Shown: in pieces, positions 1 through 64,000 of the stretch
Numbering within the stretch: the first letter of the stretch is position 1
How the letters are laid out: the number at the start of each line of letters is the position of its first letter
NCBI RefSeq assembly: GCF_031179145.1
Contig: NZ_JAPSIB010000009.1
Coordinates: 1-64,000, forward strand
Length of the DNA stretch: 64,000 nt
Source of the DNA: Brevibacterium sp.
Lineage (GTDB): Bacteria; Actinomycetota; Actinomycetes; Actinomycetales; Brevibacteriaceae
Direction: 5' to 3'
The notes under the pieces: model-generated
Told to the model about the DNA's origin: nothing
The model's input: only the letters and a program-made list of their open reading frames with translations
The model's database searches: none
Translations under genes and position numbers: made by a program

Positions 1-110
1 CGGCGCCGGCGATGACACCGGTGAGGACTCGACGGCGACTCGGGCTGGCGGAGGTGCTTCGTGGGGACTCCATCGGCCCTCCCTTCGACGGGCAACCTTC
101 AGCGGGCAAC

Positions 111-142
111 GAAAAACCGGCCGGACCTTACGGTCCGGCCGG
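111..142 (-). terminator. Rho-independent terminator of tRNA-Gly
   Basis: A perfect 11-bp stem (117-127 with 132-142, loop TTAC) is followed, on the minus strand, by a run of five T residues. It lies directly 3' of the minus-strand tRNA-Gly. The upstream 1-110 bp holds no gene I can support. Confidence 0.85.
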
Positions 143-148
143 GATCGG

Positions 149-219
149 AGGGGATGACGGGAATCGAACCCGCACCATCAGTTTGGAAGACTGAGGCTCT
201 ACCATTGAGCTACATCCCC
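149..219 (-). tRNA. tRNA-Gly (anticodon TCC)
   Basis: The cloverleaf folds on the minus strand. The acceptor stem pairs GGGGATG with CATCCCC, the D stem is GCTC/GAGC, the anticodon stem TCAGT/ACTGA encloses loop CTTCCAA, and the T arm carries TTCGATT. The anticodon is TCC, so it reads GGA and GGG glycine codons. CCA is not encoded. A strong terminator follows. Confidence 0.97.
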
Positions 220-399
220 GTGCTGCGAATATGACTATAGTCGAGTCGCTCCTCGTCTTTCAAATCGCTTCGGCATGACCCGCGTCACACCCCCGCAGCG
301 GCTTTCGAACAACCGATTCTGTGACCTGCGACCTATTCTTGGGCTCGGCTGGTGACAACGTGCATCCACCCCCTGCTTGTGGTTAGATTGACTTCGTCG

Positions 400-473
400 C
401 GGGATGTGGCGCAGCTTGGTAGCGCATCTGTTTTGGGAACAGAGGGTCGCAGGTTCAAATCCTGTCATCCCGA
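400..473 (+). tRNA. tRNA-Pro (anticodon TGG)
   Basis: The 74-nt cloverleaf has acceptor CGGGATG/CATCCCG, an anticodon loop TTTTGGG giving anticodon TGG, and a T loop TTCAAAT. The discriminator base is A and CCA is not encoded. It is divergent from tRNA-Gly and is followed by a terminator. Confidence 0.97.
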
Positions 474-479
474 CGATTT

Positions 480-511
480 GAAGCCGTTCGGACTCCGGTC
501 CGGGCGGCTTC
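480..511 (+). terminator. Terminator of tRNA-Pro
   Basis: An outer stem GAAGCCG (480-486) / CGGCTTC (505-511) encloses a second stem CGGAC/GTCCG. A T-rich stretch follows. It begins 7 nt after the tRNA. Confidence 0.8.
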
Positions 512-546
512 TTCTGTCGGTGGCGGGCGGAGCCCGCGTGCTTCGG

Positions 547-629
547 ATGGGAAAGGGACTTCTAATGGGAAAGGGACCGAGATGACCAGGGTCGCGGAGG
601 CGGAGTCCTCACAGGCGGAGTCCTCACAA
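547..629 (+). repeat. Short tandem duplications at the 5' end of the RNase H gene
   Basis: Two duplications lie side by side. A 13-bp element ATGGGAAAGGGAC occurs at 547 and 565 (period 18) and doubles the purine-rich ribosome-binding region. A 15-bp unit beginning GCGGAGTCC occurs at 600-614 and 615-629 inside the coding region, giving the peptide repeat AESSQ-AESSQ near the protein's N-terminus. Confidence 0.8.
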
Positions 630-1406
630 TCAGAGTACGCACGAGCAGGGCTCGCACAGGACGGTCCGCTGCGCATCGGCACCGACGGCGCAGCCCGGAA
701 GAATCCGGGCCCTGCTGGATGGGCGTGGGTCGACGAACATGGAAACTACGCCGCCGGGTCATGGGTGAGGGAGACGAACAATGTCGCCGAGCTCACCGCG
801 ATCAAGATGGCACTGGCCGACCACCGGAACACGCCCCTGATCATCGAGTCGGACAGCCAGTATGCGATCAACTGCATCACCAAATGGGCGCCGGGCTGGC
901 GACGCAACCCGGCCAAGGCGGAGGGCAAGAAGAACCTCGACCTCATCTACTCGATCCTCGACCTGCTCGAGGATCGCGACCGAGCGGTGAAGTTCGTCTG
1001 GGTGCGCGGTCACGATGAGTCCAATGCCCATCCGCTCAACACGGCCGCGGATCTCCTGTCCGCACAGTTCGCCGACCGGCGCATCGATACAGCGCGAGTC
1101 TCAGGTCATCATGAGATCGACTGGGCCGTCCGCGCGGATGCGTCCACCGGCAGCTCTCGCGCAGGGAAGCAGAAGCGTTCGCGGAAGGGGCCGTGGGCGA
1201 CCCAGACCCAGATCGGACAGGAACTAGGACTGTCCTCGATCGCGGTGGGCAAGAAGCTCGAGCGGCTCGGTCTGCGCGCGGACAAGACGGCCACCCAGTC
1301 GGCTCTCGATGATGGCCTGGCGAAGGCCCGGAAGATGAAGACCGGCACCACCTTCTACGTCTGGCATTCGGCGAAAGTCACCCCGCTGCTCAGCGCCGCA
1401 GACTGA
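582..1406 (+). CDS. rnhA: Ribonuclease HI with C-terminal extension
   Basis: This enzyme degrades the RNA strand of RNA-DNA hybrids in the cytoplasm. The catalytic domain spans about residues 28-170 and shows the expected acidic residues: Asp in TDGA, Glu in VAELTA, Asp in ESDSQ, and a final His/Asp pair in AHPLNTAADLL. At 274 residues it is well over the roughly 155 of simple RNase HI. The extra C-terminal part (about 205-274) contains the patch GPWATQTQIGQELGL, which could be a small helical nucleic-acid-binding module; I do not recognise it. ATG 582 is preceded by GGGAAAGGGACCGAG. The gene carries tandem repeats at its 5' leader, N-terminus and stop codon. Family assignment is firm; the extension is not understood. 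Confidence 0.9.
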   Translation: MTRVAEAESSQAESSQSEYARAGLAQDGPLRIGTDGAARKNPGPAGWAWVDEHGNYAAGSWVRETNNVAELTAIKMALADHRNTPLIIESDSQYAINCITKWAPGWRRNPAKAEGKKNLDLIYSILDLLEDRDRAVKFVWVRGHDESNAHPLNTAADLLSAQFADRRIDTARVSGHHEIDWAVRADASTGSSRAGKQKRSRKGPWATQTQIGQELGLSSIAVGKKLERLGLRADKTATQSALDDGLAKARKMKTGTTFYVWHSAKVTPLLSAAD

Positions 1407-1480
1407 TCTGGCTGCGCTCGGGCTGATCTAGCCGCGCTCGGGCTGAGGTGGCCGCGTTCGGGCTGAGGTGGACGCGCTCG
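1401..1480 (+). repeat. 20-bp x4 tandem repeat carrying the rnhA stop codon
   Basis: Four contiguous 20-bp units occupy 1401-1420, 1421-1440, 1441-1460 and 1461-1480. The consensus is roughly GGCTGATCTGGCCGCGCTCG. The first unit contains the last codon and TGA stop of rnhA. All four keep CTGA at the same phase, so TGA recurs at 1404, 1424, 1444 and 1464, covering all three reading frames. Confidence 0.93.
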
Positions 1481-1539
1481 GAGTTCTCGGGATCCCGACT
1501 CCCACAGCGCTCCAGAATTCTCGTGTCAGGAGTGGCCGC

Positions 1540-1552
1540 TAATGTGAGGTCA
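1540..1552 (+). promoter_or_regulatory. Putative leaderless promoter of the HNH gene
   Basis: TAATGT (1540-1545) fits the actinobacterial -10 pattern TANNNT and lies 6 nt before ATG 1552, so transcription would start at or next to the A of the start codon. I see no convincing -35. Inference from spacing only. Confidence 0.4.
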
Positions 1553-2991
1553 TGGAGGCACACCCCGCATCCGACACCGTCACCGAGGCATCAGTCACCC
1601 TCGCCGAGGTGGATCGGTTCAGTGCGCTCCTCCGCGATCTGGCTCCCGCCAACACCGAACAGGACGCCCTGAAACGGATCACCGCGTTCGAAGAACTCAA
1701 GGCCACCCTCGCCGCAGCCCAGGCCAAGGAAGCCCTCGTCTTCGAACGTCTCCGCATCGACCGCGACGCCCTCAACCGGGTGCCGGCCGCCAAACGAGGG
1801 GTCCGGGCCGGTGATGAGATCGGATTCGCGAGGAAGACCAGCCCCGGATCGGGGCGGAAGTTCCTCACCACCGCGCGCACCCTCACCGACCTTCCACACA
1901 CCTTCGACGCTCTGAAGACCGGGGTCATCAGTGAAGCCAAGGCGAAGACCATCGCCGACGAACTCACAGACCTCGGCCCATCCGATCGCCGGGCAGTGGA
2001 CCACCGCATGCGCAACAGTCTCGGTGACGCCGGCATCAAGAGCCTGCGCCACGAAGCCCGTGCCCTGGCAGTCGAACTCGCCGCAGACGATGCCGCACAG
2101 CAGACAGCTCAAGCCGTCGCGAATCGCCGAGTGACCGTGACCTCCCTGACCAATGGGATGGGACACGTCTCTGCCACCGTGCCTCTCGTCCAAGCCATCG
2201 CCGCCTATGAAGGGCTCAAGACCGCCGCGGATTCCATCATGGCCCAGGGTGATGCCGACGGTCGCCGGCACAGCCAGGTGATGACCGACGTGTTCGTCGA
2301 ACGACTCACCGGTCAGGACACTGCCGACGCCGTCCCCGTTGAGGTGCTCCTCGTCATCGAAGCCGAATCCCTGCTGTCTGTCGGACAGGTGCCCGCTTGG
2401 TTGCCGGGGTACGGTTCACTGCCGGCGAAGACGGCGCGCAACTACATCGCTGGGAACACAGGGCGAGTGTTCCTTCGCCGCCTCTTCACCACGCCCCACG
2501 ACGGACAACTCGTGGGGATGGAGTCGCGCGGCCGGGTGTTCCCCGAACTGCTGCGCCGGATGATCGTCCTCCGCGACGATGTCTGCCGCACCCCCTGGTG
2601 CGATGCGCCGATCAGGCATGCCGACCACACCACTCCGGTCGCCGCTGGTGGGCAGACGGAATGGACGAATTCGTCAGGTCTGTGCGCCAGCTGCAATTAC
2701 GCCAAGGAGCATCCGGGTTGGCGTCATGACATCGACGGAGATGATCTCATCGTCGCCACTCCCGCGGGTCAGCGTTATCGGGCGGGGCCGCGTCCAGTGG
2801 TGACGAAGATGAGCATCCCACGCCGAGCACCGACCACCCCTGACGGCAAGAGGGATTGGAAGCAGGCCCTGGCCGGTTTCCTCAGGCCCGCGCCTCCACC
2901 ACCCCCGCGATCTCAGCCGAATCCACCATCGTCAGACATCAGCTGGCTCGAACACCACTTCCGTACTCGGATCCTCCCCGACTCCGGGTGA
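1552..2991 (+). CDS. DUF222 / HNH endonuclease family protein
   Basis: The protein has 479 residues. An alpha-helical DUF222-type region fills about residues 15-300, and an HNH nuclease signature near residues 340-390 includes CRTPWCD, RHADHTTP and LCASCNYAKEHPGW, with paired Cys and His residues that would bind a zinc/metal centre. The family (13E12-like) is very common and often multicopy in Actinomycetota; its biological role is uncertain, with mobile or phage-derived origin suggested for some members. A proline-rich tail runs near residues 450-465. The start is ATG, probably leaderless. It is convergent with the following alcohol dehydrogenase, 43 bp away. No neighbouring integrase or transposase was found. 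Confidence 0.85.
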   Translation: MEAHPASDTVTEASVTLAEVDRFSALLRDLAPANTEQDALKRITAFEELKATLAAAQAKEALVFERLRIDRDALNRVPAAKRGVRAGDEIGFARKTSPGSGRKFLTTARTLTDLPHTFDALKTGVISEAKAKTIADELTDLGPSDRRAVDHRMRNSLGDAGIKSLRHEARALAVELAADDAAQQTAQAVANRRVTVTSLTNGMGHVSATVPLVQAIAAYEGLKTAADSIMAQGDADGRRHSQVMTDVFVERLTGQDTADAVPVEVLLVIEAESLLSVGQVPAWLPGYGSLPAKTARNYIAGNTGRVFLRRLFTTPHDGQLVGMESRGRVFPELLRRMIVLRDDVCRTPWCDAPIRHADHTTPVAAGGQTEWTNSSGLCASCNYAKEHPGWRHDIDGDDLIVATPAGQRYRAGPRPVVTKMSIPRRAPTTPDGKRDWKQALAGFLRPAPPPPPRSQPNPPSSDISWLEHHFRTRILPDSG

Positions 2992-3034
2992 GGCAGAGCG
3001 CGTCTCCCACAGCCCACCCACGGAAGTCCGCGGC

Positions 3035-4147
3035 TCACTTCTGGAAGTCGATGACCTGCCGCACCACGGTACCGTCGGCCAAGGCGTCGAGGGCTTCGTT
3101 GATCTCATGCAGTCCAATGGTGTCGGAGATCAACTCCTCGACCGGCAGCTTCCCGTCGCGCCACAACTGCGCGTAGATGGGAATGTCCCGACTGGGAACG
3201 GCCGAACCGAGGTACGAGCCGATGACGGTCCGCGCCTCCGCCGTCAGCGTCACGGGGGTGATACGGGATTCCGCGTCCGGTGCAGGCAGCCCGACGGTCA
3301 CCGTTGTGCCGCCCACCGCTGTGGCCGCGAAGGCGGTTTCGAAGGCCAGCGGATGTCCGGCGCATTCGACCACCACGGCAGCCCGGCGATCACCGAGCTC
3401 CTCGGGGGTGAAGACTTCGGCGGCACCCAGTTCCTTCGCGCGGGCCAGCTTGTCGGGATTCGCATCAACGCCGATCACGCCGCCGGTCTCGATGCTCAGG
3501 GCGGTCAGCAGCGCCGCCATCCCGACACCGCCGAGACCGACGATCATGACTTCGTCCTCCGGGCCAGGTGCTCCCGCATTGAGGACGGCGCCGCCACCCG
3601 TGAGCACCGCGCAGCCAAGCACCGCGGCGATCGGAGCCGGGACATCGGCGCCGACCGGCACCAGAGAGGCCCGGTTGACGACGGCGTGAGTGGAGAACAC
3701 CGACGCGCCGAGGTGGTGGAGCACCTCAGCGCCGTCGGCCTCGTGCAGCCGTACCTTGTGACCGTCGAAAGGCAGTGTCCCCGCGGTGTTGGTGGCGCTG
3801 CCAGGCGTACAGGGCAGCTTGCCGTTCGTAAGGCAATTGGCACATTCTCCGCAGCGCGGCAGGAACACGGTCACGACCTGGTCGCCAACGTGGAGGTCGT
3901 CGACGCCGGTGCCAAGGCGCTCGACGAGTCCCGCTCCTTCGTGGCCGAGCAGCATCGGCAGAGGTCGGGGCCGGTTGCCGTCGACGACCGAGAGATCAGA
4001 GTGACAGACGCCTGCTGCGGTGAGCCGGATGAGCACTTCGCCCGGGCCGGGGTCGTCAAGCTCAAGCTCTTCGATGCACAGGGGCCGTGAGCGTGCGTAA
4101 GGGCGCTCGGCCCCCGTCGTCCGCAGCACTGCCCCCGAGATCTTCAC
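3035..4147 (-). CDS. Zinc-dependent alcohol dehydrogenase (MDR family)
   Basis: This is a medium-chain dehydrogenase/reductase of 370 residues that oxidises alcohols with NAD(P). Catalytic zinc ligands are visible in AAGVCHSD and LLGHEGAG. The structural zinc lobe is CGECANCLTNGKLPC near residue 100. A Rossmann motif GLGGVG lies near residue 205. The complete structural-zinc site puts it with class III-like or NDMA-type alcohol dehydrogenases rather than quinone oxidoreductases. The substrate cannot be inferred. The start is GTG at 4147, overlapping the rpiB stop by 4 bp (GTGA), so the gene is translationally coupled to rpiB and is the last gene of that minus-strand unit. Confidence 0.88.
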   Translation of the reverse strand: MKISGAVLRTTGAERPYARSRPLCIEELELDDPGPGEVLIRLTAAGVCHSDLSVVDGNRPRPLPMLLGHEGAGLVERLGTGVDDLHVGDQVVTVFLPRCGECANCLTNGKLPCTPGSATNTAGTLPFDGHKVRLHEADGAEVLHHLGASVFSTHAVVNRASLVPVGADVPAPIAAVLGCAVLTGGGAVLNAGAPGPEDEVMIVGLGGVGMAALLTALSIETGGVIGVDANPDKLARAKELGAAEVFTPEELGDRRAAVVVECAGHPLAFETAFAATAVGGTTVTVGLPAPDAESRITPVTLTAEARTVIGSYLGSAVPSRDIPIYAQLWRDGKLPVEELISDTIGLHEINEALDALADGTVVRQVIDFQK

Positions 4148-4617
4148 AGTGCGTCCTGACCCTTGTCCTCGTAGTCGGCCATGATCGTGATCCGGCGCTC
4201 ATGCCGTTCGTCACCCGAGAACGGTTCGGCAAGGAATGCGTCGACGATGGCGAGCGCTTCCTCTTCCGAAAGCTGACGGGCTCCCACCGACACGATCTGG
4301 GCGTTGTTGTGCTGGCGGGCGAGCTTTGCGATCTCCGGGTTCCAGGCCAGTGCGGTGCGCGCACCCTTGACCTTGTTCGCTGCCATCTGCTCACCGTTAC
4401 CGGAACCTCCGATGACCACTCCGAGAGCCTCGACGCCGTCATTGACATCGTCGACGACAGCTTGTGCAGCCTCGATGCAGAACGCGGGGTAATCGTCGAG
4501 CGCATCGTATTCGAACGCGCCGTGGTCGACGACCTGGTGTCCGGCCTCGCCGAGGTGGGCCTTGAGGACCTCTTTGAATTCGAAGCCTGCGTGGTCGGTG
4601 CCGAGATGAACCTTCAT
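4144..4617 (-). CDS. rpiB: Ribose-5-phosphate isomerase B
   Basis: RpiB interconverts ribose-5-phosphate and ribulose-5-phosphate in the non-oxidative pentose phosphate pathway. The 157-residue protein begins MKVHLGTDHAGFEFK and contains the family features VIGGSGNGEQMAANKV, HNNAQIVSVGAR and a C-terminal GDERHERRI. The Ser of GGSGNG sits where mycobacterial RpiB also lacks the Cys base of the E. coli type. ATG 4617 is preceded by AGGAGCATCC. The reading frame stays open far upstream but runs through tandem repeats and is not coding. Order rpiB - DsbA-like - pepN (divergent) matches the mycobacterial Rv2465c-Rv2467 region. Confidence 0.95.
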   Translation of the reverse strand: MKVHLGTDHAGFEFKEVLKAHLGEAGHQVVDHGAFEYDALDDYPAFCIEAAQAVVDDVNDGVEALGVVIGGSGNGEQMAANKVKGARTALAWNPEIAKLARQHNNAQIVSVGARQLSEEEALAIVDAFLAEPFSGDERHERRITIMADYEDKGQDAL

Positions 4618-4674
4618 GGATGCTCCTTCGAGCCGTGGGACGGCCAATTGAGTGGGATGGCCAGTGGTCTGGAC

Positions 4675-4824
4675 CTGTCGGTTGTCTGGATCTGTCGTGT
4701 GTGGAGAAGAGTGGTTCTGTCGTCTGTGCGAGGTAGAGCGAAACTGTCGTCTGTGCGAGGTAGAGCGAATCTGTCGTATGTCTGGAGAGGAGCGACTCTG
4801 CCGGTTGTGTGAGGCAGAACGGCC
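4675..4824 (-). repeat. 27-bp tandem repeat array between the DsbA-like gene and rpiB
   Basis: Degenerate units start at 4675 (17 bp), 4692 (25 bp), 4717, 4744, 4771 and 4798 (27 bp each). The units at 4717 and 4744 differ only at the last base. The array begins 1 bp after the stop codon of the DsbA-like gene and fills almost all of the intergenic space up to the rpiB ribosome-binding site. On the minus strand each unit ends CGACAG or CGGCAG, resembling the CGACTG that spans the gene's terminal codons. Confidence 0.9.
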
Positions 4825-4825
4825 G

Positions 4826-5431
4826 TCAGTCGAAGATCGGGCCCTTGTCGCGAGTCCGCTTGAGTTCGAAGAAGCCCGGCGTCGAGGCGACGGCGACGAC
4901 TCCGTCGAAGAGCCGACCGGCGTCCTCACCCTTGGGCGCAGGGGTCACGACGGGGCCGAAGAAGGCGGTTCCCGCCACACGGCAGATCGGCGTGCCCACA
5001 TCGGCTCCGACGAGGGAGAGCCCTTCGTCGTGCGAGGCCTGCAGGACCTGGTCGAAGTCATCGCGCGCACCGAATTCGGTGAGCTCGGCGGGCAGACCCA
5101 GCTCCTCCAGCGCCAGGGCAGTGGCCTTGTCGAAGTCCCTCTCGCCACCGGGGTGGATGCGAGTGCCGATCGCGGTGTAGAGCGGTTCGGCGATCTCTTC
5201 CCCGTGCTTCTCGATAGCCGCGGTGACCACACGCATGGGTGAGAGTGTGCGATCGATGAGCTCGCGGTAATCGGGGTCGAGCTCCTTGTCACGGTTGAGG
5301 ATGTTCAGACTCATGACGTGGAACTTCACATCGACATCGCGCACTTTCGCGACCTCCAGCGCCCAGCGCGACGTCATCCACGCCCACGGGCAGGCGACGT
5401 CGAACCATAGGTCAAGAGTTTCTCTGCTCAA
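4826..5431 (-). CDS. DsbA-family oxidoreductase, Rv2466c (mycothiol-dependent reductase) type
   Basis: A thioredoxin-fold protein of 201 residues closely resembling mycobacterial Rv2466c: conserved blocks include LWFDVACPWAW near residue 10, EVAKVRD, FHVMSLNILN, PLYTAIGTRIH, VGTPI, AFFGPV and FFELKRTR. In Rv2466c the active site is CPWC; here it is CPWA, so the resolving cysteine is missing and a monothiol mechanism using mycothiol is likely. TTG 5431 was chosen because GAGGAGCG precedes it and the fold begins immediately; upstream codons in frame lack homology. It is divergent from pepN, with about 190 bp between. Its 3' end is followed at once by a tandem repeat. Confidence 0.88.
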   Translation of the reverse strand: MSRETLDLWFDVACPWAWMTSRWALEVAKVRDVDVKFHVMSLNILNRDKELDPDYRELIDRTLSPMRVVTAAIEKHGEEIAEPLYTAIGTRIHPGGERDFDKATALALEELGLPAELTEFGARDDFDQVLQASHDEGLSLVGADVGTPICRVAGTAFFGPVVTPAPKGEDAGRLFDGVVAVASTPGFFELKRTRDKGPIFD

Positions 5432-5622
5432 TTTCGCTCCTCGATCGCAGCGTCGCGGGCCCTCACCCGTGATCTCCTCACCCAATCTAGCAAGCATCGG
5501 TGGAGGCTTTGAATACGCGGCACCGGAACGGGCGAATCGGCGCACCCCACAGGACGGGAAACCGGAAGGGTCCATGAAAGAATGACGAAGTACACCCGGT
5601 CCCAATGCGGAGGACACCCGAA

Positions 5623-8283
5623 GTGCCCCAACACAACCTCACCCGCGAGGAAGCACGCAGTCGTTCGTCCCACATCACTGTTTCGAGCTACGAGGTCACT
5701 GTGGTCCTCGACGGCCAGGGCGAGCATTTCCGAGTCCGCTCCCGCACCCGCTTCACCGCCGAGCCGCGATCGACGACCTTCATCGACGCGATCACCGCCA
5801 GCGTCGAACGCATCCAGCTCAACGGCCTTGACCTCGAGATCGCCGAGGTCGTCTCCCCCGCCCGCATCACGCTGCCGGAGCTGGCCGCGGAGAACGAGCT
5901 CGTCATCGACGCCCACTTCCACTACATGAACACCGGCGAGGGCATGCACCGGTTCGTCGACCCCATCGACGACGAGACCTATCTCTACACCCAGTTCGAG
6001 GTGCCCGACGCCCGGCGCGTCTTCCCCGTGTTCGAGCAGCCCGACCTCAAGGCGTCGTACTCCTTCACCGTCGTCGCTCCCGAGCACTGGACGGTCGTGT
6101 CGAACTCCCCCACTCCGAATCCGGCCGATCCCGCCGAGGTCTTCGCCGACCTCGGCGAGAACCCGATCCCCGGCACCTCGGTGTGGCAGTTCGCCCCGAC
6201 CACTCCGATCTCGTCCTACATCACCGCGATCGTGGCCGGTCCCTACAAAAGCGTCCACTCGGAGATCATCTCCTCCGATGGTTCCCCCGTCCCACTGGGT
6301 CTGTACGCCAGGGCGTCGCTGTTCGAGCACCTCGACGCGGAGAATCTGTTCGCAATCACCCGCGCGGGCTTCGAGTTCTTCGAGCGTGAGTTCGGCACCG
6401 CCTACCCCTTCGAGAAGTACGACCAGCTCTTCGTGCCCGAGTTCAACGCCGGCGCCATGGAGAACGCTGGCGCGGTGACGATCCTCGAGAACTACATCTT
6501 CCGCTCTCGTCCCACCGAGGCATTGGTTGAACGCCGTGCGGTGACCGTTCTCCATGAACTCGCCCACATGTGGTTCGGAGATCTCGTGACCATGCGGTGG
6601 TGGAACGACCTGTGGCTCAACGAGTCCTTCGCGGAGTTCATGTCGACTCTCGCCACCGCCGAGGCGACCAAGTTCTCCGAGGCCTGGACGACCTTCGCGA
6701 CGATCGAGAAGTCATGGGCCTACCGGCAGGACCAACTCCCGAGCACGCACCCGATCGTCGCGCCCATCGACGATCTCGCCGATGTCGAGGTCAACTTCGA
6801 CGGCATCACGTACGCCAAAGGCGCCTCTGTGCTCAAGCAGCTTGTCGCCTGGGTCGGCAGAGCGGAGTTCTTCGCCGGCCTCCAGGCGTACTTCCGCCGC
6901 TTCGCCTGGTCGAACACCGAACTGAGCGACCTCCTCGATGAGCTCGAGGCCACCAGCGGCAGAGACCTCACCACCTGGTCGAAGCTGTGGCTCGAGGAGT
7001 CAGGAATCAACCTGATCACCGCAGAGGTCGAGACCGAGACCTCCCCGGACACCGGCGCCGAGGTGGTGTCGGCGTTGCGTGTGAGACAGACCCCGTGGAT
7101 CCTCGAGGGCCAGCCCGTCCCTTCTCTGCGCCCGCATCGCCTCGCGGTCGGGTTCTACTCCGATGATGGGACCGGCGCGCTCGTGCGCACGCACTCGCTG
7201 CCCATCGACATCGATTCGGCAGAGACCCTCGTCGCCGAGGCGCGCGGGCTCGCGAAGCCCGACGTCATCATCGTCAACGACGCCGACCTCACGTATGCCA
7301 AGGTGCGCTTCGATGAGCGCAGCATGGAGGTCGCCGCTGCCCGGTTGAGTGACTTCGACTACTCGCTGACCCAGCTGCTCGTCCTCAACACCCTCTGGGA
7401 CAGCGTGCGCGACGGGGAACGCCCGGTCCAGGACTACATCGACGTCGTGCTCACCCACCTGGCCGCGATCACCCACTCGTCCGGGCTTCTCATGCAGATG
7501 CGTCAGCTCGACACCGCGGTGACGGCCTATCTGCCGCCGGAGGCACGCACCCACGCCCACGCCGAGGTGGCCGCTCGTCTGCTCGAACTGCTCGATTCCG
7601 TGACTCCCGGAACGGATCAAGTCTTCCAGTTCGTCCAGGGCTTCATCCGTCACGCCCGGACCGAGGAGCAGATCAACCGTCTGCGGTCGTGGCTCGAGGG
7701 CGCAGACGAGACGATCTTCGGGGTCACCCTCGACACGGACCTGCGGTGGGAGATCCTCATCGCACTCGCCGGCCGCGATGCCTGTGAGGACGCGGCGATC
7801 ACCTCGGCGTCCAAGGACGATCCGAGCGCCACCGGTCAGCGACAGGCCGCGACCGCTCGCGCCGCCCGGCCCACCTCGGCGGCGAAGACCAGGGCATTCA
7901 CTCGCATGATCGACGATATCGACCTCCCCAACTCGGAACTCGGCGCCTTGGCGAATGGCTTTCCGCGGGGTCTGCAGCAGTCGGACGGGGAATTGATCCG
8001 CGCCGAGGAACCGCTGCAGGACTTCGCCTCCGAGTACTTCCAGCGGGTGTCGGGATGGTGGGAGACGCGGACCTTGGAGATGGCGCAGACGATGACTGTG
8101 CAGCTCTTCCCGCCGGCGGGTGAACGGACCGTGTCCCAGGCCAGGCAGTGGTTGGCCGATCATCCGGCGGCTCCCAAGGGTTTGCTGCGACTGATGCGCG
8201 AGAACCTCGCCAACGCCGAGCGGGCGCTGTCGGTTCAGCGAATGTCCAGCGACTCCGAGGAAGCGTTGACCTACAGCCGTTAG
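5623..8283 (+). CDS. pepN: Aminopeptidase N (M1 family)
   Basis: A cytosolic zinc metallopeptidase that removes N-terminal residues from peptides. In the 886-residue protein the substrate-recognition motif GAMEN lies near residue 280, and the gluzincin motif HELAH followed 18 residues later by NES lies near 311-335. The C-terminal ERAP1-like helical domain fills the last 330 residues. GTG 5623 is preferred over ATG 5605 because GGAGGACACCCGAA precedes it and the protein then begins PQHNLTREEA, as in other actinobacterial PepN. mscS follows after 13 bp, so the genes are probably cotranscribed. Confidence 0.95.
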   Translation: MPQHNLTREEARSRSSHITVSSYEVTVVLDGQGEHFRVRSRTRFTAEPRSTTFIDAITASVERIQLNGLDLEIAEVVSPARITLPELAAENELVIDAHFHYMNTGEGMHRFVDPIDDETYLYTQFEVPDARRVFPVFEQPDLKASYSFTVVAPEHWTVVSNSPTPNPADPAEVFADLGENPIPGTSVWQFAPTTPISSYITAIVAGPYKSVHSEIISSDGSPVPLGLYARASLFEHLDAENLFAITRAGFEFFEREFGTAYPFEKYDQLFVPEFNAGAMENAGAVTILENYIFRSRPTEALVERRAVTVLHELAHMWFGDLVTMRWWNDLWLNESFAEFMSTLATAEATKFSEAWTTFATIEKSWAYRQDQLPSTHPIVAPIDDLADVEVNFDGITYAKGASVLKQLVAWVGRAEFFAGLQAYFRRFAWSNTELSDLLDELEATSGRDLTTWSKLWLEESGINLITAEVETETSPDTGAEVVSALRVRQTPWILEGQPVPSLRPHRLAVGFYSDDGTGALVRTHSLPIDIDSAETLVAEARGLAKPDVIIVNDADLTYAKVRFDERSMEVAAARLSDFDYSLTQLLVLNTLWDSVRDGERPVQDYIDVVLTHLAAITHSSGLLMQMRQLDTAVTAYLPPEARTHAHAEVAARLLELLDSVTPGTDQVFQFVQGFIRHARTEEQINRLRSWLEGADETIFGVTLDTDLRWEILIALAGRDACEDAAITSASKDDPSATGQRQAATARAARPTSAAKTRAFTRMIDDIDLPNSELGALANGFPRGLQQSDGELIRAEEPLQDFASEYFQRVSGWWETRTLEMAQTMTVQLFPPAGERTVSQARQWLADHPAAPKGLLRLMRENLANAERALSVQRMSSDSEEALTYSR

Positions 8284-8296
8284 AGTCGGAAGCATC

Positions 8297-9505
8297 ATGA
8301 CTTTCGAAGCACTTGAGACCAGCTTGCAGGCCGCGCAGCAGATCGACTGGGAATTCCTCCTCGGCCCTCCACTTGCGATCGCGATCATCATCATCGGCGC
8401 AATCGTTCTGAACATGGTGATCCGACTATTCATCCGGCGCTTCGCCGCGGCCGTTGCCAAGGGCACCGTCGGCAGTTCGGAGTCCGCTCGTGGACGCTTC
8501 TCCGCGTCCGCGATACAGGCGAAGGAAAGCGGCTTCGAACCCGCGATCGTCCGCGAGCGTCGGGCGCAGCGTGCCAAAACGGTTGGTCGCCTGCTGTCCT
8601 CGGTGGCCACGATCCTCATCGTCGTCATCGCCGTCCTCATGATCCTCGACAAATTGAGCTTCAACATCGCCCCGATTCTGGCCTCGGCCGGTATCGTCGG
8701 TGTTGCCCTCGCCTTCGGTGCACAGGCGCTCGTCAAGGACTACCTCTCGGGCTTCTTCATGGTCGTCGAGGACCAGTACGGGATCGGCGACACCGTCGAC
8801 CTGGGCGAGGCCATCGGGACCGTCGAGGACGTTGGCCTGCGGACCACTCAGGTGCGTGGGCTCGACGGCACCCTCTGGCATGTGCGCAACGGTGAGATCC
8901 TGCGGGTGGGCAATCAGTCGCAGGGCTGGGCCCGAGCCGTCCTCGACATCCCCATCGCCTACAACACGACGATGGACACCTACTCCGAGATCATCACCGC
9001 GACCACTGAGGCGGTGGAGCGGGATCCCGAGATCTCCGACTCCATCCTCGAGAAGCCGGAGATCTGGGGAGTCGAGTCGCTGTCGGCCGAATCCCAGGTC
9101 ATCCGCACGGTGCTCAAGACCAAGCCGAACCAGCAGTGGGCAGTGGCTCGTGCTTTCCGGGCAGAGCTCAAGCGGCAGATGGACCGCCGCGGCATCCAGA
9201 TTCCCTTCACTCAGGAGACCGTGTTCCGGACCCTGCCGGACCCGACGGAGGCCATCAAGATCGCGGCCACGAATGAGACCCATGAGGCCGACCACCATCA
9301 CGATTCACACGGTCATGATTCGCCCGGGAACGATTCACGCAGTCGTGAGCCGCTTGGCCAGGAGTCGCGCAGTCATGATGCGCACGGAGGCTCCGGACCG
9401 AAACCGAATTCGGACACCTCGGCATCGCGGACGCGAAACGGGGATACTGGAACTGATCATGCCGGCGACCTGACCGGCGGCCCGAGAACCGGCAAGGGGA
9501 ACTGA
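8297..9505 (+). CDS. Small-conductance mechanosensitive channel, MscS family, with His/Asp-rich tail
   Basis: The 402-residue membrane channel should open under membrane tension to release solutes. Hydrophobic helices lie near residues 20-45 and 95-118, and a third pore-lining helix covers APILASAGIVGVALAFGAQ with the typical Gly/Ala pattern. The MscS beta domain follows (QYGIGDTVDLGE, VRNGEI). After residue about 325 comes a low-complexity tail rich in His, Asp, Ser and Gly, built from loose five-residue units such as DSHGH, DSPGN, DSRSR, ESRSH and DAHGG; metal binding is possible but unproven. TAGAGT in the pepN stop region could serve as a nearby -10. It lies 6 bp before glbO. Confidence 0.9.
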   Translation: MTFEALETSLQAAQQIDWEFLLGPPLAIAIIIIGAIVLNMVIRLFIRRFAAAVAKGTVGSSESARGRFSASAIQAKESGFEPAIVRERRAQRAKTVGRLLSSVATILIVVIAVLMILDKLSFNIAPILASAGIVGVALAFGAQALVKDYLSGFFMVVEDQYGIGDTVDLGEAIGTVEDVGLRTTQVRGLDGTLWHVRNGEILRVGNQSQGWARAVLDIPIAYNTTMDTYSEIITATTEAVERDPEISDSILEKPEIWGVESLSAESQVIRTVLKTKPNQQWAVARAFRAELKRQMDRRGIQIPFTQETVFRTLPDPTEAIKIAATNETHEADHHHDSHGHDSPGNDSRSREPLGQESRSHDAHGGSGPKPNSDTSASRTRNGDTGTDHAGDLTGGPRTGKGN

Positions 9506-9511
9506 GCACAC

Positions 9512-9913
9512 GTGAGCGCTGCGTCAAACGACACCATCTTCACCGCGGTGGGTGGCCACCCCACCTTCACCCGCCTCGTCGACGTGTTCTACAACCACGT
9601 GGCCAAAGATGAAGTGCTCATCGCCATGTATCCCGAGGGCCAGGAGCTCAAGGGGGCCAAGCATCGGCTCCAGACCTTCCTCGAGCAGTACTTCGGCGGC
9701 CCTTCGACCTATCAGGACGAACGCGGACACCCACGACTGCGGATGCGCCACTTCCCGTATCCGATCGACTTCAGTGCCCGTGACCGGTGGCTGACGTGCA
9801 TGAGAGCGGCTCTCGACGATGTGTCGCTGCCACCGCTGTACGAAGAGGTCTTCTGGGACTACTTCCAGCGGGCGGCCACCGCAATGGTCAATACTGCGGG
9901 CCACGAAGTCTGA
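9512..9913 (+). CDS. glbO: Group II truncated haemoglobin (trHbO)
   Basis: A haem-binding 2-on-2 globin of 133 residues linked in this family to oxygen or peroxide/NO chemistry near the membrane. Features seen are GGHPTFTRLVDVFYNHVAKD at the B helix, LEQYFGGP, RHFPYPI, a proximal-His region RLRMRHFP and a Trp in DRWLTCM, matching mycobacterial GlbO. GTG 9512 follows AAGGGGAACTGAG. It is 6 bp downstream of mscS and convergent with an uncharacterised gene whose 3' repeats fill the gap. Confidence 0.93.
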   Translation: MSAASNDTIFTAVGGHPTFTRLVDVFYNHVAKDEVLIAMYPEGQELKGAKHRLQTFLEQYFGGPSTYQDERGHPRLRMRHFPYPIDFSARDRWLTCMRAALDDVSLPPLYEEVFWDYFQRAATAMVNTAGHEV

Positions 9914-9926
9914 GCGACAGCGAACT

Positions 9927-10033
9927 GGCCGTCAGGCGTTGCGCGGGTTACCGGCCGTCGGGCGGTTGGGCAGGTTACCGGCCGTCAGACGGCTGCGCGG
10001 GTTACCGGCCGTCAGGCGGTTGCGCGGGTGAGC
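9927..10033 (-). repeat. 27-bp x4 tandem repeat carrying a gene's stop codon
   Basis: Units lie at 9927-9952 (26 bp), 9953-9979, 9980-10006 and 10007-10033. The last unit contains the final codons and TGA of the minus-strand gene at 10012-10728, so the array looks like repeated copying of that gene's end (LTRATA-stop). Three of four units keep TGA; one has CGA. It fills the gap to the convergent glbO. Confidence 0.93.
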
Positions 10034-10728
10034 AGGTGACCGCCGGGGGTGACCAGTCGCAGCCATCCGGGCGAGGCCATCACAGGATGCCTCTCCCCCG
10101 CCCCAGAACTCGTCGCGTCAGAACCTGTTGCCCCGGAACTGAGTGCGTCAGTCATTGTCGCCTCGGGCACGAACTTGAGTCCGGCGGCGGCGAACGCGAC
10201 TCCCGCCGGAAGAGTGGTCCCCGCCTCGGCGCTCATCGGCTTCGACCAGATCCGGGAGCGCAGAGCCTTCACGGCGTGCGACCCCGCATTCGCGGGCGTT
10301 CCCTCACTCACCTCGGCGATGCCGGACTCGGCAGTGCGCCTGATGACCTCCTCGGACAGCGTGTCGACAGGCGTCCACCCACCCTTGGGCGGGGCGATCC
10401 CGCTCCAGGACACCAGCACTGAGTTCGGCGGCAGCGGCAGTGAGGTTCCGTTCTCCTCCCGTGCGAAGCGGTCCTTGAGGTTCGACAGGGGCACCACCTC
10501 GTCGAGGCCGTCGAGTTCGGGGCCGGCCAACCGCATCATCCGCATCGCGAGCACCAGCGGCGTCGAATCCCCGATGCCGTGCGGGTAGAGCGGAGCGACC
10601 GTGAGAACGAGCACATTCGAGGACACGTGCAGTCGCATCGCCCCATCGGGGTCGAGCCGGTGGGCCAGCGACGTGAACGCAGCGAGATCCTTCAGCGCCA
10701 GCGGGTCGGCGATCTCCAGAGTCGTCAT
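10012..10728 (-). CDS. Uncharacterised actinobacterial protein
   Basis: I do not recognise a named family in this 238-residue protein. It starts MTTLEIADPLALKDLAAF and has no signal peptide or membrane segment. The first 185 residues look like a compact soluble domain. A Ser/Thr/Ala/Gly-rich stretch (residues about 196-215) precedes the end. Its ATG overlaps the stop of the upstream thioesterase by 4 bp (ATGA), so it is translationally coupled, and its position between glbO and a thioesterase suggests a link to acyl-CoA metabolism, but that is inference. The 3' end lies inside a 27-bp tandem array. Confidence 0.8.
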   Translation of the reverse strand: MTTLEIADPLALKDLAAFTSLAHRLDPDGAMRLHVSSNVLVLTVAPLYPHGIGDSTPLVLAMRMMRLAGPELDGLDEVVPLSNLKDRFAREENGTSLPLPPNSVLVSWSGIAPPKGGWTPVDTLSEEVIRRTAESGIAEVSEGTPANAGSHAVKALRSRIWSKPMSAEAGTTLPAGVAFAAAGLKFVPEATMTDALSSGATGSDATSSGAGERHPVMASPGWLRLVTPGGHLLTRATA

Positions 10729-11285
10729 CGGCGGCGGCCTCGCAGCGGCACGGCGGGTTGGATGATCGATTCCATTGCTCGGGTCTCCTCGAGGCTGAGT
10801 CGACGCGGGCGCGAGGCGGCCCGGTCGATGAAGGCGATGACGGTCTCGGCCACGGTATAGGCCAGGGAGCCGTCGGGCTCCGCGATGACGTAACCGATCG
10901 TCACAGACGCCGGCCTCACCTCGCTGATCACCAGGTCGACGGCGATCGGGCCCGGCCGGTAACGGATGGGCGCCCGGTACTCGATCGAATGCGCGGTCAC
11001 GAGCATCTCGGTGGTCGCCGAGGCCCGCGCGAAGATCGGCGGGATCTGGATGCCGGAGACGGTCTCGGCGATCCCGAACCGCCCGGTGGCCGCGTCCGCG
11101 TCGCTCGTGTGCGTCGGCGACCCCAGAGCCCGCACACGCGCCTCCTCCAGCAGGCGGAGCTGAGTGACATTGTTGACATGACCGTAGGCGTCGAGGTCGC
11201 CCCACCGCAGCTCCAGCAGGACGCGGGTGAATTCCTTGAGATGAGGATTGGCAGGGAGATGGGGATCGGCAGGACGGGAACGCAT
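10725..11285 (-). CDS. Hotdog-fold acyl-CoA thioesterase (4HBT type)
   Basis: A single hotdog domain with the 4-hydroxybenzoyl-CoA thioesterase signature RWGDLDAYGHVNNV near residue 25; the Asp after Gly is the usual catalytic residue. The protein is about 186 residues from ATG 11285. A further in-frame ATG at 11318 is possible; neither has an ideally spaced ribosome-binding site, so the start is uncertain. It would hydrolyse acyl-CoA thioesters; substrate unknown. It is divergent from a TesB-type thioesterase and coupled to the following gene. Confidence 0.85.
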   Translation of the reverse strand: MRSRPADPHLPANPHLKEFTRVLLELRWGDLDAYGHVNNVTQLRLLEEARVRALGSPTHTSDADAATGRFGIAETVSGIQIPPIFARASATTEMLVTAHSIEYRAPIRYRPGPIAVDLVISEVRPASVTIGYVIAEPDGSLAYTVAETVIAFIDRAASRPRRLSLEETRAMESIIQPAVPLRGRRR

Positions 11286-11414
11286 CCCTCCATCATGCCA
11301 TCCGACGTCGGGTGGCATGCCCTCGGCACGAAACTCCCGTCGGCTCACGTTAGGATCGTCTGCAGATGTACCAGTCGTTGACTGAGAAGACGTAGTTCGA
11401 GGCTGGAGGGCCGA

Positions 11415-12317
11415 GTGAGCGCTGAAGAGATGGCACAGGCGAATGTCGCAGAGCTGCGGGAGCTGCTCGACCTGGAGAGGGTGGATGTCACCTCCACCTC
11501 CCGGGAGAGCGACTTCTTCCTCGGTCGCAGCCAGTACAAGCCCGACGGTCGCGTGTTCGGCGGGCAGGTGCTCGCTCAGTGCATTGTGGCGGCGGCGCGG
11601 ACGATGCCCGAGGAGCGCCTCATCCATTCCCTGCACGGCTACTTCCTGCGGGCCGGTGATGTCAGCGAGCCGATCGAATTCGGTGTCGAGCGCCTCCGCG
11701 ACGGCCGCTCATTCTCGGCCCGGCGAGTCCATGCCTATCAGAGGAACCAGCCGATCCTGTCCCTGATCGCCTCGTTCCAGGACGAGCAGGACGGCCTCGA
11801 GCACGCCGAGAAGATGCCGGAGGGACTGCCGGGCCCGGAGGACTGTCCGGAGATCCGCGATGTCCTCGCCGGCAGCGACAACCCGCATGTGACCGAATGG
11901 ATCAACAAGCGACCCTTCGATGTCCGACCGGTCGAGCATCCTCTCTACTACAACACTCCCGAGGACCGGGAGCTCACGCACCAGCACGTCTGGTTCCGCA
12001 CCAGTGCGCCCTTCGGCGACGATCCGGTTCTCAACGCCGCGGCCCTCGCCTACGCCAGTGACTACAACCTGCTCGAACCTGCGCTGCGCCGGCAGGGGCT
12101 GAACTGGACCACGCCCGGACTGCGCGTGGCCAGCCTCGACCACGCCATGTGGTGGCACCGCCGGGTGCGGGTCGACGAGTGGATGCTCTACGTGCAGGAG
12201 TCGCCCGCCGCCCAGGGCGGACGCGGCCTCGGCTATGGACGCATCTTCTCCCGCGACGGTGCGCTCCTGGCCACCGTCGCCCAGGAGGGAATGGTCCGCG
12301 TCAAGGCAGCCGGCTGA
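11415..12317 (+). CDS. tesB: Acyl-CoA thioesterase II (TesB family)
   Basis: A double-hotdog thioesterase of 300 residues that hydrolyses medium- and long-chain acyl-CoA. Recognisable blocks include RVFGGQVLAQ and HSLHGYFLRAGD in the N-terminal hotdog, and ALAYASDYNLLEPA, SLDHAMWWHR and GRGLGYGRIF in the C-terminal one. GTG 11415 is preceded by GGAGGGCCGA. A TAGGAT at 11349-11354 could be the -10, giving a leader of about 55 nt. A bidirectional terminator separates it from convergent ettA. Confidence 0.93.
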   Translation: MSAEEMAQANVAELRELLDLERVDVTSTSRESDFFLGRSQYKPDGRVFGGQVLAQCIVAAARTMPEERLIHSLHGYFLRAGDVSEPIEFGVERLRDGRSFSARRVHAYQRNQPILSLIASFQDEQDGLEHAEKMPEGLPGPEDCPEIRDVLAGSDNPHVTEWINKRPFDVRPVEHPLYYNTPEDRELTHQHVWFRTSAPFGDDPVLNAAALAYASDYNLLEPALRRQGLNWTTPGLRVASLDHAMWWHRRVRVDEWMLYVQESPAAQGGRGLGYGRIFSRDGALLATVAQEGMVRVKAAG

Positions 12318-12349
12318 CGGAACTCACCGGGTGAGGCCTCAGCAGTAAT

Positions 12350-12384
12350 GAGCAAGCCCCCGGCGGTCGGCCGGGGGCTTGCTC
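12350..12384. terminator. Bidirectional terminator between tesB and ettA
   Basis: A perfect 15-bp stem (12350-12364 with 12370-12384, five-base loop) sits between two convergent genes. Confidence 0.88.
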
Positions 12385-12400
12385 ATCTCTGCGCACTGAT

Positions 12401-14083
<1,683 letters not shown>

Positions 14084-14100
14084 AGTCAACCCAGATTATC
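14084..14100 (-). promoter_or_regulatory. Possible near-leaderless promoter of ettA
   Basis: On the minus strand GATAAT (14100-14095) lies 11 nt before ATG 14083, so a start site 7 nt after the -10 would leave a leader of only about 4 nt. No clear Shine-Dalgarno is present, which fits. Tentative. Confidence 0.35.
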
Positions 14101-14190
14101 GGTAGTGCACTCCCCAGGGCCAATTGGTTCCGGACGGCCTGGGACACCGGCTCGGACCCCGGCAGCCGAATGCTCCGCACCCCTCGGGCA

Positions 14191-14289
14191 CCTCGGCCTC
14201 CGGGCGGCGCGGGCCGCAGGGACGTCAGCCGCTGAGCTCGCCAAGAACGTCGGCCTCCGACCGGTGCGGACCGCAGGAACGTCAGCCGC
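14191..14289 (-). repeat. 57-bp-period duplication of a gene's 3' end
   Basis: Two 42-bp copies (14191-14232 and 14248-14289) are offset by 57 bp and are about 80 percent identical. The second contains the last codons and TGA of the lipoprotein gene; the first keeps the same GGC-TGA-CGT arrangement downstream. A third, weaker copy can be traced around 14134-14175. Confidence 0.85.
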
Positions 14290-14902
14290 CGCCGAGGGAT
14301 GGAGCTTCGCCGGAGGAGTCACCCTCGGATCCCGAACCGCTGCCGGTCCCGTCGTCCGAGGAAGCACCGTCCGTCGCCGACGGGCTTTCGGTCTCGCCGT
14401 GGATGTCCTCGCCGGGAAGGTGTCCCTCTCCGTTGTCGTCGCCGTCCTTCGTGCGCTTCTCGCCGGTCGGGGCTTTGACCCCTTCGGGTCGGTCGACGTC
14501 ACCGAACAGGCAGGCTCCGGTCGATTCGGTCGGCTTCATCAGCTCGGCCGTTGCCTTGCCACCGCGGATCTCACCGACCACGCAGCCCCTGTCCGTCTTG
14601 ACCCCGAACATCTTCGAGGGAACGTCGTTGCCCAACGGAGATTCGTCGATCGTGGCTTCGAGCTGTTTCGGATCGTAACCGGCATCGATCATCGTGTCGA
14701 AGAACTTCTTCGTCGACACCGTGGAATCCTTGTCCCCGGTCAGAGGCTTCACTGCCTCGAGCACCTTGTCGACCTCTGCCTCCTGCGTCTGCTCCGGCTG
14801 AGTCGGCTCGGGAGCGTTGTCAGCGCTGTCGAAACCCAGGAGCGAGCACCCGGACAGGGCGATGGTCAGAGCTGCGAGACCCGACAGTGGGATGAGACGC
14901 AT
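14282..14902 (-). CDS. Predicted lipoprotein
   Basis: The 206-residue protein starts MRLIPLSGLAALTIALSGC, a lipoprotein signal peptide with lipobox LSGC, so it should be exported and lipid-anchored at Cys19. The mature part holds a small domain (about 45-140) with two Cys, in RGCVVGE and GACLFGD, that may form a disulfide. The tail is acidic and Ser/Gly-rich. Function unknown. ATG 14902 is preceded by GAGGTTGTCC. It lies between ssb and ettA on the same strand. Its terminal codons and stop are duplicated downstream. Confidence 0.85.
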   Translation of the reverse strand: MRLIPLSGLAALTIALSGCSLLGFDSADNAPEPTQPEQTQEAEVDKVLEAVKPLTGDKDSTVSTKKFFDTMIDAGYDPKQLEATIDESPLGNDVPSKMFGVKTDRGCVVGEIRGGKATAELMKPTESTGACLFGDVDRPEGVKAPTGEKRTKDGDDNGEGHLPGEDIHGETESPSATDGASSDDGTGSGSGSEGDSSGEAPSLGGG

Positions 14903-14976
14903 GGACAACCTCGGCGGGAGGGAACGATGAACGTCTTCACTTTAACTGATCGTTCCGGCCGTCCCCGACAGGGCAG

Positions 14977-15696
14977 TCAGAAGGGCGCAGCCACCGCGGC
15001 AGTGGACCGGGCGATCGCGTCGCCTCCTGTCCGGCCGGCGTCATCGGCGTCGTCATCCCGATTCTCATCGGTCCCGTCGACGAACTCCTCCTCCTCGTCG
15101 TCACCGCCGGAGGCAGATCCGTCGGCTGCGTCATTGCCGCCGCTCGCATAGCCGCTGCTCCCGTAGCCGCCGTCGGAGGCACTGCTGCCGGTGCCGGTAC
15201 CCGGGTAGGGGCGTTCTGTGGCCGACTGTGCAGCGCCGGCGGATTCGCCGGGCCGGTCGAACGTCGCGTCCTCCATCCCACCCCATCCAGAGCTCGCACT
15301 CGACTGCGCGGACTGCTGGCTGACGGATCGATGGGCGCCGGAGGACTTCTGGTAATTCGCAGTGCCGTACCGAAGATCGGGTCCGACGTGCTCGGCGATC
15401 ACGGTCGGGGTGCGGCCGGACTTCTCCTCCGTCGTCCATTCGCGGATCCGCAGACCGCCGTGCACCATGACCGTCATCCCCTGTTTGAGGGACATCGAGA
15501 CGTTGCTCGCCAACGGTCCGTAGCAGTCGACGGCGAACCATGAAGTGCCGTCATCGACGAACTCGCCCGTCGATTTGTCCAGGTGCCAGTGATTGACGGC
15601 CAGCCGGAACGACGCACAGGCACGCCCTGACGGCAGAGTCCTGCACTGCGGGTCCGCGGCCAGAGTGCCGCTGAGGTTGATCGGAATGTTCGACAT
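14977..15696 (-). CDS. ssb: Single-stranded DNA-binding protein paralogue
   Basis: An OB-fold SSB of 239 residues: MSNIPINLSGTLAADPQC, FRLAVNHWHLD, WFAVDCYGPLASNVSMSLKQGMTVMVHGGL and IAEHVGPDLRYGTA form the fold (residues 1-115). The long Ser/Gly-rich linker includes an acidic run (EEEEFVDG). The C-terminus is TAAVAAPF rather than the acidic DDDIPF tip that recruits repair partners in canonical SSB. With its place beside ettA (as mycobacterial Rv2478c) this suggests the second, SsbB-like paralogue. ATG 15696 follows GGGGAGCACACC. Confidence 0.9.
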   Translation of the reverse strand: MSNIPINLSGTLAADPQCRTLPSGRACASFRLAVNHWHLDKSTGEFVDDGTSWFAVDCYGPLASNVSMSLKQGMTVMVHGGLRIREWTTEEKSGRTPTVIAEHVGPDLRYGTANYQKSSGAHRSVSQQSAQSSASSGWGGMEDATFDRPGESAGAAQSATERPYPGTGTGSSASDGGYGSSGYASGGNDAADGSASGGDDEEEEFVDGTDENRDDDADDAGRTGGDAIARSTAAVAAPF

Positions 15697-15800
15697 GGTG
15701 TGCTCCCCTGCTCGGATGCCTCGGTGATTGCGACCGGCCGGTGAAGGCACCGGTCAGAATCCATTGGGCACTCCGGCAGCGTCACACGTCGAGAGATGGG

Positions 15801-15841
15801 GAATGCCCTGTGGATGGGCATCGACCCTCCACAGGGCATTC
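15801..15841. terminator. Hairpin downstream of the dynamin-like operon
   Basis: A perfect 13-bp stem (GAATGCCCTGTGG, 15801-15813, with 15829-15841) and 15-nt loop lie in the gap between the GTPase operon and ssb. There is no clear T tract, so termination is only probable. The rest of the 240-bp gap shows nothing else I can name. Confidence 0.5.
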
Positions 15842-15935
15842 GCGCATGAGTCCGAGCGCATGTGCGCACGAGTCAGATGGAACCCAGCCGAGCAGCGCGT
15901 CCAGGGTCCGCGCACCGGTCGCACCGGTGGGCGCG

Positions 15936-17522
15936 TCAGTGCTGGCGGAGCTTCTCGTGGGCCACCCGGTGCTCATCGACGACTGCGATCACGGGCTGCA
16001 GGTAGGAGCTCTCGGCGACCTGGCCCACGGCAGAGCGCAGCCGATGGTCCACGTCGCGCGCGGCGCTGTCCGCTCCTCTGTTCCGCGCCGACTTCGCCAC
16101 CACCGAGGTGATGATCGATCCGATGACCCCAAGCACGAACAGTCCCCCGGTCACCGCCCAGCTCCAGCCCGGAAGCCCCGCGGGAGCCACCAGTGCGGCG
16201 ATGCCCATGACGATCAGACCCAGCAGTCCGATGATCGTGGCGACGAAGAAGACGATCTGGAGCACATGGGCGAGTGACCACCAACCCGGCGTCTGACGCT
16301 GGATGTCCACAGCTGTGACGGCCGAGTCGAGGGTGTCGGAGAGCTGATCTGTGCTCGACTTCTCCGCCTCCGCGGCCGCTTTCTGCCATGGCAGCGGCAG
16401 TGACTTCACGGATTCGGTGATGAGCTCGTGAGCCATCAGGCGCACCTGGGAGCTCTGGGCCCGGCTCGTCGCCGGAACCGAGGCACGGATGAGTTCGTCC
16501 CGGGTCAGACCATGCTTGGCGCCCAGCGGATCGGGCGCATTCCTCTGCATCCACGCGAGCACGGGGTAGCCGGTCTTGCGGTAGGCGCGGCGAATGTAGT
16601 CATCGTGAACGGTCTGGGCCACCGCCTCGACGCCGGCGGCCTCGGACATCGTCTCCACGAGTCGCGATGCTCCGGGCAGTTCGTTGGGGGCGAGAACCGG
16701 TTCTCCGAGCTCTCCCTGGATCCGCTTGGCCATCGCCTGCATGTCCGAGAGCAGCCGTTCTGCGGCTGCCTGCTTCGAATCGACGGTGTCGGCGAGGATC
16801 GACCGGATCTCGGGGATCCCCTCCCGCGTCACAGCAGACGCCATGCGCACCTTGGTGTCGGTGAGCCCATCGGCGACGAGCAGCTGCTGGAGGTGCTCGG
16901 CCGCGGCCGTCTGCTCTGCGGGACTGAGCTTGTCGATCTGGTTGAGGACGACGACCATGTTCGAGCTGTTCTCGGCGAGTTTCGTCAAGTACTCCGAGTG
17001 CAGGGAGAAGTCGGCGTACTTCTGAGGGTCGACCACCCAGAACACGACGTCGACGAGGCCGACGAGTCGATCCGATTCCACCCGGTGTTCGACTGCGGTC
17101 GAGTCGTGGTCGGGCAGATCGAGGAGGATGAGCCCGTGGAGCTTCCTCTGGTCGTCACCGTCGAGTGCGGACTCCCGCCAGGTCCGGCTGCGTTCGGGAA
17201 CGTGGAGCCAGTTGAGGACATCGGTTCCGCCTTCACCCCAGACACATGCGGTGGGTCGGGCAGTGGTGGGGCGGCGGACGCCGACTCGAGCGATCTCGAG
17301 GCCCGCTACGGCATTGAACAGCGAGGACTTGCCCGAGCCGGTGGATCCGGCGAACGCGACGACGGTGAACTCCTCGCCCAGACCCAGTCGATCCTCAGCC
17401 CGCTCGAGGAGGTGCTGGGCCTCTGTCCGGGTGGCCCCGCTCAGCTTGTCCTCACGCAGATTCAGTGAGTGCCGGATTCCATCGGCGAGGCGTCGGATCT
17501 CGGTTTGCGTCGAGTCGTTCAC
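15936..17522 (-). CDS. YfjP-like membrane GTPase (dynamin superfamily)
   Basis: A 528-residue GTPase with G1 GSTGSGKSS near residue 60, a switch region RRPTTARPTACVW, G3 LLDLPDHDS and G4 LNQIDKL. Two hydrophobic helices near residues 410-435 and 445-470 (VFFVATIIGLLGLIVMG; WSWAVTGGLFVLGVIGSI) should anchor it in the membrane. Its GTG start overlaps the stop of the preceding GTPase gene by 4 bp, so the pair is an operon and the two may form a hetero-complex as other tandem bacterial dynamin-like proteins do. Role in membrane remodelling is inference. Confidence 0.85.
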   Translation of the reverse strand: MNDSTQTEIRRLADGIRHSLNLREDKLSGATRTEAQHLLERAEDRLGLGEEFTVVAFAGSTGSGKSSLFNAVAGLEIARVGVRRPTTARPTACVWGEGGTDVLNWLHVPERSRTWRESALDGDDQRKLHGLILLDLPDHDSTAVEHRVESDRLVGLVDVVFWVVDPQKYADFSLHSEYLTKLAENSSNMVVVLNQIDKLSPAEQTAAAEHLQQLLVADGLTDTKVRMASAVTREGIPEIRSILADTVDSKQAAAERLLSDMQAMAKRIQGELGEPVLAPNELPGASRLVETMSEAAGVEAVAQTVHDDYIRRAYRKTGYPVLAWMQRNAPDPLGAKHGLTRDELIRASVPATSRAQSSQVRLMAHELITESVKSLPLPWQKAAAEAEKSSTDQLSDTLDSAVTAVDIQRQTPGWWSLAHVLQIVFFVATIIGLLGLIVMGIAALVAPAGLPGWSWAVTGGLFVLGVIGSIITSVVAKSARNRGADSAARDVDHRLRSAVGQVAESSYLQPVIAVVDEHRVAHEKLRQH

Positions 17523-19216
17523 AGTGCGACCTCCAGGCGATCACCGGCGGCACGCAGGGTGCCTGACTGTCGTGCCGGGACCGCAGCTTGTCCTAGTGCG
17601 TTGTCAAATGGCTGTCGGCAACCGCCGACTAATCCTGCCGCGCGGGTGAGGAACCGGTCTCTGATGGATGCGATGAGGTTGGCGGCCTCCTGCTCCCCGA
17701 AGATCGTCCCGGCCAGGCTCCGCGCGACGTTCGCGCTTCCCTGCGCGGGCAGCCCCGGCGCCGAGGCGGACTCCGGGTCCCAGAACGCAGCATATTCGAG
17801 GACCGCACAGACACCGGCAACACCGAAGGAGAGGATCCTCGCCTTGGACTTCTTCCCCTGACCGATATCGCGCACCAGAGCGTTGACCTCGTTCGACCAG
17901 TCGCTGACGGCGGCTTTGACGGAGTCCTCGAGGTCGGCGGCGACCTGCCGCAGCTCAGGGTGATCGGCGACGAGCGCTGCACCGGCCGGCTGATGCTGCC
18001 AGTCGACGTTGACCGCGTCGACGACGGCGACCGCCCGTTCCCGCAGGGAGATCGCAGCGCTGCGCAGAATCGCGATATGCAACGGTGCTGCCGCGTCGTG
18101 CTTGCCGGTGACGACAGCCGAGATACGGTCGCGCATCCTCGCCATGGTCGGTTCGAGACCGCGGAACAGCTGTCCCGTGCCGACGAAGTCCTGCCAGCGG
18201 GCATTGACCTCACCGTGGAGCACACGACCGTCGGAGAACACCTGCAGCAGCCCCTCGTGGGCACTTCGGAAGTTCTCATCGAGGCTGCGTCCCAGCATCT
18301 CGTACGCAGTCTCCTGCGATTCGACGAAGCCGGCCAGAGACTTCACCTGCGCAGGCAGGGCGGCGATGGAACCGTCGAGTGTCCGACGCCGGATGCGGTC
18401 CTGCGAATCGACCTCGCTGCTCACCTCCTCGACCCAGGAGCGGATCGGGTAGATCGCCGAGTGCGGAAGAAGACCGTCCTCGAGAGTGAGCTCGGCGACG
18501 GAGAAGATGGGGGAATTGGCGAGGCCGGCGCTCGAGAGCAGGCTCGACAGGTGATGGCGGACCTCCCGGTTGGCCTCCGGAGGCACGCGGTCGAGGACGA
18601 TCGCCACCGAGGTGTGACGTGCCGCCGCGTCCCGCAGCAATGCCCACGGAGCCGCATCGGCATAGCGGTTCGCCGTGGTCACGAACAGCCAGAGATCGGC
18701 GGCCATGAGGATTCGTCTGGCCAGGGCGCGATTCGATTCGGCCACCGAGTCGATGTCGGGGCAGTCGAGGATGGCTGTGCCGGCGGGCACGTGCTCCTCG
18801 GGAATCAGGATCACGGAGGGATCCACGGCACTGGGGTCCGAGCTGCGCGGGAGGTCGGAGAGGAAGTTCGACGATTCGAAGAACGCGGCGTCAGCCGGAT
18901 TGTGGACGACGATCGGGTTGCCCGTCGTCGGTCGCCGAACTCCGGCGGGGCTGATGGAACGGCCGACGAGCGAGTTCACCAGAGTCGACTTGCCCGCTCC
19001 TGTCGATCCGCCGACAGCGATCAGGAACGGGGTCCTGGTGCGGCTGATTCTCGGCAGCAGGTAGTCCGTCAGTTCCGAGGACAGCTGCCGATGCAGTCTG
19101 CGTCCTTCCGGTGAGTCGTCGGTCTGCATGGGGAAACGTGTTTCCGAAACCCGCTTCGCTATATCACTCAGGGCTTGACCCACTGGTGGCGTCACCGCAC
19201 TCTTCCTGTCTGTCAT
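17519..19216 (-). CDS. Dynamin-like GTPase, first gene of the pair
   Basis: About 565 residues. G1 is GGSTGAGKSTLVNSL near residue 70, the switch I region RRPTTGNPIVV follows, and G3 is ILDCPDIDS. The expected G4 N/TKxD is replaced by VLDRVPPEA, so guanine specificity may be reduced. The C-terminal half is helical, with a hydrophobic patch (ARILSFGVAGVCAVLEYAAF) that may contact membrane. ATG 19216 is immediately preceded in frame by GTG 19219; neither has a strong ribosome-binding site. It lies upstream of, and overlaps, the YfjP-like gene. Confidence 0.82.
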   Translation of the reverse strand: MTDRKSAVTPPVGQALSDIAKRVSETRFPMQTDDSPEGRRLHRQLSSELTDYLLPRISRTRTPFLIAVGGSTGAGKSTLVNSLVGRSISPAGVRRPTTGNPIVVHNPADAAFFESSNFLSDLPRSSDPSAVDPSVILIPEEHVPAGTAILDCPDIDSVAESNRALARRILMAADLWLFVTTANRYADAAPWALLRDAAARHTSVAIVLDRVPPEANREVRHHLSSLLSSAGLANSPIFSVAELTLEDGLLPHSAIYPIRSWVEEVSSEVDSQDRIRRRTLDGSIAALPAQVKSLAGFVESQETAYEMLGRSLDENFRSAHEGLLQVFSDGRVLHGEVNARWQDFVGTGQLFRGLEPTMARMRDRISAVVTGKHDAAAPLHIAILRSAAISLRERAVAVVDAVNVDWQHQPAGAALVADHPELRQVAADLEDSVKAAVSDWSNEVNALVRDIGQGKKSKARILSFGVAGVCAVLEYAAFWDPESASAPGLPAQGSANVARSLAGTIFGEQEAANLIASIRDRFLTRAAGLVGGCRQPFDNALGQAAVPARQSGTLRAAGDRLEVAL

Positions 19217-19384
19217 CACGCATCCACTCTGTACGTTTTCACAGCTTCACACCAATTGCCACGCCGTGGCGCGTTCAAAAGCTGCGGCAGGTGACTGTGC
19301 TCGGACACAGGTCGGACGCCGGTCCCCGCTGGTCGGGCAGCGAGAACGCCTCGAACACGAGTGGGATCCAAGCGGACATGCGAG

Positions 19385-19458
19385 CACCCCCGGCGGGGCT
19401 CGAACCCGCGACCTACCGCTTAGAAGGCGGTTGCTCTATCCAACTGAGCTACGGAGGC
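19385..19458 (-). tRNA. tRNA-Arg (anticodon TCT)
   Basis: The acceptor is GCCTCCG pairing with CGGGGGT (two G-T pairs), the anticodon arm has loop TTCTAAG with anticodon TCT, and the T arm is GCGGG-TTCGAGC-CCCGC. The discriminator is G and CCA is not encoded. It lies upstream of the dynamin-like operon on the same strand. Confidence 0.95.
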
Positions 19459-19497
19459 TCAAACATCGTAACCGATGGTCCGCGCAGAACAGAAAGC

Positions 19498-19545
19498 GGC
19501 CCACATCAACTCCGCCGGCTGATCCCGGCGGAGCTGGTGTGGGCC
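19498..19545. terminator. Long hairpin terminator
   Basis: A 19-bp stem with one mismatch (19498-19516 / 19527-19545) lies between tRNA-Arg and the small membrane-protein gene, followed by short T runs on either side. It probably ends the minus-strand small gene. Confidence 0.8.
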
Positions 19546-19619
19546 GTTTCGATTGCGGGTCTCCGGTCGAGACCGCGGCTGGCAGGTCAGGGCAGACGCG
19601 TCAATTCACGTCATGGGCG

Positions 19620-19826
19620 TCAGTAGAGCCTCGCCACACGCTCCAAGGACGAGCGCACAGTCACGAACGCCAGCGCCACCAGACCTGACAGTGCGATGAT
19701 GACCGCCGCACCTTCGACGGCGAACGCGAAGTCGACCAGGAACGGGAAGAATCCCGAGATGATGAATCCGAGCAGAGCGACCATCGTCAGTGCTGTTGCT
19801 GTGGTGAAAAACGTGGAACTGTTCAT
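19620..19826 (-). CDS. Small two-helix membrane protein
   Basis: A 68-residue protein with two transmembrane helices, about residues 13-33 (TMVALLGFIISGFFPFLVDF) and 36-58. No family is recognised. ATG 19826 has a very good ribosome-binding site, AGAAGGAGACGCACA, which is the main reason to believe it. It stands alone between two terminated units; the preceding A/T-rich stretch may hold its promoter. Function unknown. Confidence 0.72.
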   Translation of the reverse strand: MNSSTFFTTATALTMVALLGFIISGFFPFLVDFAFAVEGAAVIIALSGLVALAFVTVRSSLERVARLY

Positions 19827-19909
19827 TGTGCGTCTCCTTCTCCCTTAAATAGAGAATAGACCTCAATGAGACGTGCGTCACCATATCGCCGCTGAGAATT
19901 TCCAGCCGA

Positions 19910-20230
19910 TCAGGGCTGGTCGGCGTCCTGACCGTCGAGAGCGGACTCCAGCCGGTCGATCTTCGCGTCGAGCTCCCCTTCGTAACCGGGCCGGATGTCG
20001 GCCTTGATGACCAGGGAGATGCGGGACCCGAACGGCGCCACGGCCTCGGTGGCGGCTTTGATCACACCGAACACCTCGTCCCACGAGCCCTCGAGCTCCG
20101 TGAACATGCTGGTGGTCCGGTTCGGCAGACCTGAATCGCGGACCACCTTGACGGCGGCGGCCACCGCTTCGTGCACGGAACCATCGGGGTTGTCGCCGCC
20201 GCTGGGGGCGACTGAGAAAGCTGCAAGCAT
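19910..20230 (-). CDS. MTH1187/DUF77 family thiamine-binding protein
   Basis: A 106-residue protein matching the DUF77 (YqgV/MTH1187) family of small ferredoxin-fold proteins reported to bind thiamine. Blocks seen are MLAAFSVAP, VKVVRDSGLPNRTTSMFTELEG, WDEVFGVIKAA and RISLVIKADIRPG. ATG 20230 follows GGAGACACTCTC; in-frame codons upstream are not supported. No thiamine genes or TPP riboswitch are adjacent. Confidence 0.85.
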   Translation of the reverse strand: MLAAFSVAPSGGDNPDGSVHEAVAAAVKVVRDSGLPNRTTSMFTELEGSWDEVFGVIKAATEAVAPFGSRISLVIKADIRPGYEGELDAKIDRLESALDGQDADQP

Positions 20231-20349
20231 GAGAGTGTCTCCATTCTGCGCGCCTCGCCGGTACTTCAGATGCACGCCCAATCAAGTGTAATGAGTCACC
20301 GGTCGGCGCAGAAGCGCACCAAGGGGCAGGCCCCGCGCCGAAGGGCAGG

Positions 20350-20372
20350 CCCGGGGCAAGCAGCGCCCCGGG
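20350..20372 (-). terminator. Hairpin after the MOSC gene
   Basis: CCCGGGGC/GCCCCGGG stem with a seven-base loop starts 6 bp after the MOSC stop on the minus strand. Two similar GGGCCTGCCC elements follow at 19-20 bp spacing. No T tract, so termination is probable rather than certain. Confidence 0.5.
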
Positions 20373-20378
20373 CTGGGA

Positions 20379-20933
20379 TCAGACCGGCGTCAGAGGGCGC
20401 CGGGGTTCCGGCGGAAGTTCGACGATGATGGAGTCACCGGTTCTGATTCGGCCGCCGCGAGCCACGGTGCCCATCACTCCGGCCAGGCGTTCGACCTCCC
20501 CATCGGGCCCCTTTCGCAGCACCTGGCCCAGCAGTCCGGCCTGAAAGCTGTCGATCTGCCGGCATGGGTTGCGCAGCCCCGTCACTGCGATGACAGCGTC
20601 TGCGATGACGAGGCGGGCACCGACCGGCAGCCCCAGCAGGTCGATGCCGCGCGTCGTGATGTTCTCCCCCAGCTCGCCGGGACGAACCACATGACCGTGG
20701 GCGCGAAGATCATCGAAGAGCTCCGCATGCAGGAGATGAACCTGCCGCAGGTTCGGCGTCGAGGGATTGCGTCGAATGCGCGAAAGATGCTGAACGGTGA
20801 CGCCGGAATGGGCATCACCGGCAACCCCGATGCCTTCGATCAGATCGATTGAGTCGGTCGGCCGCTTGCCGAACGAATGGTCTCGACTGAGACTGACGCT
20901 GATGACCTCTGCATTCTCTCCCACGACCATCAT
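20379..20933 (-). CDS. MOSC domain-containing protein
   Basis: The 184-residue protein is a MOSC (molybdenum cofactor sulfurase C-terminal) domain. Typical features are GVAGDAHSG, RQVHLLHAE, LGENITTRGIDL, and the conserved Cys in GLRNPCRQID that carries sulfur in this superfamily; it is likely to act in molybdopterin- or sulfur-related reductive chemistry. ATG 20933 is immediately followed by a second ATG at 20930 and ribosome-binding sequence is weak. It lies downstream of the thiolase gene on the same strand, 126 bp away. Confidence 0.87.
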   Translation of the reverse strand: MMVVGENAEVISVSLSRDHSFGKRPTDSIDLIEGIGVAGDAHSGVTVQHLSRIRRNPSTPNLRQVHLLHAELFDDLRAHGHVVRPGELGENITTRGIDLLGLPVGARLVIADAVIAVTGLRNPCRQIDSFQAGLLGQVLRKGPDGEVERLAGVMGTVARGGRIRTGDSIIVELPPEPRRPLTPV

Positions 20934-21059
20934 GCTAGGACAGCTCGGCTCCCGGAGAGGGAGGAGATGAGAGGGAGAGCAGACGAGCCGCGCCGAACTC
21001 CACACGAAGTGGATTCGCACGCGGCTCGTCACGACTCATCGCGACTCCTGCCCGCCGGC

Positions 21060-22250
21060 TCAGCCCCGGTTCGGAACGGTCAGGATCAGCGAATCCCCCT
21101 GACCACCGCCGCCGCACAGTGCGGCGACTCCGGTGCCGCCGCCTCGGCGCTGCAGCTCCAGGGCGAGGGTGAGCACGATCCGGGCTCCGGAAGCACCGAT
21201 CGGATGTCCCAGGGCCACGGCTCCGCCGTTGACGTTGACCTTGTCGATGTCGATGCCGAGATCCTTGGCGCTGGCCAGACCCACGGCCGCGAACGCCTCG
21301 TTGATCTCGTAGAGGTCGAACGAGTCGACGGGCACGCCCTCACGCTCTGCCGCAGCCCTGATCGCCTGCGACGGCTGATGCTGCAGACTCGAATCGGGAC
21401 CGGCGGTCCAGGCATGGGAGCGGATCTCGGCGAGGATCGGGGCCCCGAGCTCCTCCGCCTTCTCCCGCGACATCACGACCACGGCACAGGCGCCATCGGA
21501 GATCTGCGAGGCGTTGCCCGCGGTGATCGTCCCGTCCTTGCGGAACGCTGGGCGCAGCTTCGCCATGGACTCCGGAGTCGTCTCCGCGCGCACCCCCTCA
21601 TCGGTGGAGACCGTGACGTCTCCCTTACGACCGCTGATGGTGACAGGAACGACTTCGTCCTCGAAAGCACCCCCATCGCGGGCCTGAGCCGCCAATTGGT
21701 GCGAGCGGGCGGCGAATGCGTCCTGCTCTTCGCGGGGGAACTCGACGTCGCCCTCGTTGGCCGACTCCGTCAGGCCGCCCATCGCCTGATCCGTGAAGGC
21801 GTCCCACAGTCCGTCGTAGTCCATGTGGTCCTTGACCACGACGTCTCCGTACTTGTAGCCGGAGCGCGACTTCGCCAGCAGGTGAGGCGCCTGGCTCATC
21901 GACTCCTGGCCGCCCGCGACCACGATGTCGTACTCCCCCGCGCGCACCAGCTGCGCGGCCTGAGTGATCGCATTGATCCCCGACAGGCACAGTTTGTTGA
22001 TGGTGATCGCCGGCACGCTCATCGGAATCCCTGCTTCCACGGCAGCCTGCCGTGCCGGCCCCTGGCCCAGCCCGGCCTGCAGCACCTGCCCCATGATGAC
22101 GTAGTCGACGTCCTCACCGCTGATCCCCGCCCGTTCGAGGGCACCGGAGATCGCCTTCGCCCCCAACTCCACCGCACTCAGCGATGACAACGAGCCCTGC
22201 AGCCGTCCGAACGGTGTGCGAGCACCGGCGACAATCACTGCCTCAGTCAT
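21060..22250 (-). CDS. Acetyl-CoA C-acetyltransferase (thiolase)
   Basis: A degradative/biosynthetic thiolase of 396 residues. The nucleophilic Cys is in INKLCLSG near residue 89; the His/Asn site is in YEINEAFA near 349-353; [16 protein letters not shown] and the final CGGGGQG loop hold the second His and Cys. It condenses or cleaves acetoacetyl-CoA and longer 3-ketoacyl-CoA; which direction dominates cannot be told. ATG 22250 has GGAGGAAGA directly upstream. It is divergent from the DivIVA-like gene. Confidence 0.95.
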
Positions 22251-22574
22251 TCTTCCTCCTCAGAACTCCAGGTCCGCAGGCTGCCGAGAACAAACCGATG
22301 AGTCTGCCATGGGCGGCATGGTCCTGACCGAATATCAATGTGTCCAAGCGTAGTCCAGTCCCCTGTGGCCCCGGTCACTGGGAGGCCCTGGACCGGCAGC
22401 CGAGGACACGGCGAGTGGTCCGGCAAGCGGGTATCGGTGTAGGTCGGCGGGAGCCGGAACCAGGTGAGTCTCGAGCCCTGGCATTGCCACGGAACACTCA
22501 AAGTGCGTCCGCTAAAGTAGGGGGCGGACAGGCATGACCGAAATTCCCCCATGACACGACAGGAGTCCCCTTCA
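22251..22574. other. Divergent intergenic region (thiolase / DivIVA-like)
   Basis: No gene or RNA is seen in these 324 bp. A TAAAGT at 22513-22518 is a plausible -10 for the plus-strand gene, leaving a leader of about 55 nt. GGAGGAAGA next to ATG 22250 serves the thiolase. A short open frame from 22551 is the upstream part of the DivIVA-like frame and lacks its own ribosome-binding site. Confidence 0.5.
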
Positions 22575-24221
22575 GTGACGCCCACCGAAGAATTCCGCAC
22601 AGCGATGCGCGGCTACGAGAAAAGTGAAGTCGATGCTCGGCTCCAGCAGCTGCGGACCGAGGTCGAGTCCGTTCGTAAGGCACTGTCGGATGCGCGCAGC
22701 CAGGTCATCAACGCCGACCGAGCGAAGCTCCAGATCGCCGGCGAGCTCTCGGAGGCCAAGGCTCAGCTGAAGAAGCTCGCCAACGACAACGCCGAGGCGT
22801 CAGGTCCTCCCGGCAGCCGCATCGACCACCTGCTCAAGATCGCCGAATCGCAGGCGCGCGAGACCCTGGCCCAGGCGAACTCGGATGCGGAGACGATCCG
22901 CAACAAGGCCCGCGCCGAGGCGGCCTCCGCCCGAGCCCGCATGCACACCGAGAGCAATGACACCCTCAACAGCGCCCGCTCGGAAGCCGACGCCATCATC
23001 AGCTCGGCCGAGCTGCGCGCCGAAGAGGCGATCAAGGCCGCGGAGAATCGTGCCGCCGAACTGAAGGCGACGGCCGAACGCGAAGCGAATCAGGCCAGGG
23101 AAGCCAGCGAAGCGGCGACCCAGGAGGCGCGTGAGAGCCTCGAGCACGAACTCGCCGAGATGCGTGCCACCGCTGAGAAGGAGATCGCCGATCTTCGCGC
23201 CGAGGCGAAGGCCGAGGCCGAGGAGACGATCGCCGCAGCTCAGGCCCAGGCCGATGACCTCCTGGCATCGGCCAAGGCTCGGGATGAGGCCTCCCGCAAG
23301 GCTGCCAACGAGCTCGAGGTCGAGCTCGCCAACAAGCGCCAGCAGGCCGAGGCGGAGCGCAAGAAGCGCTACGAGGAGGCCCTGGCGGAGAACAAGAAGC
23401 TCATCGAAGAGGCCCAGGCCCGCGCGGCGAAGGCCGACGCAGAGGCCAAGGAGGCCGCGGAACGGGCCGAGAAGACGCGCGACGAAGCGGTGAAGAAGGC
23501 CGACTCGATCATCGCCGACGGCAAGTCCCGTGCCCAGACCCTCATCAGTGAGGCCCGGGCCACCGCCGAGGCGACTATCGAGGAATCCGCCGCAGAGGCC
23601 AAGCGCAACATCCAGTCGGCGCAGTCCCAGGTCGATCTGCTGACGAAGCAGCGGAAGACGATCACTGCTCAGCTCGATCAGCTGCGCTCGCTGTTCGCCA
23701 TGCCCGGAGTCATGGGGGCGGACCCTGTCGACCCGGCCAAGGCCGAAGCGGCGTCCCACAACACTGAGCAGATTGCCGACGGGCAGGAGCTCGAGGACCT
23801 CCTGGCCGAAGATTCCGAGGACTCGAACGGCAAGGACTCGACCGGCAAGAGCTCGAACGGCAAGAGCTCTGGAGGGTCCGGTTCTGCGAGGTCAGGTTCT
23901 GCGGGCAAGGACTCCGCAGCTGACACGCAGCAGAGCTCCGGCAAGCAGGGCTCCCAGAATCTGGGAGCACAGAATTCAAGCACCCAGAAGCCGGGTGCCC
24001 AGGGTGCCGGGGCTCAGGAGAGCGCCCCGAACAGTTCAGGCCCCACGAACTCTGCCACCAACTCCGCAGCCGCGAACTCTGCTGCTGCGAACGAGGAGGA
24101 GGCCTCCGGAGAGCTTCCGAACGGAGCCACCGACGCAGATACGATTGCGATCGACGCACAGGTCTCCGGCTCGAAGAAGTCCGTGCCGAAGGCCTCGCCG
24201 TCGAAGAACTCGCTGCGCTGA
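22575..24221 (+). CDS. DivIVA-domain coiled-coil protein
   Basis: The 548-residue protein opens with a DivIVA/Wag31-type motif, EEFRTAMRGYEKSEVDARLQQL, which in this family targets curved or polar membrane. An Ala/Glu/Arg/Lys-rich coiled coil with heptad pattern runs from about residue 20 to 375, with a break near 75 (PPGSRIDHLLKIAE). The last 150 residues are a Ser/Gly/Asn/Ala low-complexity tail. It is longer than canonical DivIVA, so a cytoskeletal or polar-growth scaffold related to but distinct from Wag31 is likely. GTG 22575 is chosen because AGGAGTCCCCTTCA precedes it. The stop codon region is exactly duplicated. Confidence 0.87.
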   Translation: MTPTEEFRTAMRGYEKSEVDARLQQLRTEVESVRKALSDARSQVINADRAKLQIAGELSEAKAQLKKLANDNAEASGPPGSRIDHLLKIAESQARETLAQANSDAETIRNKARAEAASARARMHTESNDTLNSARSEADAIISSAELRAEEAIKAAENRAAELKATAEREANQAREASEAATQEARESLEHELAEMRATAEKEIADLRAEAKAEAEETIAAAQAQADDLLASAKARDEASRKAANELEVELANKRQQAEAERKKRYEEALAENKKLIEEAQARAAKADAEAKEAAERAEKTRDEAVKKADSIIADGKSRAQTLISEARATAEATIEESAAEAKRNIQSAQSQVDLLTKQRKTITAQLDQLRSLFAMPGVMGADPVDPAKAEAASHNTEQIADGQELEDLLAEDSEDSNGKDSTGKSSNGKSSGGSGSARSGSAGKDSAADTQQSSGKQGSQNLGAQNSSTQKPGAQGAGAQESAPNSSGPTNSATNSAAANSAAANEEEASGELPNGATDADTIAIDAQVSGSKKSVPKASPSKNSLR

Positions 24222-24243
24222 CGCTACACTCGCTGCGCTGACG
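24208..24243 (+). repeat. 20-bp duplication of a gene's stop-codon region
   Basis: The 16-bp sequence ACTCGCTGCGCTGACG occurs at 24208-24223 and again, without change, at 24228-24243. The first copy contains the last three codons and TGA of the DivIVA-like gene; the second places another TGA in a different frame. Confidence 0.9.
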
Positions 24244-24255
24244 TGCGCCGAGCAA

Positions 24256-24293
24256 TGGGCACTCTGAGCGGATCCGTCCGCGCAGAGTGCCCA
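24256..24293. terminator. Bidirectional terminator
   Basis: An 11-bp stem TGGGCACTCTG/CAGAGTGCCCA with an inner GCGGA/TCCGC stem separates the DivIVA-like gene from the convergent small gene. Confidence 0.8.
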
Positions 24294-24335
24294 CTGCCAT
24301 TCACCGGCCTGTGCCCGGCGGAACCCCTGGAAGGC

Positions 24336-24632
24336 TCAGCGGAACTTCTGGAAGCACCTCGAGTGCCAGTGACGGCGGGAACCGACGCCCACCTCGATAC
24401 CGAAGGCCGCGGTCTCCCGCCAGGCAACGACATGTGGCGTGGCCGCCGGGACGTCCTGACCGCAACCGGGACAGACATAGATCTTGCCGCTCGAGTTCCC
24501 CGCCACGTTCTGCACCGACCATTGCCCGTCGGGCAGGTCGCGGTTCGTGCGCAGGCCGCCGAGGGAGTCCGAGATATCCCTGGGCTCCTGGTGCCATTTG
24601 TTTCTGCGACGCGAGGAGGTTGATCGTGGCAT
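24336..24632 (-). CDS. Small actinobacterial zinc-ribbon-like protein next to nucS
   Basis: A 98-residue protein of a conserved actinobacterial group often labelled ATP/GTP-binding protein without evidence. It starts with a basic segment ([13 protein letters not shown]), then [12 protein letters not shown], a CPGCG knuckle near residue 54, and a distal HWHSRCF that may complete a zinc site. Divergent from nucS, 30 bp away, an arrangement I recall from other Actinomycetota. Function unknown; no P-loop is visible. Confidence 0.75.
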
Positions 24633-24649
24633 GAGCCGATTCTCTCACG

Positions 24650-24663
24650 TAAGGTGTTCTGCG
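24650..24663 (+). promoter_or_regulatory. Putative leaderless promoter of nucS
   Basis: TAAGGT (24650-24655) fits TANNNT and lies 7 nt before the preferred GTG start at 24663. The same AAGG could also act as a Shine-Dalgarno if transcription begins further up. Spacing-based inference. Confidence 0.35.
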
Positions 24664-25358
24664 TGCGTCTCGTAATTGCCAAGTGCTCCGTGGACTATGC
24701 CGGTCGACTGACCGCTCACCTGCCCCTCGCCGACCGCCTGATCATGCTCAAGGCCGATGGCTCCATCCTCATCCACTCCGACGGCGGATCGTACAAGCCG
24801 CTCAACTGGATGACTCCCCCGTGCTCGATCCGCATCGACGAGGCCAGCGCTGAGCAGCGCGAAGCGGGACTGACCGAGATCTGGACCGTGACCCAGGTGA
24901 AGACCGGCGATCGTCTCGTCATCTCCGTCGCCGAGGTGCACTCCGACACCCAGCATGAGCTCGGCATCGATCCCGGCTTGGTCAAGGACGGGGTCGAAGC
25001 CCATCTCCAGGAGCTCCTGGCCGAACACATCGAGACCTTGGGCACCGGATACAGCCTGGTCCGGCGGGAGTACATGACGGCGATCGGACCCGTGGACATC
25101 CTCGCCAAGGATCCCGCGAGTCAGTCAGTGGCCGTGGAGATCAAGCGCCGCGGCGACATCGACGGCGTCGAGCAGCTGACCCGGTATCTCGAGCTGATGA
25201 ACCGCGATCCGCTGCTGACTCCGGTGCAGGGCGTCTTCGCAGCCCAGGAGATCAAACCACAGGCACGCACCCTGGCTGAGGATCGCGGCATCCGCTGCGT
25301 CGTCCTCGACTACGATGCCCTGCGCGGCATGGACGATCCGGACTCACGCCTGTTCTGA
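24663..25358 (+). CDS. nucS: Endonuclease NucS (EndoMS), mismatch-specific
   Basis: NucS cuts both strands at mismatches and replaces MutS/MutL in Actinomycetota, working with the sliding clamp. The 231-residue protein matches mycobacterial NucS closely: [85 protein letters not shown] and [16 protein letters not shown]. Catalytic residues are the Asp of GPVDI and the Glu/Lys of VEIKRR. The end SRLF resembles a clamp-binding tail. GTG 24663 gives the usual start; GTG 24654 is less likely. Convergent with murA, 14 bp apart. Confidence 0.97.
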
Positions 25359-25372
25359 TCCGCGGCGGCTCC

Positions 25373-26686
25373 TCAGCCGAAGCTGAGAGCCTCGGCCCTC
25401 TCGACCCGTTCGATGGGGGCGCCCAGCCTGCGCAGGTTCGCGACGAAGTTCTCATAGCCGCGTTCGATGTGGTCGATTCCGGACACCTCGGTGACGCCGG
25501 TCGCGCGCAGGCCCGCGAGGACGAGACCGGCGCCGGCACGAATGTCGGAGGCCTCCACCTCGGCGCCTGAGAGCTCCGGCACCCCGGTGACCAGCGCATG
25601 ATTGCCGTCGATGCGGACCTTCGCGCCGAGGCGCGCGAGCTCCTGGACGAAGCGCCACCGGGCCTCGAACAGGTTCTCCGAGAGCAGGCCGACGCCGTCG
25701 GCGACTGAGTTGAGCCCGATCACGAAGGGCTGCAGGTCCGTGGGGAAGCCGGGGAACGGCATCGTGGCCACCCGGATCGACCGGGGACGCCTGGGCCCGA
25801 TGACCCGGAAGGCACTGCCCTTCGTCCCGTCGGTCAGGGGAACGTCACCGAGGTCGTCGACGACTGCCCCGGAGTCGCGCAGCTTGATGGCGACATTGGG
25901 GAGCAGCTCGAGGTCGACTCCGCGAACGGTGACGTCGCCGGCGCTCAGCGCTGCCCCGAAGGCGTACGTGCCGGCGACAATCCTGTCACCCACGGTCCGG
26001 TGGGTGACAGGGTGGAGCTCATCGACGCCGGTGATGGTGATGAGGCCGGTGCCGATGCCGGTGATCTCGGCCCCCATGTCGACGAGCATCGTGCAGATGT
26101 CGACGATCTCGGGTTCCTTCGCGGCGTTGGAGATGACCGTCCTGCCATGGGCCAGGGTGGCGGCCATGACGAGGTTCTCGGTGGCCCCGACGGACGGGAA
26201 GTCAAGGGCGATCTCGGTGCCCCGCAGCCCTGCCGGAGCAGAGGCGACGAAGTACCCGTGCTCGAGATGCACTGTCGCGCCAAGGGCCTCCAGGCCCGCC
26301 TGGTGCATGTCGAGCCCGCGGGAGCCGATCGCGTCACCGCCGGGCAGCGCCACATGGGCGGACTTCATCCGTGCGGTCAGCGGACCGAGGACGGAGATGG
26401 AGGCGCGCATCGCACGCACGAGTTCGTAGTCGGCCTGGATGCCCACCTCGGCGGGAACATCGATGCTGACGATTCCGGCATCGGGGTCGTAGTCGACGAC
26501 GCAGCCGAGCCGGCCGAGGAGTTCGACCATGATCCGCACGTCGAGGATCGCGGGAACGTTGGTGATCGTCGTGCGGCCAACCGCGAGCAGACTGGCGGCC
26601 ATGAGTTTGAGGACGCTGTTCTTCGCGCCCCGGACATCGACCTCGCCGCGCAGGGACACGGGACCGGTGAGACGGAAGACCTCCAT
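25373..26686 (-). CDS. murA: UDP-N-acetylglucosamine 1-carboxyvinyltransferase
   Basis: MurA performs the first committed step of peptidoglycan synthesis, transferring enolpyruvate from PEP to UDP-GlcNAc in the cytoplasm. The 437-residue protein has [14 protein letters not shown] near the N-terminus with the key Lys-Asn, and the active-site loop [15 protein letters not shown]. The loop residue is Asp118 where fosfomycin-sensitive MurA has Cys; the same change in mycobacteria makes the enzyme insensitive. The ATG overlaps the DUF2550 stop by one base, so it ends the ATP synthase transcription unit. Confidence 0.96.
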
Positions 26687-27153
26687 CAGGTGAACCGCCC
26701 CATCGTCGGGTTGTAGCCTGGCGGAGACGACTCCAGCCAGGAGGCCATGGTCGACAGGGATTCCGTGTCCATCGCCAGGGACACGGAACGGGGACGGCCA
26801 TCGGCCTTCCCATACGAACAGTCCACCACAACCGCATCCGGGAGAACAGAATACTGTTCACCGGACGTCGGCTTGCGGCGGACGAGGATGTCGAGGTCGG
26901 CGCGCGGCAGACGAACTGCCGCGCGCCGAGTCAGGGCGAACACCGGATACCAATCCAGTGAGGTGACGGAGAAGACCGCCACGCCCAGACGCCAACGTGG
27001 GCGGGAAGCGGATTCCTCGCCCACGTTGATCGAGCAGTCAAAAGCACCGGACAACTTCGAGATGGACCTGCGTCGGATCGTCACCACGACGATGAGCGCA
27101 AGTGCCAGCCCCACCAACGAGAGCAGAATGATCAGCAGGACAGAAGGGTTCAC
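26686..27153 (-). CDS. DUF2550 family membrane protein
   Basis: A 155-residue protein with one N-terminal transmembrane helix ([21 protein letters not shown], about residues 3-24) followed by a basic RRRS stretch and a conserved globular domain containing [19 protein letters not shown]. It matches the DUF2550 family that follows atpC in mycobacteria (Rv1312). Function unknown. GTG 27153 gives the helix immediately; the ribosome-binding site is weak, with only 22 bp from atpC. It overlaps murA by one base. Confidence 0.83.
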
Positions 27154-27175
27154 GGTTGCCAGTGTAGTAGACGAC

Positions 27176-27436
27176 TCAGAGAAGTTCGGCCTGATCAGCG
27201 GCGATGATGACGCGGTTGTTCTCCACCGAGAGGAAACCACCGTCAGCCTTCACCCGGATGGTCTCGTCACCGGTGGTGAGGATGCGCGTCTCACCTTCCG
27301 CCACCACTCCCAGCACGGGCTCGTGCCCGGCCAGGATACCGATCTCGCCGTCCAGGGTGCGGGCGATGACGCGCTTGGCCTCGCCCACCCACACCTCATG
27401 GTCGGCAGCCACGACGTTCACTTCGAGAACGGCCAT
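27176..27436 (-). CDS. atpC: ATP synthase F1 epsilon subunit, short form
   Basis: Epsilon belongs to the central stalk and couples rotation to catalysis. This 86-residue protein contains only the N-terminal beta-sandwich domain: VNVVAADHEVWVGEAKRVIARTLDGEIGILAGHEPVLG and a final VENNRVIIAADQAELL. The C-terminal helical hairpin that inhibits ATP hydrolysis in longer (120-135-residue) epsilons is absent. Starts 3 bp after atpD. Confidence 0.93.
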   Translation of the reverse strand: MAVLEVNVVAADHEVWVGEAKRVIARTLDGEIGILAGHEPVLGVVAEGETRILTTGDETIRVKADGGFLSVENNRVIIAADQAELL

Positions 27437-27439
27437 GGC

Positions 27440-28915
<1,476 letters not shown>

Positions 28916-29854
28916 TCAGTCGCCGGCTGACGATGCCGCAAGGGCATCCGCCCCACCGACGATCTCGGTGAGTTCCTGGGTGATTTCTGCCTGGCGGGCC
29001 GTGTTGGCCAACCGGGTGTAGGTCTTGATGAGATCGTCCGCGTTGTCCGTGGCGGTCTTCATCGCTGCCTGACGCGAAGCCTGTTCGGATGCCGATGCAC
29101 TCAGCAGGGCCGACAGGATCCGGGAGTCGATGTAACGGGGCAGCAGCGCATCGAGAACCGCCTCGGCGCTCGGCTCGAACTCATAGAGAGGGAACGCGGG
29201 AGCGTCGGACTTGAGAGCATCCGCCTGACCGGTGGTTGCTCCGGCCGCCTCGGCGTCGACGACTGCCAGAGGCAGCAGCCGACGGTACTCCGGGTCCTTC
29301 TTCACACTCGAGACGAACTTGGTGAAGACGATGTAGATCTCATCCACTCCCCCGTCTGCGGTCTCGGTCGTGAAGCTCTCCAGAAGCGCCTCGCCGATCT
29401 CCCGGGCCTTCTCGGCCGTCGGGGTCTCGGAGAATCCGGTCCAGGACTTCTCGATCGCACGACCACGGAAGGTGTAGTAGTTCTCGGCCTTCCCACCCAC
29501 GGTGAACAGAGCCACGTCCTTGCCCTCGCTGCGCAGCAGCCGAATGAGCTCTTCGGCCTCACGCAGCAAGTTGGCGGCGTAGGCACCGGCGAATCCCCGG
29601 TCCGGACCGACCACCAGCACCGCGGCGCGGGTGATCGTCTCCGGTTCCGAAGTCAGCACATGGTCGACGTTGGATTCGCTCGCCACTGCCGAGACCGCGC
29701 GGGTCAGGGCGGTGGAGTACGGGCTGGCAGCCTTCGACCGAGCGACGGCTTTCTGGATCCGCGAAGCAGCGATGAGCTCCATCGCCTTGAAGATCTTCCT
29801 CAAGGACTGAGTTGAGCGGATCTTCTGTTTGAAGACCCTCTGCTGGGCTCCCAT
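28916..29854 (-). CDS. atpG: ATP synthase F1 gamma subunit
   Basis: Central rotor shaft, 312 residues. Begins [33 protein letters not shown], the N-terminal coiled coil, and ends with the partner helix [20 protein letters not shown]...[19 protein letters not shown]. The Rossmann-like middle has [23 protein letters not shown]. It is 31 bp downstream of atpA. Confidence 0.97.
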
Positions 29855-29885
29855 CAGTTCTTCCTTTCGCTGTTACGGATCAGAG

Positions 29886-31520
<1,635 letters not shown>

Positions 31521-31595
31521 CTGGTTTCCCTGCTTCCTTTACTCAAAACTTGTGTCCGGCGACCGGTGGGCCGCCGCATGAATGCGGATCGGCTT

Positions 31596-32405
31596 TCAGC
31601 CGGCGAGCCTGCGTTTGACCTCTGCCAGACGATCGGCCACGGAGCCGTCCATCAGTTCGTCGCCGACCTGAACCCGGACGCCCCCGAGAAGCTCGGGATC
31701 GACCTGGACGTTGAGAACGAGTTCCCGACCGTAGCTGCGGGCCAGTGCGGCCGCCAGCCTGTCGGTCTGGTCTTCGCTCAGCGGTTTGGCAACGGTGACT
31801 TCTGCCACCGAGCGCTGCTGACGTGCGGCGAGCACGTCGCTGTACTGATCGAGCGCGATCGCCACGCGCACGCCGCGTGGGTACACGACAGCCTGATTGA
31901 TCAGGGTGATGGTGTCGGGTTCAGCCTTGCCGGCCAGCAGATCGGAGACGAGAGCACGCTTGACGTCCGCGTCTGCATTGGAGTCGAGAGCACGAGCCAG
32001 CTCGTGGCTGCTCTCAAGGAGGCGGGCGAAGCGGAAGATCTCCTCTTCCACCTGACCGAGCTGCCCCTGGGCCTGGGCGCCCGCGGCAATGGCGGTCACA
32101 CCGGAGACTTCGAGGCTTGTCACCAAGTCCTGGGTCCGGGCCCAGCGCAGGCCCACGGCCTTCTCCGCCAGACGCAGGACCGCATCGGAGGTCCGAGTCG
32201 AGAACAGAGTCCGCAGCAGTTGCTGCTTCTTCTCGGCTGACTCGGACGAGTCCGCCAAGGTCTTGCGCAGCGCCACGTTCTCGGCCAGGACCGCAACGAC
32301 GGCCAGCACGCCCTCGCCGATCTCGCGGGCGTCGCCGCCTGCGATCTCGGCGTTGGCGGATTCAAGAACGGTCTGCAGGGACAGTCTGCTCGACTGGAGC
32401 ATCAC
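31596..32405 (-). CDS. atpH: ATP synthase F1 delta subunit
   Basis: Peripheral stalk connector, 269 residues, longer than the 180-residue E. coli type but normal for Actinomycetota. It has an N-terminal six-helix domain and the C-terminal block VTVAKPLSEDQTDRLAAAL followed by VDPELLGGVRVQVGDELMDGSV. Unlike mycobacteria, it is not fused to a b subunit. It overlaps the atpF stop by 4 bp. Confidence 0.96.
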   Translation of the reverse strand: MMLQSSRLSLQTVLESANAEIAGGDAREIGEGVLAVVAVLAENVALRKTLADSSESAEKKQQLLRTLFSTRTSDAVLRLAEKAVGLRWARTQDLVTSLEVSGVTAIAAGAQAQGQLGQVEEEIFRFARLLESSHELARALDSNADADVKRALVSDLLAGKAEPDTITLINQAVVYPRGVRVAIALDQYSDVLAARQQRSVAEVTVAKPLSEDQTDRLAAALARSYGRELVLNVQVDPELLGGVRVQVGDELMDGSVADRLAEVKRRLAG

Positions 32406-32962
32406 GCCCCCTTGACCGGCTGGGCGGAGGACTGGGACTCGAGATCGGAGATGAAGCGATCGACCACATCGGCGGAGCGGCGGTCGTCGGAGAGCGATTC
32501 GCCCACGATGCGCGATGCCAGATCCGTGGCGAGAGTTCCCACCTCGGACCGCAGCTGCACCATGGCGGCCTGCCGTTCGGCTTCGATCTGAGACTGCGCC
32601 GAGACGATGATGCGGTCAGCCTCGGAGTGAGCCTGAGCCTTCATGTCGGCGATGATCTGAGCGCCTTCTTCCTGAGCCTCGGCGCGCAGTCGTGCGGCTT
32701 CCGCACGACCGTCGGCGAGCTGCTTCTGATACTCGGCCAGAGCCGCGTCGGCTTCGGCCTGCACCTTCTCGGCCTTCTCAATACCACCCTGAATGCGCTC
32801 GGCGCGTTCGTCGAGGGTCTTGTTGAAGGCCGGGAGGACGTACTTCCAGACAACCAGGAAGACGATCAGCAGACAGACGGCGCTCCAGACGATGTCATAC
32901 AGCGCCGGGAGCAGCGGGTTGCCCGCGCCCTCGGTGGCTGCAAGGAGTTGTACCGGAGTCAT
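32402..32962 (-). CDS. atpF: ATP synthase Fo b subunit
   Basis: Peripheral stalk, 186 residues. One N-terminal transmembrane helix (IVWSAVCLLIVFLVVWKYVLPAFN, about 24-47) is followed by a long charged coiled coil (ERIQGGIEKAEKVQAEADAAL and on) reaching up to delta. 18 bp after atpE and overlapping atpH. Confidence 0.97.
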   Translation of the reverse strand: MTPVQLLAATEGAGNPLLPALYDIVWSAVCLLIVFLVVWKYVLPAFNKTLDERAERIQGGIEKAEKVQAEADAALAEYQKQLADGRAEAARLRAEAQEEGAQIIADMKAQAHSEADRIIVSAQSQIEAERQAAMVQLRSEVGTLATDLASRIVGESLSDDRRSADVVDRFISDLESQSSAQPVKGA

Positions 32963-32980
32963 CGTTTAGTCCTCTTCGGA

Positions 32981-33220
<240 letters not shown>

Positions 33221-33296
33221 TCATATGGCAGCCGGGTGGTTGGCCCGGCTCGTGTGACACAGCTTGAACAACTGGGTACAGATGTGGAGTGCTATC

Positions 33297-34109
33297 TCAG
33301 TGGTCGTCCGAGATGGCGGCGTTGATGTACACGCAGGACAGAAGGGCGAAGATGTAGGCCTGCAGGACGACGACCAGCATCTCGAGCAGGAAGACGAAGA
33401 ATCCGCCGGCGAAGGTGAGAATCGAGAAGAACTGGAAGCCGTTCGCCGCGTCGAAGAGGAAGAAGCTCGTGGCGGAGAAGCACAGCACCAGCAGGAGGTG
33501 GCCGACCATCATGTTGGCGAAGAGTCGGATGGCCAGGGTGAAGGGCTGCGTGACGAACTTCGTGATGAATTCGATCGGGATCAGCAGGATGTGCATGAGC
33601 GGCGGGACACCGGGCAGGATCAGCGAATCCTTGAGGTAACGGCCCAGGCCCTTCTCCGCGATGCCCGCCCAGTGGTAGGTCACGTAGACGACCAGGGTGA
33701 GGACGATCGGCAGACCGATGACACCGGTGCCGGGCATGTTGAGGAACGGGATCAGCTTGGTGACGTTCCAGAACAGGATGCCGAAGAAGATCGCCACGAT
33801 GAGCGGCATGAACTTCTTGGCCTTCTCCTTGCCCATCGTGTCCTCGGCGATGCCGATGGTCACGAATTCCATGGCGAGTTCCATCGCCGACTGGAAGCGG
33901 GAGGGAATGAGCTTCATCCGCCTCGCCCACACGGCGAGGAGAACGACGACTGCGACGGTGGCGATGATGCGAATGAGCATCACTCGGTTCATCTCGAAAG
34001 GAGTGCCTTCGAAGAGGAACGCCGCAGGGAAGAATTCAGCCATCGACGGGGCGTGGAAGCCGCTTTCAGCAGCTTGGATCATAGTGTTCGCGGCGTTGAG
34101 TGTACCCAC
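33297..34109 (-). CDS. atpB: ATP synthase Fo a subunit
   Basis: Membrane stator forming the proton half-channels, 270 residues with five or six helices. The essential Arg is in PFTLAIRLFANMMVGHLLL, and the C-terminal helix has LEMLVVVLQAYIFALLSCVYI. GTG 34109 follows GGGAGAGAAATACAAAC; a later ATG at residue 10 is less well placed. It is the first F1Fo structural gene after a 217-bp gap from the AtpI-like gene. Confidence 0.95.
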   Translation of the reverse strand: MGTLNAANTMIQAAESGFHAPSMAEFFPAAFLFEGTPFEMNRVMLIRIIATVAVVVLLAVWARRMKLIPSRFQSAMELAMEFVTIGIAEDTMGKEKAKKFMPLIVAIFFGILFWNVTKLIPFLNMPGTGVIGLPIVLTLVVYVTYHWAGIAEKGLGRYLKDSLILPGVPPLMHILLIPIEFITKFVTQPFTLAIRLFANMMVGHLLLVLCFSATSFFLFDAANGFQFFSILTFAGGFFVFLLEMLVVVLQAYIFALLSCVYINAAISDDH

Positions 34110-34227
34110 GTTTGTATTTCTCTCCCATGGTCAAGGGCCTTGATGGCCTGGCCGTAGCCAGGCAGTCATTGCGTGGCTTGTGGTTCAGGAGCGACATGGA
34201 GCGACAACCGGCTCCAGCACCTCCACT

Positions 34228-34257
34228 ACTCTACCAACCGTAGAGAGAATCCAACAA
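34228..34257 (-). promoter_or_regulatory. Possible promoter of the atpB-atpC operon
   Basis: On the minus strand TTGTTG (34257-34252), an 18-bp spacer and TAGAGT (34233-34228) resemble sigma-A elements, about 120 bp upstream of atpB. The 217-bp gap contains no gene. Tentative. Confidence 0.35.
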
Positions 34258-34326
34258 ATCCATCAGTTCTCACTGCAAGTACCCTGTAAGCCGGAACCGG
34301 ACGGGTTCGCAACGCGACATGCCGCG

Positions 34327-34788
34327 TCATTTCGCCTCGGGGTCGACATAGGGGACGCGTCCCTTGACGACGGTCAGCGCCTCCACCAGCGAACTTCCGA
34401 TGACGGCCACGACGATGGTGAAGAAGGCGACCGTTCCGTCGAGCCAGGTCGCGTCCTTCAGCCGCCAGATGACGATCATGAAGATGAAGGCCTTGAACAG
34501 GAAGCCGACTCCCAGGAACCCCGCGATGGCGGTGAGGCCCAGGTTCCGGCCGAAGTACATGATGACCAGCGTGATGACGATGAAGACCGCGGCCAGTCCC
34601 CCGCCGACTGCGCCTCCGACGAGTCCCGGCGTGCCCGCGACGAGGAGGCCTGTGCCCATGCCGAGCAGCGCCACGGCGAGCACGAGGAGGGTCCCGCGGA
34701 TGAGCATGGCCTTCCACACTCGCGTCCATGCCGCCTCCACGGCGGTCTCCTGGTGACGTGACTTCTCCTGGCCGTGCTCTCCGGTCAC
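34327..34788 (-). CDS. AtpI-like membrane protein
   Basis: A 153-residue protein with four predicted helices (roughly 29-50, 55-80, 83-105 and 118-138) upstream of atpB, the place of AtpI or mycobacterial Rv1303, proposed to assist c-ring assembly or Mg2+ supply. Sequence similarity to AtpI cannot be confirmed by eye; position and topology are the evidence. GTG 34788 overlaps the wecA stop by 4 bp. Confidence 0.75.
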   Translation of the reverse strand: MTGEHGQEKSRHQETAVEAAWTRVWKAMLIRGTLLVLAVALLGMGTGLLVAGTPGLVGGAVGGGLAAVFIVITLVIMYFGRNLGLTAIAGFLGVGFLFKAFIFMIVIWRLKDATWLDGTVAFFTIVVAVIGSSLVEALTVVKGRVPYVDPEAK

Positions 34789-35894
34789 GAGATCTCCTCT
34801 CTGGCTCTCTGTCGTGCTCTCAGCGGGTAGAAGGTGAAGACGAGGGTGATCGCGAACAGTCCCCCGATGATGACGAGGACGGTGATCCAGTTCCGGAACA
34901 GAAGCAGCACGGAGCCGAAGGCGATCAGCGCCGTCCAGGCGTAGAGGATGAGCACGGCGCGGGCGTGCGAGTGCCCCAGTCGCAGCATCCTGTGGTGGAG
35001 GTGCTTGGCGTCGGCGGAGAACGGCGACTGTCCGGCCATCAGCCTGCGCACCACTGCCAGTCCGAGGTCAAGCAGCGGCAGGAACATCACCGCGACCGGC
35101 AGGATGATCGGCAGATAGGTCGCGAACACGCGCTCCTCGCCGATGAGAGCCGGATCGACCTGACCGGTGACCCTGATCGTCGAGGCGGCCAGCAGCAGGC
35201 CGATGAGCATGGAGCCCGAGTCGCCCATGAAGATCCGGGCGGGATTGAAGTTGTGCGGCAGGAAGCCGACGCAGGCTCCGACGAGGATTGCGATGATCAG
35301 CGAGGCGAGGTTGGCGTATGAGTCGGGCGAAGCGTCCCGGGCCAGCCAATAGGAATAGATGAAGAACGCGCTGCCGCCGATGGCGACGACGCCGGCGGCG
35401 AGCCCGTCGAGGCCGTCGACGAAGTTCACGGCGTTGATCGTGACGAGGACGACGAGGATCGTGACGATGATCGACATCCGCGGGGAGCCGATGATCACTC
35501 CCCCGAACGGGATCGAGAGCAGGGCGACGCCTTTGATCGCCATGAAGCCCGCCGCCAATGCCTGGCCGGCGAGCTTGGTGATCCAGTGAAGGTCCCAGAT
35601 GTCGTCGATGATCCCGAGCACGCAGAGGATCAGGGCTGCACCGGCGACTCCGACGACCGGGGCCATGTCGACGAAGATCCGCTGCAGGAACGGGGTCTGC
35701 GAGGCGAACACGAGGCCCACCGCCACCCCGCCGAACATCGCCACTCCCCCCAGCCTCGGCGTGGGGATGGAATGCACATCCCTCTCCCGCAGGGGCGAGA
35801 AGATGTGTCCGCGCTCGGCCACCCGCCGCACCATCGGGGTGAGCAGGTAGGCGACGAGCGCGGAGACGATGAGGATGAAGAGATAGGCGCGCAC
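34785..35894 (-). CDS. wecA: Undecaprenyl-phosphate GlcNAc-1-phosphate transferase (WecA/Rfe)
   Basis: A multi-helix transferase, 369 residues, that places GlcNAc-1-phosphate on a polyprenyl phosphate to start cell-envelope polymer synthesis (arabinogalactan-type or teichoic linkers). Family motifs: LGIIDDIWDL (Mg-binding Asp pair), NAVNFVDGLDGLAAG, FMGDSGSMLIG and KHLHHRMLRLGHSHARAVL. Matches the rfe position after sua5 in mycobacteria. Its GTG directly abuts the sua5 TGA, so it is coupled. Confidence 0.93.
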   Translation of the reverse strand: MRAYLFILIVSALVAYLLTPMVRRVAERGHIFSPLRERDVHSIPTPRLGGVAMFGGVAVGLVFASQTPFLQRIFVDMAPVVGVAGAALILCVLGIIDDIWDLHWITKLAGQALAAGFMAIKGVALLSIPFGGVIIGSPRMSIIVTILVVLVTINAVNFVDGLDGLAAGVVAIGGSAFFIYSYWLARDASPDSYANLASLIIAILVGACVGFLPHNFNPARIFMGDSGSMLIGLLLAASTIRVTGQVDPALIGEERVFATYLPIILPVAVMFLPLLDLGLAVVRRLMAGQSPFSADAKHLHHRMLRLGHSHARAVLILYAWTALIAFGSVLLLFRNWITVLVIIGGLFAITLVFTFYPLRARQRAREEIS

Positions 35895-36545
35895 TCAGTC
35901 ACCCTGGTCGCTGAGTTCGGGAAGGATCTCGGCCAGGTCCGCGGCGGCGATGGGTCCGCTGCGCACGATCCGGGGTGTCTCGCCGCTGAGGTCGACGATC
36001 GTCGAGGATGCTCCCAGAGTCCGGGATCCCCCGTCGAGGTAGACGTCGACGGAGTCCCCGAGCATCTCCTGCGCCTCATCCGCCGAGGTGGCCGCGGGCT
36101 GACCGGAGATGTTTGCGCTGGAGACGGCCAGCGGTCCCGTCCGGGTCAGGAGCGCCAGCGCGTATTCGTCATCGGGCATGCGCACGGCAACGGTGCCATG
36201 GGTCTCGCCGAGGTCCCAGTCGAGCGAGGGCTGGGCGTTCGCGATGATGGTCAGGGGGCCGGGCCAGAAGCGGGCGGTGAGGGCGAGCATCCGCTCGTCG
36301 ACGCCGTCGACGAGTCCGAACACCGTGTCGGCACGCGGCACGAGCACCGGCGGGGGCATGTCGCGACCGCGTCCCTTCGCCGCCAGCAGCGCCGCCACCG
36401 CCGAAGCGTTGAACGCGTCTGCGGCGATCCCGTAGACCGTGTCGGTGGGGATGACGAGCAGATTGCCGGCTTCGGTGACTCTGGCGCATTCGTCCAGGAC
36501 CAGGTCGCGGATCTCGGCTTGAGTGACGTCGAATCGTCTGGACAC
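35895..36545 (-). CDS. L-threonylcarbamoyladenylate synthase (Sua5/YrdC)
   Basis: Makes threonylcarbamoyl-AMP for t6A37 modification of ANN-reading tRNAs. The 216-residue protein has LLVIPTDTVYGIAADAFN, KGRGRDMPPPVLV, FWPGPLTII and AVSSANISGQPA, the YrdC fold signature. No large C-terminal Sua5 domain is present. GTG 36545 follows GGAGAGTTC; the frame continues upstream without homology. 61 bp after prmC. Confidence 0.93.
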   Translation of the reverse strand: MSRRFDVTQAEIRDLVLDECARVTEAGNLLVIPTDTVYGIAADAFNASAVAALLAAKGRGRDMPPPVLVPRADTVFGLVDGVDERMLALTARFWPGPLTIIANAQPSLDWDLGETHGTVAVRMPDDEYALALLTRTGPLAVSSANISGQPAATSADEAQEMLGDSVDVYLDGGSRTLGASSTIVDLSGETPRIVRSGPIAAADLAEILPELSDQGD

Positions 36546-36606
36546 GAACTCTCCGTTTCGAATCGTGGTGGGCGGTGGTCGCACGCTGCTTCTCGCAGAC
36601 GGGCTC

Positions 36607-37551
36607 TCAGTCGATGACTGCGCGGCGAGCGACGGTGAAGCGGTCGCGTCCAGTGTAGTCCGGCAGCGTCCGCGCGCCTGACAGACTGGCCGTGGCGGCG
36701 ATGAGGTCGCGCACACCCGCACCCTGATCCTCGCCGTGCTCCATGACGAAGAGGCCGTCGGGATGCAGGAGCTTCTCGGCCTGGGCGATGATGAGCGCGG
36801 GGATCTCGAGCCCGCTCGCTCCCCCGTACAGGGCGGGTGCCGGATCATGGTCGGCGACTTCGGGATCCCGTGGGCGGGCGTCATCGGGCACATAGGGCGG
36901 ATTGGTCACCACCGCGTCGGCGCTCCCGCACAATTCGGGGTGATCATCGGCGAAGGTGGTCGCATCCCCGGCGACGAAGTCGACGACCGAGTCGCCCACC
37001 TCGGCGAGTTCCAAGTTCGTGAACGACCACTCGAGGGCGGCGGGCTCACGTTCGACGCCGAGCGCGCGCAGGCGCGGGTGCTCGCAGGCCAGGGACAGAG
37101 TGATCGCGCCCGAGCCGGAGCACAGGTCGACGACGAAGGGAACGTGGACGTCGGCGCTGCCTTCGTTCTCGTCTCCACGCTTCTCGGCGTGCCGCGCCAA
37201 GTCCTGGAGCACCTCGGTGACGAGGAGCTCGGTCTCCGGGCGGGGCACGAAGACACCGGGACCGATGAGGAGTTCGAGATGACGGAAGGCCGCCCGCCCG
37301 GTCAGGTGCTGCAGCGGGACCCGGGAGGCCCGGCGGCCGATGAGGTCGGCGAACTCGGTGAGCACGGCGGCCGGCACCGCGTCGGCGAACAGGCGCCTGC
37401 GGTTCAGTGCCCCGGAGTCGATGTCCCAGGCGTGGGCGAGCAGCGCCGCGGCATCCGTGTCAGGGCTGGCCACGCCCGCCTCGGCGAGCAGACCGGTGGC
37501 CGCTCGGAGAACCTGTGGGACGTCAGCGGACACTTCGGTCTCCCAGCGCAT
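36607..37551 (-). CDS. prmC: Peptide chain release factor N5-glutamine methyltransferase
   Basis: Methylates the Gln of the GGQ motif of release factors, here the product of the adjacent prfA. The 314-residue protein has an N-terminal helical domain, VPLQHLTGRAAFRHLEL, the SAM site VVDLCSGSGAITLSLA near residue 135 and the catalytic AVVTNPPYVPD. ATG 37551 overlaps the prfA stop by one base (TGATG). Confidence 0.95.
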   Translation of the reverse strand: MRWETEVSADVPQVLRAATGLLAEAGVASPDTDAAALLAHAWDIDSGALNRRRLFADAVPAAVLTEFADLIGRRASRVPLQHLTGRAAFRHLELLIGPGVFVPRPETELLVTEVLQDLARHAEKRGDENEGSADVHVPFVVDLCSGSGAITLSLACEHPRLRALGVEREPAALEWSFTNLELAEVGDSVVDFVAGDATTFADDHPELCGSADAVVTNPPYVPDDARPRDPEVADHDPAPALYGGASGLEIPALIIAQAEKLLHPDGLFVMEHGEDQGAGVRDLIAATASLSGARTLPDYTGRDRFTVARRAVID

Positions 37552-38630
37552 CAGTCGCCCAGGGCGTCCAGCCGGGCCGCCTTGTCCGCGTCGCGGCAGG
37601 AGTCGATGACCGGGTCGAGGTCCCCGGCGAGCACCTGGTCGAGGTTGTAGGCCTTGTAGCCGGTGCGATGATCGGTGATCCGGTTCTCCGGATAGTTGTA
37701 GGTGCGGATGCGTTCGGACCGGTCCACGGTGCGCACCTGGGACCGGCGGATGTCGGCGGCCTCGGCGGCGGCCTCCTCGGCCTGTTTGGCCAGGATCCGG
37801 GCCCGCAGCATCCGCATCGCGGCTTCCTTGTTCTGCAGCTGGGACTTCTCGTTCTGGCAGCTCGCGGTGATTCCCGTCGGCAGATGCGTGATGCGCACGG
37901 CCGAGTCGGTGGTGTTCACGGACTGACCGCCGGGGCCCGAGGAACGGTAGACGTCGATGCGCAGATCGTTGTCGTCGAGGTGGATCTCCTCGGGCTCGTC
38001 GACCTCGGGGAAGACGAGGACTCCGGCTGCCGAGGTGTGGATGCGGCCCTGGGATTCGGTCACCGGAACGCGCTGGACCCGGTGGACTCCCCCTTCGAAC
38101 TTCAGCCACCCGTACGCGCCCGCGTCACGGGCCTTGACGGCCACCGTGACGTCCTTGTATCCGCCGAGGTCGGAGTGCGTGGCGTCGAGGACCTGAGCCG
38201 ACCAGCCGCGGGAGTCGATCCAGCGCTGATACATCCGCAGCAGGTCGCCCGCGAACAGCGCGGACTCGTCTCCACCCTCTCCGGCCTTGATCTCGATGAT
38301 CGCATCGCGGGCGTCATCGGGATCGCTGGGCACGAGCAGATCCTTCAGCTCGGTCTCCACACCTGCGTGCTCTGAACGCAGCCGGGTGACCTCAGCGACG
38401 AAGTCGGGATCGTCGGCGGCGAATTCCTCCGCCGCCGCCAGGTCCTCTTCGATCTGCTGGTACCGGCGGGCGGCCACGGCCACCCTCTCCAGCTCGGAGT
38501 AGCGCCGGCTCAGCTTCTTGGCCCGCCCGGCGTCCGCGTGGACGGCCGGGTCGGAGAGCTCTTCCTGCAGCCGTGCATGCTCATCGAGCAGCACGCCGAG
38601 GCTGGATCTGAGGGTGTCGTCGTCGGCCAT
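37551..38630 (-). CDS. prfA: Peptide chain release factor 1
   Basis: Recognises UAA and UAG and triggers peptide release. The 359-residue protein carries the codon-reading PVT tripeptide in [14 protein letters not shown] and the catalytic GGQ in [17 protein letters not shown] near residue 235. It is 1 bp downstream of rho; in mycobacteria rpmE lies between these two genes, but here it does not. Confidence 0.97.
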
Positions 38631-38631
38631 C

Positions 38632-40833
38632 TCAGTCGTCGGTGGAGGACTTCGGCAGCGGCGTCGTCTTCTGCACCTGCATGAGGAACTCCGCGTTCGA
38701 GCTGGTCTCCTTGAGCTTGGACATGAGCAGCTCGACGGCCTGCTGCTGCTCGAGGCCCGAGAGGAGACGGCGAAGCTTCCACATCACCTTGGTCTCCTCC
38801 GGAGTCATCAGCATCTCCTCGCGACGCGTGCTCGAGGAGTTGACGTCGATGGCCGGGAAGATGCGCTTGTCGGCCAGGTGACGCGAGAGACGCAGCTCCA
38901 TGTTGCCGGTGCCCTTGAACTCCTCGAAGATGACCTCGTCCATCTTGGAGCCGGTCTCGACGAGAGCGGTCGCAAGAATGGTCAGCGAGCCGCCGCCTTC
39001 GATGTTGCGCGCGGCGCCGAAGAACTTCTTCGGCGGGTAGAGCGCGTTCGCGTCGACACCGCCGGAGAGGATCCGACCCGAGGCCGGCTGCGCGATGTTG
39101 TAGGCACGGGCGAGGCGGGTGATGTTGTCGAGGAGGACGACGACGTTCGAGCCCATCTCGACGAGGCGCTTGGCCCGCTCGATCGCGAGTTCGGCGATCG
39201 TCGTGTGGTCGTCGGCGGGGCGGTCGAAGGTCGAGGCGATGACCTCGCCCTGCACCGCGCGCTGCATGTCGGTGACCTCTTCGGGACGCTCGTCGACGAG
39301 GACCACCATCAGGTGCACATCCGGGTTGTTCGCAGTGATCGCATTGGCGACCTGCTGCATGATCGTGGTCTTGCCCGCCTTCGGGGGTGCGACGATGAGT
39401 CCGCGCTGGCCCTTGCCGATGGGCGTGACGAGATCGATGAGGCGGGTCGAGGTGACCTTCGCGTCCGTCTCCAGGCGCAGGCGGTCCTGCGGGTAGAGCG
39501 GGGTCAGCTTGGAGAATTCGACCCGCTCACGGGCGTCCTCGACGGAGAGTCCGTTGACGGAGTCAAGACGGACCAGGGCGTCGAACTTCTCGCGCTTGCC
39601 GCTGCGGTCGTTCTCACGCTGCTGACGGATCGCACCGGCGACCGCGTCGCCCTTGCGCAGACCGTTCTTGCGCACCATCGATGCCGAGACGTAGACGTCG
39701 TTGGGACCGGGCAGGTAGCCCGAGGTCCGCAGGAAGGCGTAGTTGTCGTGGACGTCGAGGATGCCGCCGACGGGGATGAGCACGTCATCGCCGCGGATCG
39801 CCTCGGGCTCGTCGCCTCCGCGTCCGCGACGCTTGCGGTCCCGGCCCCGGCCGCGACGGTTGCCGCGGTCGTCGTCGTCGGTGGAGTTGCGGCCCCGGCG
39901 ATCGTTGTCGTCATTGCCGCGGCCGCGGCGGTTGCCGCGATCCTCGCGGTCACTGTCATCGCCCTGGCGGTTGCGGCGGTCGTTGCCGCGGTCGTTGTCA
40001 TCGCCCTGACGGTTGCGGCGATCGTTGCCACGGTCATTGTCATCGCCCTGGCGGTTGCGACGGCCGTTGCCGCGGTCGTTGTCATCGCCCTGGCGGTTGC
40101 GGCGATCGTTGCCGCGATCGCTGTCGTCGCTCCGGCCGCGGCGAGAGTTGCCACGGTCATCGCGATCGTTGCGATCCTCGCGGTCACTGCGGTCCTGTGA
40201 GTCGGTGGAGTCCTGCGAGTCGGTGGAGTCAGCGGACTCGGCGGATTCGGAGCGGGAGTCTCCGCCGCGGCGCGAACGACTGCGGCGTGAGCGCTGTCCC
40301 TCAACCTGCTGGGTTTCACCCTGCTGGGTTTCTCCCTGCTGGGTTTCTCCCTGCTGGCTTTCTCCCTCGTCGGCGGACTTGGCGGAGGTCTCGGCAGCTG
40401 CGGCAGGGGCCGCGACTGCCACCGAAGCGTCGGTCGTCGCGGAGAAATCGGGTCCGGGAGCAGCAGAGGCCGGAGCCTGTGCGGCTTCGGCGGCAGGTGC
40501 GGCTTCGGCGGAAGCGGCGCTGCGACGCGAGCGACCCTTGGGCTCGCTCTGCTTCTCGGCGGCGGCGGGAACCGACTCGGCGGTCCGGGATTCGGTCCGG
40601 GATTCGGCGGCGGGGGCCGACTCGGCGGCAGGTGCGGCGGGTGCTGACTGCGGGGCGGCGGTCTGGCCACCGGTGCCCTGGGAGTTCTTGATGGCGTCGA
40701 TCAGTTCGCTTTTGCGAAGCCGACGGTACCCCTTGATTCCCAGACCCGCTGCCATTTCCTGCAGTTGGGGAAGACGCAGTGCGGTCAGGCTGCCTGTGCG
40801 TGATGCGGAATCTTGAGTAGTGGTTTCAGACAC
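38632..40833 (-). CDS. rho: Transcription termination factor Rho with long low-complexity insertion
   Basis: A hexameric RNA-dependent ATPase of 733 residues. A Rho_N helical motif ([18 protein letters not shown]) covers residues 16-50. Residues about 52-345 are a disordered insertion: first Ala/Glu/Ser-rich, with GETQQ repeats at 157-176, then Arg/Asp/Asn/Gly-rich, with 14-residue repeats at 236-291. The RNA-binding OB domain follows ([17 protein letters not shown]), then the ATPase: Walker [10 protein letters not shown] near 482, [15 protein letters not shown], and the R-loop region. Such insertions are typical of actinobacterial Rho. GTG 40833 has a weak ribosome-binding site. Confidence 0.96.
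39961..40128 (-). repeat. 42-bp x4 tandem repeat inside rho
   Basis: Four contiguous 42-bp units (39961-40002, 40003-40044, 40045-40086, 40087-40128) encode the 14-residue peptide [14 protein letters not shown] with few changes. The period is a multiple of three, so copy-number change keeps the frame. Confidence 0.95.
40306..40365 (-). repeat. 15-bp x4 tandem repeat inside rho
   Basis: Four 15-bp units with plus-strand sequence CTGCTGGGTTTCTCC or one change from it, at 40306, 40321, 40336 and 40351, encode GETQQ-like pentapeptides in the insertion of Rho. Confidence 0.93.
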
Positions 40834-41054
40834 GAAGGTCTTTCTCCCTCATTCGGCCGTGCGGCGAGAGCCGTATCGTCACGGCGACGGAAACACCCTT
40901 GAGGTGCATTGTGAAAGATAACCTGCTGAAGAGTGAGCAGGAGACGTCCCAGAGAAGGTGAAACTCGATTGGGCTTGCACAAAAGGCGCTCAACCCGTTC
41001 ACTGTCGGAACATCGCCAGTTTACTCTCTTGGCGTCAATCGCGCGAATTCGCCG
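40834..41054 (-). other. rho leader / intergenic region
   Basis: These 221 bp separate thrB from rho on the same strand. I see no stable terminator. A 27-codon open frame (40826-40909, ATG to TGA) overlaps the rho start codon and could be a leader peptide, but it has no Shine-Dalgarno. Rho autoregulation through its leader is known in other bacteria; here it is only a possibility. Confidence 0.35.
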
Positions 41055-41963
41055 TCAGTCGAGCCGATGCGCCCGGTATCCTCCGAGGTCAATGGAGGTG
41101 CGGATGAGGCGGACCGAGTCGGAGGCGAACGTCTGGCAGTCGGCATCGGAGAGAATCAGGACGGTGGGTCCCGCGCCCGAGACCACGGCCGGAAGGCCTG
41201 CCGTGCGCAGAGCGTCGACGAGTTCCATCGACTCCGGGTAGGCCTCGCGCCGGAACTCCTGGTGCAGGCAATCGGCAGTGGCCTCCATCAGCACGGAGGC
41301 GTCGGAGGAGAAGCCGTGCACGAGCAGCCCCGTCCGGGCGGAGTTCTCCGCCGCGATCTCATGCTCGATCGACGCCGGCATCAGCGATCGCGCGATCGCG
41401 GTGTCGAGGCGGGCCTCGGGAACTAGGACGGTGACGTCGGCGATCGTGGCGACGGGTATCTGCCAGGCCCGGGCGGGATGGGACAGCGCGATCGTCAGGC
41501 CGCCGAAGATCGCCGGCGCGGCATTGTCCGGGTGCCCCTCGAGCTCGGTCGCGAGCTCCAGGACACGTTCGCGGGTCAGTTCCGGCCCACCGGAATGCGC
41601 GCCCACGAGGCCGGCCAGGGCGATGGCGCCGACGACGGCGGCGGCCGAGGACCCGAGCCCGCGCGAATGCGGGATCCGATTCACGCACTCCAGGGTCAGT
41701 CGATCGGCGAGTGCCGCCGCCTCGGCGCCGTATTCGCTGCCGAGCACGTCGGCGAGCACCCGCATGACGAGGTGGGACCGATCCCGGGGCAGCGTCTGGG
41801 CGCCCTCCCCCGTCACGTTCACGCACCGGCTCGGGTCGACCGGTTCGTCGTGGATGGTCAGCGTCAGGGAGTCGAAGAGATCGAGGGCGAGTCCGAACGA
41901 ATCGTAGCCGGGGCCCAGGTTCGCCGAGGTGGCCGGAACCTCGAGCCGGAACTGCACACTCAA
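41055..41963 (-). CDS. thrB: Homoserine kinase
   Basis: A GHMP kinase, 302 residues, phosphorylating homoserine for threonine synthesis. [21 protein letters not shown] opens the fold and the ATP-binding motif [19 protein letters not shown] lies near residue 98. The start may be TTG 41963, overlapping the thrC stop, or GTG 41957 two codons later. Third gene in hom-thrC-thrB. Confidence 0.95.
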
Positions 41964-43045
41964 GCTTCGAGCCCCAAGGCGCGGGCGGCGCTCACGGCAT
42001 CGACCGGCACGCGCGTCGGTTCGATGGCTGAACCGTCCTCGGTGTGCAGAGCCCAGGCCGGGTCCTTGAGTCCATGACCCGTGACGGTGACGGCGATCGT
42101 GGCCCCTGCCGGCACCTCACCGGCTTCCGCCTTCTTCAGCAGTCCCGCCACCGAGGCGGCGGAGCCGGGCTCGACGAAGATCCCTTCGTCGCGGGAGAGG
42201 ATCTTGTGGGCGGCGAGGATCTCCTCATCGGTGACCGAGTCGATGAGTCCGCCGGAGGAGTCCCTGGCCTCGATGGCCTGATCCCAGCTGGCGGGTTTGC
42301 CGATCCGGATCGCGGTGGCGATCGTGTCGGGATCGTCGACGGGGTGGCCGAGGACCAGCGGCGCGGCGCCGGCGGCCTGGAAGCCCCACATCCGCGGCAG
42401 TCTGGTCGAGACGCCGATCTCGTGGTACTGGCGGTAGCCCTTCCAGTAGGCGGTGATGTTCCCGGCATTGCCGACGGGCAGGATGTGGATGTCGGGGGCG
42501 TCGCCGAGGACGTCGACGACCTCGAACGAGGCAGTCTTCTGGCCCTCGATCCGGTCCGGGTTGACGGAGTTGACGAGGTGCACGGGGTAGGACTCGGAGA
42601 GCTTGCGGCACAGCGTCAGGCAGTCGTCGAAGTTGCCGTCGACCTCGAGCAGGGTGGCGCCGTGGGCGATCGCCTGGCTCATCTTCCCCGGGGCGATCTT
42701 GCCCGTCGGCACGAGGACGGCGCAGGTGAGCCCGGCCTTCGTCGCGTAGGCGGCAGCCGACGCGGAGGTGTTGCCGGTCGAGGCGCAGATGACGGCCTTG
42801 GCTCCGGAGGCGAGGGCCTTGGTGATGGCCATCGTCATTCCGCGGTCCTTGAACGACCCGGTGGGGTTGAGCCCCTCGTACTTCACCCACACCTGCGCGC
42901 CCGTGAGCTCGCTGAGCTTCTCGGCGCGGATGAGCGGAGTGCCACCCTCCCCGAGCGACACGGAGGGGGTGGATTCTGAGACGTCGAGCAGGCTGCGGTA
43001 CTCGTCGACGACGCCCTGCCACTGGTGCCTGGGGAAACTGCTCAT
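41960..43045 (-). CDS. thrC: Threonine synthase
   Basis: PLP enzyme converting O-phosphohomoserine to threonine, 361 residues. The Schiff-base Lys is in [12 protein letters not shown] near residue 59; the phosphate loop is [19 protein letters not shown] 43045 follows GGAAGGACAGTGACA and is preferred over GTG 43051. Two bases separate it from the hom stop, so the genes are tightly coupled. Confidence 0.95.
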
Positions 43046-43047
43046 TG

Positions 43048-44355
43048 TCACTGTCCTTCCACACGGATCACGGAGTTGACGGCGCGCACCACGGGCAGGT
43101 CGCCGAGGCGATCGACCGTTCGTGCGAGCACTGCGTCAGTATTGGAGTGGGTGGCGAGCACGAGCTTCGCGTGCTGTGTCTCGTCCTCGTCGACCTCGCC
43201 GACGGTCTGGCGCATGAGCTCGATCGAGGCGCCCTCGTCGGCGAAGACTTCGGAGACCGCGGCGAGCACACCGGGACGGTCGACGACGTCGAGGGTGATG
43301 TGGTACCGGGTGGTGATGGCCGAGATCGGCAGGATCCGCGAGTCCTCGTGGAAGGGACGCTCGTACTGTCCTCGTCCCCCGAGCACGCGACGCCGGGCGA
43401 CGGAGACTACATCACCGAGGACCGCCGAGGCGGTCGGGGCGCCTCCGGCTCCCTGTCCGTAGAACATGAGCTCGCCGGCGGCTTCGGCTTCGATGAAAAC
43501 GGCGTTGAACGCTCCCCGGACCGCGGCCAGAGGGTGGCTGCGGCCCAGCAGCGCCGGGTAGACGCGGGCGGAGAGCCCGGCGCCCGCCGGTGAGTCGGCG
43601 ACACGTTCGCACACGGCCAGGAGTTTGATGACGAAACCCTGGTCCTTGGCGTTGGCGACCATCTCGGCGGTGATGTTCTCGATGCCCTCGACGTGGACGT
43701 CGTCGATCGAGACGGGGGCGTGGAAGGCCAGAGAGGACAGGATCGCGGCCTTGGCGGCGGCGTCGTGGCCACCGATGTCGGCAGTCGGATCGGCCTCGGC
43801 GTAACCCAGTTCCTGAGCGGTCGCCAGTGCCCGGTCGAAATCCCAGCCCTCGGAGTCCATCTGGTCGAGGATGTAGTTGGTCGTGCCGTTGACGATGCCC
43901 ATGATCCGGTCGATGCGGTCGCCGGCCAGGGAGTCGCCGACGGGGCGGATGATCGGGATCGCGCCGGCGACGGCGGCCTCGTGTTCGAGGCGGACGCTGG
44001 CGCGGTCGGCTGCGGACATGAGTTCGCCGTAGTGGGCGGCCAGCAGCGCTTTGTTGGCGGTGACCACCGACGCTCCCTGATCGAGCGCCCGGGTGATCAG
44101 CGACTTGGCGGGTTCGATGCCGCCCATCAGCTCGATGACGATGTCGGCGTCGGCGATGGCCGCCTCGGCGTCGGTCGTCAGCAGGGCGGGATCGATGCCA
44201 CTGCGGGGGCGGGAGGTGTCGCGCACGACGACGGCGCTCAGCTCCAGAGGCGCGCCGATCCGCTCGGTCAGGTCCTCGGATCGGCTGATGATGCGGGCGG
44301 CGACTTCCGTGCCGACGACTCCGCATCCGAGCATCGCAACTCTCAGTGGCTTCAT
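43048..44355 (-). CDS. hom: Homoserine dehydrogenase
   Basis: Reduces aspartate semialdehyde to homoserine, 435 residues. N-terminal Rossmann motif [12 protein letters not shown], catalytic-domain block [14 protein letters not shown] and [17 protein letters not shown], and a C-terminal ACT domain ([20 protein letters not shown]) that in this family mediates threonine feedback inhibition. ATG 44355 overlaps the lysA stop by 4 bp. Confidence 0.96.
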
Positions 44356-45803
44356 TTCCCTGCCTTCTCCATGTCTGTCAGTGTGGTCATGCCCGGATCG
44401 CTGCTGAGCATCTGGGCATAGCTTTCGGGGGTGACGATCCACTCCACGGCGTCGGTGCTCACGGCGAGCACTCCGGGCCTGGTCAGGTGGTTGTAGTTGT
44501 TCGCCAACGACCTGCAGTACGCCCCCGTGCCCGGGACGGCGACGAGATCGCCGGGCGCGACGTCCGCACCCATGTACTCGTCGCGCACGATGATGTCGCC
44601 GGACTCGCAGTGCTTGCCCACGACGCGGATGATCGTCGGCTCGGCGAGCGAGTTCCGATTGGCCAAGCTACACGAATAGTCGGCGTCGTAGAGAGCTGTC
44701 CGGATGTTGTCGCTCATGCCGCCGTCGACGGCGACATAGGTGCGGATCCCGTTGTCCGTGTGCACCTCCTTGACGGTGCCCACCTCGTAGAGCGTGAACA
44801 CGGCCGGGGACACGATCGCCCGGCCCGGTTCGATCGAGATCCGGGGGACGTCGGTGCCCAGGCCCCGGCATTCCTTGGCCACCACCTCGGCGAGCTCTGC
44901 GGCCATCTCCTCGACCGGGATCGGGGTGTCCTGTGAGGTGTAGCGGATTCCGAATCCGCCGCCGAGGTCGACCTCGGGCAGGTCGACGCCATGGGTCCGC
45001 ATGATCTCAGCGCGCAGCTCGAGAACCCGGGCGGCTGCGACCTGGAACCCGGAGATGTCGAAGATCTGGGATCCGATGTGGGAGTGCAGGCCGTCGAAGC
45101 GCAGGTGCGCAGAGCCCACGACCGCCTCGGCGGCCTTCGCCGCCATCCCCGAGGACAGGGACAGTCCGAACTTCTGGTCCTCGTGGGCGGTGGCGATGAA
45201 GTCATGGGTGTGGGCCTCGACGCCGACGGTCACGCGCAGCATCACGGGCGCGACGACTCCCCTGTCAGCGGCGATGGACTCGAGTCGGGAGATCTCGTCG
45301 AGGCTGTCGACGATGATCCGCCCGACGCGATAGTCGAGGGCGTATTCGAGTTCGGCCACGGACTTGTTGTTGCCGTGCAGACCCACCTTCTCGCCGGGGA
45401 CTCCGGCGGCGCGGGCGATCATCATCTCCCCCAGCGAGCAGGTGTCGAGGCCGAGTCCCGCCTCATGCACCCACCGGGCGACGGCGGTGCACAGGAACGC
45501 CTTGCCGGCGTAGAAGATGTCGGCGCCGGAGCCGCCCTGCTCGTGGGCGAAGGCCCGGGAGTAGGCGTCGCGGTAGGCACGGGCCCGAGACTTGAAGTCC
45601 TCGACGTCCATGACCAGCAGCGGGGTGCCGTAGTCACGAGCGAGATCGGTGACGGCGTGGCCGGCCACGGTGAGCACGCCGTCCGAGTCCTTCGTCACGT
45701 TCTCGGACCACAGGCTGGGCAGGAGCGCGTTGACGTCCTCGGGGTAGGGCAGCCAGACGGGCGCTGGTGTGGCGTGCATGGTGCCGGCGATATGAGCGGG
45801 CAT
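44352..45803 (-). CDS. lysA: Diaminopimelate decarboxylase
   Basis: PLP enzyme for the last step of lysine synthesis, 483 residues. The PLP Lys lies in FYAGKAFLC; LHSHIGSQIFD, DLGGGFGIRY, ISIEPGRAIV and KHCESGDII are alanine-racemase-type decarboxylase motifs. ATG 45803 overlaps the preceding stop (TAATG). Order lysA-hom-thrC-thrB-rho is the mycobacterial one. Confidence 0.96.
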   Translation of the reverse strand: MPAHIAGTMHATPAPVWLPYPEDVNALLPSLWSENVTKDSDGVLTVAGHAVTDLARDYGTPLLVMDVEDFKSRARAYRDAYSRAFAHEQGGSGADIFYAGKAFLCTAVARWVHEAGLGLDTCSLGEMMIARAAGVPGEKVGLHGNNKSVAELEYALDYRVGRIIVDSLDEISRLESIAADRGVVAPVMLRVTVGVEAHTHDFIATAHEDQKFGLSLSSGMAAKAAEAVVGSAHLRFDGLHSHIGSQIFDISGFQVAAARVLELRAEIMRTHGVDLPEVDLGGGFGIRYTSQDTPIPVEEMAAELAEVVAKECRGLGTDVPRISIEPGRAIVSPAVFTLYEVGTVKEVHTDNGIRTYVAVDGGMSDNIRTALYDADYSCSLANRNSLAEPTIIRVVGKHCESGDIIVRDEYMGADVAPGDLVAVPGTGAYCRSLANNYNHLTRPGVLAVSTDAVEWIVTPESYAQMLSSDPGMTTLTDMEKAGK

Positions 45804-46633
45804 TACATCCTCTCCGGGGCGGGTTCGCCCAGTTGTCGAAGTCCGTTCTTCAGCACGACGGCCGCAGCGCGGTCGAGGGTCAGCCGGGCGGCGTGGACGG
45901 CGGTGATCTCCTCGTCCACGGTCGGGGTCACGGGGTGGGCGTCGGCCCAGCGATGGAACGTCTCGGCCACCTCGCCGAGGTGACGCAGCAGGCGCGACGG
46001 CGGACCCTGCGCGGCTGCGCGCGGGAAGTCGGCCAACGCCGTGAGCAGAGCGGATTCCGCCGAGGTGCGCCCCTCGACTCCCGCCGCCGCAGCTTCCGGG
46101 TCGACCTCTGCCGCCGTGCCGACCCCTGCCGCCGAGGCGACGCGGTCGATCCGCACCGCCCTGGCGTAGGCGCAGCGCACGGAGTCGATCTCGGATTCGG
46201 CGACACCGGGCGCACCGGCGGTGGGTTCGGGGGCCGGGTCGACAGTCTCGGGGGCCGGGTCGACAGACTCGGGGGCCGGGTCGACAGTCTCGGGGGCCGG
46301 GTCGACTCGGCCGTAGTCGTCGCCTTCCGCGACGATCTCGGCGGCGAGGCGACTGCTCGATGCATCGAGCGTGATCGCGAGGAATCCGGGGCCGGTGACG
46401 TCCACCGCGGCGATTCCGGGATCCGCCCGCAGTGCCTTGGCAATGGTCGAGGCCAGCTCGTGCGCCTCGACGCCGACGAGGCCCGCGGTCTGCAGTGCGA
46501 TGTTCGAGGTCCAATCCCAGTCACCGGAGTTCCTCGGCCGAGTCAGGGTGACCGTGCTCGGCAGGTCGACGACTCCACCACGCGCGGTGCTCAGCGCGCG
46601 CGAGAGGGCGGTCTGCAGGAGTTCGGGGGTCAC
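45803..46633 (-). CDS. ArgS-related protein without catalytic core
   Basis: The 276-residue protein looks like an arginyl-tRNA synthetase from which the catalytic domain is gone. Residues 1-100 resemble the ArgS N-terminal additional domain (DWTSNIALQTAGLVGVEAHELA; GPGFLAITL), and residues about 150-276 resemble the DALR anticodon-binding domain. The HIGH and KMSKS-type motifs are absent. The linker (110-136) is four copies of VDPAPET-like heptads from a 21-bp DNA repeat. It sits upstream of lysA, where corynebacteria have argS; actinomycetes are known to carry such ArgS-related anticodon-binding proteins. It is probably functional rather than decaying, because both flanking domains are intact, but the role is unknown. 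Confidence 0.82.
   Translation of the reverse strand: MTPELLQTALSRALSTARGGVVDLPSTVTLTRPRNSGDWDWTSNIALQTAGLVGVEAHELASTIAKALRADPGIAAVDVTGPGFLAITLDASSSRLAAEIVAEGDDYGRVDPAPETVDPAPESVDPAPETVDPAPEPTAGAPGVAESEIDSVRCAYARAVRIDRVASAAGVGTAAEVDPEAAAAGVEGRTSAESALLTALADFPRAAAQGPPSRLLRHLGEVAETFHRWADAHPVTPTVDEEITAVHAARLTLDRAAAVVLKNGLRQLGEPAPERM
46227..46310 (-). repeat. 21-bp x4 tandem repeat inside the ArgS-like gene
   Basis: Four near-identical 21-bp units, plus-strand TCGGGGGCCGGGTCGACAGTC, start at 46227, 46248, 46269 and 46290 and encode VDPAPET/S/P heptads between the two domains. Confidence 0.93.
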
Positions 46634-46670
46634 CAGAACAGATTACTCGGTTGTGAATGTCCTCGGCGAA

Positions 46671-46732
46671 TCAGACGACACGGCGCCGATCAGAAGCCAC
46701 AGCGCGGTTCAGAGGACACCGCACGAATCAGA
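46671..46732 (-). repeat. 19-bp x4 tandem repeat carrying the MFS gene stop codon
   Basis: On the minus strand TCTGA recurs at exact 19-bp intervals (plus positions of TCAGA: 46728, 46709, 46690, 46671), each followed by a G/C/T-rich stretch similar to TTCGTGCGGTGTCC. The first is the real stop of the MFS gene; the others put TGA in the other frames. Confidence 0.9.
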
Positions 46733-47903
46733 TATGTCCCGGCCGGCAGGCGGAGAAGCTGACGACGAACTTGACGACCACCGACGCCAGGACCACGGCG
46801 AAGGCCGGCCACAGCTGATCGAAGCTCTGGACGAGGAACGCGAAGATCAGCGGACCCGTCGCCGCCAGCAGGTATCCCCCGCCCTGGACGAAGCCGGACA
46901 GGGCGGCAGCCGCTTCGGCGTCATGGGAGCGCAGCGTGATCAGGGTCAGCGCCAGCGGGAACGTGGAGATACCGATGCCCAGCAGCACGGTCCACAGCAC
47001 GGGTGCGGCCTGCGGGAGGAGCCACAGACCGAGGTAACCGACTGCCAGGCACACGCAGAACGCGACGACGATGGGCGCTGCGGTGCGCAGCTTCTGCGCC
47101 AGTGCGGGCAGGACGAAGCCGAGCACCAACGGGATGGCGGCGACGAGCGCGAGCATCGAGCCGGCGAAGGATGCCGAGAAGCCGGAGCGGATGAGCAGCA
47201 GCGGCAGCCAGGTGAAGAGGATGAAGTTGTTGAATGACGTCAGCCCCGTCATGGTCATCAGCGACCAGGCACGGCGGGTGCGCAGAAGCCGGCGCAGTTC
47301 GCCGCCGCCGACAACGGTAGATCTCACCGTTGCGCGCGGAGACGGACGCACGACGGCGAGGACGATCCACACTCCGATCGCTGCGATCGCACACACAGCC
47401 CACACGAGCAGTGATCCCCTCCATCCCCACACCGATGCGAACGGCACTGCCACCAGCGGCGGCAGGAACGTACCCAATTGGAGGAGACCGACGTGCACGG
47501 TCGACATCAGGGCCACCCGGTCGGGGAAGTGGGACTTGACGATGGGAGGCAGGACGACATTGCCGATTCCCATGCCCAGCAGTGCGATCACGCTGAAGAC
47601 GAGGAACCACCCGGGAGAGTCGAGGACCGCGCGGACACCGGAGCCGACGGCGATGAGGACCATGGCCACGAGCGTGATCGTGATGGCGGAGTGCCGATTG
47701 ACCAGGCGCGGGGTGAGGAAGCCGCTGAGCCCGAAGAGCAGCGGCGGGAGCATTCCGATGATCGCGAGGAAGACGGAGTCCAGGGGGATCTCGGCGCCCA
47801 TCATGTCCAGCAGCGGGGACAGTCCCGTCACCCCGGGACGCAGATTGAATGCGGCGACGATGATGCCCACCAGCACAAGTGCAGTCAACGACGCGATTCT
47901 CAT
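46728..47903 (-). CDS. MFS transporter (CynX/NimT-like)
   Basis: A 391-residue major facilitator with about twelve hydrophobic helices. The start MRIASLTALVLVGIIVAAFNLRPGVTGLSPLL and the motif NLRPGVTGLSPLLDMM resemble cyanate/nitroimidazole-type permeases (CynX, YeaN). The substrate cannot be told. No cyanase gene is near. The 3' end lies in a 19-bp tandem array. Confidence 0.87.
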   Translation of the reverse strand: MRIASLTALVLVGIIVAAFNLRPGVTGLSPLLDMMGAEIPLDSVFLAIIGMLPPLLFGLSGFLTPRLVNRHSAITITLVAMVLIAVGSGVRAVLDSPGWFLVFSVIALLGMGIGNVVLPPIVKSHFPDRVALMSTVHVGLLQLGTFLPPLVAVPFASVWGWRGSLLVWAVCAIAAIGVWIVLAVVRPSPRATVRSTVVGGGELRRLLRTRRAWSLMTMTGLTSFNNFILFTWLPLLLIRSGFSASFAGSMLALVAAIPLVLGFVLPALAQKLRTAAPIVVAFCVCLAVGYLGLWLLPQAAPVLWTVLLGIGISTFPLALTLITLRSHDAEAAAALSGFVQGGGYLLAATGPLIFAFLVQSFDQLWPAFAVVLASVVVKFVVSFSACRPGHI

Positions 47904-47980
47904 GGGTGCATTTCTATCATCCGGCCGGCAGGGGCTTCGGGGCGGGGTGGACGTTCAGGGGGCTGGGGTGGGGACGAGAA

Positions 47981-48004
47981 AACCCCCTGGATGACCAGGG
48001 GGTT
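47981..48004 (-). terminator. Terminator of tRNA-Arg (CCG)
   Basis: A 10-bp perfect stem AACCCCCTGG/CCAGGGGGTT with a 4-nt loop is followed on the minus strand by TTTTCTC. It starts 5 nt after the tRNA 3' end. Confidence 0.88.
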
Positions 48005-48009
48005 CATGG

Positions 48010-48082
48010 TGCCCGCGACAGGATTCGAACCTACGACCTTCTGCTCCGGAGGCAGACGCTCTATCCACTGAGCTACGCGGGC
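48010..48082 (-). tRNA. tRNA-Arg (anticodon CCG)
   Basis: Acceptor GCCCGCG/CGCGGGC, anticodon stem TCTGC/GCAGA around CTCCGGA giving anticodon CCG, and T loop TTCGAAT. Discriminator A; the 3' flank reads CC, so CCA is not fully encoded. It decodes CGG, frequent in this GC-rich genome. Confidence 0.96.
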
Positions 48083-48199
48083 AACGCATGCAATGCTACC
48101 ACCGTGACGTGGTCAGACTCAAAACGAGGCCGAGTGCTCGGCGCCGACGGGCCGAGGGCCTCTGCTCCCGCGGGCGCGGCCCGTCGTCTCCACGAATGC

Positions 48200-48235
48200 G
48201 AATCGCGCGTGATCCGGTCGGATCACGCGCGATTC
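48200..48235. terminator. Strong hairpin terminator after the M15 peptidase gene
   Basis: A perfect 16-bp stem (48200-48215 with 48220-48235, loop GGTC) lies just beyond the second, duplicated stop codon of the M15 gene. Confidence 0.82.
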
Positions 48236-48240
48236 TCGGC

Positions 48241-48292
48241 TCAGCGGCCCTTCATGCCTGTGCGGCTCAGGCGCCCTTCATGTCCTTGCGGC
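48241..48292 (-). repeat. 26-bp duplication of the M15 gene stop-codon region
   Basis: Two 26-bp copies (48241-48266 and 48267-48292) match at about 22 of 26 positions. The second contains the last codons DMKGA and the TGA; the first repeats ATGAAGGGC-x-TGA downstream, in another frame. Confidence 0.9.
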
Positions 48293-49289
48293 CCGGGACG
48301 TACTCCCAGTGCCAGAGCTCGTAGGAGTTGCGCTTGGCCCAGTCCGGATTCTCCCAGCCGAACTCTCCCGCGTTCTTCTCGAGCCAGTCGTACTGCGAGG
48401 TGTCGAGGTCGAGGGCGATGCCCCAACCATGGTTCGACGTGCCGGGACGCGCGGCGAACCCGGGCTTGCGGGCAGCCACGGAGACCTGAGCCTCGAGCGA
48501 CCGGTAGGAGTCCGTCACACTGAGGTTCTTGCCGGTCTCCTTCTTGTACTTCGCGTTCATCTTCGCGAAGGCCACGGCGGCGTCGGCACGCAACTTGTGA
48601 TCGCCGACGCCGATCTTGCACAGCCATTCCTCGGGCACCTCGCCGTTGGAAGCGGAGCTCTTCGGAGCCTGACCGTTGCAGCCGGGCAGGGCTGTCTTCT
48701 TGATGGCCCGCGACGCGGCCTTGACCTTGGTCTGGGTGGCGCTCGGGGCACCGATGGCCATGCTCGTCTTCTCATCGCCCGAGGCGATGTTCGCAGAGAC
48801 GCTCTCGGCGTTGATCGCCTTCGTCTGCGTATCGGCAGCAGTCGTGTCGACCTTGACCTCCTGCTCACCACCCATATTGCCGGCGATCATCACGGCGGCG
48901 ATGGCGGTGCCGGTGACGGACACGGTGGCCAGGGCTGAGATCGAGGTGACGCGCTTGCGCCGGACCGAGCGCAGGAGGGCGCCGTCGGAGCCGCGGCCGC
49001 CGGCCGATGCTGCCAGCGCCGCGCCCGTCCAGCCGTCTTCCGTCATGGCCTGGCGGGCCATCGCTTCGCGGCGGGGCGAGCCTGCGACCGCACGGGCTTC
49101 GGCGGCCATGGCCGCACGACGCGGCGACAGGGCCTGCGCGGAGGTGGTCGAATTCGAGGCTGCCGGCACCGGGGACATCACTGTCGCGGTCGGCTGGGAG
49201 CCTGTCAGGGTAACGCGTGAGGAGGCGTGCTGTTTGCGCAGATCGCGACGGCGGACCGGTGCCACTGCGGTCGAGGAATCACTCGACAT
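48267..49289 (-). CDS. M15-family D-alanyl-D-alanine carboxypeptidase (VanY-like)
   Basis: A 340-residue zinc peptidase. The N-terminal 110 residues are basic and Ala/Ser-rich and cytoplasmic; one transmembrane helix (ISALATVSVTGTAIAAVMIAG, about 115-135) anchors it; the catalytic domain is extracellular. Zn ligands are in SNHGWGIALDLD and ELWHWEY, with YRSLEAQ before. It should trim peptidoglycan peptides. The long N-terminal cytoplasmic arm is unusual for this family. ATG 49289 follows CGGAGTGAT. The upstream region has strong promoter-like elements and palindromes. Confidence 0.88.
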   Translation of the reverse strand: MSSDSSTAVAPVRRRDLRKQHASSRVTLTGSQPTATVMSPVPAASNSTTSAQALSPRRAAMAAEARAVAGSPRREAMARQAMTEDGWTGAALAASAGGRGSDGALLRSVRRKRVTSISALATVSVTGTAIAAVMIAGNMGGEQEVKVDTTAADTQTKAINAESVSANIASGDEKTSMAIGAPSATQTKVKAASRAIKKTALPGCNGQAPKSSASNGEVPEEWLCKIGVGDHKLRADAAVAFAKMNAKYKKETGKNLSVTDSYRSLEAQVSVAARKPGFAARPGTSNHGWGIALDLDTSQYDWLEKNAGEFGWENPDWAKRNSYELWHWEYVPGRKDMKGA

Positions 49290-49315
49290 ATCACTCCGTA
49301 CTGTTGTCCGTACTT

Positions 49316-49393
49316 CGGGCGCCGATACTCACGACGCCCGAAAACCTTATGTCACAACACTATAACGACACGTTACAAAATGTCACCTTTTGT
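49316..49393 (-). promoter_or_regulatory. Promoter region of the M15 peptidase gene
   Basis: On the minus strand GTGACA (49386-49381), a 16-bp spacer and TATAGT (49364-49359) form a good promoter. The -35 is centred in a perfect inverted repeat ACAAAA-N7-TTTTGT (49375-49393), a possible operator. Downstream, the leader can fold an 8-bp hairpin (TTCGGGCG/CGCCCGAA) before the ribosome-binding site. Direct reading of sites; regulation is inferred. Confidence 0.5.
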
Positions 49394-49479
49394 TCACACT
49401 GATTCTCTGACCAGCGCGAATAGTCACAAAAGTGACGCATCGGGCCCGCAGTGGGCCAACGGAACGTGTTCTGAGTCTC

Positions 49480-49508
49480 CCGATTTGTTATCAGCTGTTA
49501 CAAATCGG
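49480..49508. promoter_or_regulatory. Palindrome upstream of the M15 gene
   Basis: CCGATTTGT (49480-49488) and ACAAATCGG (49500-49508) are perfect 9-bp inverted arms around an 11-bp, partly palindromic centre. It lies about 115 bp upstream of the putative promoter. It may be a regulator site or a hairpin. The 309-bp gap between the M15 and CBS genes holds no gene. Confidence 0.4.
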
Positions 49509-49552
49509 CGAGCCATCCGTGACCTGGATCACGAGAGGATCCGGTCGATGTG

Positions 49553-49581
49553 GGCAAGGTCACGACACAGGTGACCTTGCC
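49553..49581. terminator. Hairpin after the CNNM/CBS genes
   Basis: GGCAAGGTCAC/GTGACCTTGCC, an 11-bp perfect stem with 7-nt loop, starts 18 bp beyond the stop of the second CBS gene on the minus strand. No T tract. Confidence 0.5.
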
Positions 49582-49598
49582 GCAAAGAGCTTACCAGG

Positions 49599-50654
49599 TC
49601 AGCGCTCGTGCCGCTGTCTCTGCATTGCATCCTGGACTTCTCCGACGAGTTCCTCGAGCACGTCTTCGAGGAACAGGACGCCGAGGATCCTCTCATCCGC
49701 AGAGATTACCCGGGCCACATGGATGCCGACCTTCTGCATCTGCGCCAACGCCTCCTCCACCTCGTCGTCGGCCATCACGGTGAACAGCGGCCGGAACCTC
49801 TTCGCCGGCACTGCCCCGGCGTATTCGTCGTCGCTGTCGGCGTAGAGAACGTCCTTGATGTGCAGGTACTCCTCCGGGTACCCGTCCGCATCGACGACGA
49901 AGTAGCGGGAGAACCCTGTCCTGCCCACCAGTGTGGTCAGTTCATCGGGGGTGACCCGAGCGGAGATGGTGACCAGCTGGGACATCGGCACCATGATGTC
50001 AGCCGCGGTCTTGTCGCTGAACTCGAGAGCGCCCTTGAGGAGGCCGGTGTCGTCGTTGAGCAGTCCTTCGCGTTTGGACTCGGCAACGATCGACTCGACC
50101 TGCTCGATCGTGAACGCCTCATTCACCTCATCGCGGGGCTCGACGCCCATCGCGCGCAGGATCGCGTTCGCCAGTCCGTTGAGCGGTTTGATGACGAAGC
50201 CGAACAGACGCGACAGGAACACCAGCGGCGGCGCGAGCAGCATCGCCGCCCGGGCCGAGGTGGTCAGAGCGATGTTCTTCGGCACCATCTCACCGATGAC
50301 GACGTGCAGGTAGGTGACGACGCCGAGCGCGAGGATGAAGGAGATCGTCGACGACAGCGCGGCGGGGATCCCCAACCCCTCGAGCGGTCCGGCGAGGAGG
50401 TGGTGGATCGCCGGTTCCGCCACGTTTCCGAGCAGCAGGGAGCAGACGGTGATGCCGAGCTGGCAGATCGCCAGCATCACCGACACGTGCTCCATCGCGT
50501 ACAGGGCGGTCTTCGCCGCAGCCGAGCCCGCTTGGGCGTGCGGTTCGATCTGCGAGCGTTTGGCGGCGACGACGGCGAACTCGGCGGCGACGAAGAACGA
50601 ATTGCCCAGGAGCAGGACGACGAGCCAGATCAATCCCATCCAGTCGGCGCTCAT
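49599..50654 (-). CDS. CNNM/DUF21 and CBS-domain membrane protein (second of pair)
   Basis: A 351-residue member of the CorC/hemolysin-III-like family with an N-terminal DUF21 membrane domain (about residues 1-190; VVLLLGNSFFVAAEFAVVAAKRS, VVIGEMVPKNIAL) and a CBS pair (about 210-345). The C-terminal CorC domain is missing. Members may transport Mg2+ or Co2+. Its start overlaps the stop of its paralogue by 4 bp; the trio guaB1-CBS-CBS matches mycobacterial Rv1843c-Rv1841c. Confidence 0.88.
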   Translation of the reverse strand: MSADWMGLIWLVVLLLGNSFFVAAEFAVVAAKRSQIEPHAQAGSAAAKTALYAMEHVSVMLAICQLGITVCSLLLGNVAEPAIHHLLAGPLEGLGIPAALSSTISFILALGVVTYLHVVIGEMVPKNIALTTSARAAMLLAPPLVFLSRLFGFVIKPLNGLANAILRAMGVEPRDEVNEAFTIEQVESIVAESKREGLLNDDTGLLKGALEFSDKTAADIMVPMSQLVTISARVTPDELTTLVGRTGFSRYFVVDADGYPEEYLHIKDVLYADSDDEYAGAVPAKRFRPLFTVMADDEVEEALAQMQKVGIHVARVISADERILGVLFLEDVLEELVGEVQDAMQRQRHER

Positions 50655-51982
50655 GACTGCTCACCCGCCTCTCCGGTCATGGTGGTGCCGGCGGCGTCGA
50701 GTGCCACGCGCAGCCGCTCGATCCGACGCCCATGCATCCTCTCGACGCGGATCAGGGCACCGTCGGTGCGGACCTCGTCACCAGGCACGGGGATCCGCCC
50801 GAGCTCCATGAGCACGAATCCCGCGAGGGTCTCGTAGTCCGAGTCCTCCGGGATCTTCAGACCGATCGTCGCCGACACCTCGTCGGGGCGCAGCTGTCCG
50901 GGAACGATCCAGGTTCCGTCGCGGGCCGGCCGGGCGGCGACGCGCATCCGGTCGTGTTCGTCCGCGACCTCTCCGACGAGTTCTTCGACGACGTCCTCGA
51001 GGGTGACGACCCCCGCGGTGCCGCCGAACTCGTCGACGACGACGGCCATCTGCATGCCCTTGGCGCGCAGCTCCATCAGGAGCGGGTCGAGCCGCATCGT
51101 CTCCGGTATCTCCGTCACCTCGGTCATCAGGCCGCCCGCGTAGGCGTCGTCGCGGTTGGGCAGCGGAACCGCGAAGGCCTGTTTGACGTGGACGACGCCG
51201 AGGATGTGGTCCTTGTCCTCACCGGCGACGGGAAAGCGGGAGTACCCGGTCTCGCGGGCCTGCTCGATGATCTGACTGGCGGTCGTGTCCTTCGTCACCG
51301 ACGACATCCGCGTCCGCGGGGTCATCACGTCCTCCGCGCTGCGTTCGGAGAAGCTCAGCGTCCGCTCCAGCAGACCGGCGGTCTGCTCATCGAGCACCCC
51401 CTCCTCGGCGGAATGGCGGACGAGGGAGGTCAACTCCTCCGGAGATCGACCGACCGACCCCTCCTCCTGGGGTTCGATGCCCATGGATCTCAGGATCTTG
51501 TTGGCGGTGCCGTTGAGGGCGACGATCACGGGTTTGAACACGATCGAGAACACGTACTGCATGGGAGCCGCGATCCGCCCGGTCCCCAGAGGGACGGAGA
51601 TCGCGAGGTTCTTCGGCACCAGTTCGCCGAAGATCATCGACAGCACGGTCGAGATGATCAGGGCGATCGTCAGCGCCAGCGGCGCCGACAGGCCCGGCGA
51701 CACGCCCCACACCTCGAACACCGGTGCCAGCAGGGCGCCCAGAGAGGGCTCCATCAGGTAACCGGTGAGCAGCGTCGTGATCGTGATGCCGACCTGCGCC
51801 GCAGAGAGCTGGGTGGACAGGTGCGCCATCGAGCGGCGCAGGGTCTTCGCTCCGACGACGCCGTTCTCCACGGCCCGGTCGGCCGTGTGCCGGTCAAGGG
51901 TGAGGAGGGAGAATTCAGCGGCGACGAAGACGCCGGTCCCCAGGATGAGGACGAGGGCAAGGGCCAGGAACAGCCATTCCAT
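50651..51982 (-). CDS. CNNM/DUF21, CBS and CorC-domain membrane protein (first of pair)
   Basis: A 443-residue paralogue with DUF21 membrane domain (LALALVLILGTGVFVAAEFSLLTLDRH; IFGELVPKNLAIS), a CBS pair (about 220-345, with VVDEFGGTAGVVTLEDVVEELVGE) and a C-terminal CorC/HlyC domain (about 360-435). It is likely to be a divalent-cation transporter or its regulator. It overlaps the downstream paralogue, so the two are probably made together and may form a heteromer. Confidence 0.9.
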   Translation of the reverse strand: MEWLFLALALVLILGTGVFVAAEFSLLTLDRHTADRAVENGVVGAKTLRRSMAHLSTQLSAAQVGITITTLLTGYLMEPSLGALLAPVFEVWGVSPGLSAPLALTIALIISTVLSMIFGELVPKNLAISVPLGTGRIAAPMQYVFSIVFKPVIVALNGTANKILRSMGIEPQEEGSVGRSPEELTSLVRHSAEEGVLDEQTAGLLERTLSFSERSAEDVMTPRTRMSSVTKDTTASQIIEQARETGYSRFPVAGEDKDHILGVVHVKQAFAVPLPNRDDAYAGGLMTEVTEIPETMRLDPLLMELRAKGMQMAVVVDEFGGTAGVVTLEDVVEELVGEVADEHDRMRVAARPARDGTWIVPGQLRPDEVSATIGLKIPEDSDYETLAGFVLMELGRIPVPGDEVRTDGALIRVERMHGRRIERLRVALDAAGTTMTGEAGEQS

Positions 51983-52172
51983 CAGTGACGTTCCCCACCC
52001 TTCGGGGCGAGGAGTCGTGGTCGATGCTCCCGCACGGGGTGGGGGTCATCGTCTGGGGCGCCGGCTTCCCGCCGGCTGGGACTGTCACTGGGCATGACGT
52101 GATTTTACCAACTCGTGCTCGACTGGCCAACTGAGCCGGACCACCCGAGATCCGCGGCTGAGCCGCGCCGCC

Positions 52173-53672
<1,500 letters not shown>

Positions 53673-53733
53673 TTAGGCTGGAGATGTCGTTTCAGTATCA
53701 GATCCTTGAATCAGGAAGTAGGCGATCAACGCC

Positions 53734-56700
53734 GTGTCCGTCAATACTCCGAACCGCACCATCGACGACTTCGGCTCGAACGAGTGGCTGGTCGAGGAAT
53801 TGTACGAACAGTACAAATCAGACAAGAACTCGGTCGATGAGTCCTGGTGGCCGTTCTTCGACAAGTACGAGAAGAACGGCGGAGAAACAGGCAGAGACAA
53901 TGGGACCGCCGCTGCAGACAGCCGGGGATCATCCTCCCCGCAGAGCAGACCGGCACAGAGCCCGACCCCGGCCAAATCCGGAGGCGATCTCACCACCAGG
54001 GAGAACTCCCGCGGAGTCTCCCCATCATCAGCACAGACCGAGACCCTGAAGGCGGAGACGAAGTCACTGCCCAGGGTCGTCGTCAAGGACAAGGCCGCGG
54101 CCACGGCGCCGGAGGAGACGGTGACTCCGCTGCGCGGCCCGGCGAAGCTGATCGCCAAGAACATGGACGATTCCCGCGATGTGCCCACCGCCACCTCGGT
54201 GCGCTCGCTGCCGGCGAAGGCCCTCATCGACAACCGGATCGTCATCAACTCCCACCTCAAGCGCACCCGCGGCGGCAAGGTGTCCTTCACCCACCTGATC
54301 GGCTTCGCCGTCGTCCGCGCGCTCCAGGAGTTCCCGTCGCAGAACGTCTCCTACGACGTGCGCGACGGCAAGCCCGTCATGGTCTCACCCGCCCACGTCA
54401 ACTTCGGACTGGCCATCGATGTGCCCAAGAAGGACGGCACCCGCTCGCTCCTGGTGCCCAACATCAAGAAGGCGGAGACCCTGACCTTCCGGCAGTTCGT
54501 CGACGCCTACGACGATCTCGTCGACAAGGCTCGCAAGGGCAAGCTGACCGCCGACGACTTCGCCGGCACCACGGTCTCCCTGACGAACCCCGGCGGCATC
54601 GGCACGGTTCACTCCGTCCCCCGGCTGACCAAGGGCCAGGGAGCCATCATCGGCGTCGGCGCACTCGAATACCCGGCGGAGTTCCAGGGCGCCAGCCAGA
54701 AGACCATCAACAACCTGGCTGTGTCCAAGGTGCTGACCCTGACCTCGACCTACGACCACCGGGTCATCCAGGGCGCCGGCTCCGGTGAGTTCCTCAAGCT
54801 CGTCCACGGATACCTGCTCGGTGAGGACGGCTTCTACGACGACGTCTTCGAGTCCCTGCGGCTGCCCTACGAGCCCGTGCGCTGGGTTCCCGACGTCTCC
54901 GCCGAGGATCAGGACGACGTCAACAAGACGGCCCGGGTCATCGAGCTCATCGACGCCTATCGCACCCGTGGCCATCTGATGGCCAACATCGACCCCCTGG
55001 TCTACCGTCAGCGCTCGCACCCGGACCTCGACATCAACCAGCACGGGCTGACCCTGTGGGACCTCGAACGCGAGTTCCCCACCGGCGGATTCGGCTCCAA
55101 GCCGATGATGCCCTTCCGCAACATCCTCGGCCTGCTGCGTGAGAGCTACTGCCGGACCATCGGGTTCGAGTACATGCACATCGCCGATCCGCTGCAGCGG
55201 CGCTGGTTCCAGGCCAAGATCGAGGTCCCGCACCAGGAGCTGACCCGCTCCGAGCAGGGACACATCCTCGGCCGTCTCAATGCCGCCGAGGCGTTCGAGA
55301 CCTTCCTGCAGACGAAGTACATCGGCCAGAAGCGGTTCAGCCTCGAAGGCGGAGAGTCGGCCATCGTCTTCCTCGACGAGGTCCTCAACCAGTCGGCCGA
55401 CTCAGGGCTCGACGAGGTCGCCATCGGCATGGCCCACCGCGGTCGCCTGAACGTGCTCACGAACATCGCCGGCAAGAGCTACGCCCAGATGTTCCGGGAG
55501 TTCGACGGCACGATGTCCCCCGACAGCGTGCAGGGGTCGGGCGACGTCAAGTACCACCTGGGCACCCAGGGCTCCTTCACCTCGCCGGCCGGCAACACCA
55601 CGAAGGTCTACGTCGCGGCGAACCCCAGCCACCTCGAGACCGTCGACCCGGTCCTCGAGGGCATCGTCCGCGCCAAGCAGGACCTCATCGATCAGGGTGA
55701 GTCCGGCTTCACGGTGCTGCCGGTCCTCGTCCACGGCGACGCCGCGTTCGCCGGTCAGGGAGTCGTCGCCGAGACGCTCAACCTCTCGGAGCTGCGCGGC
55801 TACCGCACCGGCGGGACCATCCACATCATCATCAACAACCAAGTCGGTTTCACGACTCCTCCCGCCTCGGCGCGGTCCTCGTTCTACTGCACGGACGTGG
55901 CGAAGTCGATCAACGCCCCGATCCTCCACGTCAACGGGGATGACCCCGAGGCGGTCGTGCGGGCCGCACGACTGGCCTTCGAGTACCGGCAGGAATTCAA
56001 CCGCGACGTCGTCATCGACCTCGTCTGCTACCGCCGCCGCGGTCACAACGAGGGCGACGATCCGTCGATGACCCAGCCGCTGATGTACTCGCTGATCGAG
56101 AAGAAGGGGTCGGTGCGCAAGCTCTACACCGAGTCCCTGGTCGGCAGGAAGTGCATCACCCCTGACGAGGCCGCGGCCGCACTCAAGGACTACCAGTCCA
56201 AACTGGAGGCGGCATTCGCCGAGACCAAGGAGGCCGAGACCGGGAAGTACACCGGCGCCGCCTTCAACGAACCGCATGTGCCCAGCGACATCGAGGCGCT
56301 CAACGACATGAGCACGGCAGTCTCCCCGGAGACCCTGCGCCGCATCGGCGAAGCGTTCGTCGAGGTGCCCGAGGGCTTCACGGTTCACAAGAAGCTGCGG
56401 GCGCTGCTGGAGAAGCGCAAGGAGATGTCCGCCTCCGGGGGCATCGACTGGGGATTCGCGGAGCTGCTGGCCTTCGGCTCGCTCCTGCTCGAGGGCGTCC
56501 CGGTCCGCCTGGCCGGTCAGGATTCCCGCCGCGGCACCTTCGTCCAGCGCCACTCCGTTCTCATCGACGCCGTCAACGGAAACGAATGGACCCCGCTGCA
56601 GAACCTCAGCGAGGAGCAGGCCCGCTTCTGGGTCTACGACTCTCTGCTCAGCGAGTACGCGGCCGTCGGCTTCGAATACGGATACTCCGTCGAACGCACC

Positions 56701-57465
56701 GACGCCCTGGTCGCCTGGGAGGCGCAGTTCGGCGACTTCGCCCAGGGAGCCCAGACCGTCATCGACGAGTTCATCTCCTCCTCGGAGCAGAAGTGGCAGC
56801 AGAATTCCGGCGTCGTCCTGCTCCTGCCCCACGGCTACGAGGGACAGGGACCGGACCATTCCTCGGCCCGGATCGAGCGCTACCTGCAGCTCTGCGCGGA
56901 GTCGAACATGACCGTCTCGCTGCCCTCTTCCGGAGCGTCCTACTTCCACCTTCTGCGCCGCCATGCGCTGACGCCGAACAAGCGTCCGCTCGTGGTGTTC
57001 ACGCCGAAGTCGATGCTCCGACTCAAGGCCGCCGCGAACTCCGTCGAGGATTTCACCACGGGCAAGTTCCAGCCCGTCATCGACGATCCCACGATCGATG
57101 CCGGACAGGTCGACCGGGTGGTCCTGGTCTCCGGCAAGCTCTACTGGGAGCTGCTGGCCAAGCGCGAGAAGATCGAGGACACCAAGACCGCTCTGGTGCG
57201 CGTCGAGCAGCTCTACCCGCTCGACGAGCCGTCGATCAAGGAGATGCTCAGTCGCTACCCGGCCGGCTCCGAGGTGGTCTGGGCTCAGGAGGAGCCCGAG
57301 AACCAGGGAGCCTGGCCGTTCATGGCCCTCAACCTGCCGCAGCTGGTCCCCGACCATGAGCTCAGCCTCGTCTCCCGTCCGGCGTCGGCGTCGACCTCGA
57401 CGGGTCTCAAGAACGTCCATGAGCTCCAACAGCAGGAGATCGTCGAACGGGTCTTCCGCCGGTGA
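53734..57465 (+). CDS. kgd: Multifunctional 2-oxoglutarate decarboxylase/dehydrogenase E1-E2 (KGD/OdhA)
   Basis: A 1243-residue fusion typical of Actinomycetota. The N-terminal segment (FGSNEWLVEELYEQYK) is followed by a linker of about 70 low-complexity residues, an E2 succinyltransferase-type domain (about 125-355; STYDHRVIQGAGSGEF), and the thiamine-diphosphate E1 domains (about 380-1243; GMAHRGRLNVL, RGHNEGDDPSMTQP, LPHGYEGQGPDHSSAR). It feeds the TCA cycle step from 2-oxoglutarate to succinyl-CoA. GTG 53734 gives the usual N-terminus. A TAGGCT at 53674-53679 could be the -10. The SGNH gene overlaps its stop. Confidence 0.97.
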   Translation: MSVNTPNRTIDDFGSNEWLVEELYEQYKSDKNSVDESWWPFFDKYEKNGGETGRDNGTAAADSRGSSSPQSRPAQSPTPAKSGGDLTTRENSRGVSPSSAQTETLKAETKSLPRVVVKDKAAATAPEETVTPLRGPAKLIAKNMDDSRDVPTATSVRSLPAKALIDNRIVINSHLKRTRGGKVSFTHLIGFAVVRALQEFPSQNVSYDVRDGKPVMVSPAHVNFGLAIDVPKKDGTRSLLVPNIKKAETLTFRQFVDAYDDLVDKARKGKLTADDFAGTTVSLTNPGGIGTVHSVPRLTKGQGAIIGVGALEYPAEFQGASQKTINNLAVSKVLTLTSTYDHRVIQGAGSGEFLKLVHGYLLGEDGFYDDVFESLRLPYEPVRWVPDVSAEDQDDVNKTARVIELIDAYRTRGHLMANIDPLVYRQRSHPDLDINQHGLTLWDLEREFPTGGFGSKPMMPFRNILGLLRESYCRTIGFEYMHIADPLQRRWFQAKIEVPHQELTRSEQGHILGRLNAAEAFETFLQTKYIGQKRFSLEGGESAIVFLDEVLNQSADSGLDEVAIGMAHRGRLNVLTNIAGKSYAQMFREFDGTMSPDSVQGSGDVKYHLGTQGSFTSPAGNTTKVYVAANPSHLETVDPVLEGIVRAKQDLIDQGESGFTVLPVLVHGDAAFAGQGVVAETLNLSELRGYRTGGTIHIIINNQVGFTTPPASARSSFYCTDVAKSINAPILHVNGDDPEAVVRAARLAFEYRQEFNRDVVIDLVCYRRRGHNEGDDPSMTQPLMYSLIEKKGSVRKLYTESLVGRKCITPDEAAAALKDYQSKLEAAFAETKEAETGKYTGAAFNEPHVPSDIEALNDMSTAVSPETLRRIGEAFVEVPEGFTVHKKLRALLEKRKEMSASGGIDWGFAELLAFGSLLLEGVPVRLAGQDSRRGTFVQRHSVLIDAVNGNEWTPLQNLSEEQARFWVYDSLLSEYAAVGFEYGYSVERTDALVAWEAQFGDFAQGAQTVIDEFISSSEQKWQQNSGVVLLLPHGYEGQGPDHSSARIERYLQLCAESNMTVSLPSSGASYFHLLRRHALTPNKRPLVVFTPKSMLRLKAAANSVEDFTTGKFQPVIDDPTIDAGQVDRVVLVSGKLYWELLAKREKIEDTKTALVRVEQLYPLDEPSIKEMLSRYPAGSEVVWAQEEPENQGAWPFMALNLPQLVPDHELSLVSRPASASTSTGLKNVHELQQQEIVERVFRR

Positions 57466-58076
57466 GCTCCGAGCGTCCTACGACCATCAGCGTGGTCGGC
57501 GGCCCCTTGGTCGCCGGCCACGGTGACGGTCGCGGCCTCGGCTGGGTCGGACGGGTCACGGCGCGCACGCTGCCCAGCCTGCCGCATCTGCGGGTGTATC
57601 CACTGGCCGTGCCCGACGAGGACTCCGCCGGCCTGCACGCCAGGGCCATGGGCGAGTCAGCGCTGCGGTTCACCTCGGAGGGAGACAACCGGCTCGTGCT
57701 GGCTCTTGGGTCGGGCGACCTCGACACCGGTCGCTCGGTGGCCCGGGCCCGGCTCGACGTCGCGAATGTGCTCGACGAGGCGCTGGCGCGAAAGGTCTCG
57801 GCATTCGTCGTCGGGCCCCCGCCCGAGCACAGCGCCGAGCGCAACCGCGGCATCGCCGAACTCAACACCAGCTTCACCGATGTCGCCAAACGCCGCGGCA
57901 TCGCCTATGTCGACACCTTCACTCCCCTGCTCGGCCATCCTGTCTGGCAGCGGGAGATCGCCTCCTCGCGCGACCATCTGCCGGCGCAGGAGGGCTACGG
58001 GCTGCTCGCCTGGCTCGTTCTCCACCGCGGCTGGTTCGACTGGCTCGGGGTCGAGGACGTGCTCGGCGACGACTGA
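57462..58076 (+). CDS. SGNH-fold hydrolase-like protein
   Basis: A 204-residue soluble protein with a block pattern of GDSL/SGNH hydrolases: VVGGPLVAGHG near the N-terminus, LALGSGDLDTG in the middle and DHLPAQEGYGLLAWLVL at the end, where Asp and His would complete a triad. The first block lacks a clear GDS serine, so activity is uncertain. It overlaps kgd by 4 bp (GTGA) but a metabolic link is not obvious. Confidence 0.75.
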   Translation: MSSERPTTISVVGGPLVAGHGDGRGLGWVGRVTARTLPSLPHLRVYPLAVPDEDSAGLHARAMGESALRFTSEGDNRLVLALGSGDLDTGRSVARARLDVANVLDEALARKVSAFVVGPPPEHSAERNRGIAELNTSFTDVAKRRGIAYVDTFTPLLGHPVWQREIASSRDHLPAQEGYGLLAWLVLHRGWFDWLGVEDVLGDD

Positions 58077-58185
58077 CCGGCGCGGTCATTGACCAGCGCC
58101 TTTCGCATGACGCTGCGATCCGGACGGGCTTTGCCCTGGACCAGCCGACATGAAACAATGAACCGTCTATCGAAGGAGTACTGCT

Positions 58186-58260
58186 ATGAGCAAGCGTGGC
58201 CGCAAGCGTCGTGACCGTCGCAACCGCAAGGCTAACCACGGCAAGCGTCCGAACAGCTGA
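58186..58260 (+). CDS. 50S ribosomal protein bL37
   Basis: A 24-residue, very basic peptide, MSKRGRKRRDRR followed by NRKANHGKRPNS. Length and composition match bL37, a small actinobacterial large-subunit protein first seen in mycobacterial ribosome structures. ATG 58186 has an excellent site, GAAGGAGTACTGCT, and the gene is followed by a terminator, so it is a real single-gene unit. Easily missed because of its size. Confidence 0.85.
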   Translation: MSKRGRKRRDRRNRKANHGKRPNS

Positions 58261-58273
58261 CGCAGGCGTGTGA

Positions 58274-58310
58274 GAAGGCGGGGAGAGCGATTTTCGCTCT
58301 CCCCGCCTTC
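58274..58310. terminator. Bidirectional terminator between bL37 and rsrA
   Basis: A 16-bp perfect stem GAAGGCGGGGAGAGCG/CGCTCTCCCCGCCTTC around ATTTT lies between two convergent genes. Confidence 0.92.
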
Positions 58311-58363
58311 TCTGTGTCACCGCCGGCGCAGTGCCAACGCCGGCTCTGTGTCCTGGTGACTGC

Positions 58364-58630
58364 TCAGATCTGCCAGGTGGTCTGTTCCACGGCAATCCTT
58401 CGCTGGATCTTCTCGCGGAGCCCCAGCGGCGCCTGCTCCCGGCTGCAGGATCGTCGCACCAGCTCCTTGAGCAGCGCTTCGATCTCGTACTCGTCATGGC
58501 ACGCGGGGCACTTCTCGAGGTGGATCGAGATCTCCCTGATCTCCGTCGTCGTCAGCTCCCCGTCAAGGTAGTGGTAGATGCGCATGAGCGACTCCGCTCG
58601 CACGCTCTCGCAGCATTCCTGCTCGCTCAC
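58364..58630 (-). CDS. rsrA: Zinc-binding anti-sigma factor (RsrA/RshA)
   Basis: An 88-residue ZAS-family anti-sigma factor. The redox-sensitive zinc site HLEKCPAC (H-x3-C-x2-C) is near residues 37-44, with an N-terminal CC pair in EQECCES as the further ligand. Under thiol oxidation a disulfide releases the sigma factor. GTG 58630 overlaps the sigH stop by 4 bp, ensuring matched synthesis. Confidence 0.94.
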
Positions 58631-59301
58631 TTCTTCGCACCCCCTTCGCCCTTGATGTACCCGCGGTCGAAGGCGTAGTCGGCCAGCATCTCCCGCAGCT
58701 GTCGGCGGCCGCGGTGCAGACGCGACATCACGGTCCCGATCGGCGTCTCCATGATCTCCGCGATCTCCTTGTAGGGCAGACCTTCGACATCCGCGTAGTA
58801 GACGACCATCCGGAAATCCTCCGGGAGTGTCGACAGGGCATCCTTGACGTCGGAGTCGGGAAGGTGATCGAGGGCCTCGAGCTCGGCCGAACGGCCCTCC
58901 GACGAGGTGTGGCTGGCCGCCTGCGCGATCTGCCAGTCCTCGATGTCCTCACTGCCGTGCTCCTGCGGCTGGCGCTGCTTCTTGCGGTAGTTGTTGATGA
59001 AGGTGTTGGTCAGGATCCGGTACAGCCACGCCTTGAGGTTCGTGCCCGGAGTGTACTGGTGGAACGCCGCATAGGCTTTGGCATAGGCCTCCTGGACGAG
59101 ATCTTCGGCGTCAGCCGGGTTCCTCGTCATCCGCAGGGCGGCAGCGTAGAGCTGGTTGAGGTATTCCAGAGCGTCGCGCTCGAAACGGGCCGACCGCTCG
59201 GCCTCGGTTTCGGGGACTTCTTTGACTGATTCGGTCATCACTGTCAATGGTACGCCCGTTCGTTCCAGGACTGCAGTGGCACTCACAGACTTCTCCTCCA
59301 T
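58627..59301 (-). CDS. sigH: ECF sigma factor SigH/SigR
   Basis: A group 12-type ECF sigma factor controlling thiol and heat stress genes, 224 residues from ATG 59301 (preceded by GGAGAAGAGTCG). Region 2 contains [35 protein letters not shown]; region 4 has [26 protein letters not shown] and [16 protein letters not shown] second ATG at 59238 would give 203 residues without the N-terminal extension, recalling the two SigR forms known in Streptomyces. Partner RsrA is cotranscribed. Confidence 0.95.
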
Positions 59302-59391
59302 CGACTCTTCTCCACATCCGCGGCCCGGTTGTCGGGATTCCCGGCCGACCCGCAGGGCAACCGGGTTCGGGCCGGTCGCCTCATCGGGGTC

Positions 59392-59419
59392 AACACCGAC
59401 AAGCTGCCCCACTATTCCC
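59392..59419 (-). promoter_or_regulatory. SigH-dependent autoregulatory promoter
   Basis: On the minus strand GGGAAT (59419-59414), 19 nt, and GTT (59394-59392) match the SigR/SigH consensus GGAAT-N18/19-GTT. It lies about 90 bp upstream of ATG 59301, indicating positive autoregulation. Site read directly; sigma specificity from the known consensus. Confidence 0.75.
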
Positions 59420-59476
59420 TGTGAACCGTTATGCTAGCCAGTGAGATGCCCGACGTCGTCGCTAGGAAGGACCACA

Positions 59477-59974
59477 GTGTCTCCCATCCGATTCTTCGCC
59501 CGCCCCATGCTGGCCGCAGGTTACATCAGCAACGGGATCGATCGTCTGCGCAGCCCCGAGGCGGCCGCCGCATCGATCTCGCCACTTCTCGCACTGGCCC
59601 GGAAGAACATCGACGTTCCGGTCGACGCGACCACTGTGGCCAAAGCCACCGGAGCGGCCCAGGTCGCGGCCGGTTCGCTGCTGGCCATCGGACGGTTTCC
59701 GCGCACCAGTGCCGTCATCCTCGTGGGCACCTACCTGCTCGACACCGTCGGGGAGAACATCAATGCGGAGAAGGCGACGTCGAAGGCCGAGAAGCGCGAC
59801 CGCCTCGAACGCACCCTGATCCGCACCTCGATGCTCGGCGGTGCACTGCTCGCCAGCGTCGACACGGCCGGACGCCCCGGCCTGTGGTGGCGCACCCAGC
59901 ACGCTGCCGAGGACCTGTGGTCGTCGGTGGAGAAGACCTCACACCAGGCAATGAGTGCCCTTGGCGTCGACTGA
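59477..59974 (+). CDS. DoxX-family membrane protein
   Basis: A 165-residue protein with several hydrophobic segments: PIRFFARPMLAAGYISNGIDRL at the start, a Gly/Ala-rich helix near 55-75, one near 77-95 and one near 120-135. It fits the DoxX/SURF4 family linked in mycobacteria to a membrane redox complex with SodA and SseA. GTG 59477 follows AGGAAGGACCACA. Divergent from sigH; TATGCT at 59430-59435 may be its -10. Its end overlaps aroA. Confidence 0.8.
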   Translation: MSPIRFFARPMLAAGYISNGIDRLRSPEAAAASISPLLALARKNIDVPVDATTVAKATGAAQVAAGSLLAIGRFPRTSAVILVGTYLLDTVGENINAEKATSKAEKRDRLERTLIRTSMLGGALLASVDTAGRPGLWWRTQHAAEDLWSSVEKTSHQAMSALGVD

Positions 59975-61268
59975 GACAGCACTGACACACCCACAGGACT
60001 GGGTCGCTCCCGTCGCCGAGACCGGAGTCGACGCGATCGTCGAGGTCCCCGGCTCGAAGTCGCTGACCAACCGCTATCTGGTGCTCGCCGCTCTGGCCGA
60101 CTCGAGCTCAATCGTCCGCGGCTGGCTGCGCAGCCGGGACACCCTGCTGATGATCTCCGCTCTGCGCGCCCTCGGCGCGGGGATCGATGAGGTCGACGGT
60201 GAGCTGCACATCACTCCCATCGACCTCGCGGCCGCCGGCTCGCCGGTGCACATCGACTGCGGTCTGGCGGGGACCGTGATGCGGTTCGTGCCGCCGCTGG
60301 CCGCGGCCACCGGGCGCGAAGTCCACATCGACGGCGATCCCCAGGCCCGGGTCCGGCCGATGGACGTCACGATCGATTCGCTCACCCGCCTCGGCGCGCA
60401 GGTGACGTCCGAGACGAACTCCCTGCCTCTGACGATCCAGGCCGGTTCCGCCGTGCGCGGCGGTCATCTCGAGATCGACGCCAGTGCGTCGAGCCAGTTC
60501 GTGTCCGGTCTGCTGCTGACCGCCCCCGCGATGCCCCTGGGCATCGACCTCGTCCACCACGGGGAATCGGTGCCCAGTCGCACCCACATCGAGATGACCC
60601 TCGAAGTCCTCGCCGATGCCGGCGTCGACGTCACCGAGCCCGAACCGGAGCACTGGGTCGTCGAGCCGGGGCTCCCCCGCGGCCTCGACGTCCAGGTCGA
60701 GCCCGACCTCTCCAATGCCGCGGCGTTCCTGGCCGCGGCCCTGGCGACCCGGGGCCAGATCACCATTCCCGACTGGCCTGCGCACACGACTCAGGCCGGC
60801 GACGGATTCCGCCGGATCGCAGAGGCGTTCGGCGGCACCGTCGACCTCGACCGATCAGGACTGACGGTGAGGGGCCCGAAGAGGCTGCGTCCCGTCGACC
60901 TCGATCTCTCCGCCATCGGCGAGCTCACCCCCGTCGTCGCCGCTCTGGCGGCGCTGACCCCGGGCACCTCGCACCTGCGGGGCATCGGGCATCTGCGCGG
61001 GCATGAGACGGACCGTCTCTCGGCGCTGCGCCGAGAACTCGGCGCGATCGGAGCCGACGTCATCGAGCACCCTGCCGCGCTGACGATCACCGGATCCCGG
61101 CTGCGGGCCGGCACCTGGCACACCTATCACGACCACCGGATGGTGATGGCCGGTGCCGTCATCGGTCTGCAGGTCCCCGGACTCGTCATCGAGAACGTCG
61201 GCACCGTCGCCAAGACGCTGCCGCAGTTCGCGCAGCTGTGGGAAGCCATGCTGGACTCCAAGGACTGA
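59955..61268 (+). CDS. aroA: 3-phosphoshikimate 1-carboxyvinyltransferase (EPSP synthase)
   Basis: Sixth step of the shikimate pathway, 437 residues. PEP and shikimate-3-phosphate residues are seen in VPGSKSLTNRYLVLAALA, DCGLAGTVMRF, ASASSQFVSGLLL, and TYHDHRMVMAGAVIGL. GTG 59955 overlaps the DoxX gene by 20 bp; TTG 59961 is an alternative. rsgA begins 1 bp after its stop, so the three genes form one unit, as in mycobacteria (aroA-rsgA). Confidence 0.95.
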   Translation: MPLASTETALTHPQDWVAPVAETGVDAIVEVPGSKSLTNRYLVLAALADSSSIVRGWLRSRDTLLMISALRALGAGIDEVDGELHITPIDLAAAGSPVHIDCGLAGTVMRFVPPLAAATGREVHIDGDPQARVRPMDVTIDSLTRLGAQVTSETNSLPLTIQAGSAVRGGHLEIDASASSQFVSGLLLTAPAMPLGIDLVHHGESVPSRTHIEMTLEVLADAGVDVTEPEPEHWVVEPGLPRGLDVQVEPDLSNAAAFLAAALATRGQITIPDWPAHTTQAGDGFRRIAEAFGGTVDLDRSGLTVRGPKRLRPVDLDLSAIGELTPVVAALAALTPGTSHLRGIGHLRGHETDRLSALRRELGAIGADVIEHPAALTITGSRLRAGTWHTYHDHRMVMAGAVIGLQVPGLVIENVGTVAKTLPQFAQLWEAMLDSKD

Positions 61269-61269
61269 C

Positions 61270-62310
61270 ATGGCGCGGATCTACCGGGACGAGGACTACC
61301 GTCCGCGTCCGAACCGGCGCGGCTCGCGACCGCGGACCAAAACGCGTCCCCGCCACGAGTCGGCCGTCGAGGGGCTCGTCACCGCCGTCGACCGCGGTCG
61401 CTATCGCGTGGTCCTCGCCGACGACTCGGGGGGATTCCCCAGCTCCGACCCGCAGGGCGGTGACGGTCCCCAGAGCGTGACCGCAGTGCGGGCCTCCCAT
61501 CTGCGCAAGGATGCCGTCGTGCCCGGAGACATCGTCAAGATCGTCGGTGACACCTCGGGGGCGCAGGGGTCACTGGCCCGGTTGGTCGACATCACCGAGC
61601 GGCGCACTCTGCTGCGCCGCAGCGCCGACGACATCGACCCCGCGGAAAGGGTCATCGTCGCCAACGTCGAGGCGCTGGGCATCGTCACGGCCACCGCCGA
61701 TCCCGAACCCTCCTACGGTCTCATCGACCGCGCGATGACCGCTGCCCTCGACGCCGGCATCACTCCCCTGCTCATCGTCACGAAGACCGATCTCGCGCCC
61801 GCTGACGACATCGTCGAACGCTTCCGCGCCTCCGGCGTCGAGATCGTCCTCTCCGGACTGAGCGCCGACGGAACGCCGAGCGTCGCCGAGGTGTATGAAC
61901 GCCTGAGAGGCAGGATGAGCGTTCTCGTCGGTCACTCCGGTGTCGGGAAGTCGACCCTGATGAACGCCCTCGTCCCCGATGCGAAACGGGCGGTCGGCGT
62001 CGTCAACGACGTCACGGGCCGCGGCCGCCACACCTCCTCCTCGGCGATCTGTCTGCCCCTGGACGGCGGCGGATGGCTCGTCGACACACCCGGAGTGCGC
62101 AGCTTCGGACTCGCCCACGTCGACCGTGATTCTCTGCTGGCCGCATTCCCGGAACTCACCGAGGCGACCCTCGAGTGTCCCCGCGGCTGCCTGCATCAGG
62201 CCGACTCCCCCGGCTGCCGCCTCGACGACTGGGTGGCTGCCGGGAAGGCGGGCCCGGGCGGGGTCTCCCGTTTGGAATCACTGCGCAGGCTGCTTGCCAA
62301 CACTGTTTAG
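61270..62310 (+). CDS. rsgA: Ribosome small-subunit-dependent GTPase A
   Basis: A circularly permuted GTPase aiding 30S maturation, 346 residues. A basic N-terminus (RPRPNRRGSRPRTKTRPR) precedes an OB domain, then permuted motifs: G4 IVTKTDL, G1 LVGHSGVGKSTLMNAL near residue 220, G3 VDTPGVRSFGL, and a C-terminal zinc site ECPRGCLHQADSPGC. The stop TAG lies in a 23-bp duplication. Confidence 0.95.
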   Translation: MARIYRDEDYRPRPNRRGSRPRTKTRPRHESAVEGLVTAVDRGRYRVVLADDSGGFPSSDPQGGDGPQSVTAVRASHLRKDAVVPGDIVKIVGDTSGAQGSLARLVDITERRTLLRRSADDIDPAERVIVANVEALGIVTATADPEPSYGLIDRAMTAALDAGITPLLIVTKTDLAPADDIVERFRASGVEIVLSGLSADGTPSVAEVYERLRGRMSVLVGHSGVGKSTLMNALVPDAKRAVGVVNDVTGRGRHTSSSAICLPLDGGGWLVDTPGVRSFGLAHVDRDSLLAAFPELTEATLECPRGCLHQADSPGCRLDDWVAAGKAGPGGVSRLESLRRLLANTV

Positions 62311-62336
62311 AGTTGCGCGAGTGCACTGGTTAGAGT
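62301..62336 (+). repeat. 23-bp duplication of the rsgA stop-codon region
   Basis: CACTGTTTAGAGT (62301-62313) and CACTGGTTAGAGT (62324-62336) differ at one of 13 bases and are 23 bp apart. The first contains the rsgA TAG stop; the second carries a TAG in a different frame and doubles as a -10-like TAGAGT for hisN. Confidence 0.85.
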
Positions 62337-62343
62337 GGGGTCA
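62331..62343 (+). promoter_or_regulatory. Putative leaderless promoter of hisN
   Basis: TAGAGT (62331-62336) then GGGGTC then ATG 62343: a start site 7 nt after the -10 falls on the A of ATG. The GGGG could also be a weak ribosome-binding site. Confidence 0.45.
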
Positions 62344-63128
62344 TGACCGACCTCGACCTGGCGCTCGAACTCGCCGATCTCGCCGATTCCCTCAGCTACC
62401 GCCACTTCCTGGCCCAGGACTTCGCCGTGGAGACGAAGCCCGACCTCACTCCGGTGACCGAATGCGATCGCGCGGTCGAAGCGGCCATCATGGAACGGCT
62501 GGAGCGCGACCGGCCCGACGACAGCGTGCTCGGTGAGGAGTTCGGCTCCCATGGAACCTCGCCGAGGCGATGGATCGTCGATCCGATCGACGGCACGAAG
62601 AACTTCGTCCGCGGAGTCCCGGTCTGGGCGACCCTGATCTCCCTCTACGACGGAGAGGAGCCGGTGCTCGGCGTCGTCTCCGCACCGGCCCTGGGCCGAC
62701 GTTGGTGGGCGGAGTCCGGACAGGGAGCGTTCGTCACTGCCCTGGGGGAGGCTCCGAAGCGCATCGGCGTCTCCGAGGTCGAGGAGCTCGGCGACGCCTC
62801 TCTGTCCTATGCGTCACTGGGCGGTTGGAAGGACCTCGGGATCCTCGACGAATTCCTCGGCCTGTGCGAGTCGACGTGGCGCAACCGCGGCTACGGAGAC
62901 TTCTACTCGTACATGCTGGTGGCCGAGGGCGCCGTCGACATCGCCTGCGAGCCCGAGCTCGCTCTCTACGATATGGGCGCCCTGGTGCCGATCGTCCTCG
63001 AGGCGGGCGGTTCGTTCACCAATACAGCAGGAGCTCCCGGGCCGTTCGGCGGCAACGCCGTTGCGACGAACTCGCGACTGCACGAGGCGACGCTCGATGC
63101 GCTGGGCCGAGTCTCGCCGAGCATCTGA
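62343..63128 (+). CDS. hisN: Histidinol-phosphatase, inositol monophosphatase family
   Basis: A Mg-dependent phosphatase of 261 residues. Metal ligands are in GEEFGS, WIVDPIDGTKNFVRGVPVWATLI near residue 78, and the distal YDMGALVPIVLEAGG. The FVRG and surrounding residues match HisN rather than general inositol monophosphatases, so the penultimate step of histidine synthesis is likely. Located after aroA-rsgA. Confidence 0.88.
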   Translation: MTDLDLALELADLADSLSYRHFLAQDFAVETKPDLTPVTECDRAVEAAIMERLERDRPDDSVLGEEFGSHGTSPRRWIVDPIDGTKNFVRGVPVWATLISLYDGEEPVLGVVSAPALGRRWWAESGQGAFVTALGEAPKRIGVSEVEELGDASLSYASLGGWKDLGILDEFLGLCESTWRNRGYGDFYSYMLVAEGAVDIACEPELALYDMGALVPIVLEAGGSFTNTAGAPGPFGGNAVATNSRLHEATLDALGRVSPSI

Positions 63129-63131
63129 GCT

Positions 63132-63205
63132 CGATGAGCCCAGACCGAATGAGTATGGATCGAACGAGCACCGATCGCTCGAGCGTCGACCGCTCGAGCA
63201 CGGAA
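63132..63205 (+). repeat. 15-bp tandem repeat after hisN
   Basis: Units of 15 bp at 63146, 63161, 63176 and 63191, with a 14-bp partial unit at 63132, follow CGNNCGAGCNNCGAT. The array starts 4 bp after the hisN stop and ends at the ribosome-binding site of the next gene. Confidence 0.88.
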
Positions 63206-63214
63206 GAGGAGACA

Positions 63215-64000
63215 ATGCCTGATGTGATGCGCGCCGAGCTGTGGCATGCGATGGCGGATGCGGCGGGGCTCATCCGCGCCGACGGTTCGATCGGGGAGAC
63301 CATCTACGGTGAGATGACCACGCTGGCGGCCGACACCGGCTCCGTCAACCTCGGGCAGGGAGCGCCCGGCACCGACGCTCCGTCGGACCTCATCGAGGCG
63401 GCGACGACGGCCATGCGCGAGGGCTTCAATCAGTATGCTCCGGGCCAGGGTCATCACGAGTTCCTGGCAGCAGTGGCCGAGCAGCGCCGGCGCGACTTCT
63501 CGCAGCCGGTGGCTGAAGACCAGGTGCTCTTCACCTGCGGTGCCACTGAAGCCCTGACGGCTTCGATTCTGGCGCTGCTGCCGCGCGGCGGCACCGTGCT
63601 CACCTTCGAACCGTTCTACGACGCTTACCCGGCAGCTGTGACCGCAGCCGGCGGATCCCTCGTCACGGTGCCGATCCTGCCCGCGCCGGACGGCGGATTC
63701 GCACCCGACTGGAACCTCTTCGACGAGGTCGTGGCGGCCAGCCATCCGTCGATCATCATCGTCAACACTCCGCACAACCCGACCGGATTCGTCTTCAGCA
63801 CCGCGGACCTGAAGCGGATCGGGGACGCTGCGATCGCCGCCGATGCCTGGATCCTCACGGACGAGGTCTACGAGCAGCTCGTCCTCGACGGCGGTGTGCA
63901 TGTGCCGCCCGCAACGGCTGTTGCCGATCCGAAGCGCGTCGTCACCGTGTCTTCGGCTGGGAAGTCATGGAACGCCACCGGATGGAAGATCGGCTGGGTG
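63215..64000 (+). CDS. Class I/II aminotransferase (partial, runs off the window)
   Basis: The first 262 codons of a PLP-dependent aminotransferase. Features are VNLGQGAPGTDAPSDL, QYAPGQGHHEFLAAVAE, CGATEALTASILAL, NTPHNPTGFVF with the PLP-binding Asn, DEVYEQLV and the Schiff-base Lys in SSAGKSWNATGWKIGW. This resembles the KAT/YbdL and DapC-like branch; substrate not decided. ATG 63215 follows GAAGAGGAGACA. An in-frame ATG at 63134 would prepend RxSxD repeats but has no good ribosome-binding site. Confidence 0.9.
   Translation, partial: MPDVMRAELWHAMADAAGLIRADGSIGETIYGEMTTLAADTGSVNLGQGAPGTDAPSDLIEAATTAMREGFNQYAPGQGHHEFLAAVAEQRRRDFSQPVAEDQVLFTCGATEALTASILALLPRGGTVLTFEPFYDAYPAAVTAAGGSLVTVPILPAPDGGFAPDWNLFDEVVAASHPSIIIVNTPHNPTGFVFSTADLKRIGDAAIAADAWILTDEVYEQLVLDGGVHVPPATAVADPKRVVTVSSAGKSWNATGWKIGWV

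Follow-up and report, generated by a model that had tools for sequence, protein, structure and literature searches.

Minisatellite-type repeats over stop codons in a Brevibacterium genome: probable local birth and tolerance at gene ends

Tandem repeats that carry the stop codon of a gene in their unit have been described in Yersinia pestis, where, according to the available part of the published account, 16 of 88 variable-number tandem repeats (VNTRs) overlap the end of an ORF, 10 of them at stops and 6 at starts (one a CRISPR), and 24 others lie inside ORFs with units divisible by three (PMC3689786). The same text suggests that changes in copy number at ORF ends might matter less, and its authors see a possible constraint in the low diversity of some stop-overlapping VNTRs (PMC3689786). 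The initial annotation of the DNA studied here, which knew of no published description of such arrays, therefore has to be corrected on this point. In mycobacteria, the gap of VNTR3239 is given, in the excerpts at hand, as only a few bp long in non-complex relatives (PMC12548453, PMC2734929).

The window analysed here is a stretch of 64,000 nucleotides (contig NZ_JAPSIB010000009.1) of a Brevibacterium sp. genome (GCF_031179145.1), from which 1,171 kb (1.17 Mb) with 1,000 gene ends were sampled; G059 is the nearest relative used for comparison. Genes were called with a custom caller of this analysis and arrays with TRF, and the following repeats were found at gene ends of the window:

1403-1481, plus strand: tandem array over the stop of rnhA (TGA 1404-1406), period 20, 4.0 copies
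4690-4821, minus strand: array without the stop, at gene 4826-5377 (DsbA-like; Rv2466c-like in Pfam), period 27, TRF core 4690-4781
9927-10029, minus strand: tandem array over the stop of gene 10012-10728, period 27, 3.9 copies
14190-14289 (derived from offsets), minus strand: imperfect repeat of two copies, 57 nt apart, spanning the stop of the DUF6993 gene (14282-14902)
24208-24243, plus strand: perfect 16-nt repeat spanning the stop of the DivIVA-like gene (22575-24221), period 20
46666-46732, minus strand: tandem array spanning the stop of the MFS gene (46728-47876), period 19, 3.5 copies
48237-48292, minus strand: array in which the 3' end of the VanY/M15 gene (48267-49289), stop included, is doubled, period 26, 2.2 copies
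62301-62336, plus strand: marginal direct repeat round the TAG stop of rsgA (61270-62310), 12/13 nt, period 23
63143-63201, plus strand: array without the stop, downstream of an inositol-monophosphatase-family gene (62343-63128), period 15

Locus by locus, the six genes that had been said to end in a repeat copying their stop do so, as tandem or direct repeats, and four of the stop repeats of the window reach a TRF score of 50. Copies are mostly contiguous, the DUF6993, DivIVA-like and rsgA repeats being pairs with a short gap; the DUF6993 repeat, at the gene first taken for a lipoprotein, is a 43-nt match with a period of 57 and a gap between its copies. The gene at 10012-10728 has no Pfam match, and that at 22575-24221 scores 24 bits against Pfam DivIVA, under the cut-off of 28. 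TGA recurs at +0, +20, +40 and +60 in the rnhA array and at +0, +19, +38 and +57 in the MFS array, so that both supply stops in all three frames, as the initial annotation had it. The rsgA repeat is present at its TAG stop, but with 12/13 nt matching 23 nt apart it is weaker than claimed. Two further arrays had been placed within 4 bp of a stop: at the DsbA-like gene diverged copies do extend up to 4 nt from the stop, but the TRF array begins 44 nt beyond it, and at the gene annotated as hisN the array starts 14 nt past the stop, or 36 nt by TRF, which contradicts the claim.

Noncoding arrays with periods of 10-60 were counted in both genomes (n=119 in the Brevibacterium genome, n=36 in G059), after removal of the CRISPR-like rows of contigs C13 and C25. 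An early tally of 50 intergenic arrays had contained 4 such rows from C13, and one rate comparison used n=131 with those of C25; 119 is the preferred figure. Five of 29 syntenic loci (L108, L110, L115, L126, L133) were omitted from the final count as duplicates of counted genomes. In the genome of the window 39/119 arrays lie over a stop and 4/119 over a start, one array covering both; the corresponding figures in G059 are 13/36 and 1/36, which gives a pooled stop:start ratio of 52:5 (p=6e-11). Consistent with these data, a second scan independent of TRF (score of at least 6) found repeats at 45/981 stops, 7/978 starts and 9/984 mid-CDS points. The enrichment at stops, tested against starts in the sampled genome and G059, is thus clear. 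Arrays inside genes have periods divisible by three in 101 of 104 cases, and in 49 of 57 array-gene pairs the overlap with the gene is shorter than one period, as expected if the first unit holds the stop.

The arrays are probably ordinary minisatellites of the VNTR type that arose in place and were retained where they do little harm to protein or promoter; units stand head-to-tail and measure about 10-60 nt. Units of about 15-57 nt would arise at the site by tandem duplication or slippage, the molecular step probably being slippage or short-homology repair. A duplication that contains the stop, or lies just beyond it, would leave the protein as before, since translation terminates at the first stop it meets, whereas one within the gene would add residues or shift the frame and one at the start codon or promoter would disturb expression. 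The copied stops would then be passengers of larger duplicated units, necessarily falling in different frames wherever the period is not divisible by three, and the arrays themselves would presumably have no fitness effect.

Local birth, expansion and loss of units are seen among orthologues, which supports the earlier suggestion of slippage at gene ends in the form of local duplication. Of 95 orthologous ends that have a gap on both sides, 5 carry a stop array in the window's genome only, 4 in G059 only and 1 in both; the rnhA and VanY/M15 genes have no array in G059, and a near match to the rnhA end was sought in plasmids without result. The MFS gap measures 37 nt in G059, 56 in B. celere and 94 in the window's genome (37+3x19), with no unit in the first, one 19-nt spacer in the second and three in the third, and at C9:168671 there are 5.3 copies against one in G059. 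Copy number therefore varies between lineages, as in VNTRs, in a comparison made at the level of species. By eye, locus L123 has as its 17-nt unit the end of the gene itself; different arrays follow the same stop in L110 and L124. At the six ends with a stop array in the window's genome, protein length differs from that of the orthologue by at most 1 residue; at the four G059-only arrays the differences are 0, 7, 16 and 29 residues, and in the pair C32:11424/L191 the C-terminus itself differs. Thus, not every array is protein-neutral.

The arrays overlap weakly constrained sequence. In co-directional gaps, which make up 46 of the 51 array-free pairs of the two genomes (only 5 convergent pairs being measurable), identity falls from 0.92 over the final 20 nt of the CDS to 0.72 at +0-20 and 0.71 at +20-40, then rises to 0.77-0.79 at +40-150 and 0.92 at +150-250, with 0.90 beside the following start. 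Positions -20 to +40 are about twice as dense in arrays as those farther out. Within this zone, the 5' edges of arrays show no preference for the stop-containing position (-20 to 0) over the stop-adjacent one (0 to +40), contrary to what fail-safe stops would entail (for five gap cut-offs, rate ratios of 0.77-1.16, every p at least 0.52).

As first noted, units are unrelated between loci: among 167 arrays, matches at E<1e-4 are confined to CRISPR-like rows of C25 and one C20 pair, with one more pair counted at E<1e-3, which speaks against a shared mobile repeat, including a single dispersed family of the MIRU type. MIRU-like insertion at start codons does not fit either (5/155 arrays over a start in the two genomes), and the window arrays lack the identical repeats and unique spacers of CRISPR. 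By eye, the array at C9:162442 is homologous between the window's genome and G059. GGCTCA and GGCTGA are the most enriched 6-mers and resemble stop-codon contexts, in a comparison whose control lacked matching for stops.

Tolerance alone leaves the abundance of arrays in this clade unexplained. Noncoding arrays number 10.2 per 100 kb in the window's genome and 10.5 in G059, but 1.9 in 901 kb of other Brevibacterium, about five times fewer (p=3e-13) in the stretches sampled. Gene ends might be zones of raised tandem duplication, and replication or repair in this lineage might favor short duplications, with transcription termination, R-loops or replication-transcription conflict as suggested sources. 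Besides the density itself, this reading can draw on convergent gaps being the richest in arrays (1.79 per kb, against 0.91 in co-directional and 0.57 in divergent gaps, C25 CRISPR rows included), on array density that drops more steeply beyond +40 than identity rises, and on the arrays downstream of the MFS stop in the window's genome, L110, L123 and L124, whose units by eye seem unrelated. Nevertheless, the array-rich zone broadly matches the zone of low constraint, and orthologous gaps show no significant recurrence (an array in both genomes at 3/95, p=0.39). Moreover, NucS is present in 57/57 genomes, Ku in 39/57, the window's genome and G059 among them, and the XseA, Y-family and DnaQ-like families in 8/8 genomes examined; the idea that the clade lost a repair gene is thus rejected for these five families, none being absent from either genome. 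DnaQ-like matches number 4 in the window's genome and 3 in each of the other seven, G059 included. We regard the hotspot as unlikely. Similarly doubtful is its extension, in which the clade came to produce short tandem duplications at a raised rate, with gene 3' ends as the centre; these ends would then be under constant remodelling, and some genes would have frame-covering stops as a side effect on which selection might act later.

The initial annotation had also proposed selection for frame-independent stops that catch readthrough or frameshifted ribosomes. Besides rnhA and the MFS gene, array ends in general cover more frames within 60 nt than shuffled sequence (1.26 vs 0.83), but they do so because the stop was copied. 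Some downstream excess of stops is present apart from arrays, since array-free ends of the two genomes exceed dinucleotide shuffles as well: 1.085 frames are covered vs 0.925, and sense stops at +0 to +60 stand at 1.15 times the shuffle in co-directional and convergent gaps alike, with antisense stops at 0.99 and 1.02, respectively. In convergent gaps this sense excess is lost at +60 to +120 (0.84), but in co-directional gaps it is unchanged there (1.14). Other Brevibacterium give 1.27 at +0 to +60 and 1.02 at +60 to +120 in co-directional gaps, many of these loci being orthologous, but no excess in convergent ones (1.03 at +0 to +60). Copied stop triplets are retained in 42/61 later copies, where 36.2 were expected from other triplets, an upward tendency (0.869 vs 0.829 per base) that does not reach significance (P 0.057), so that the proposed conservation of stops within units finds no significant backing in a comparison of limited power. 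Periods of stop arrays are multiples of three in 13/52 cases and not in 39/52, close to one third and two thirds; the deficit relative to other noncoding arrays (Fisher p 0.034) leans toward selected stops, but arises mainly because the latter carry an excess. In the available part of their study, Ho and Hurst likewise report no compelling evidence that eubacteria select in-frame additional stops (PMC6764699). Together with the equal array density over and beside the stop, the retention, period and downstream-stop data lead us to reject backup stops as the main explanation and to hold such selection very unlikely, while stop-triplet retention and the excess at array-free ends lean against tolerance. 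That the arrays act as terminators, Rho-loading sites or other structured RNA elements, as their location at gene 3' ends and preference for convergent gaps could suggest, is highly improbable, given neither hairpins nor C-rich, G-poor RNA: fold energy against unit-permuted arrays has a mean z of 0.11 with 0/57 below -2, MFE per nt is -0.324 against -0.326 in controls, C exceeds G in 30/57 arrays and 634/1,289 controls, and the terminator-like inverted repeat of the VanY gene lies, on reading the alignment, past the array and in G059 too.

Under the favored reading of tolerated, locally born minisatellites, Brevibacterium would offer a natural example of the position-wise sorting of tandem duplications by selection, in which duplications are common where they have the least chance of altering the protein, rare at starts and frame-preserving within genes. 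It also carries a caution, that stop codons inside repeats need not signal function, and the roughly fivefold difference in density from the other Brevibacterium stretches sampled gives a workable starting point for asking how bacteria come to differ in their rate of short tandem duplication.

The closest likeness is to the Y. pestis VNTRs, whose units, in the text available, also include the stop and are divisible by three within genes; the stop:start ratio is stronger in Brevibacterium (52:5 versus 10 to 6), and the Y. pestis loci were typed across strains whereas our comparison is between species (PMC3689786). Additional and tandem stop codons, as far as the accessible text describes them, likewise place extra stops downstream of the true one, but there single codons were tested for selection, whereas here stops ride in larger duplicated units (PMC6764699, PMC1088959). 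Mycobacterial MIRUs and VNTR3239 are also actinobacterial intergenic repeats (PMC12548453, PMC2734929); in the excerpts at hand MIRUs form one apparently mobile family that inserts at start codons with a coupled ORF, in contrast to the unrelated units and avoided starts of Brevibacterium (PMC12548453). The tandem repeats of archaeal Borgs, in the portion of the source available, are similarly fast-evolving and independently formed, with in-gene units divisible by three, but their units are perfect and enriched in A, whereas those of Brevibacterium are diverged and close in composition to the local 3' zone (PMC9879509).

At six gene ends in the window (rnhA, 10012-10728, DUF6993, DivIVA-like, MFS and VanY) the stop codon is duplicated as part of a repeat, and at rnhA and MFS the copies supply stops in all three frames, as the initial annotation had described; rsgA, listed with them, proved marginal. 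The DsbA-like gene and hisN also have arrays, with the stop itself outside both. Arrays were called with Tandem Repeats Finder (TRF; score 50, period 10 or more) and genes with our own codon-usage caller. In 1,171 kb (~30%) of the genome carrying the window (G000; 3.83 Mb, 44 contigs), 39 of 119 noncoding arrays with a period of 10-60 overlapped a stop and 4 a start; in 342 kb of G059, the nearest relative found (identity 78.5-94.5%, many at 85-91%, across 49 aligned blocks kept at over 400 nt and 78%), 13 of 36 overlapped a stop and 1 a start. Uniform placement over the first 803 kb would give 6.6 arrays on stops, 6.8 on starts and 3.9 on both, and 23, 3 and 2 were observed. Moreover, a TRF-independent scan found self-duplications at 45/981 stops, 7/978 starts and 9/984 mid-gene points, which together with the TRF counts confirms the proposed enrichment at stops over starts. 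This positional bias is real and well supported, and its probable explanation is an ordinary one.

Arrays occupy the sequence that is freest to change, and inclusion of the stop brings no measurable extra, as seen from their 5' edges and from own/G059 identity. Edge density within -20..+40 is about twice that farther out, and the rate in -20..0, stop included, does not differ from that in 0..+40 (ratio 0.77-1.16, p 0.52 or more, five gap cut-offs). In 46 co-directional array-free pairs identity is 0.92 over the last 20 nt of the CDS, 0.72 at +0-20, 0.71 at +20-40, 0.77-0.79 at +40-150 and 0.90 adjoining the following start; in five convergent array-free gaps it is 0.47-0.59 throughout. Beyond +40, array density drops more steeply than identity rises.

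These arrays come and go. Among 99 own/G059 orthologues, 95 of which had a gap on both sides, stop arrays (noncoding arrays overlapping the stop) were own-only at 5 ends, G059-only at 4 and common at 1. The MFS gap of the own genome is 94 nt long, equal to the 37 nt found in G059 plus three 19-nt units, and that of B. celere is 56 nt; C9:168671 has ~5 gene-end copies against one in G059. All 29 named loci retrieved with the window MFS protein belong to Brevibacterium; by eye, the distance from MFS stop to next gene varies among them, many apparently conserve an element at its far end, L123 repeats its own gene end as 17-nt copies downstream of the stop, and L110 and L124 have different arrays there. 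Since own and G059 proteins agree within one residue at the six own ends with stop arrays and differ by 0, 7, 16 and 29 residues at the four G059-only ends (at one, C32:11424 / L191, the C-terminus itself is divergent), stop arrays look protein-neutral in most, not all, cases.

The copied stops might instead be selected to catch readthrough or frameshifted ribosomes. Of 52 stop arrays, 39 have a period that three does not divide; periods in multiples of three are commoner among other noncoding arrays (Fisher p 0.034). Copied stop triplets are intact in 42/61 later copies, against an expectation of 36.2 (sd 3.4) based on other triplets (P 0.057). In array-free own and G059 3' zones, sense-strand stops reach 1.15x a dinucleotide shuffle at +0..+60, with no such antisense excess; at +60..+120 the excess is equal in co-directional gaps (1.14), and convergent gaps show 0.84x. 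In other Brevibacterium, co-directional gaps give 1.27x at +0..+60 and 1.02 beyond, and convergent gaps 1.03x. Selection may therefore act weakly on stops close to the ends of genes, but the excess over shuffle occurs without arrays and does not explain them. The accessible text of a survey of eubacteria reports no compelling sign of selection for in-frame additional stops (PMC6764699). Neither RNA structure nor C-over-G skew was found in the arrays.

Array density in the own/G059 clade (10.2 and 10.5 noncoding arrays per 100 kb) is high for the genus, where other Brevibacterium stretches hold 17 in 901 kb (1.9 per 100 kb; p=3e-13, many being orthologous and so not independent). It is not high for the order, since six genomes of its other families, pooled, hold 30 in 400 kb, or 7.5 per 100 kb, with 7 at stops and 3 at starts. 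Of five repair-gene families sought, none was missing in either genome.

Other loci of note are the following (C, contigs of G000):
Window 1403-1552; C9:162442-162642; C37:37897-38010; G059 L192:11137-11299: array-bearing gaps upstream of HNH-family genes
C13:204704-206747; C25:214-5925 and 15772-16595: CRISPR-like arrays, ~61-nt spacing
Window 24663-25358: NucS gene
Window 38632-40755: Rho gene, encoding 707 or 733 aa depending on which start is taken
Seven genes or fragments are related to the HNH gene (window 1552-2991). Upstream gaps were called for five, all but a contig-end copy and one fragment, and 4/5 contain an array, compared with 62/384 among co-directional gaps at least 60 nt long (post hoc p=0.003). 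Two of these four are orthologous. NucS is a mismatch-repair endonuclease in actinobacteria; a 19-nt array lies in the convergent gap following its G059 orthologue and is absent from the window. Within the Rho gene, two repeat-rich arrays (39927-40130 and 40305-40367) lie in coding sequence. One 24-nt unit forms two arrays in inverted orientation 1.3 kb apart (C20:1425-1494 and 2758-2803), the sole non-CRISPR match between arrays at E<1e-4.

Among the Brevibacterium literature matches listed, as far as their accessible text goes, none concerned such arrays. The initial annotation knew of no published description, but stop-overlapping repeats are in print: in the accessible part of a study of Y. 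pestis, 10 of 88 VNTRs overlap stops, as our stop arrays do, and 6 overlap starts (PMC3689786). Similarly, the available text on Borg elements already describes repeats that have their first unit in a gene end (PMC9879509).
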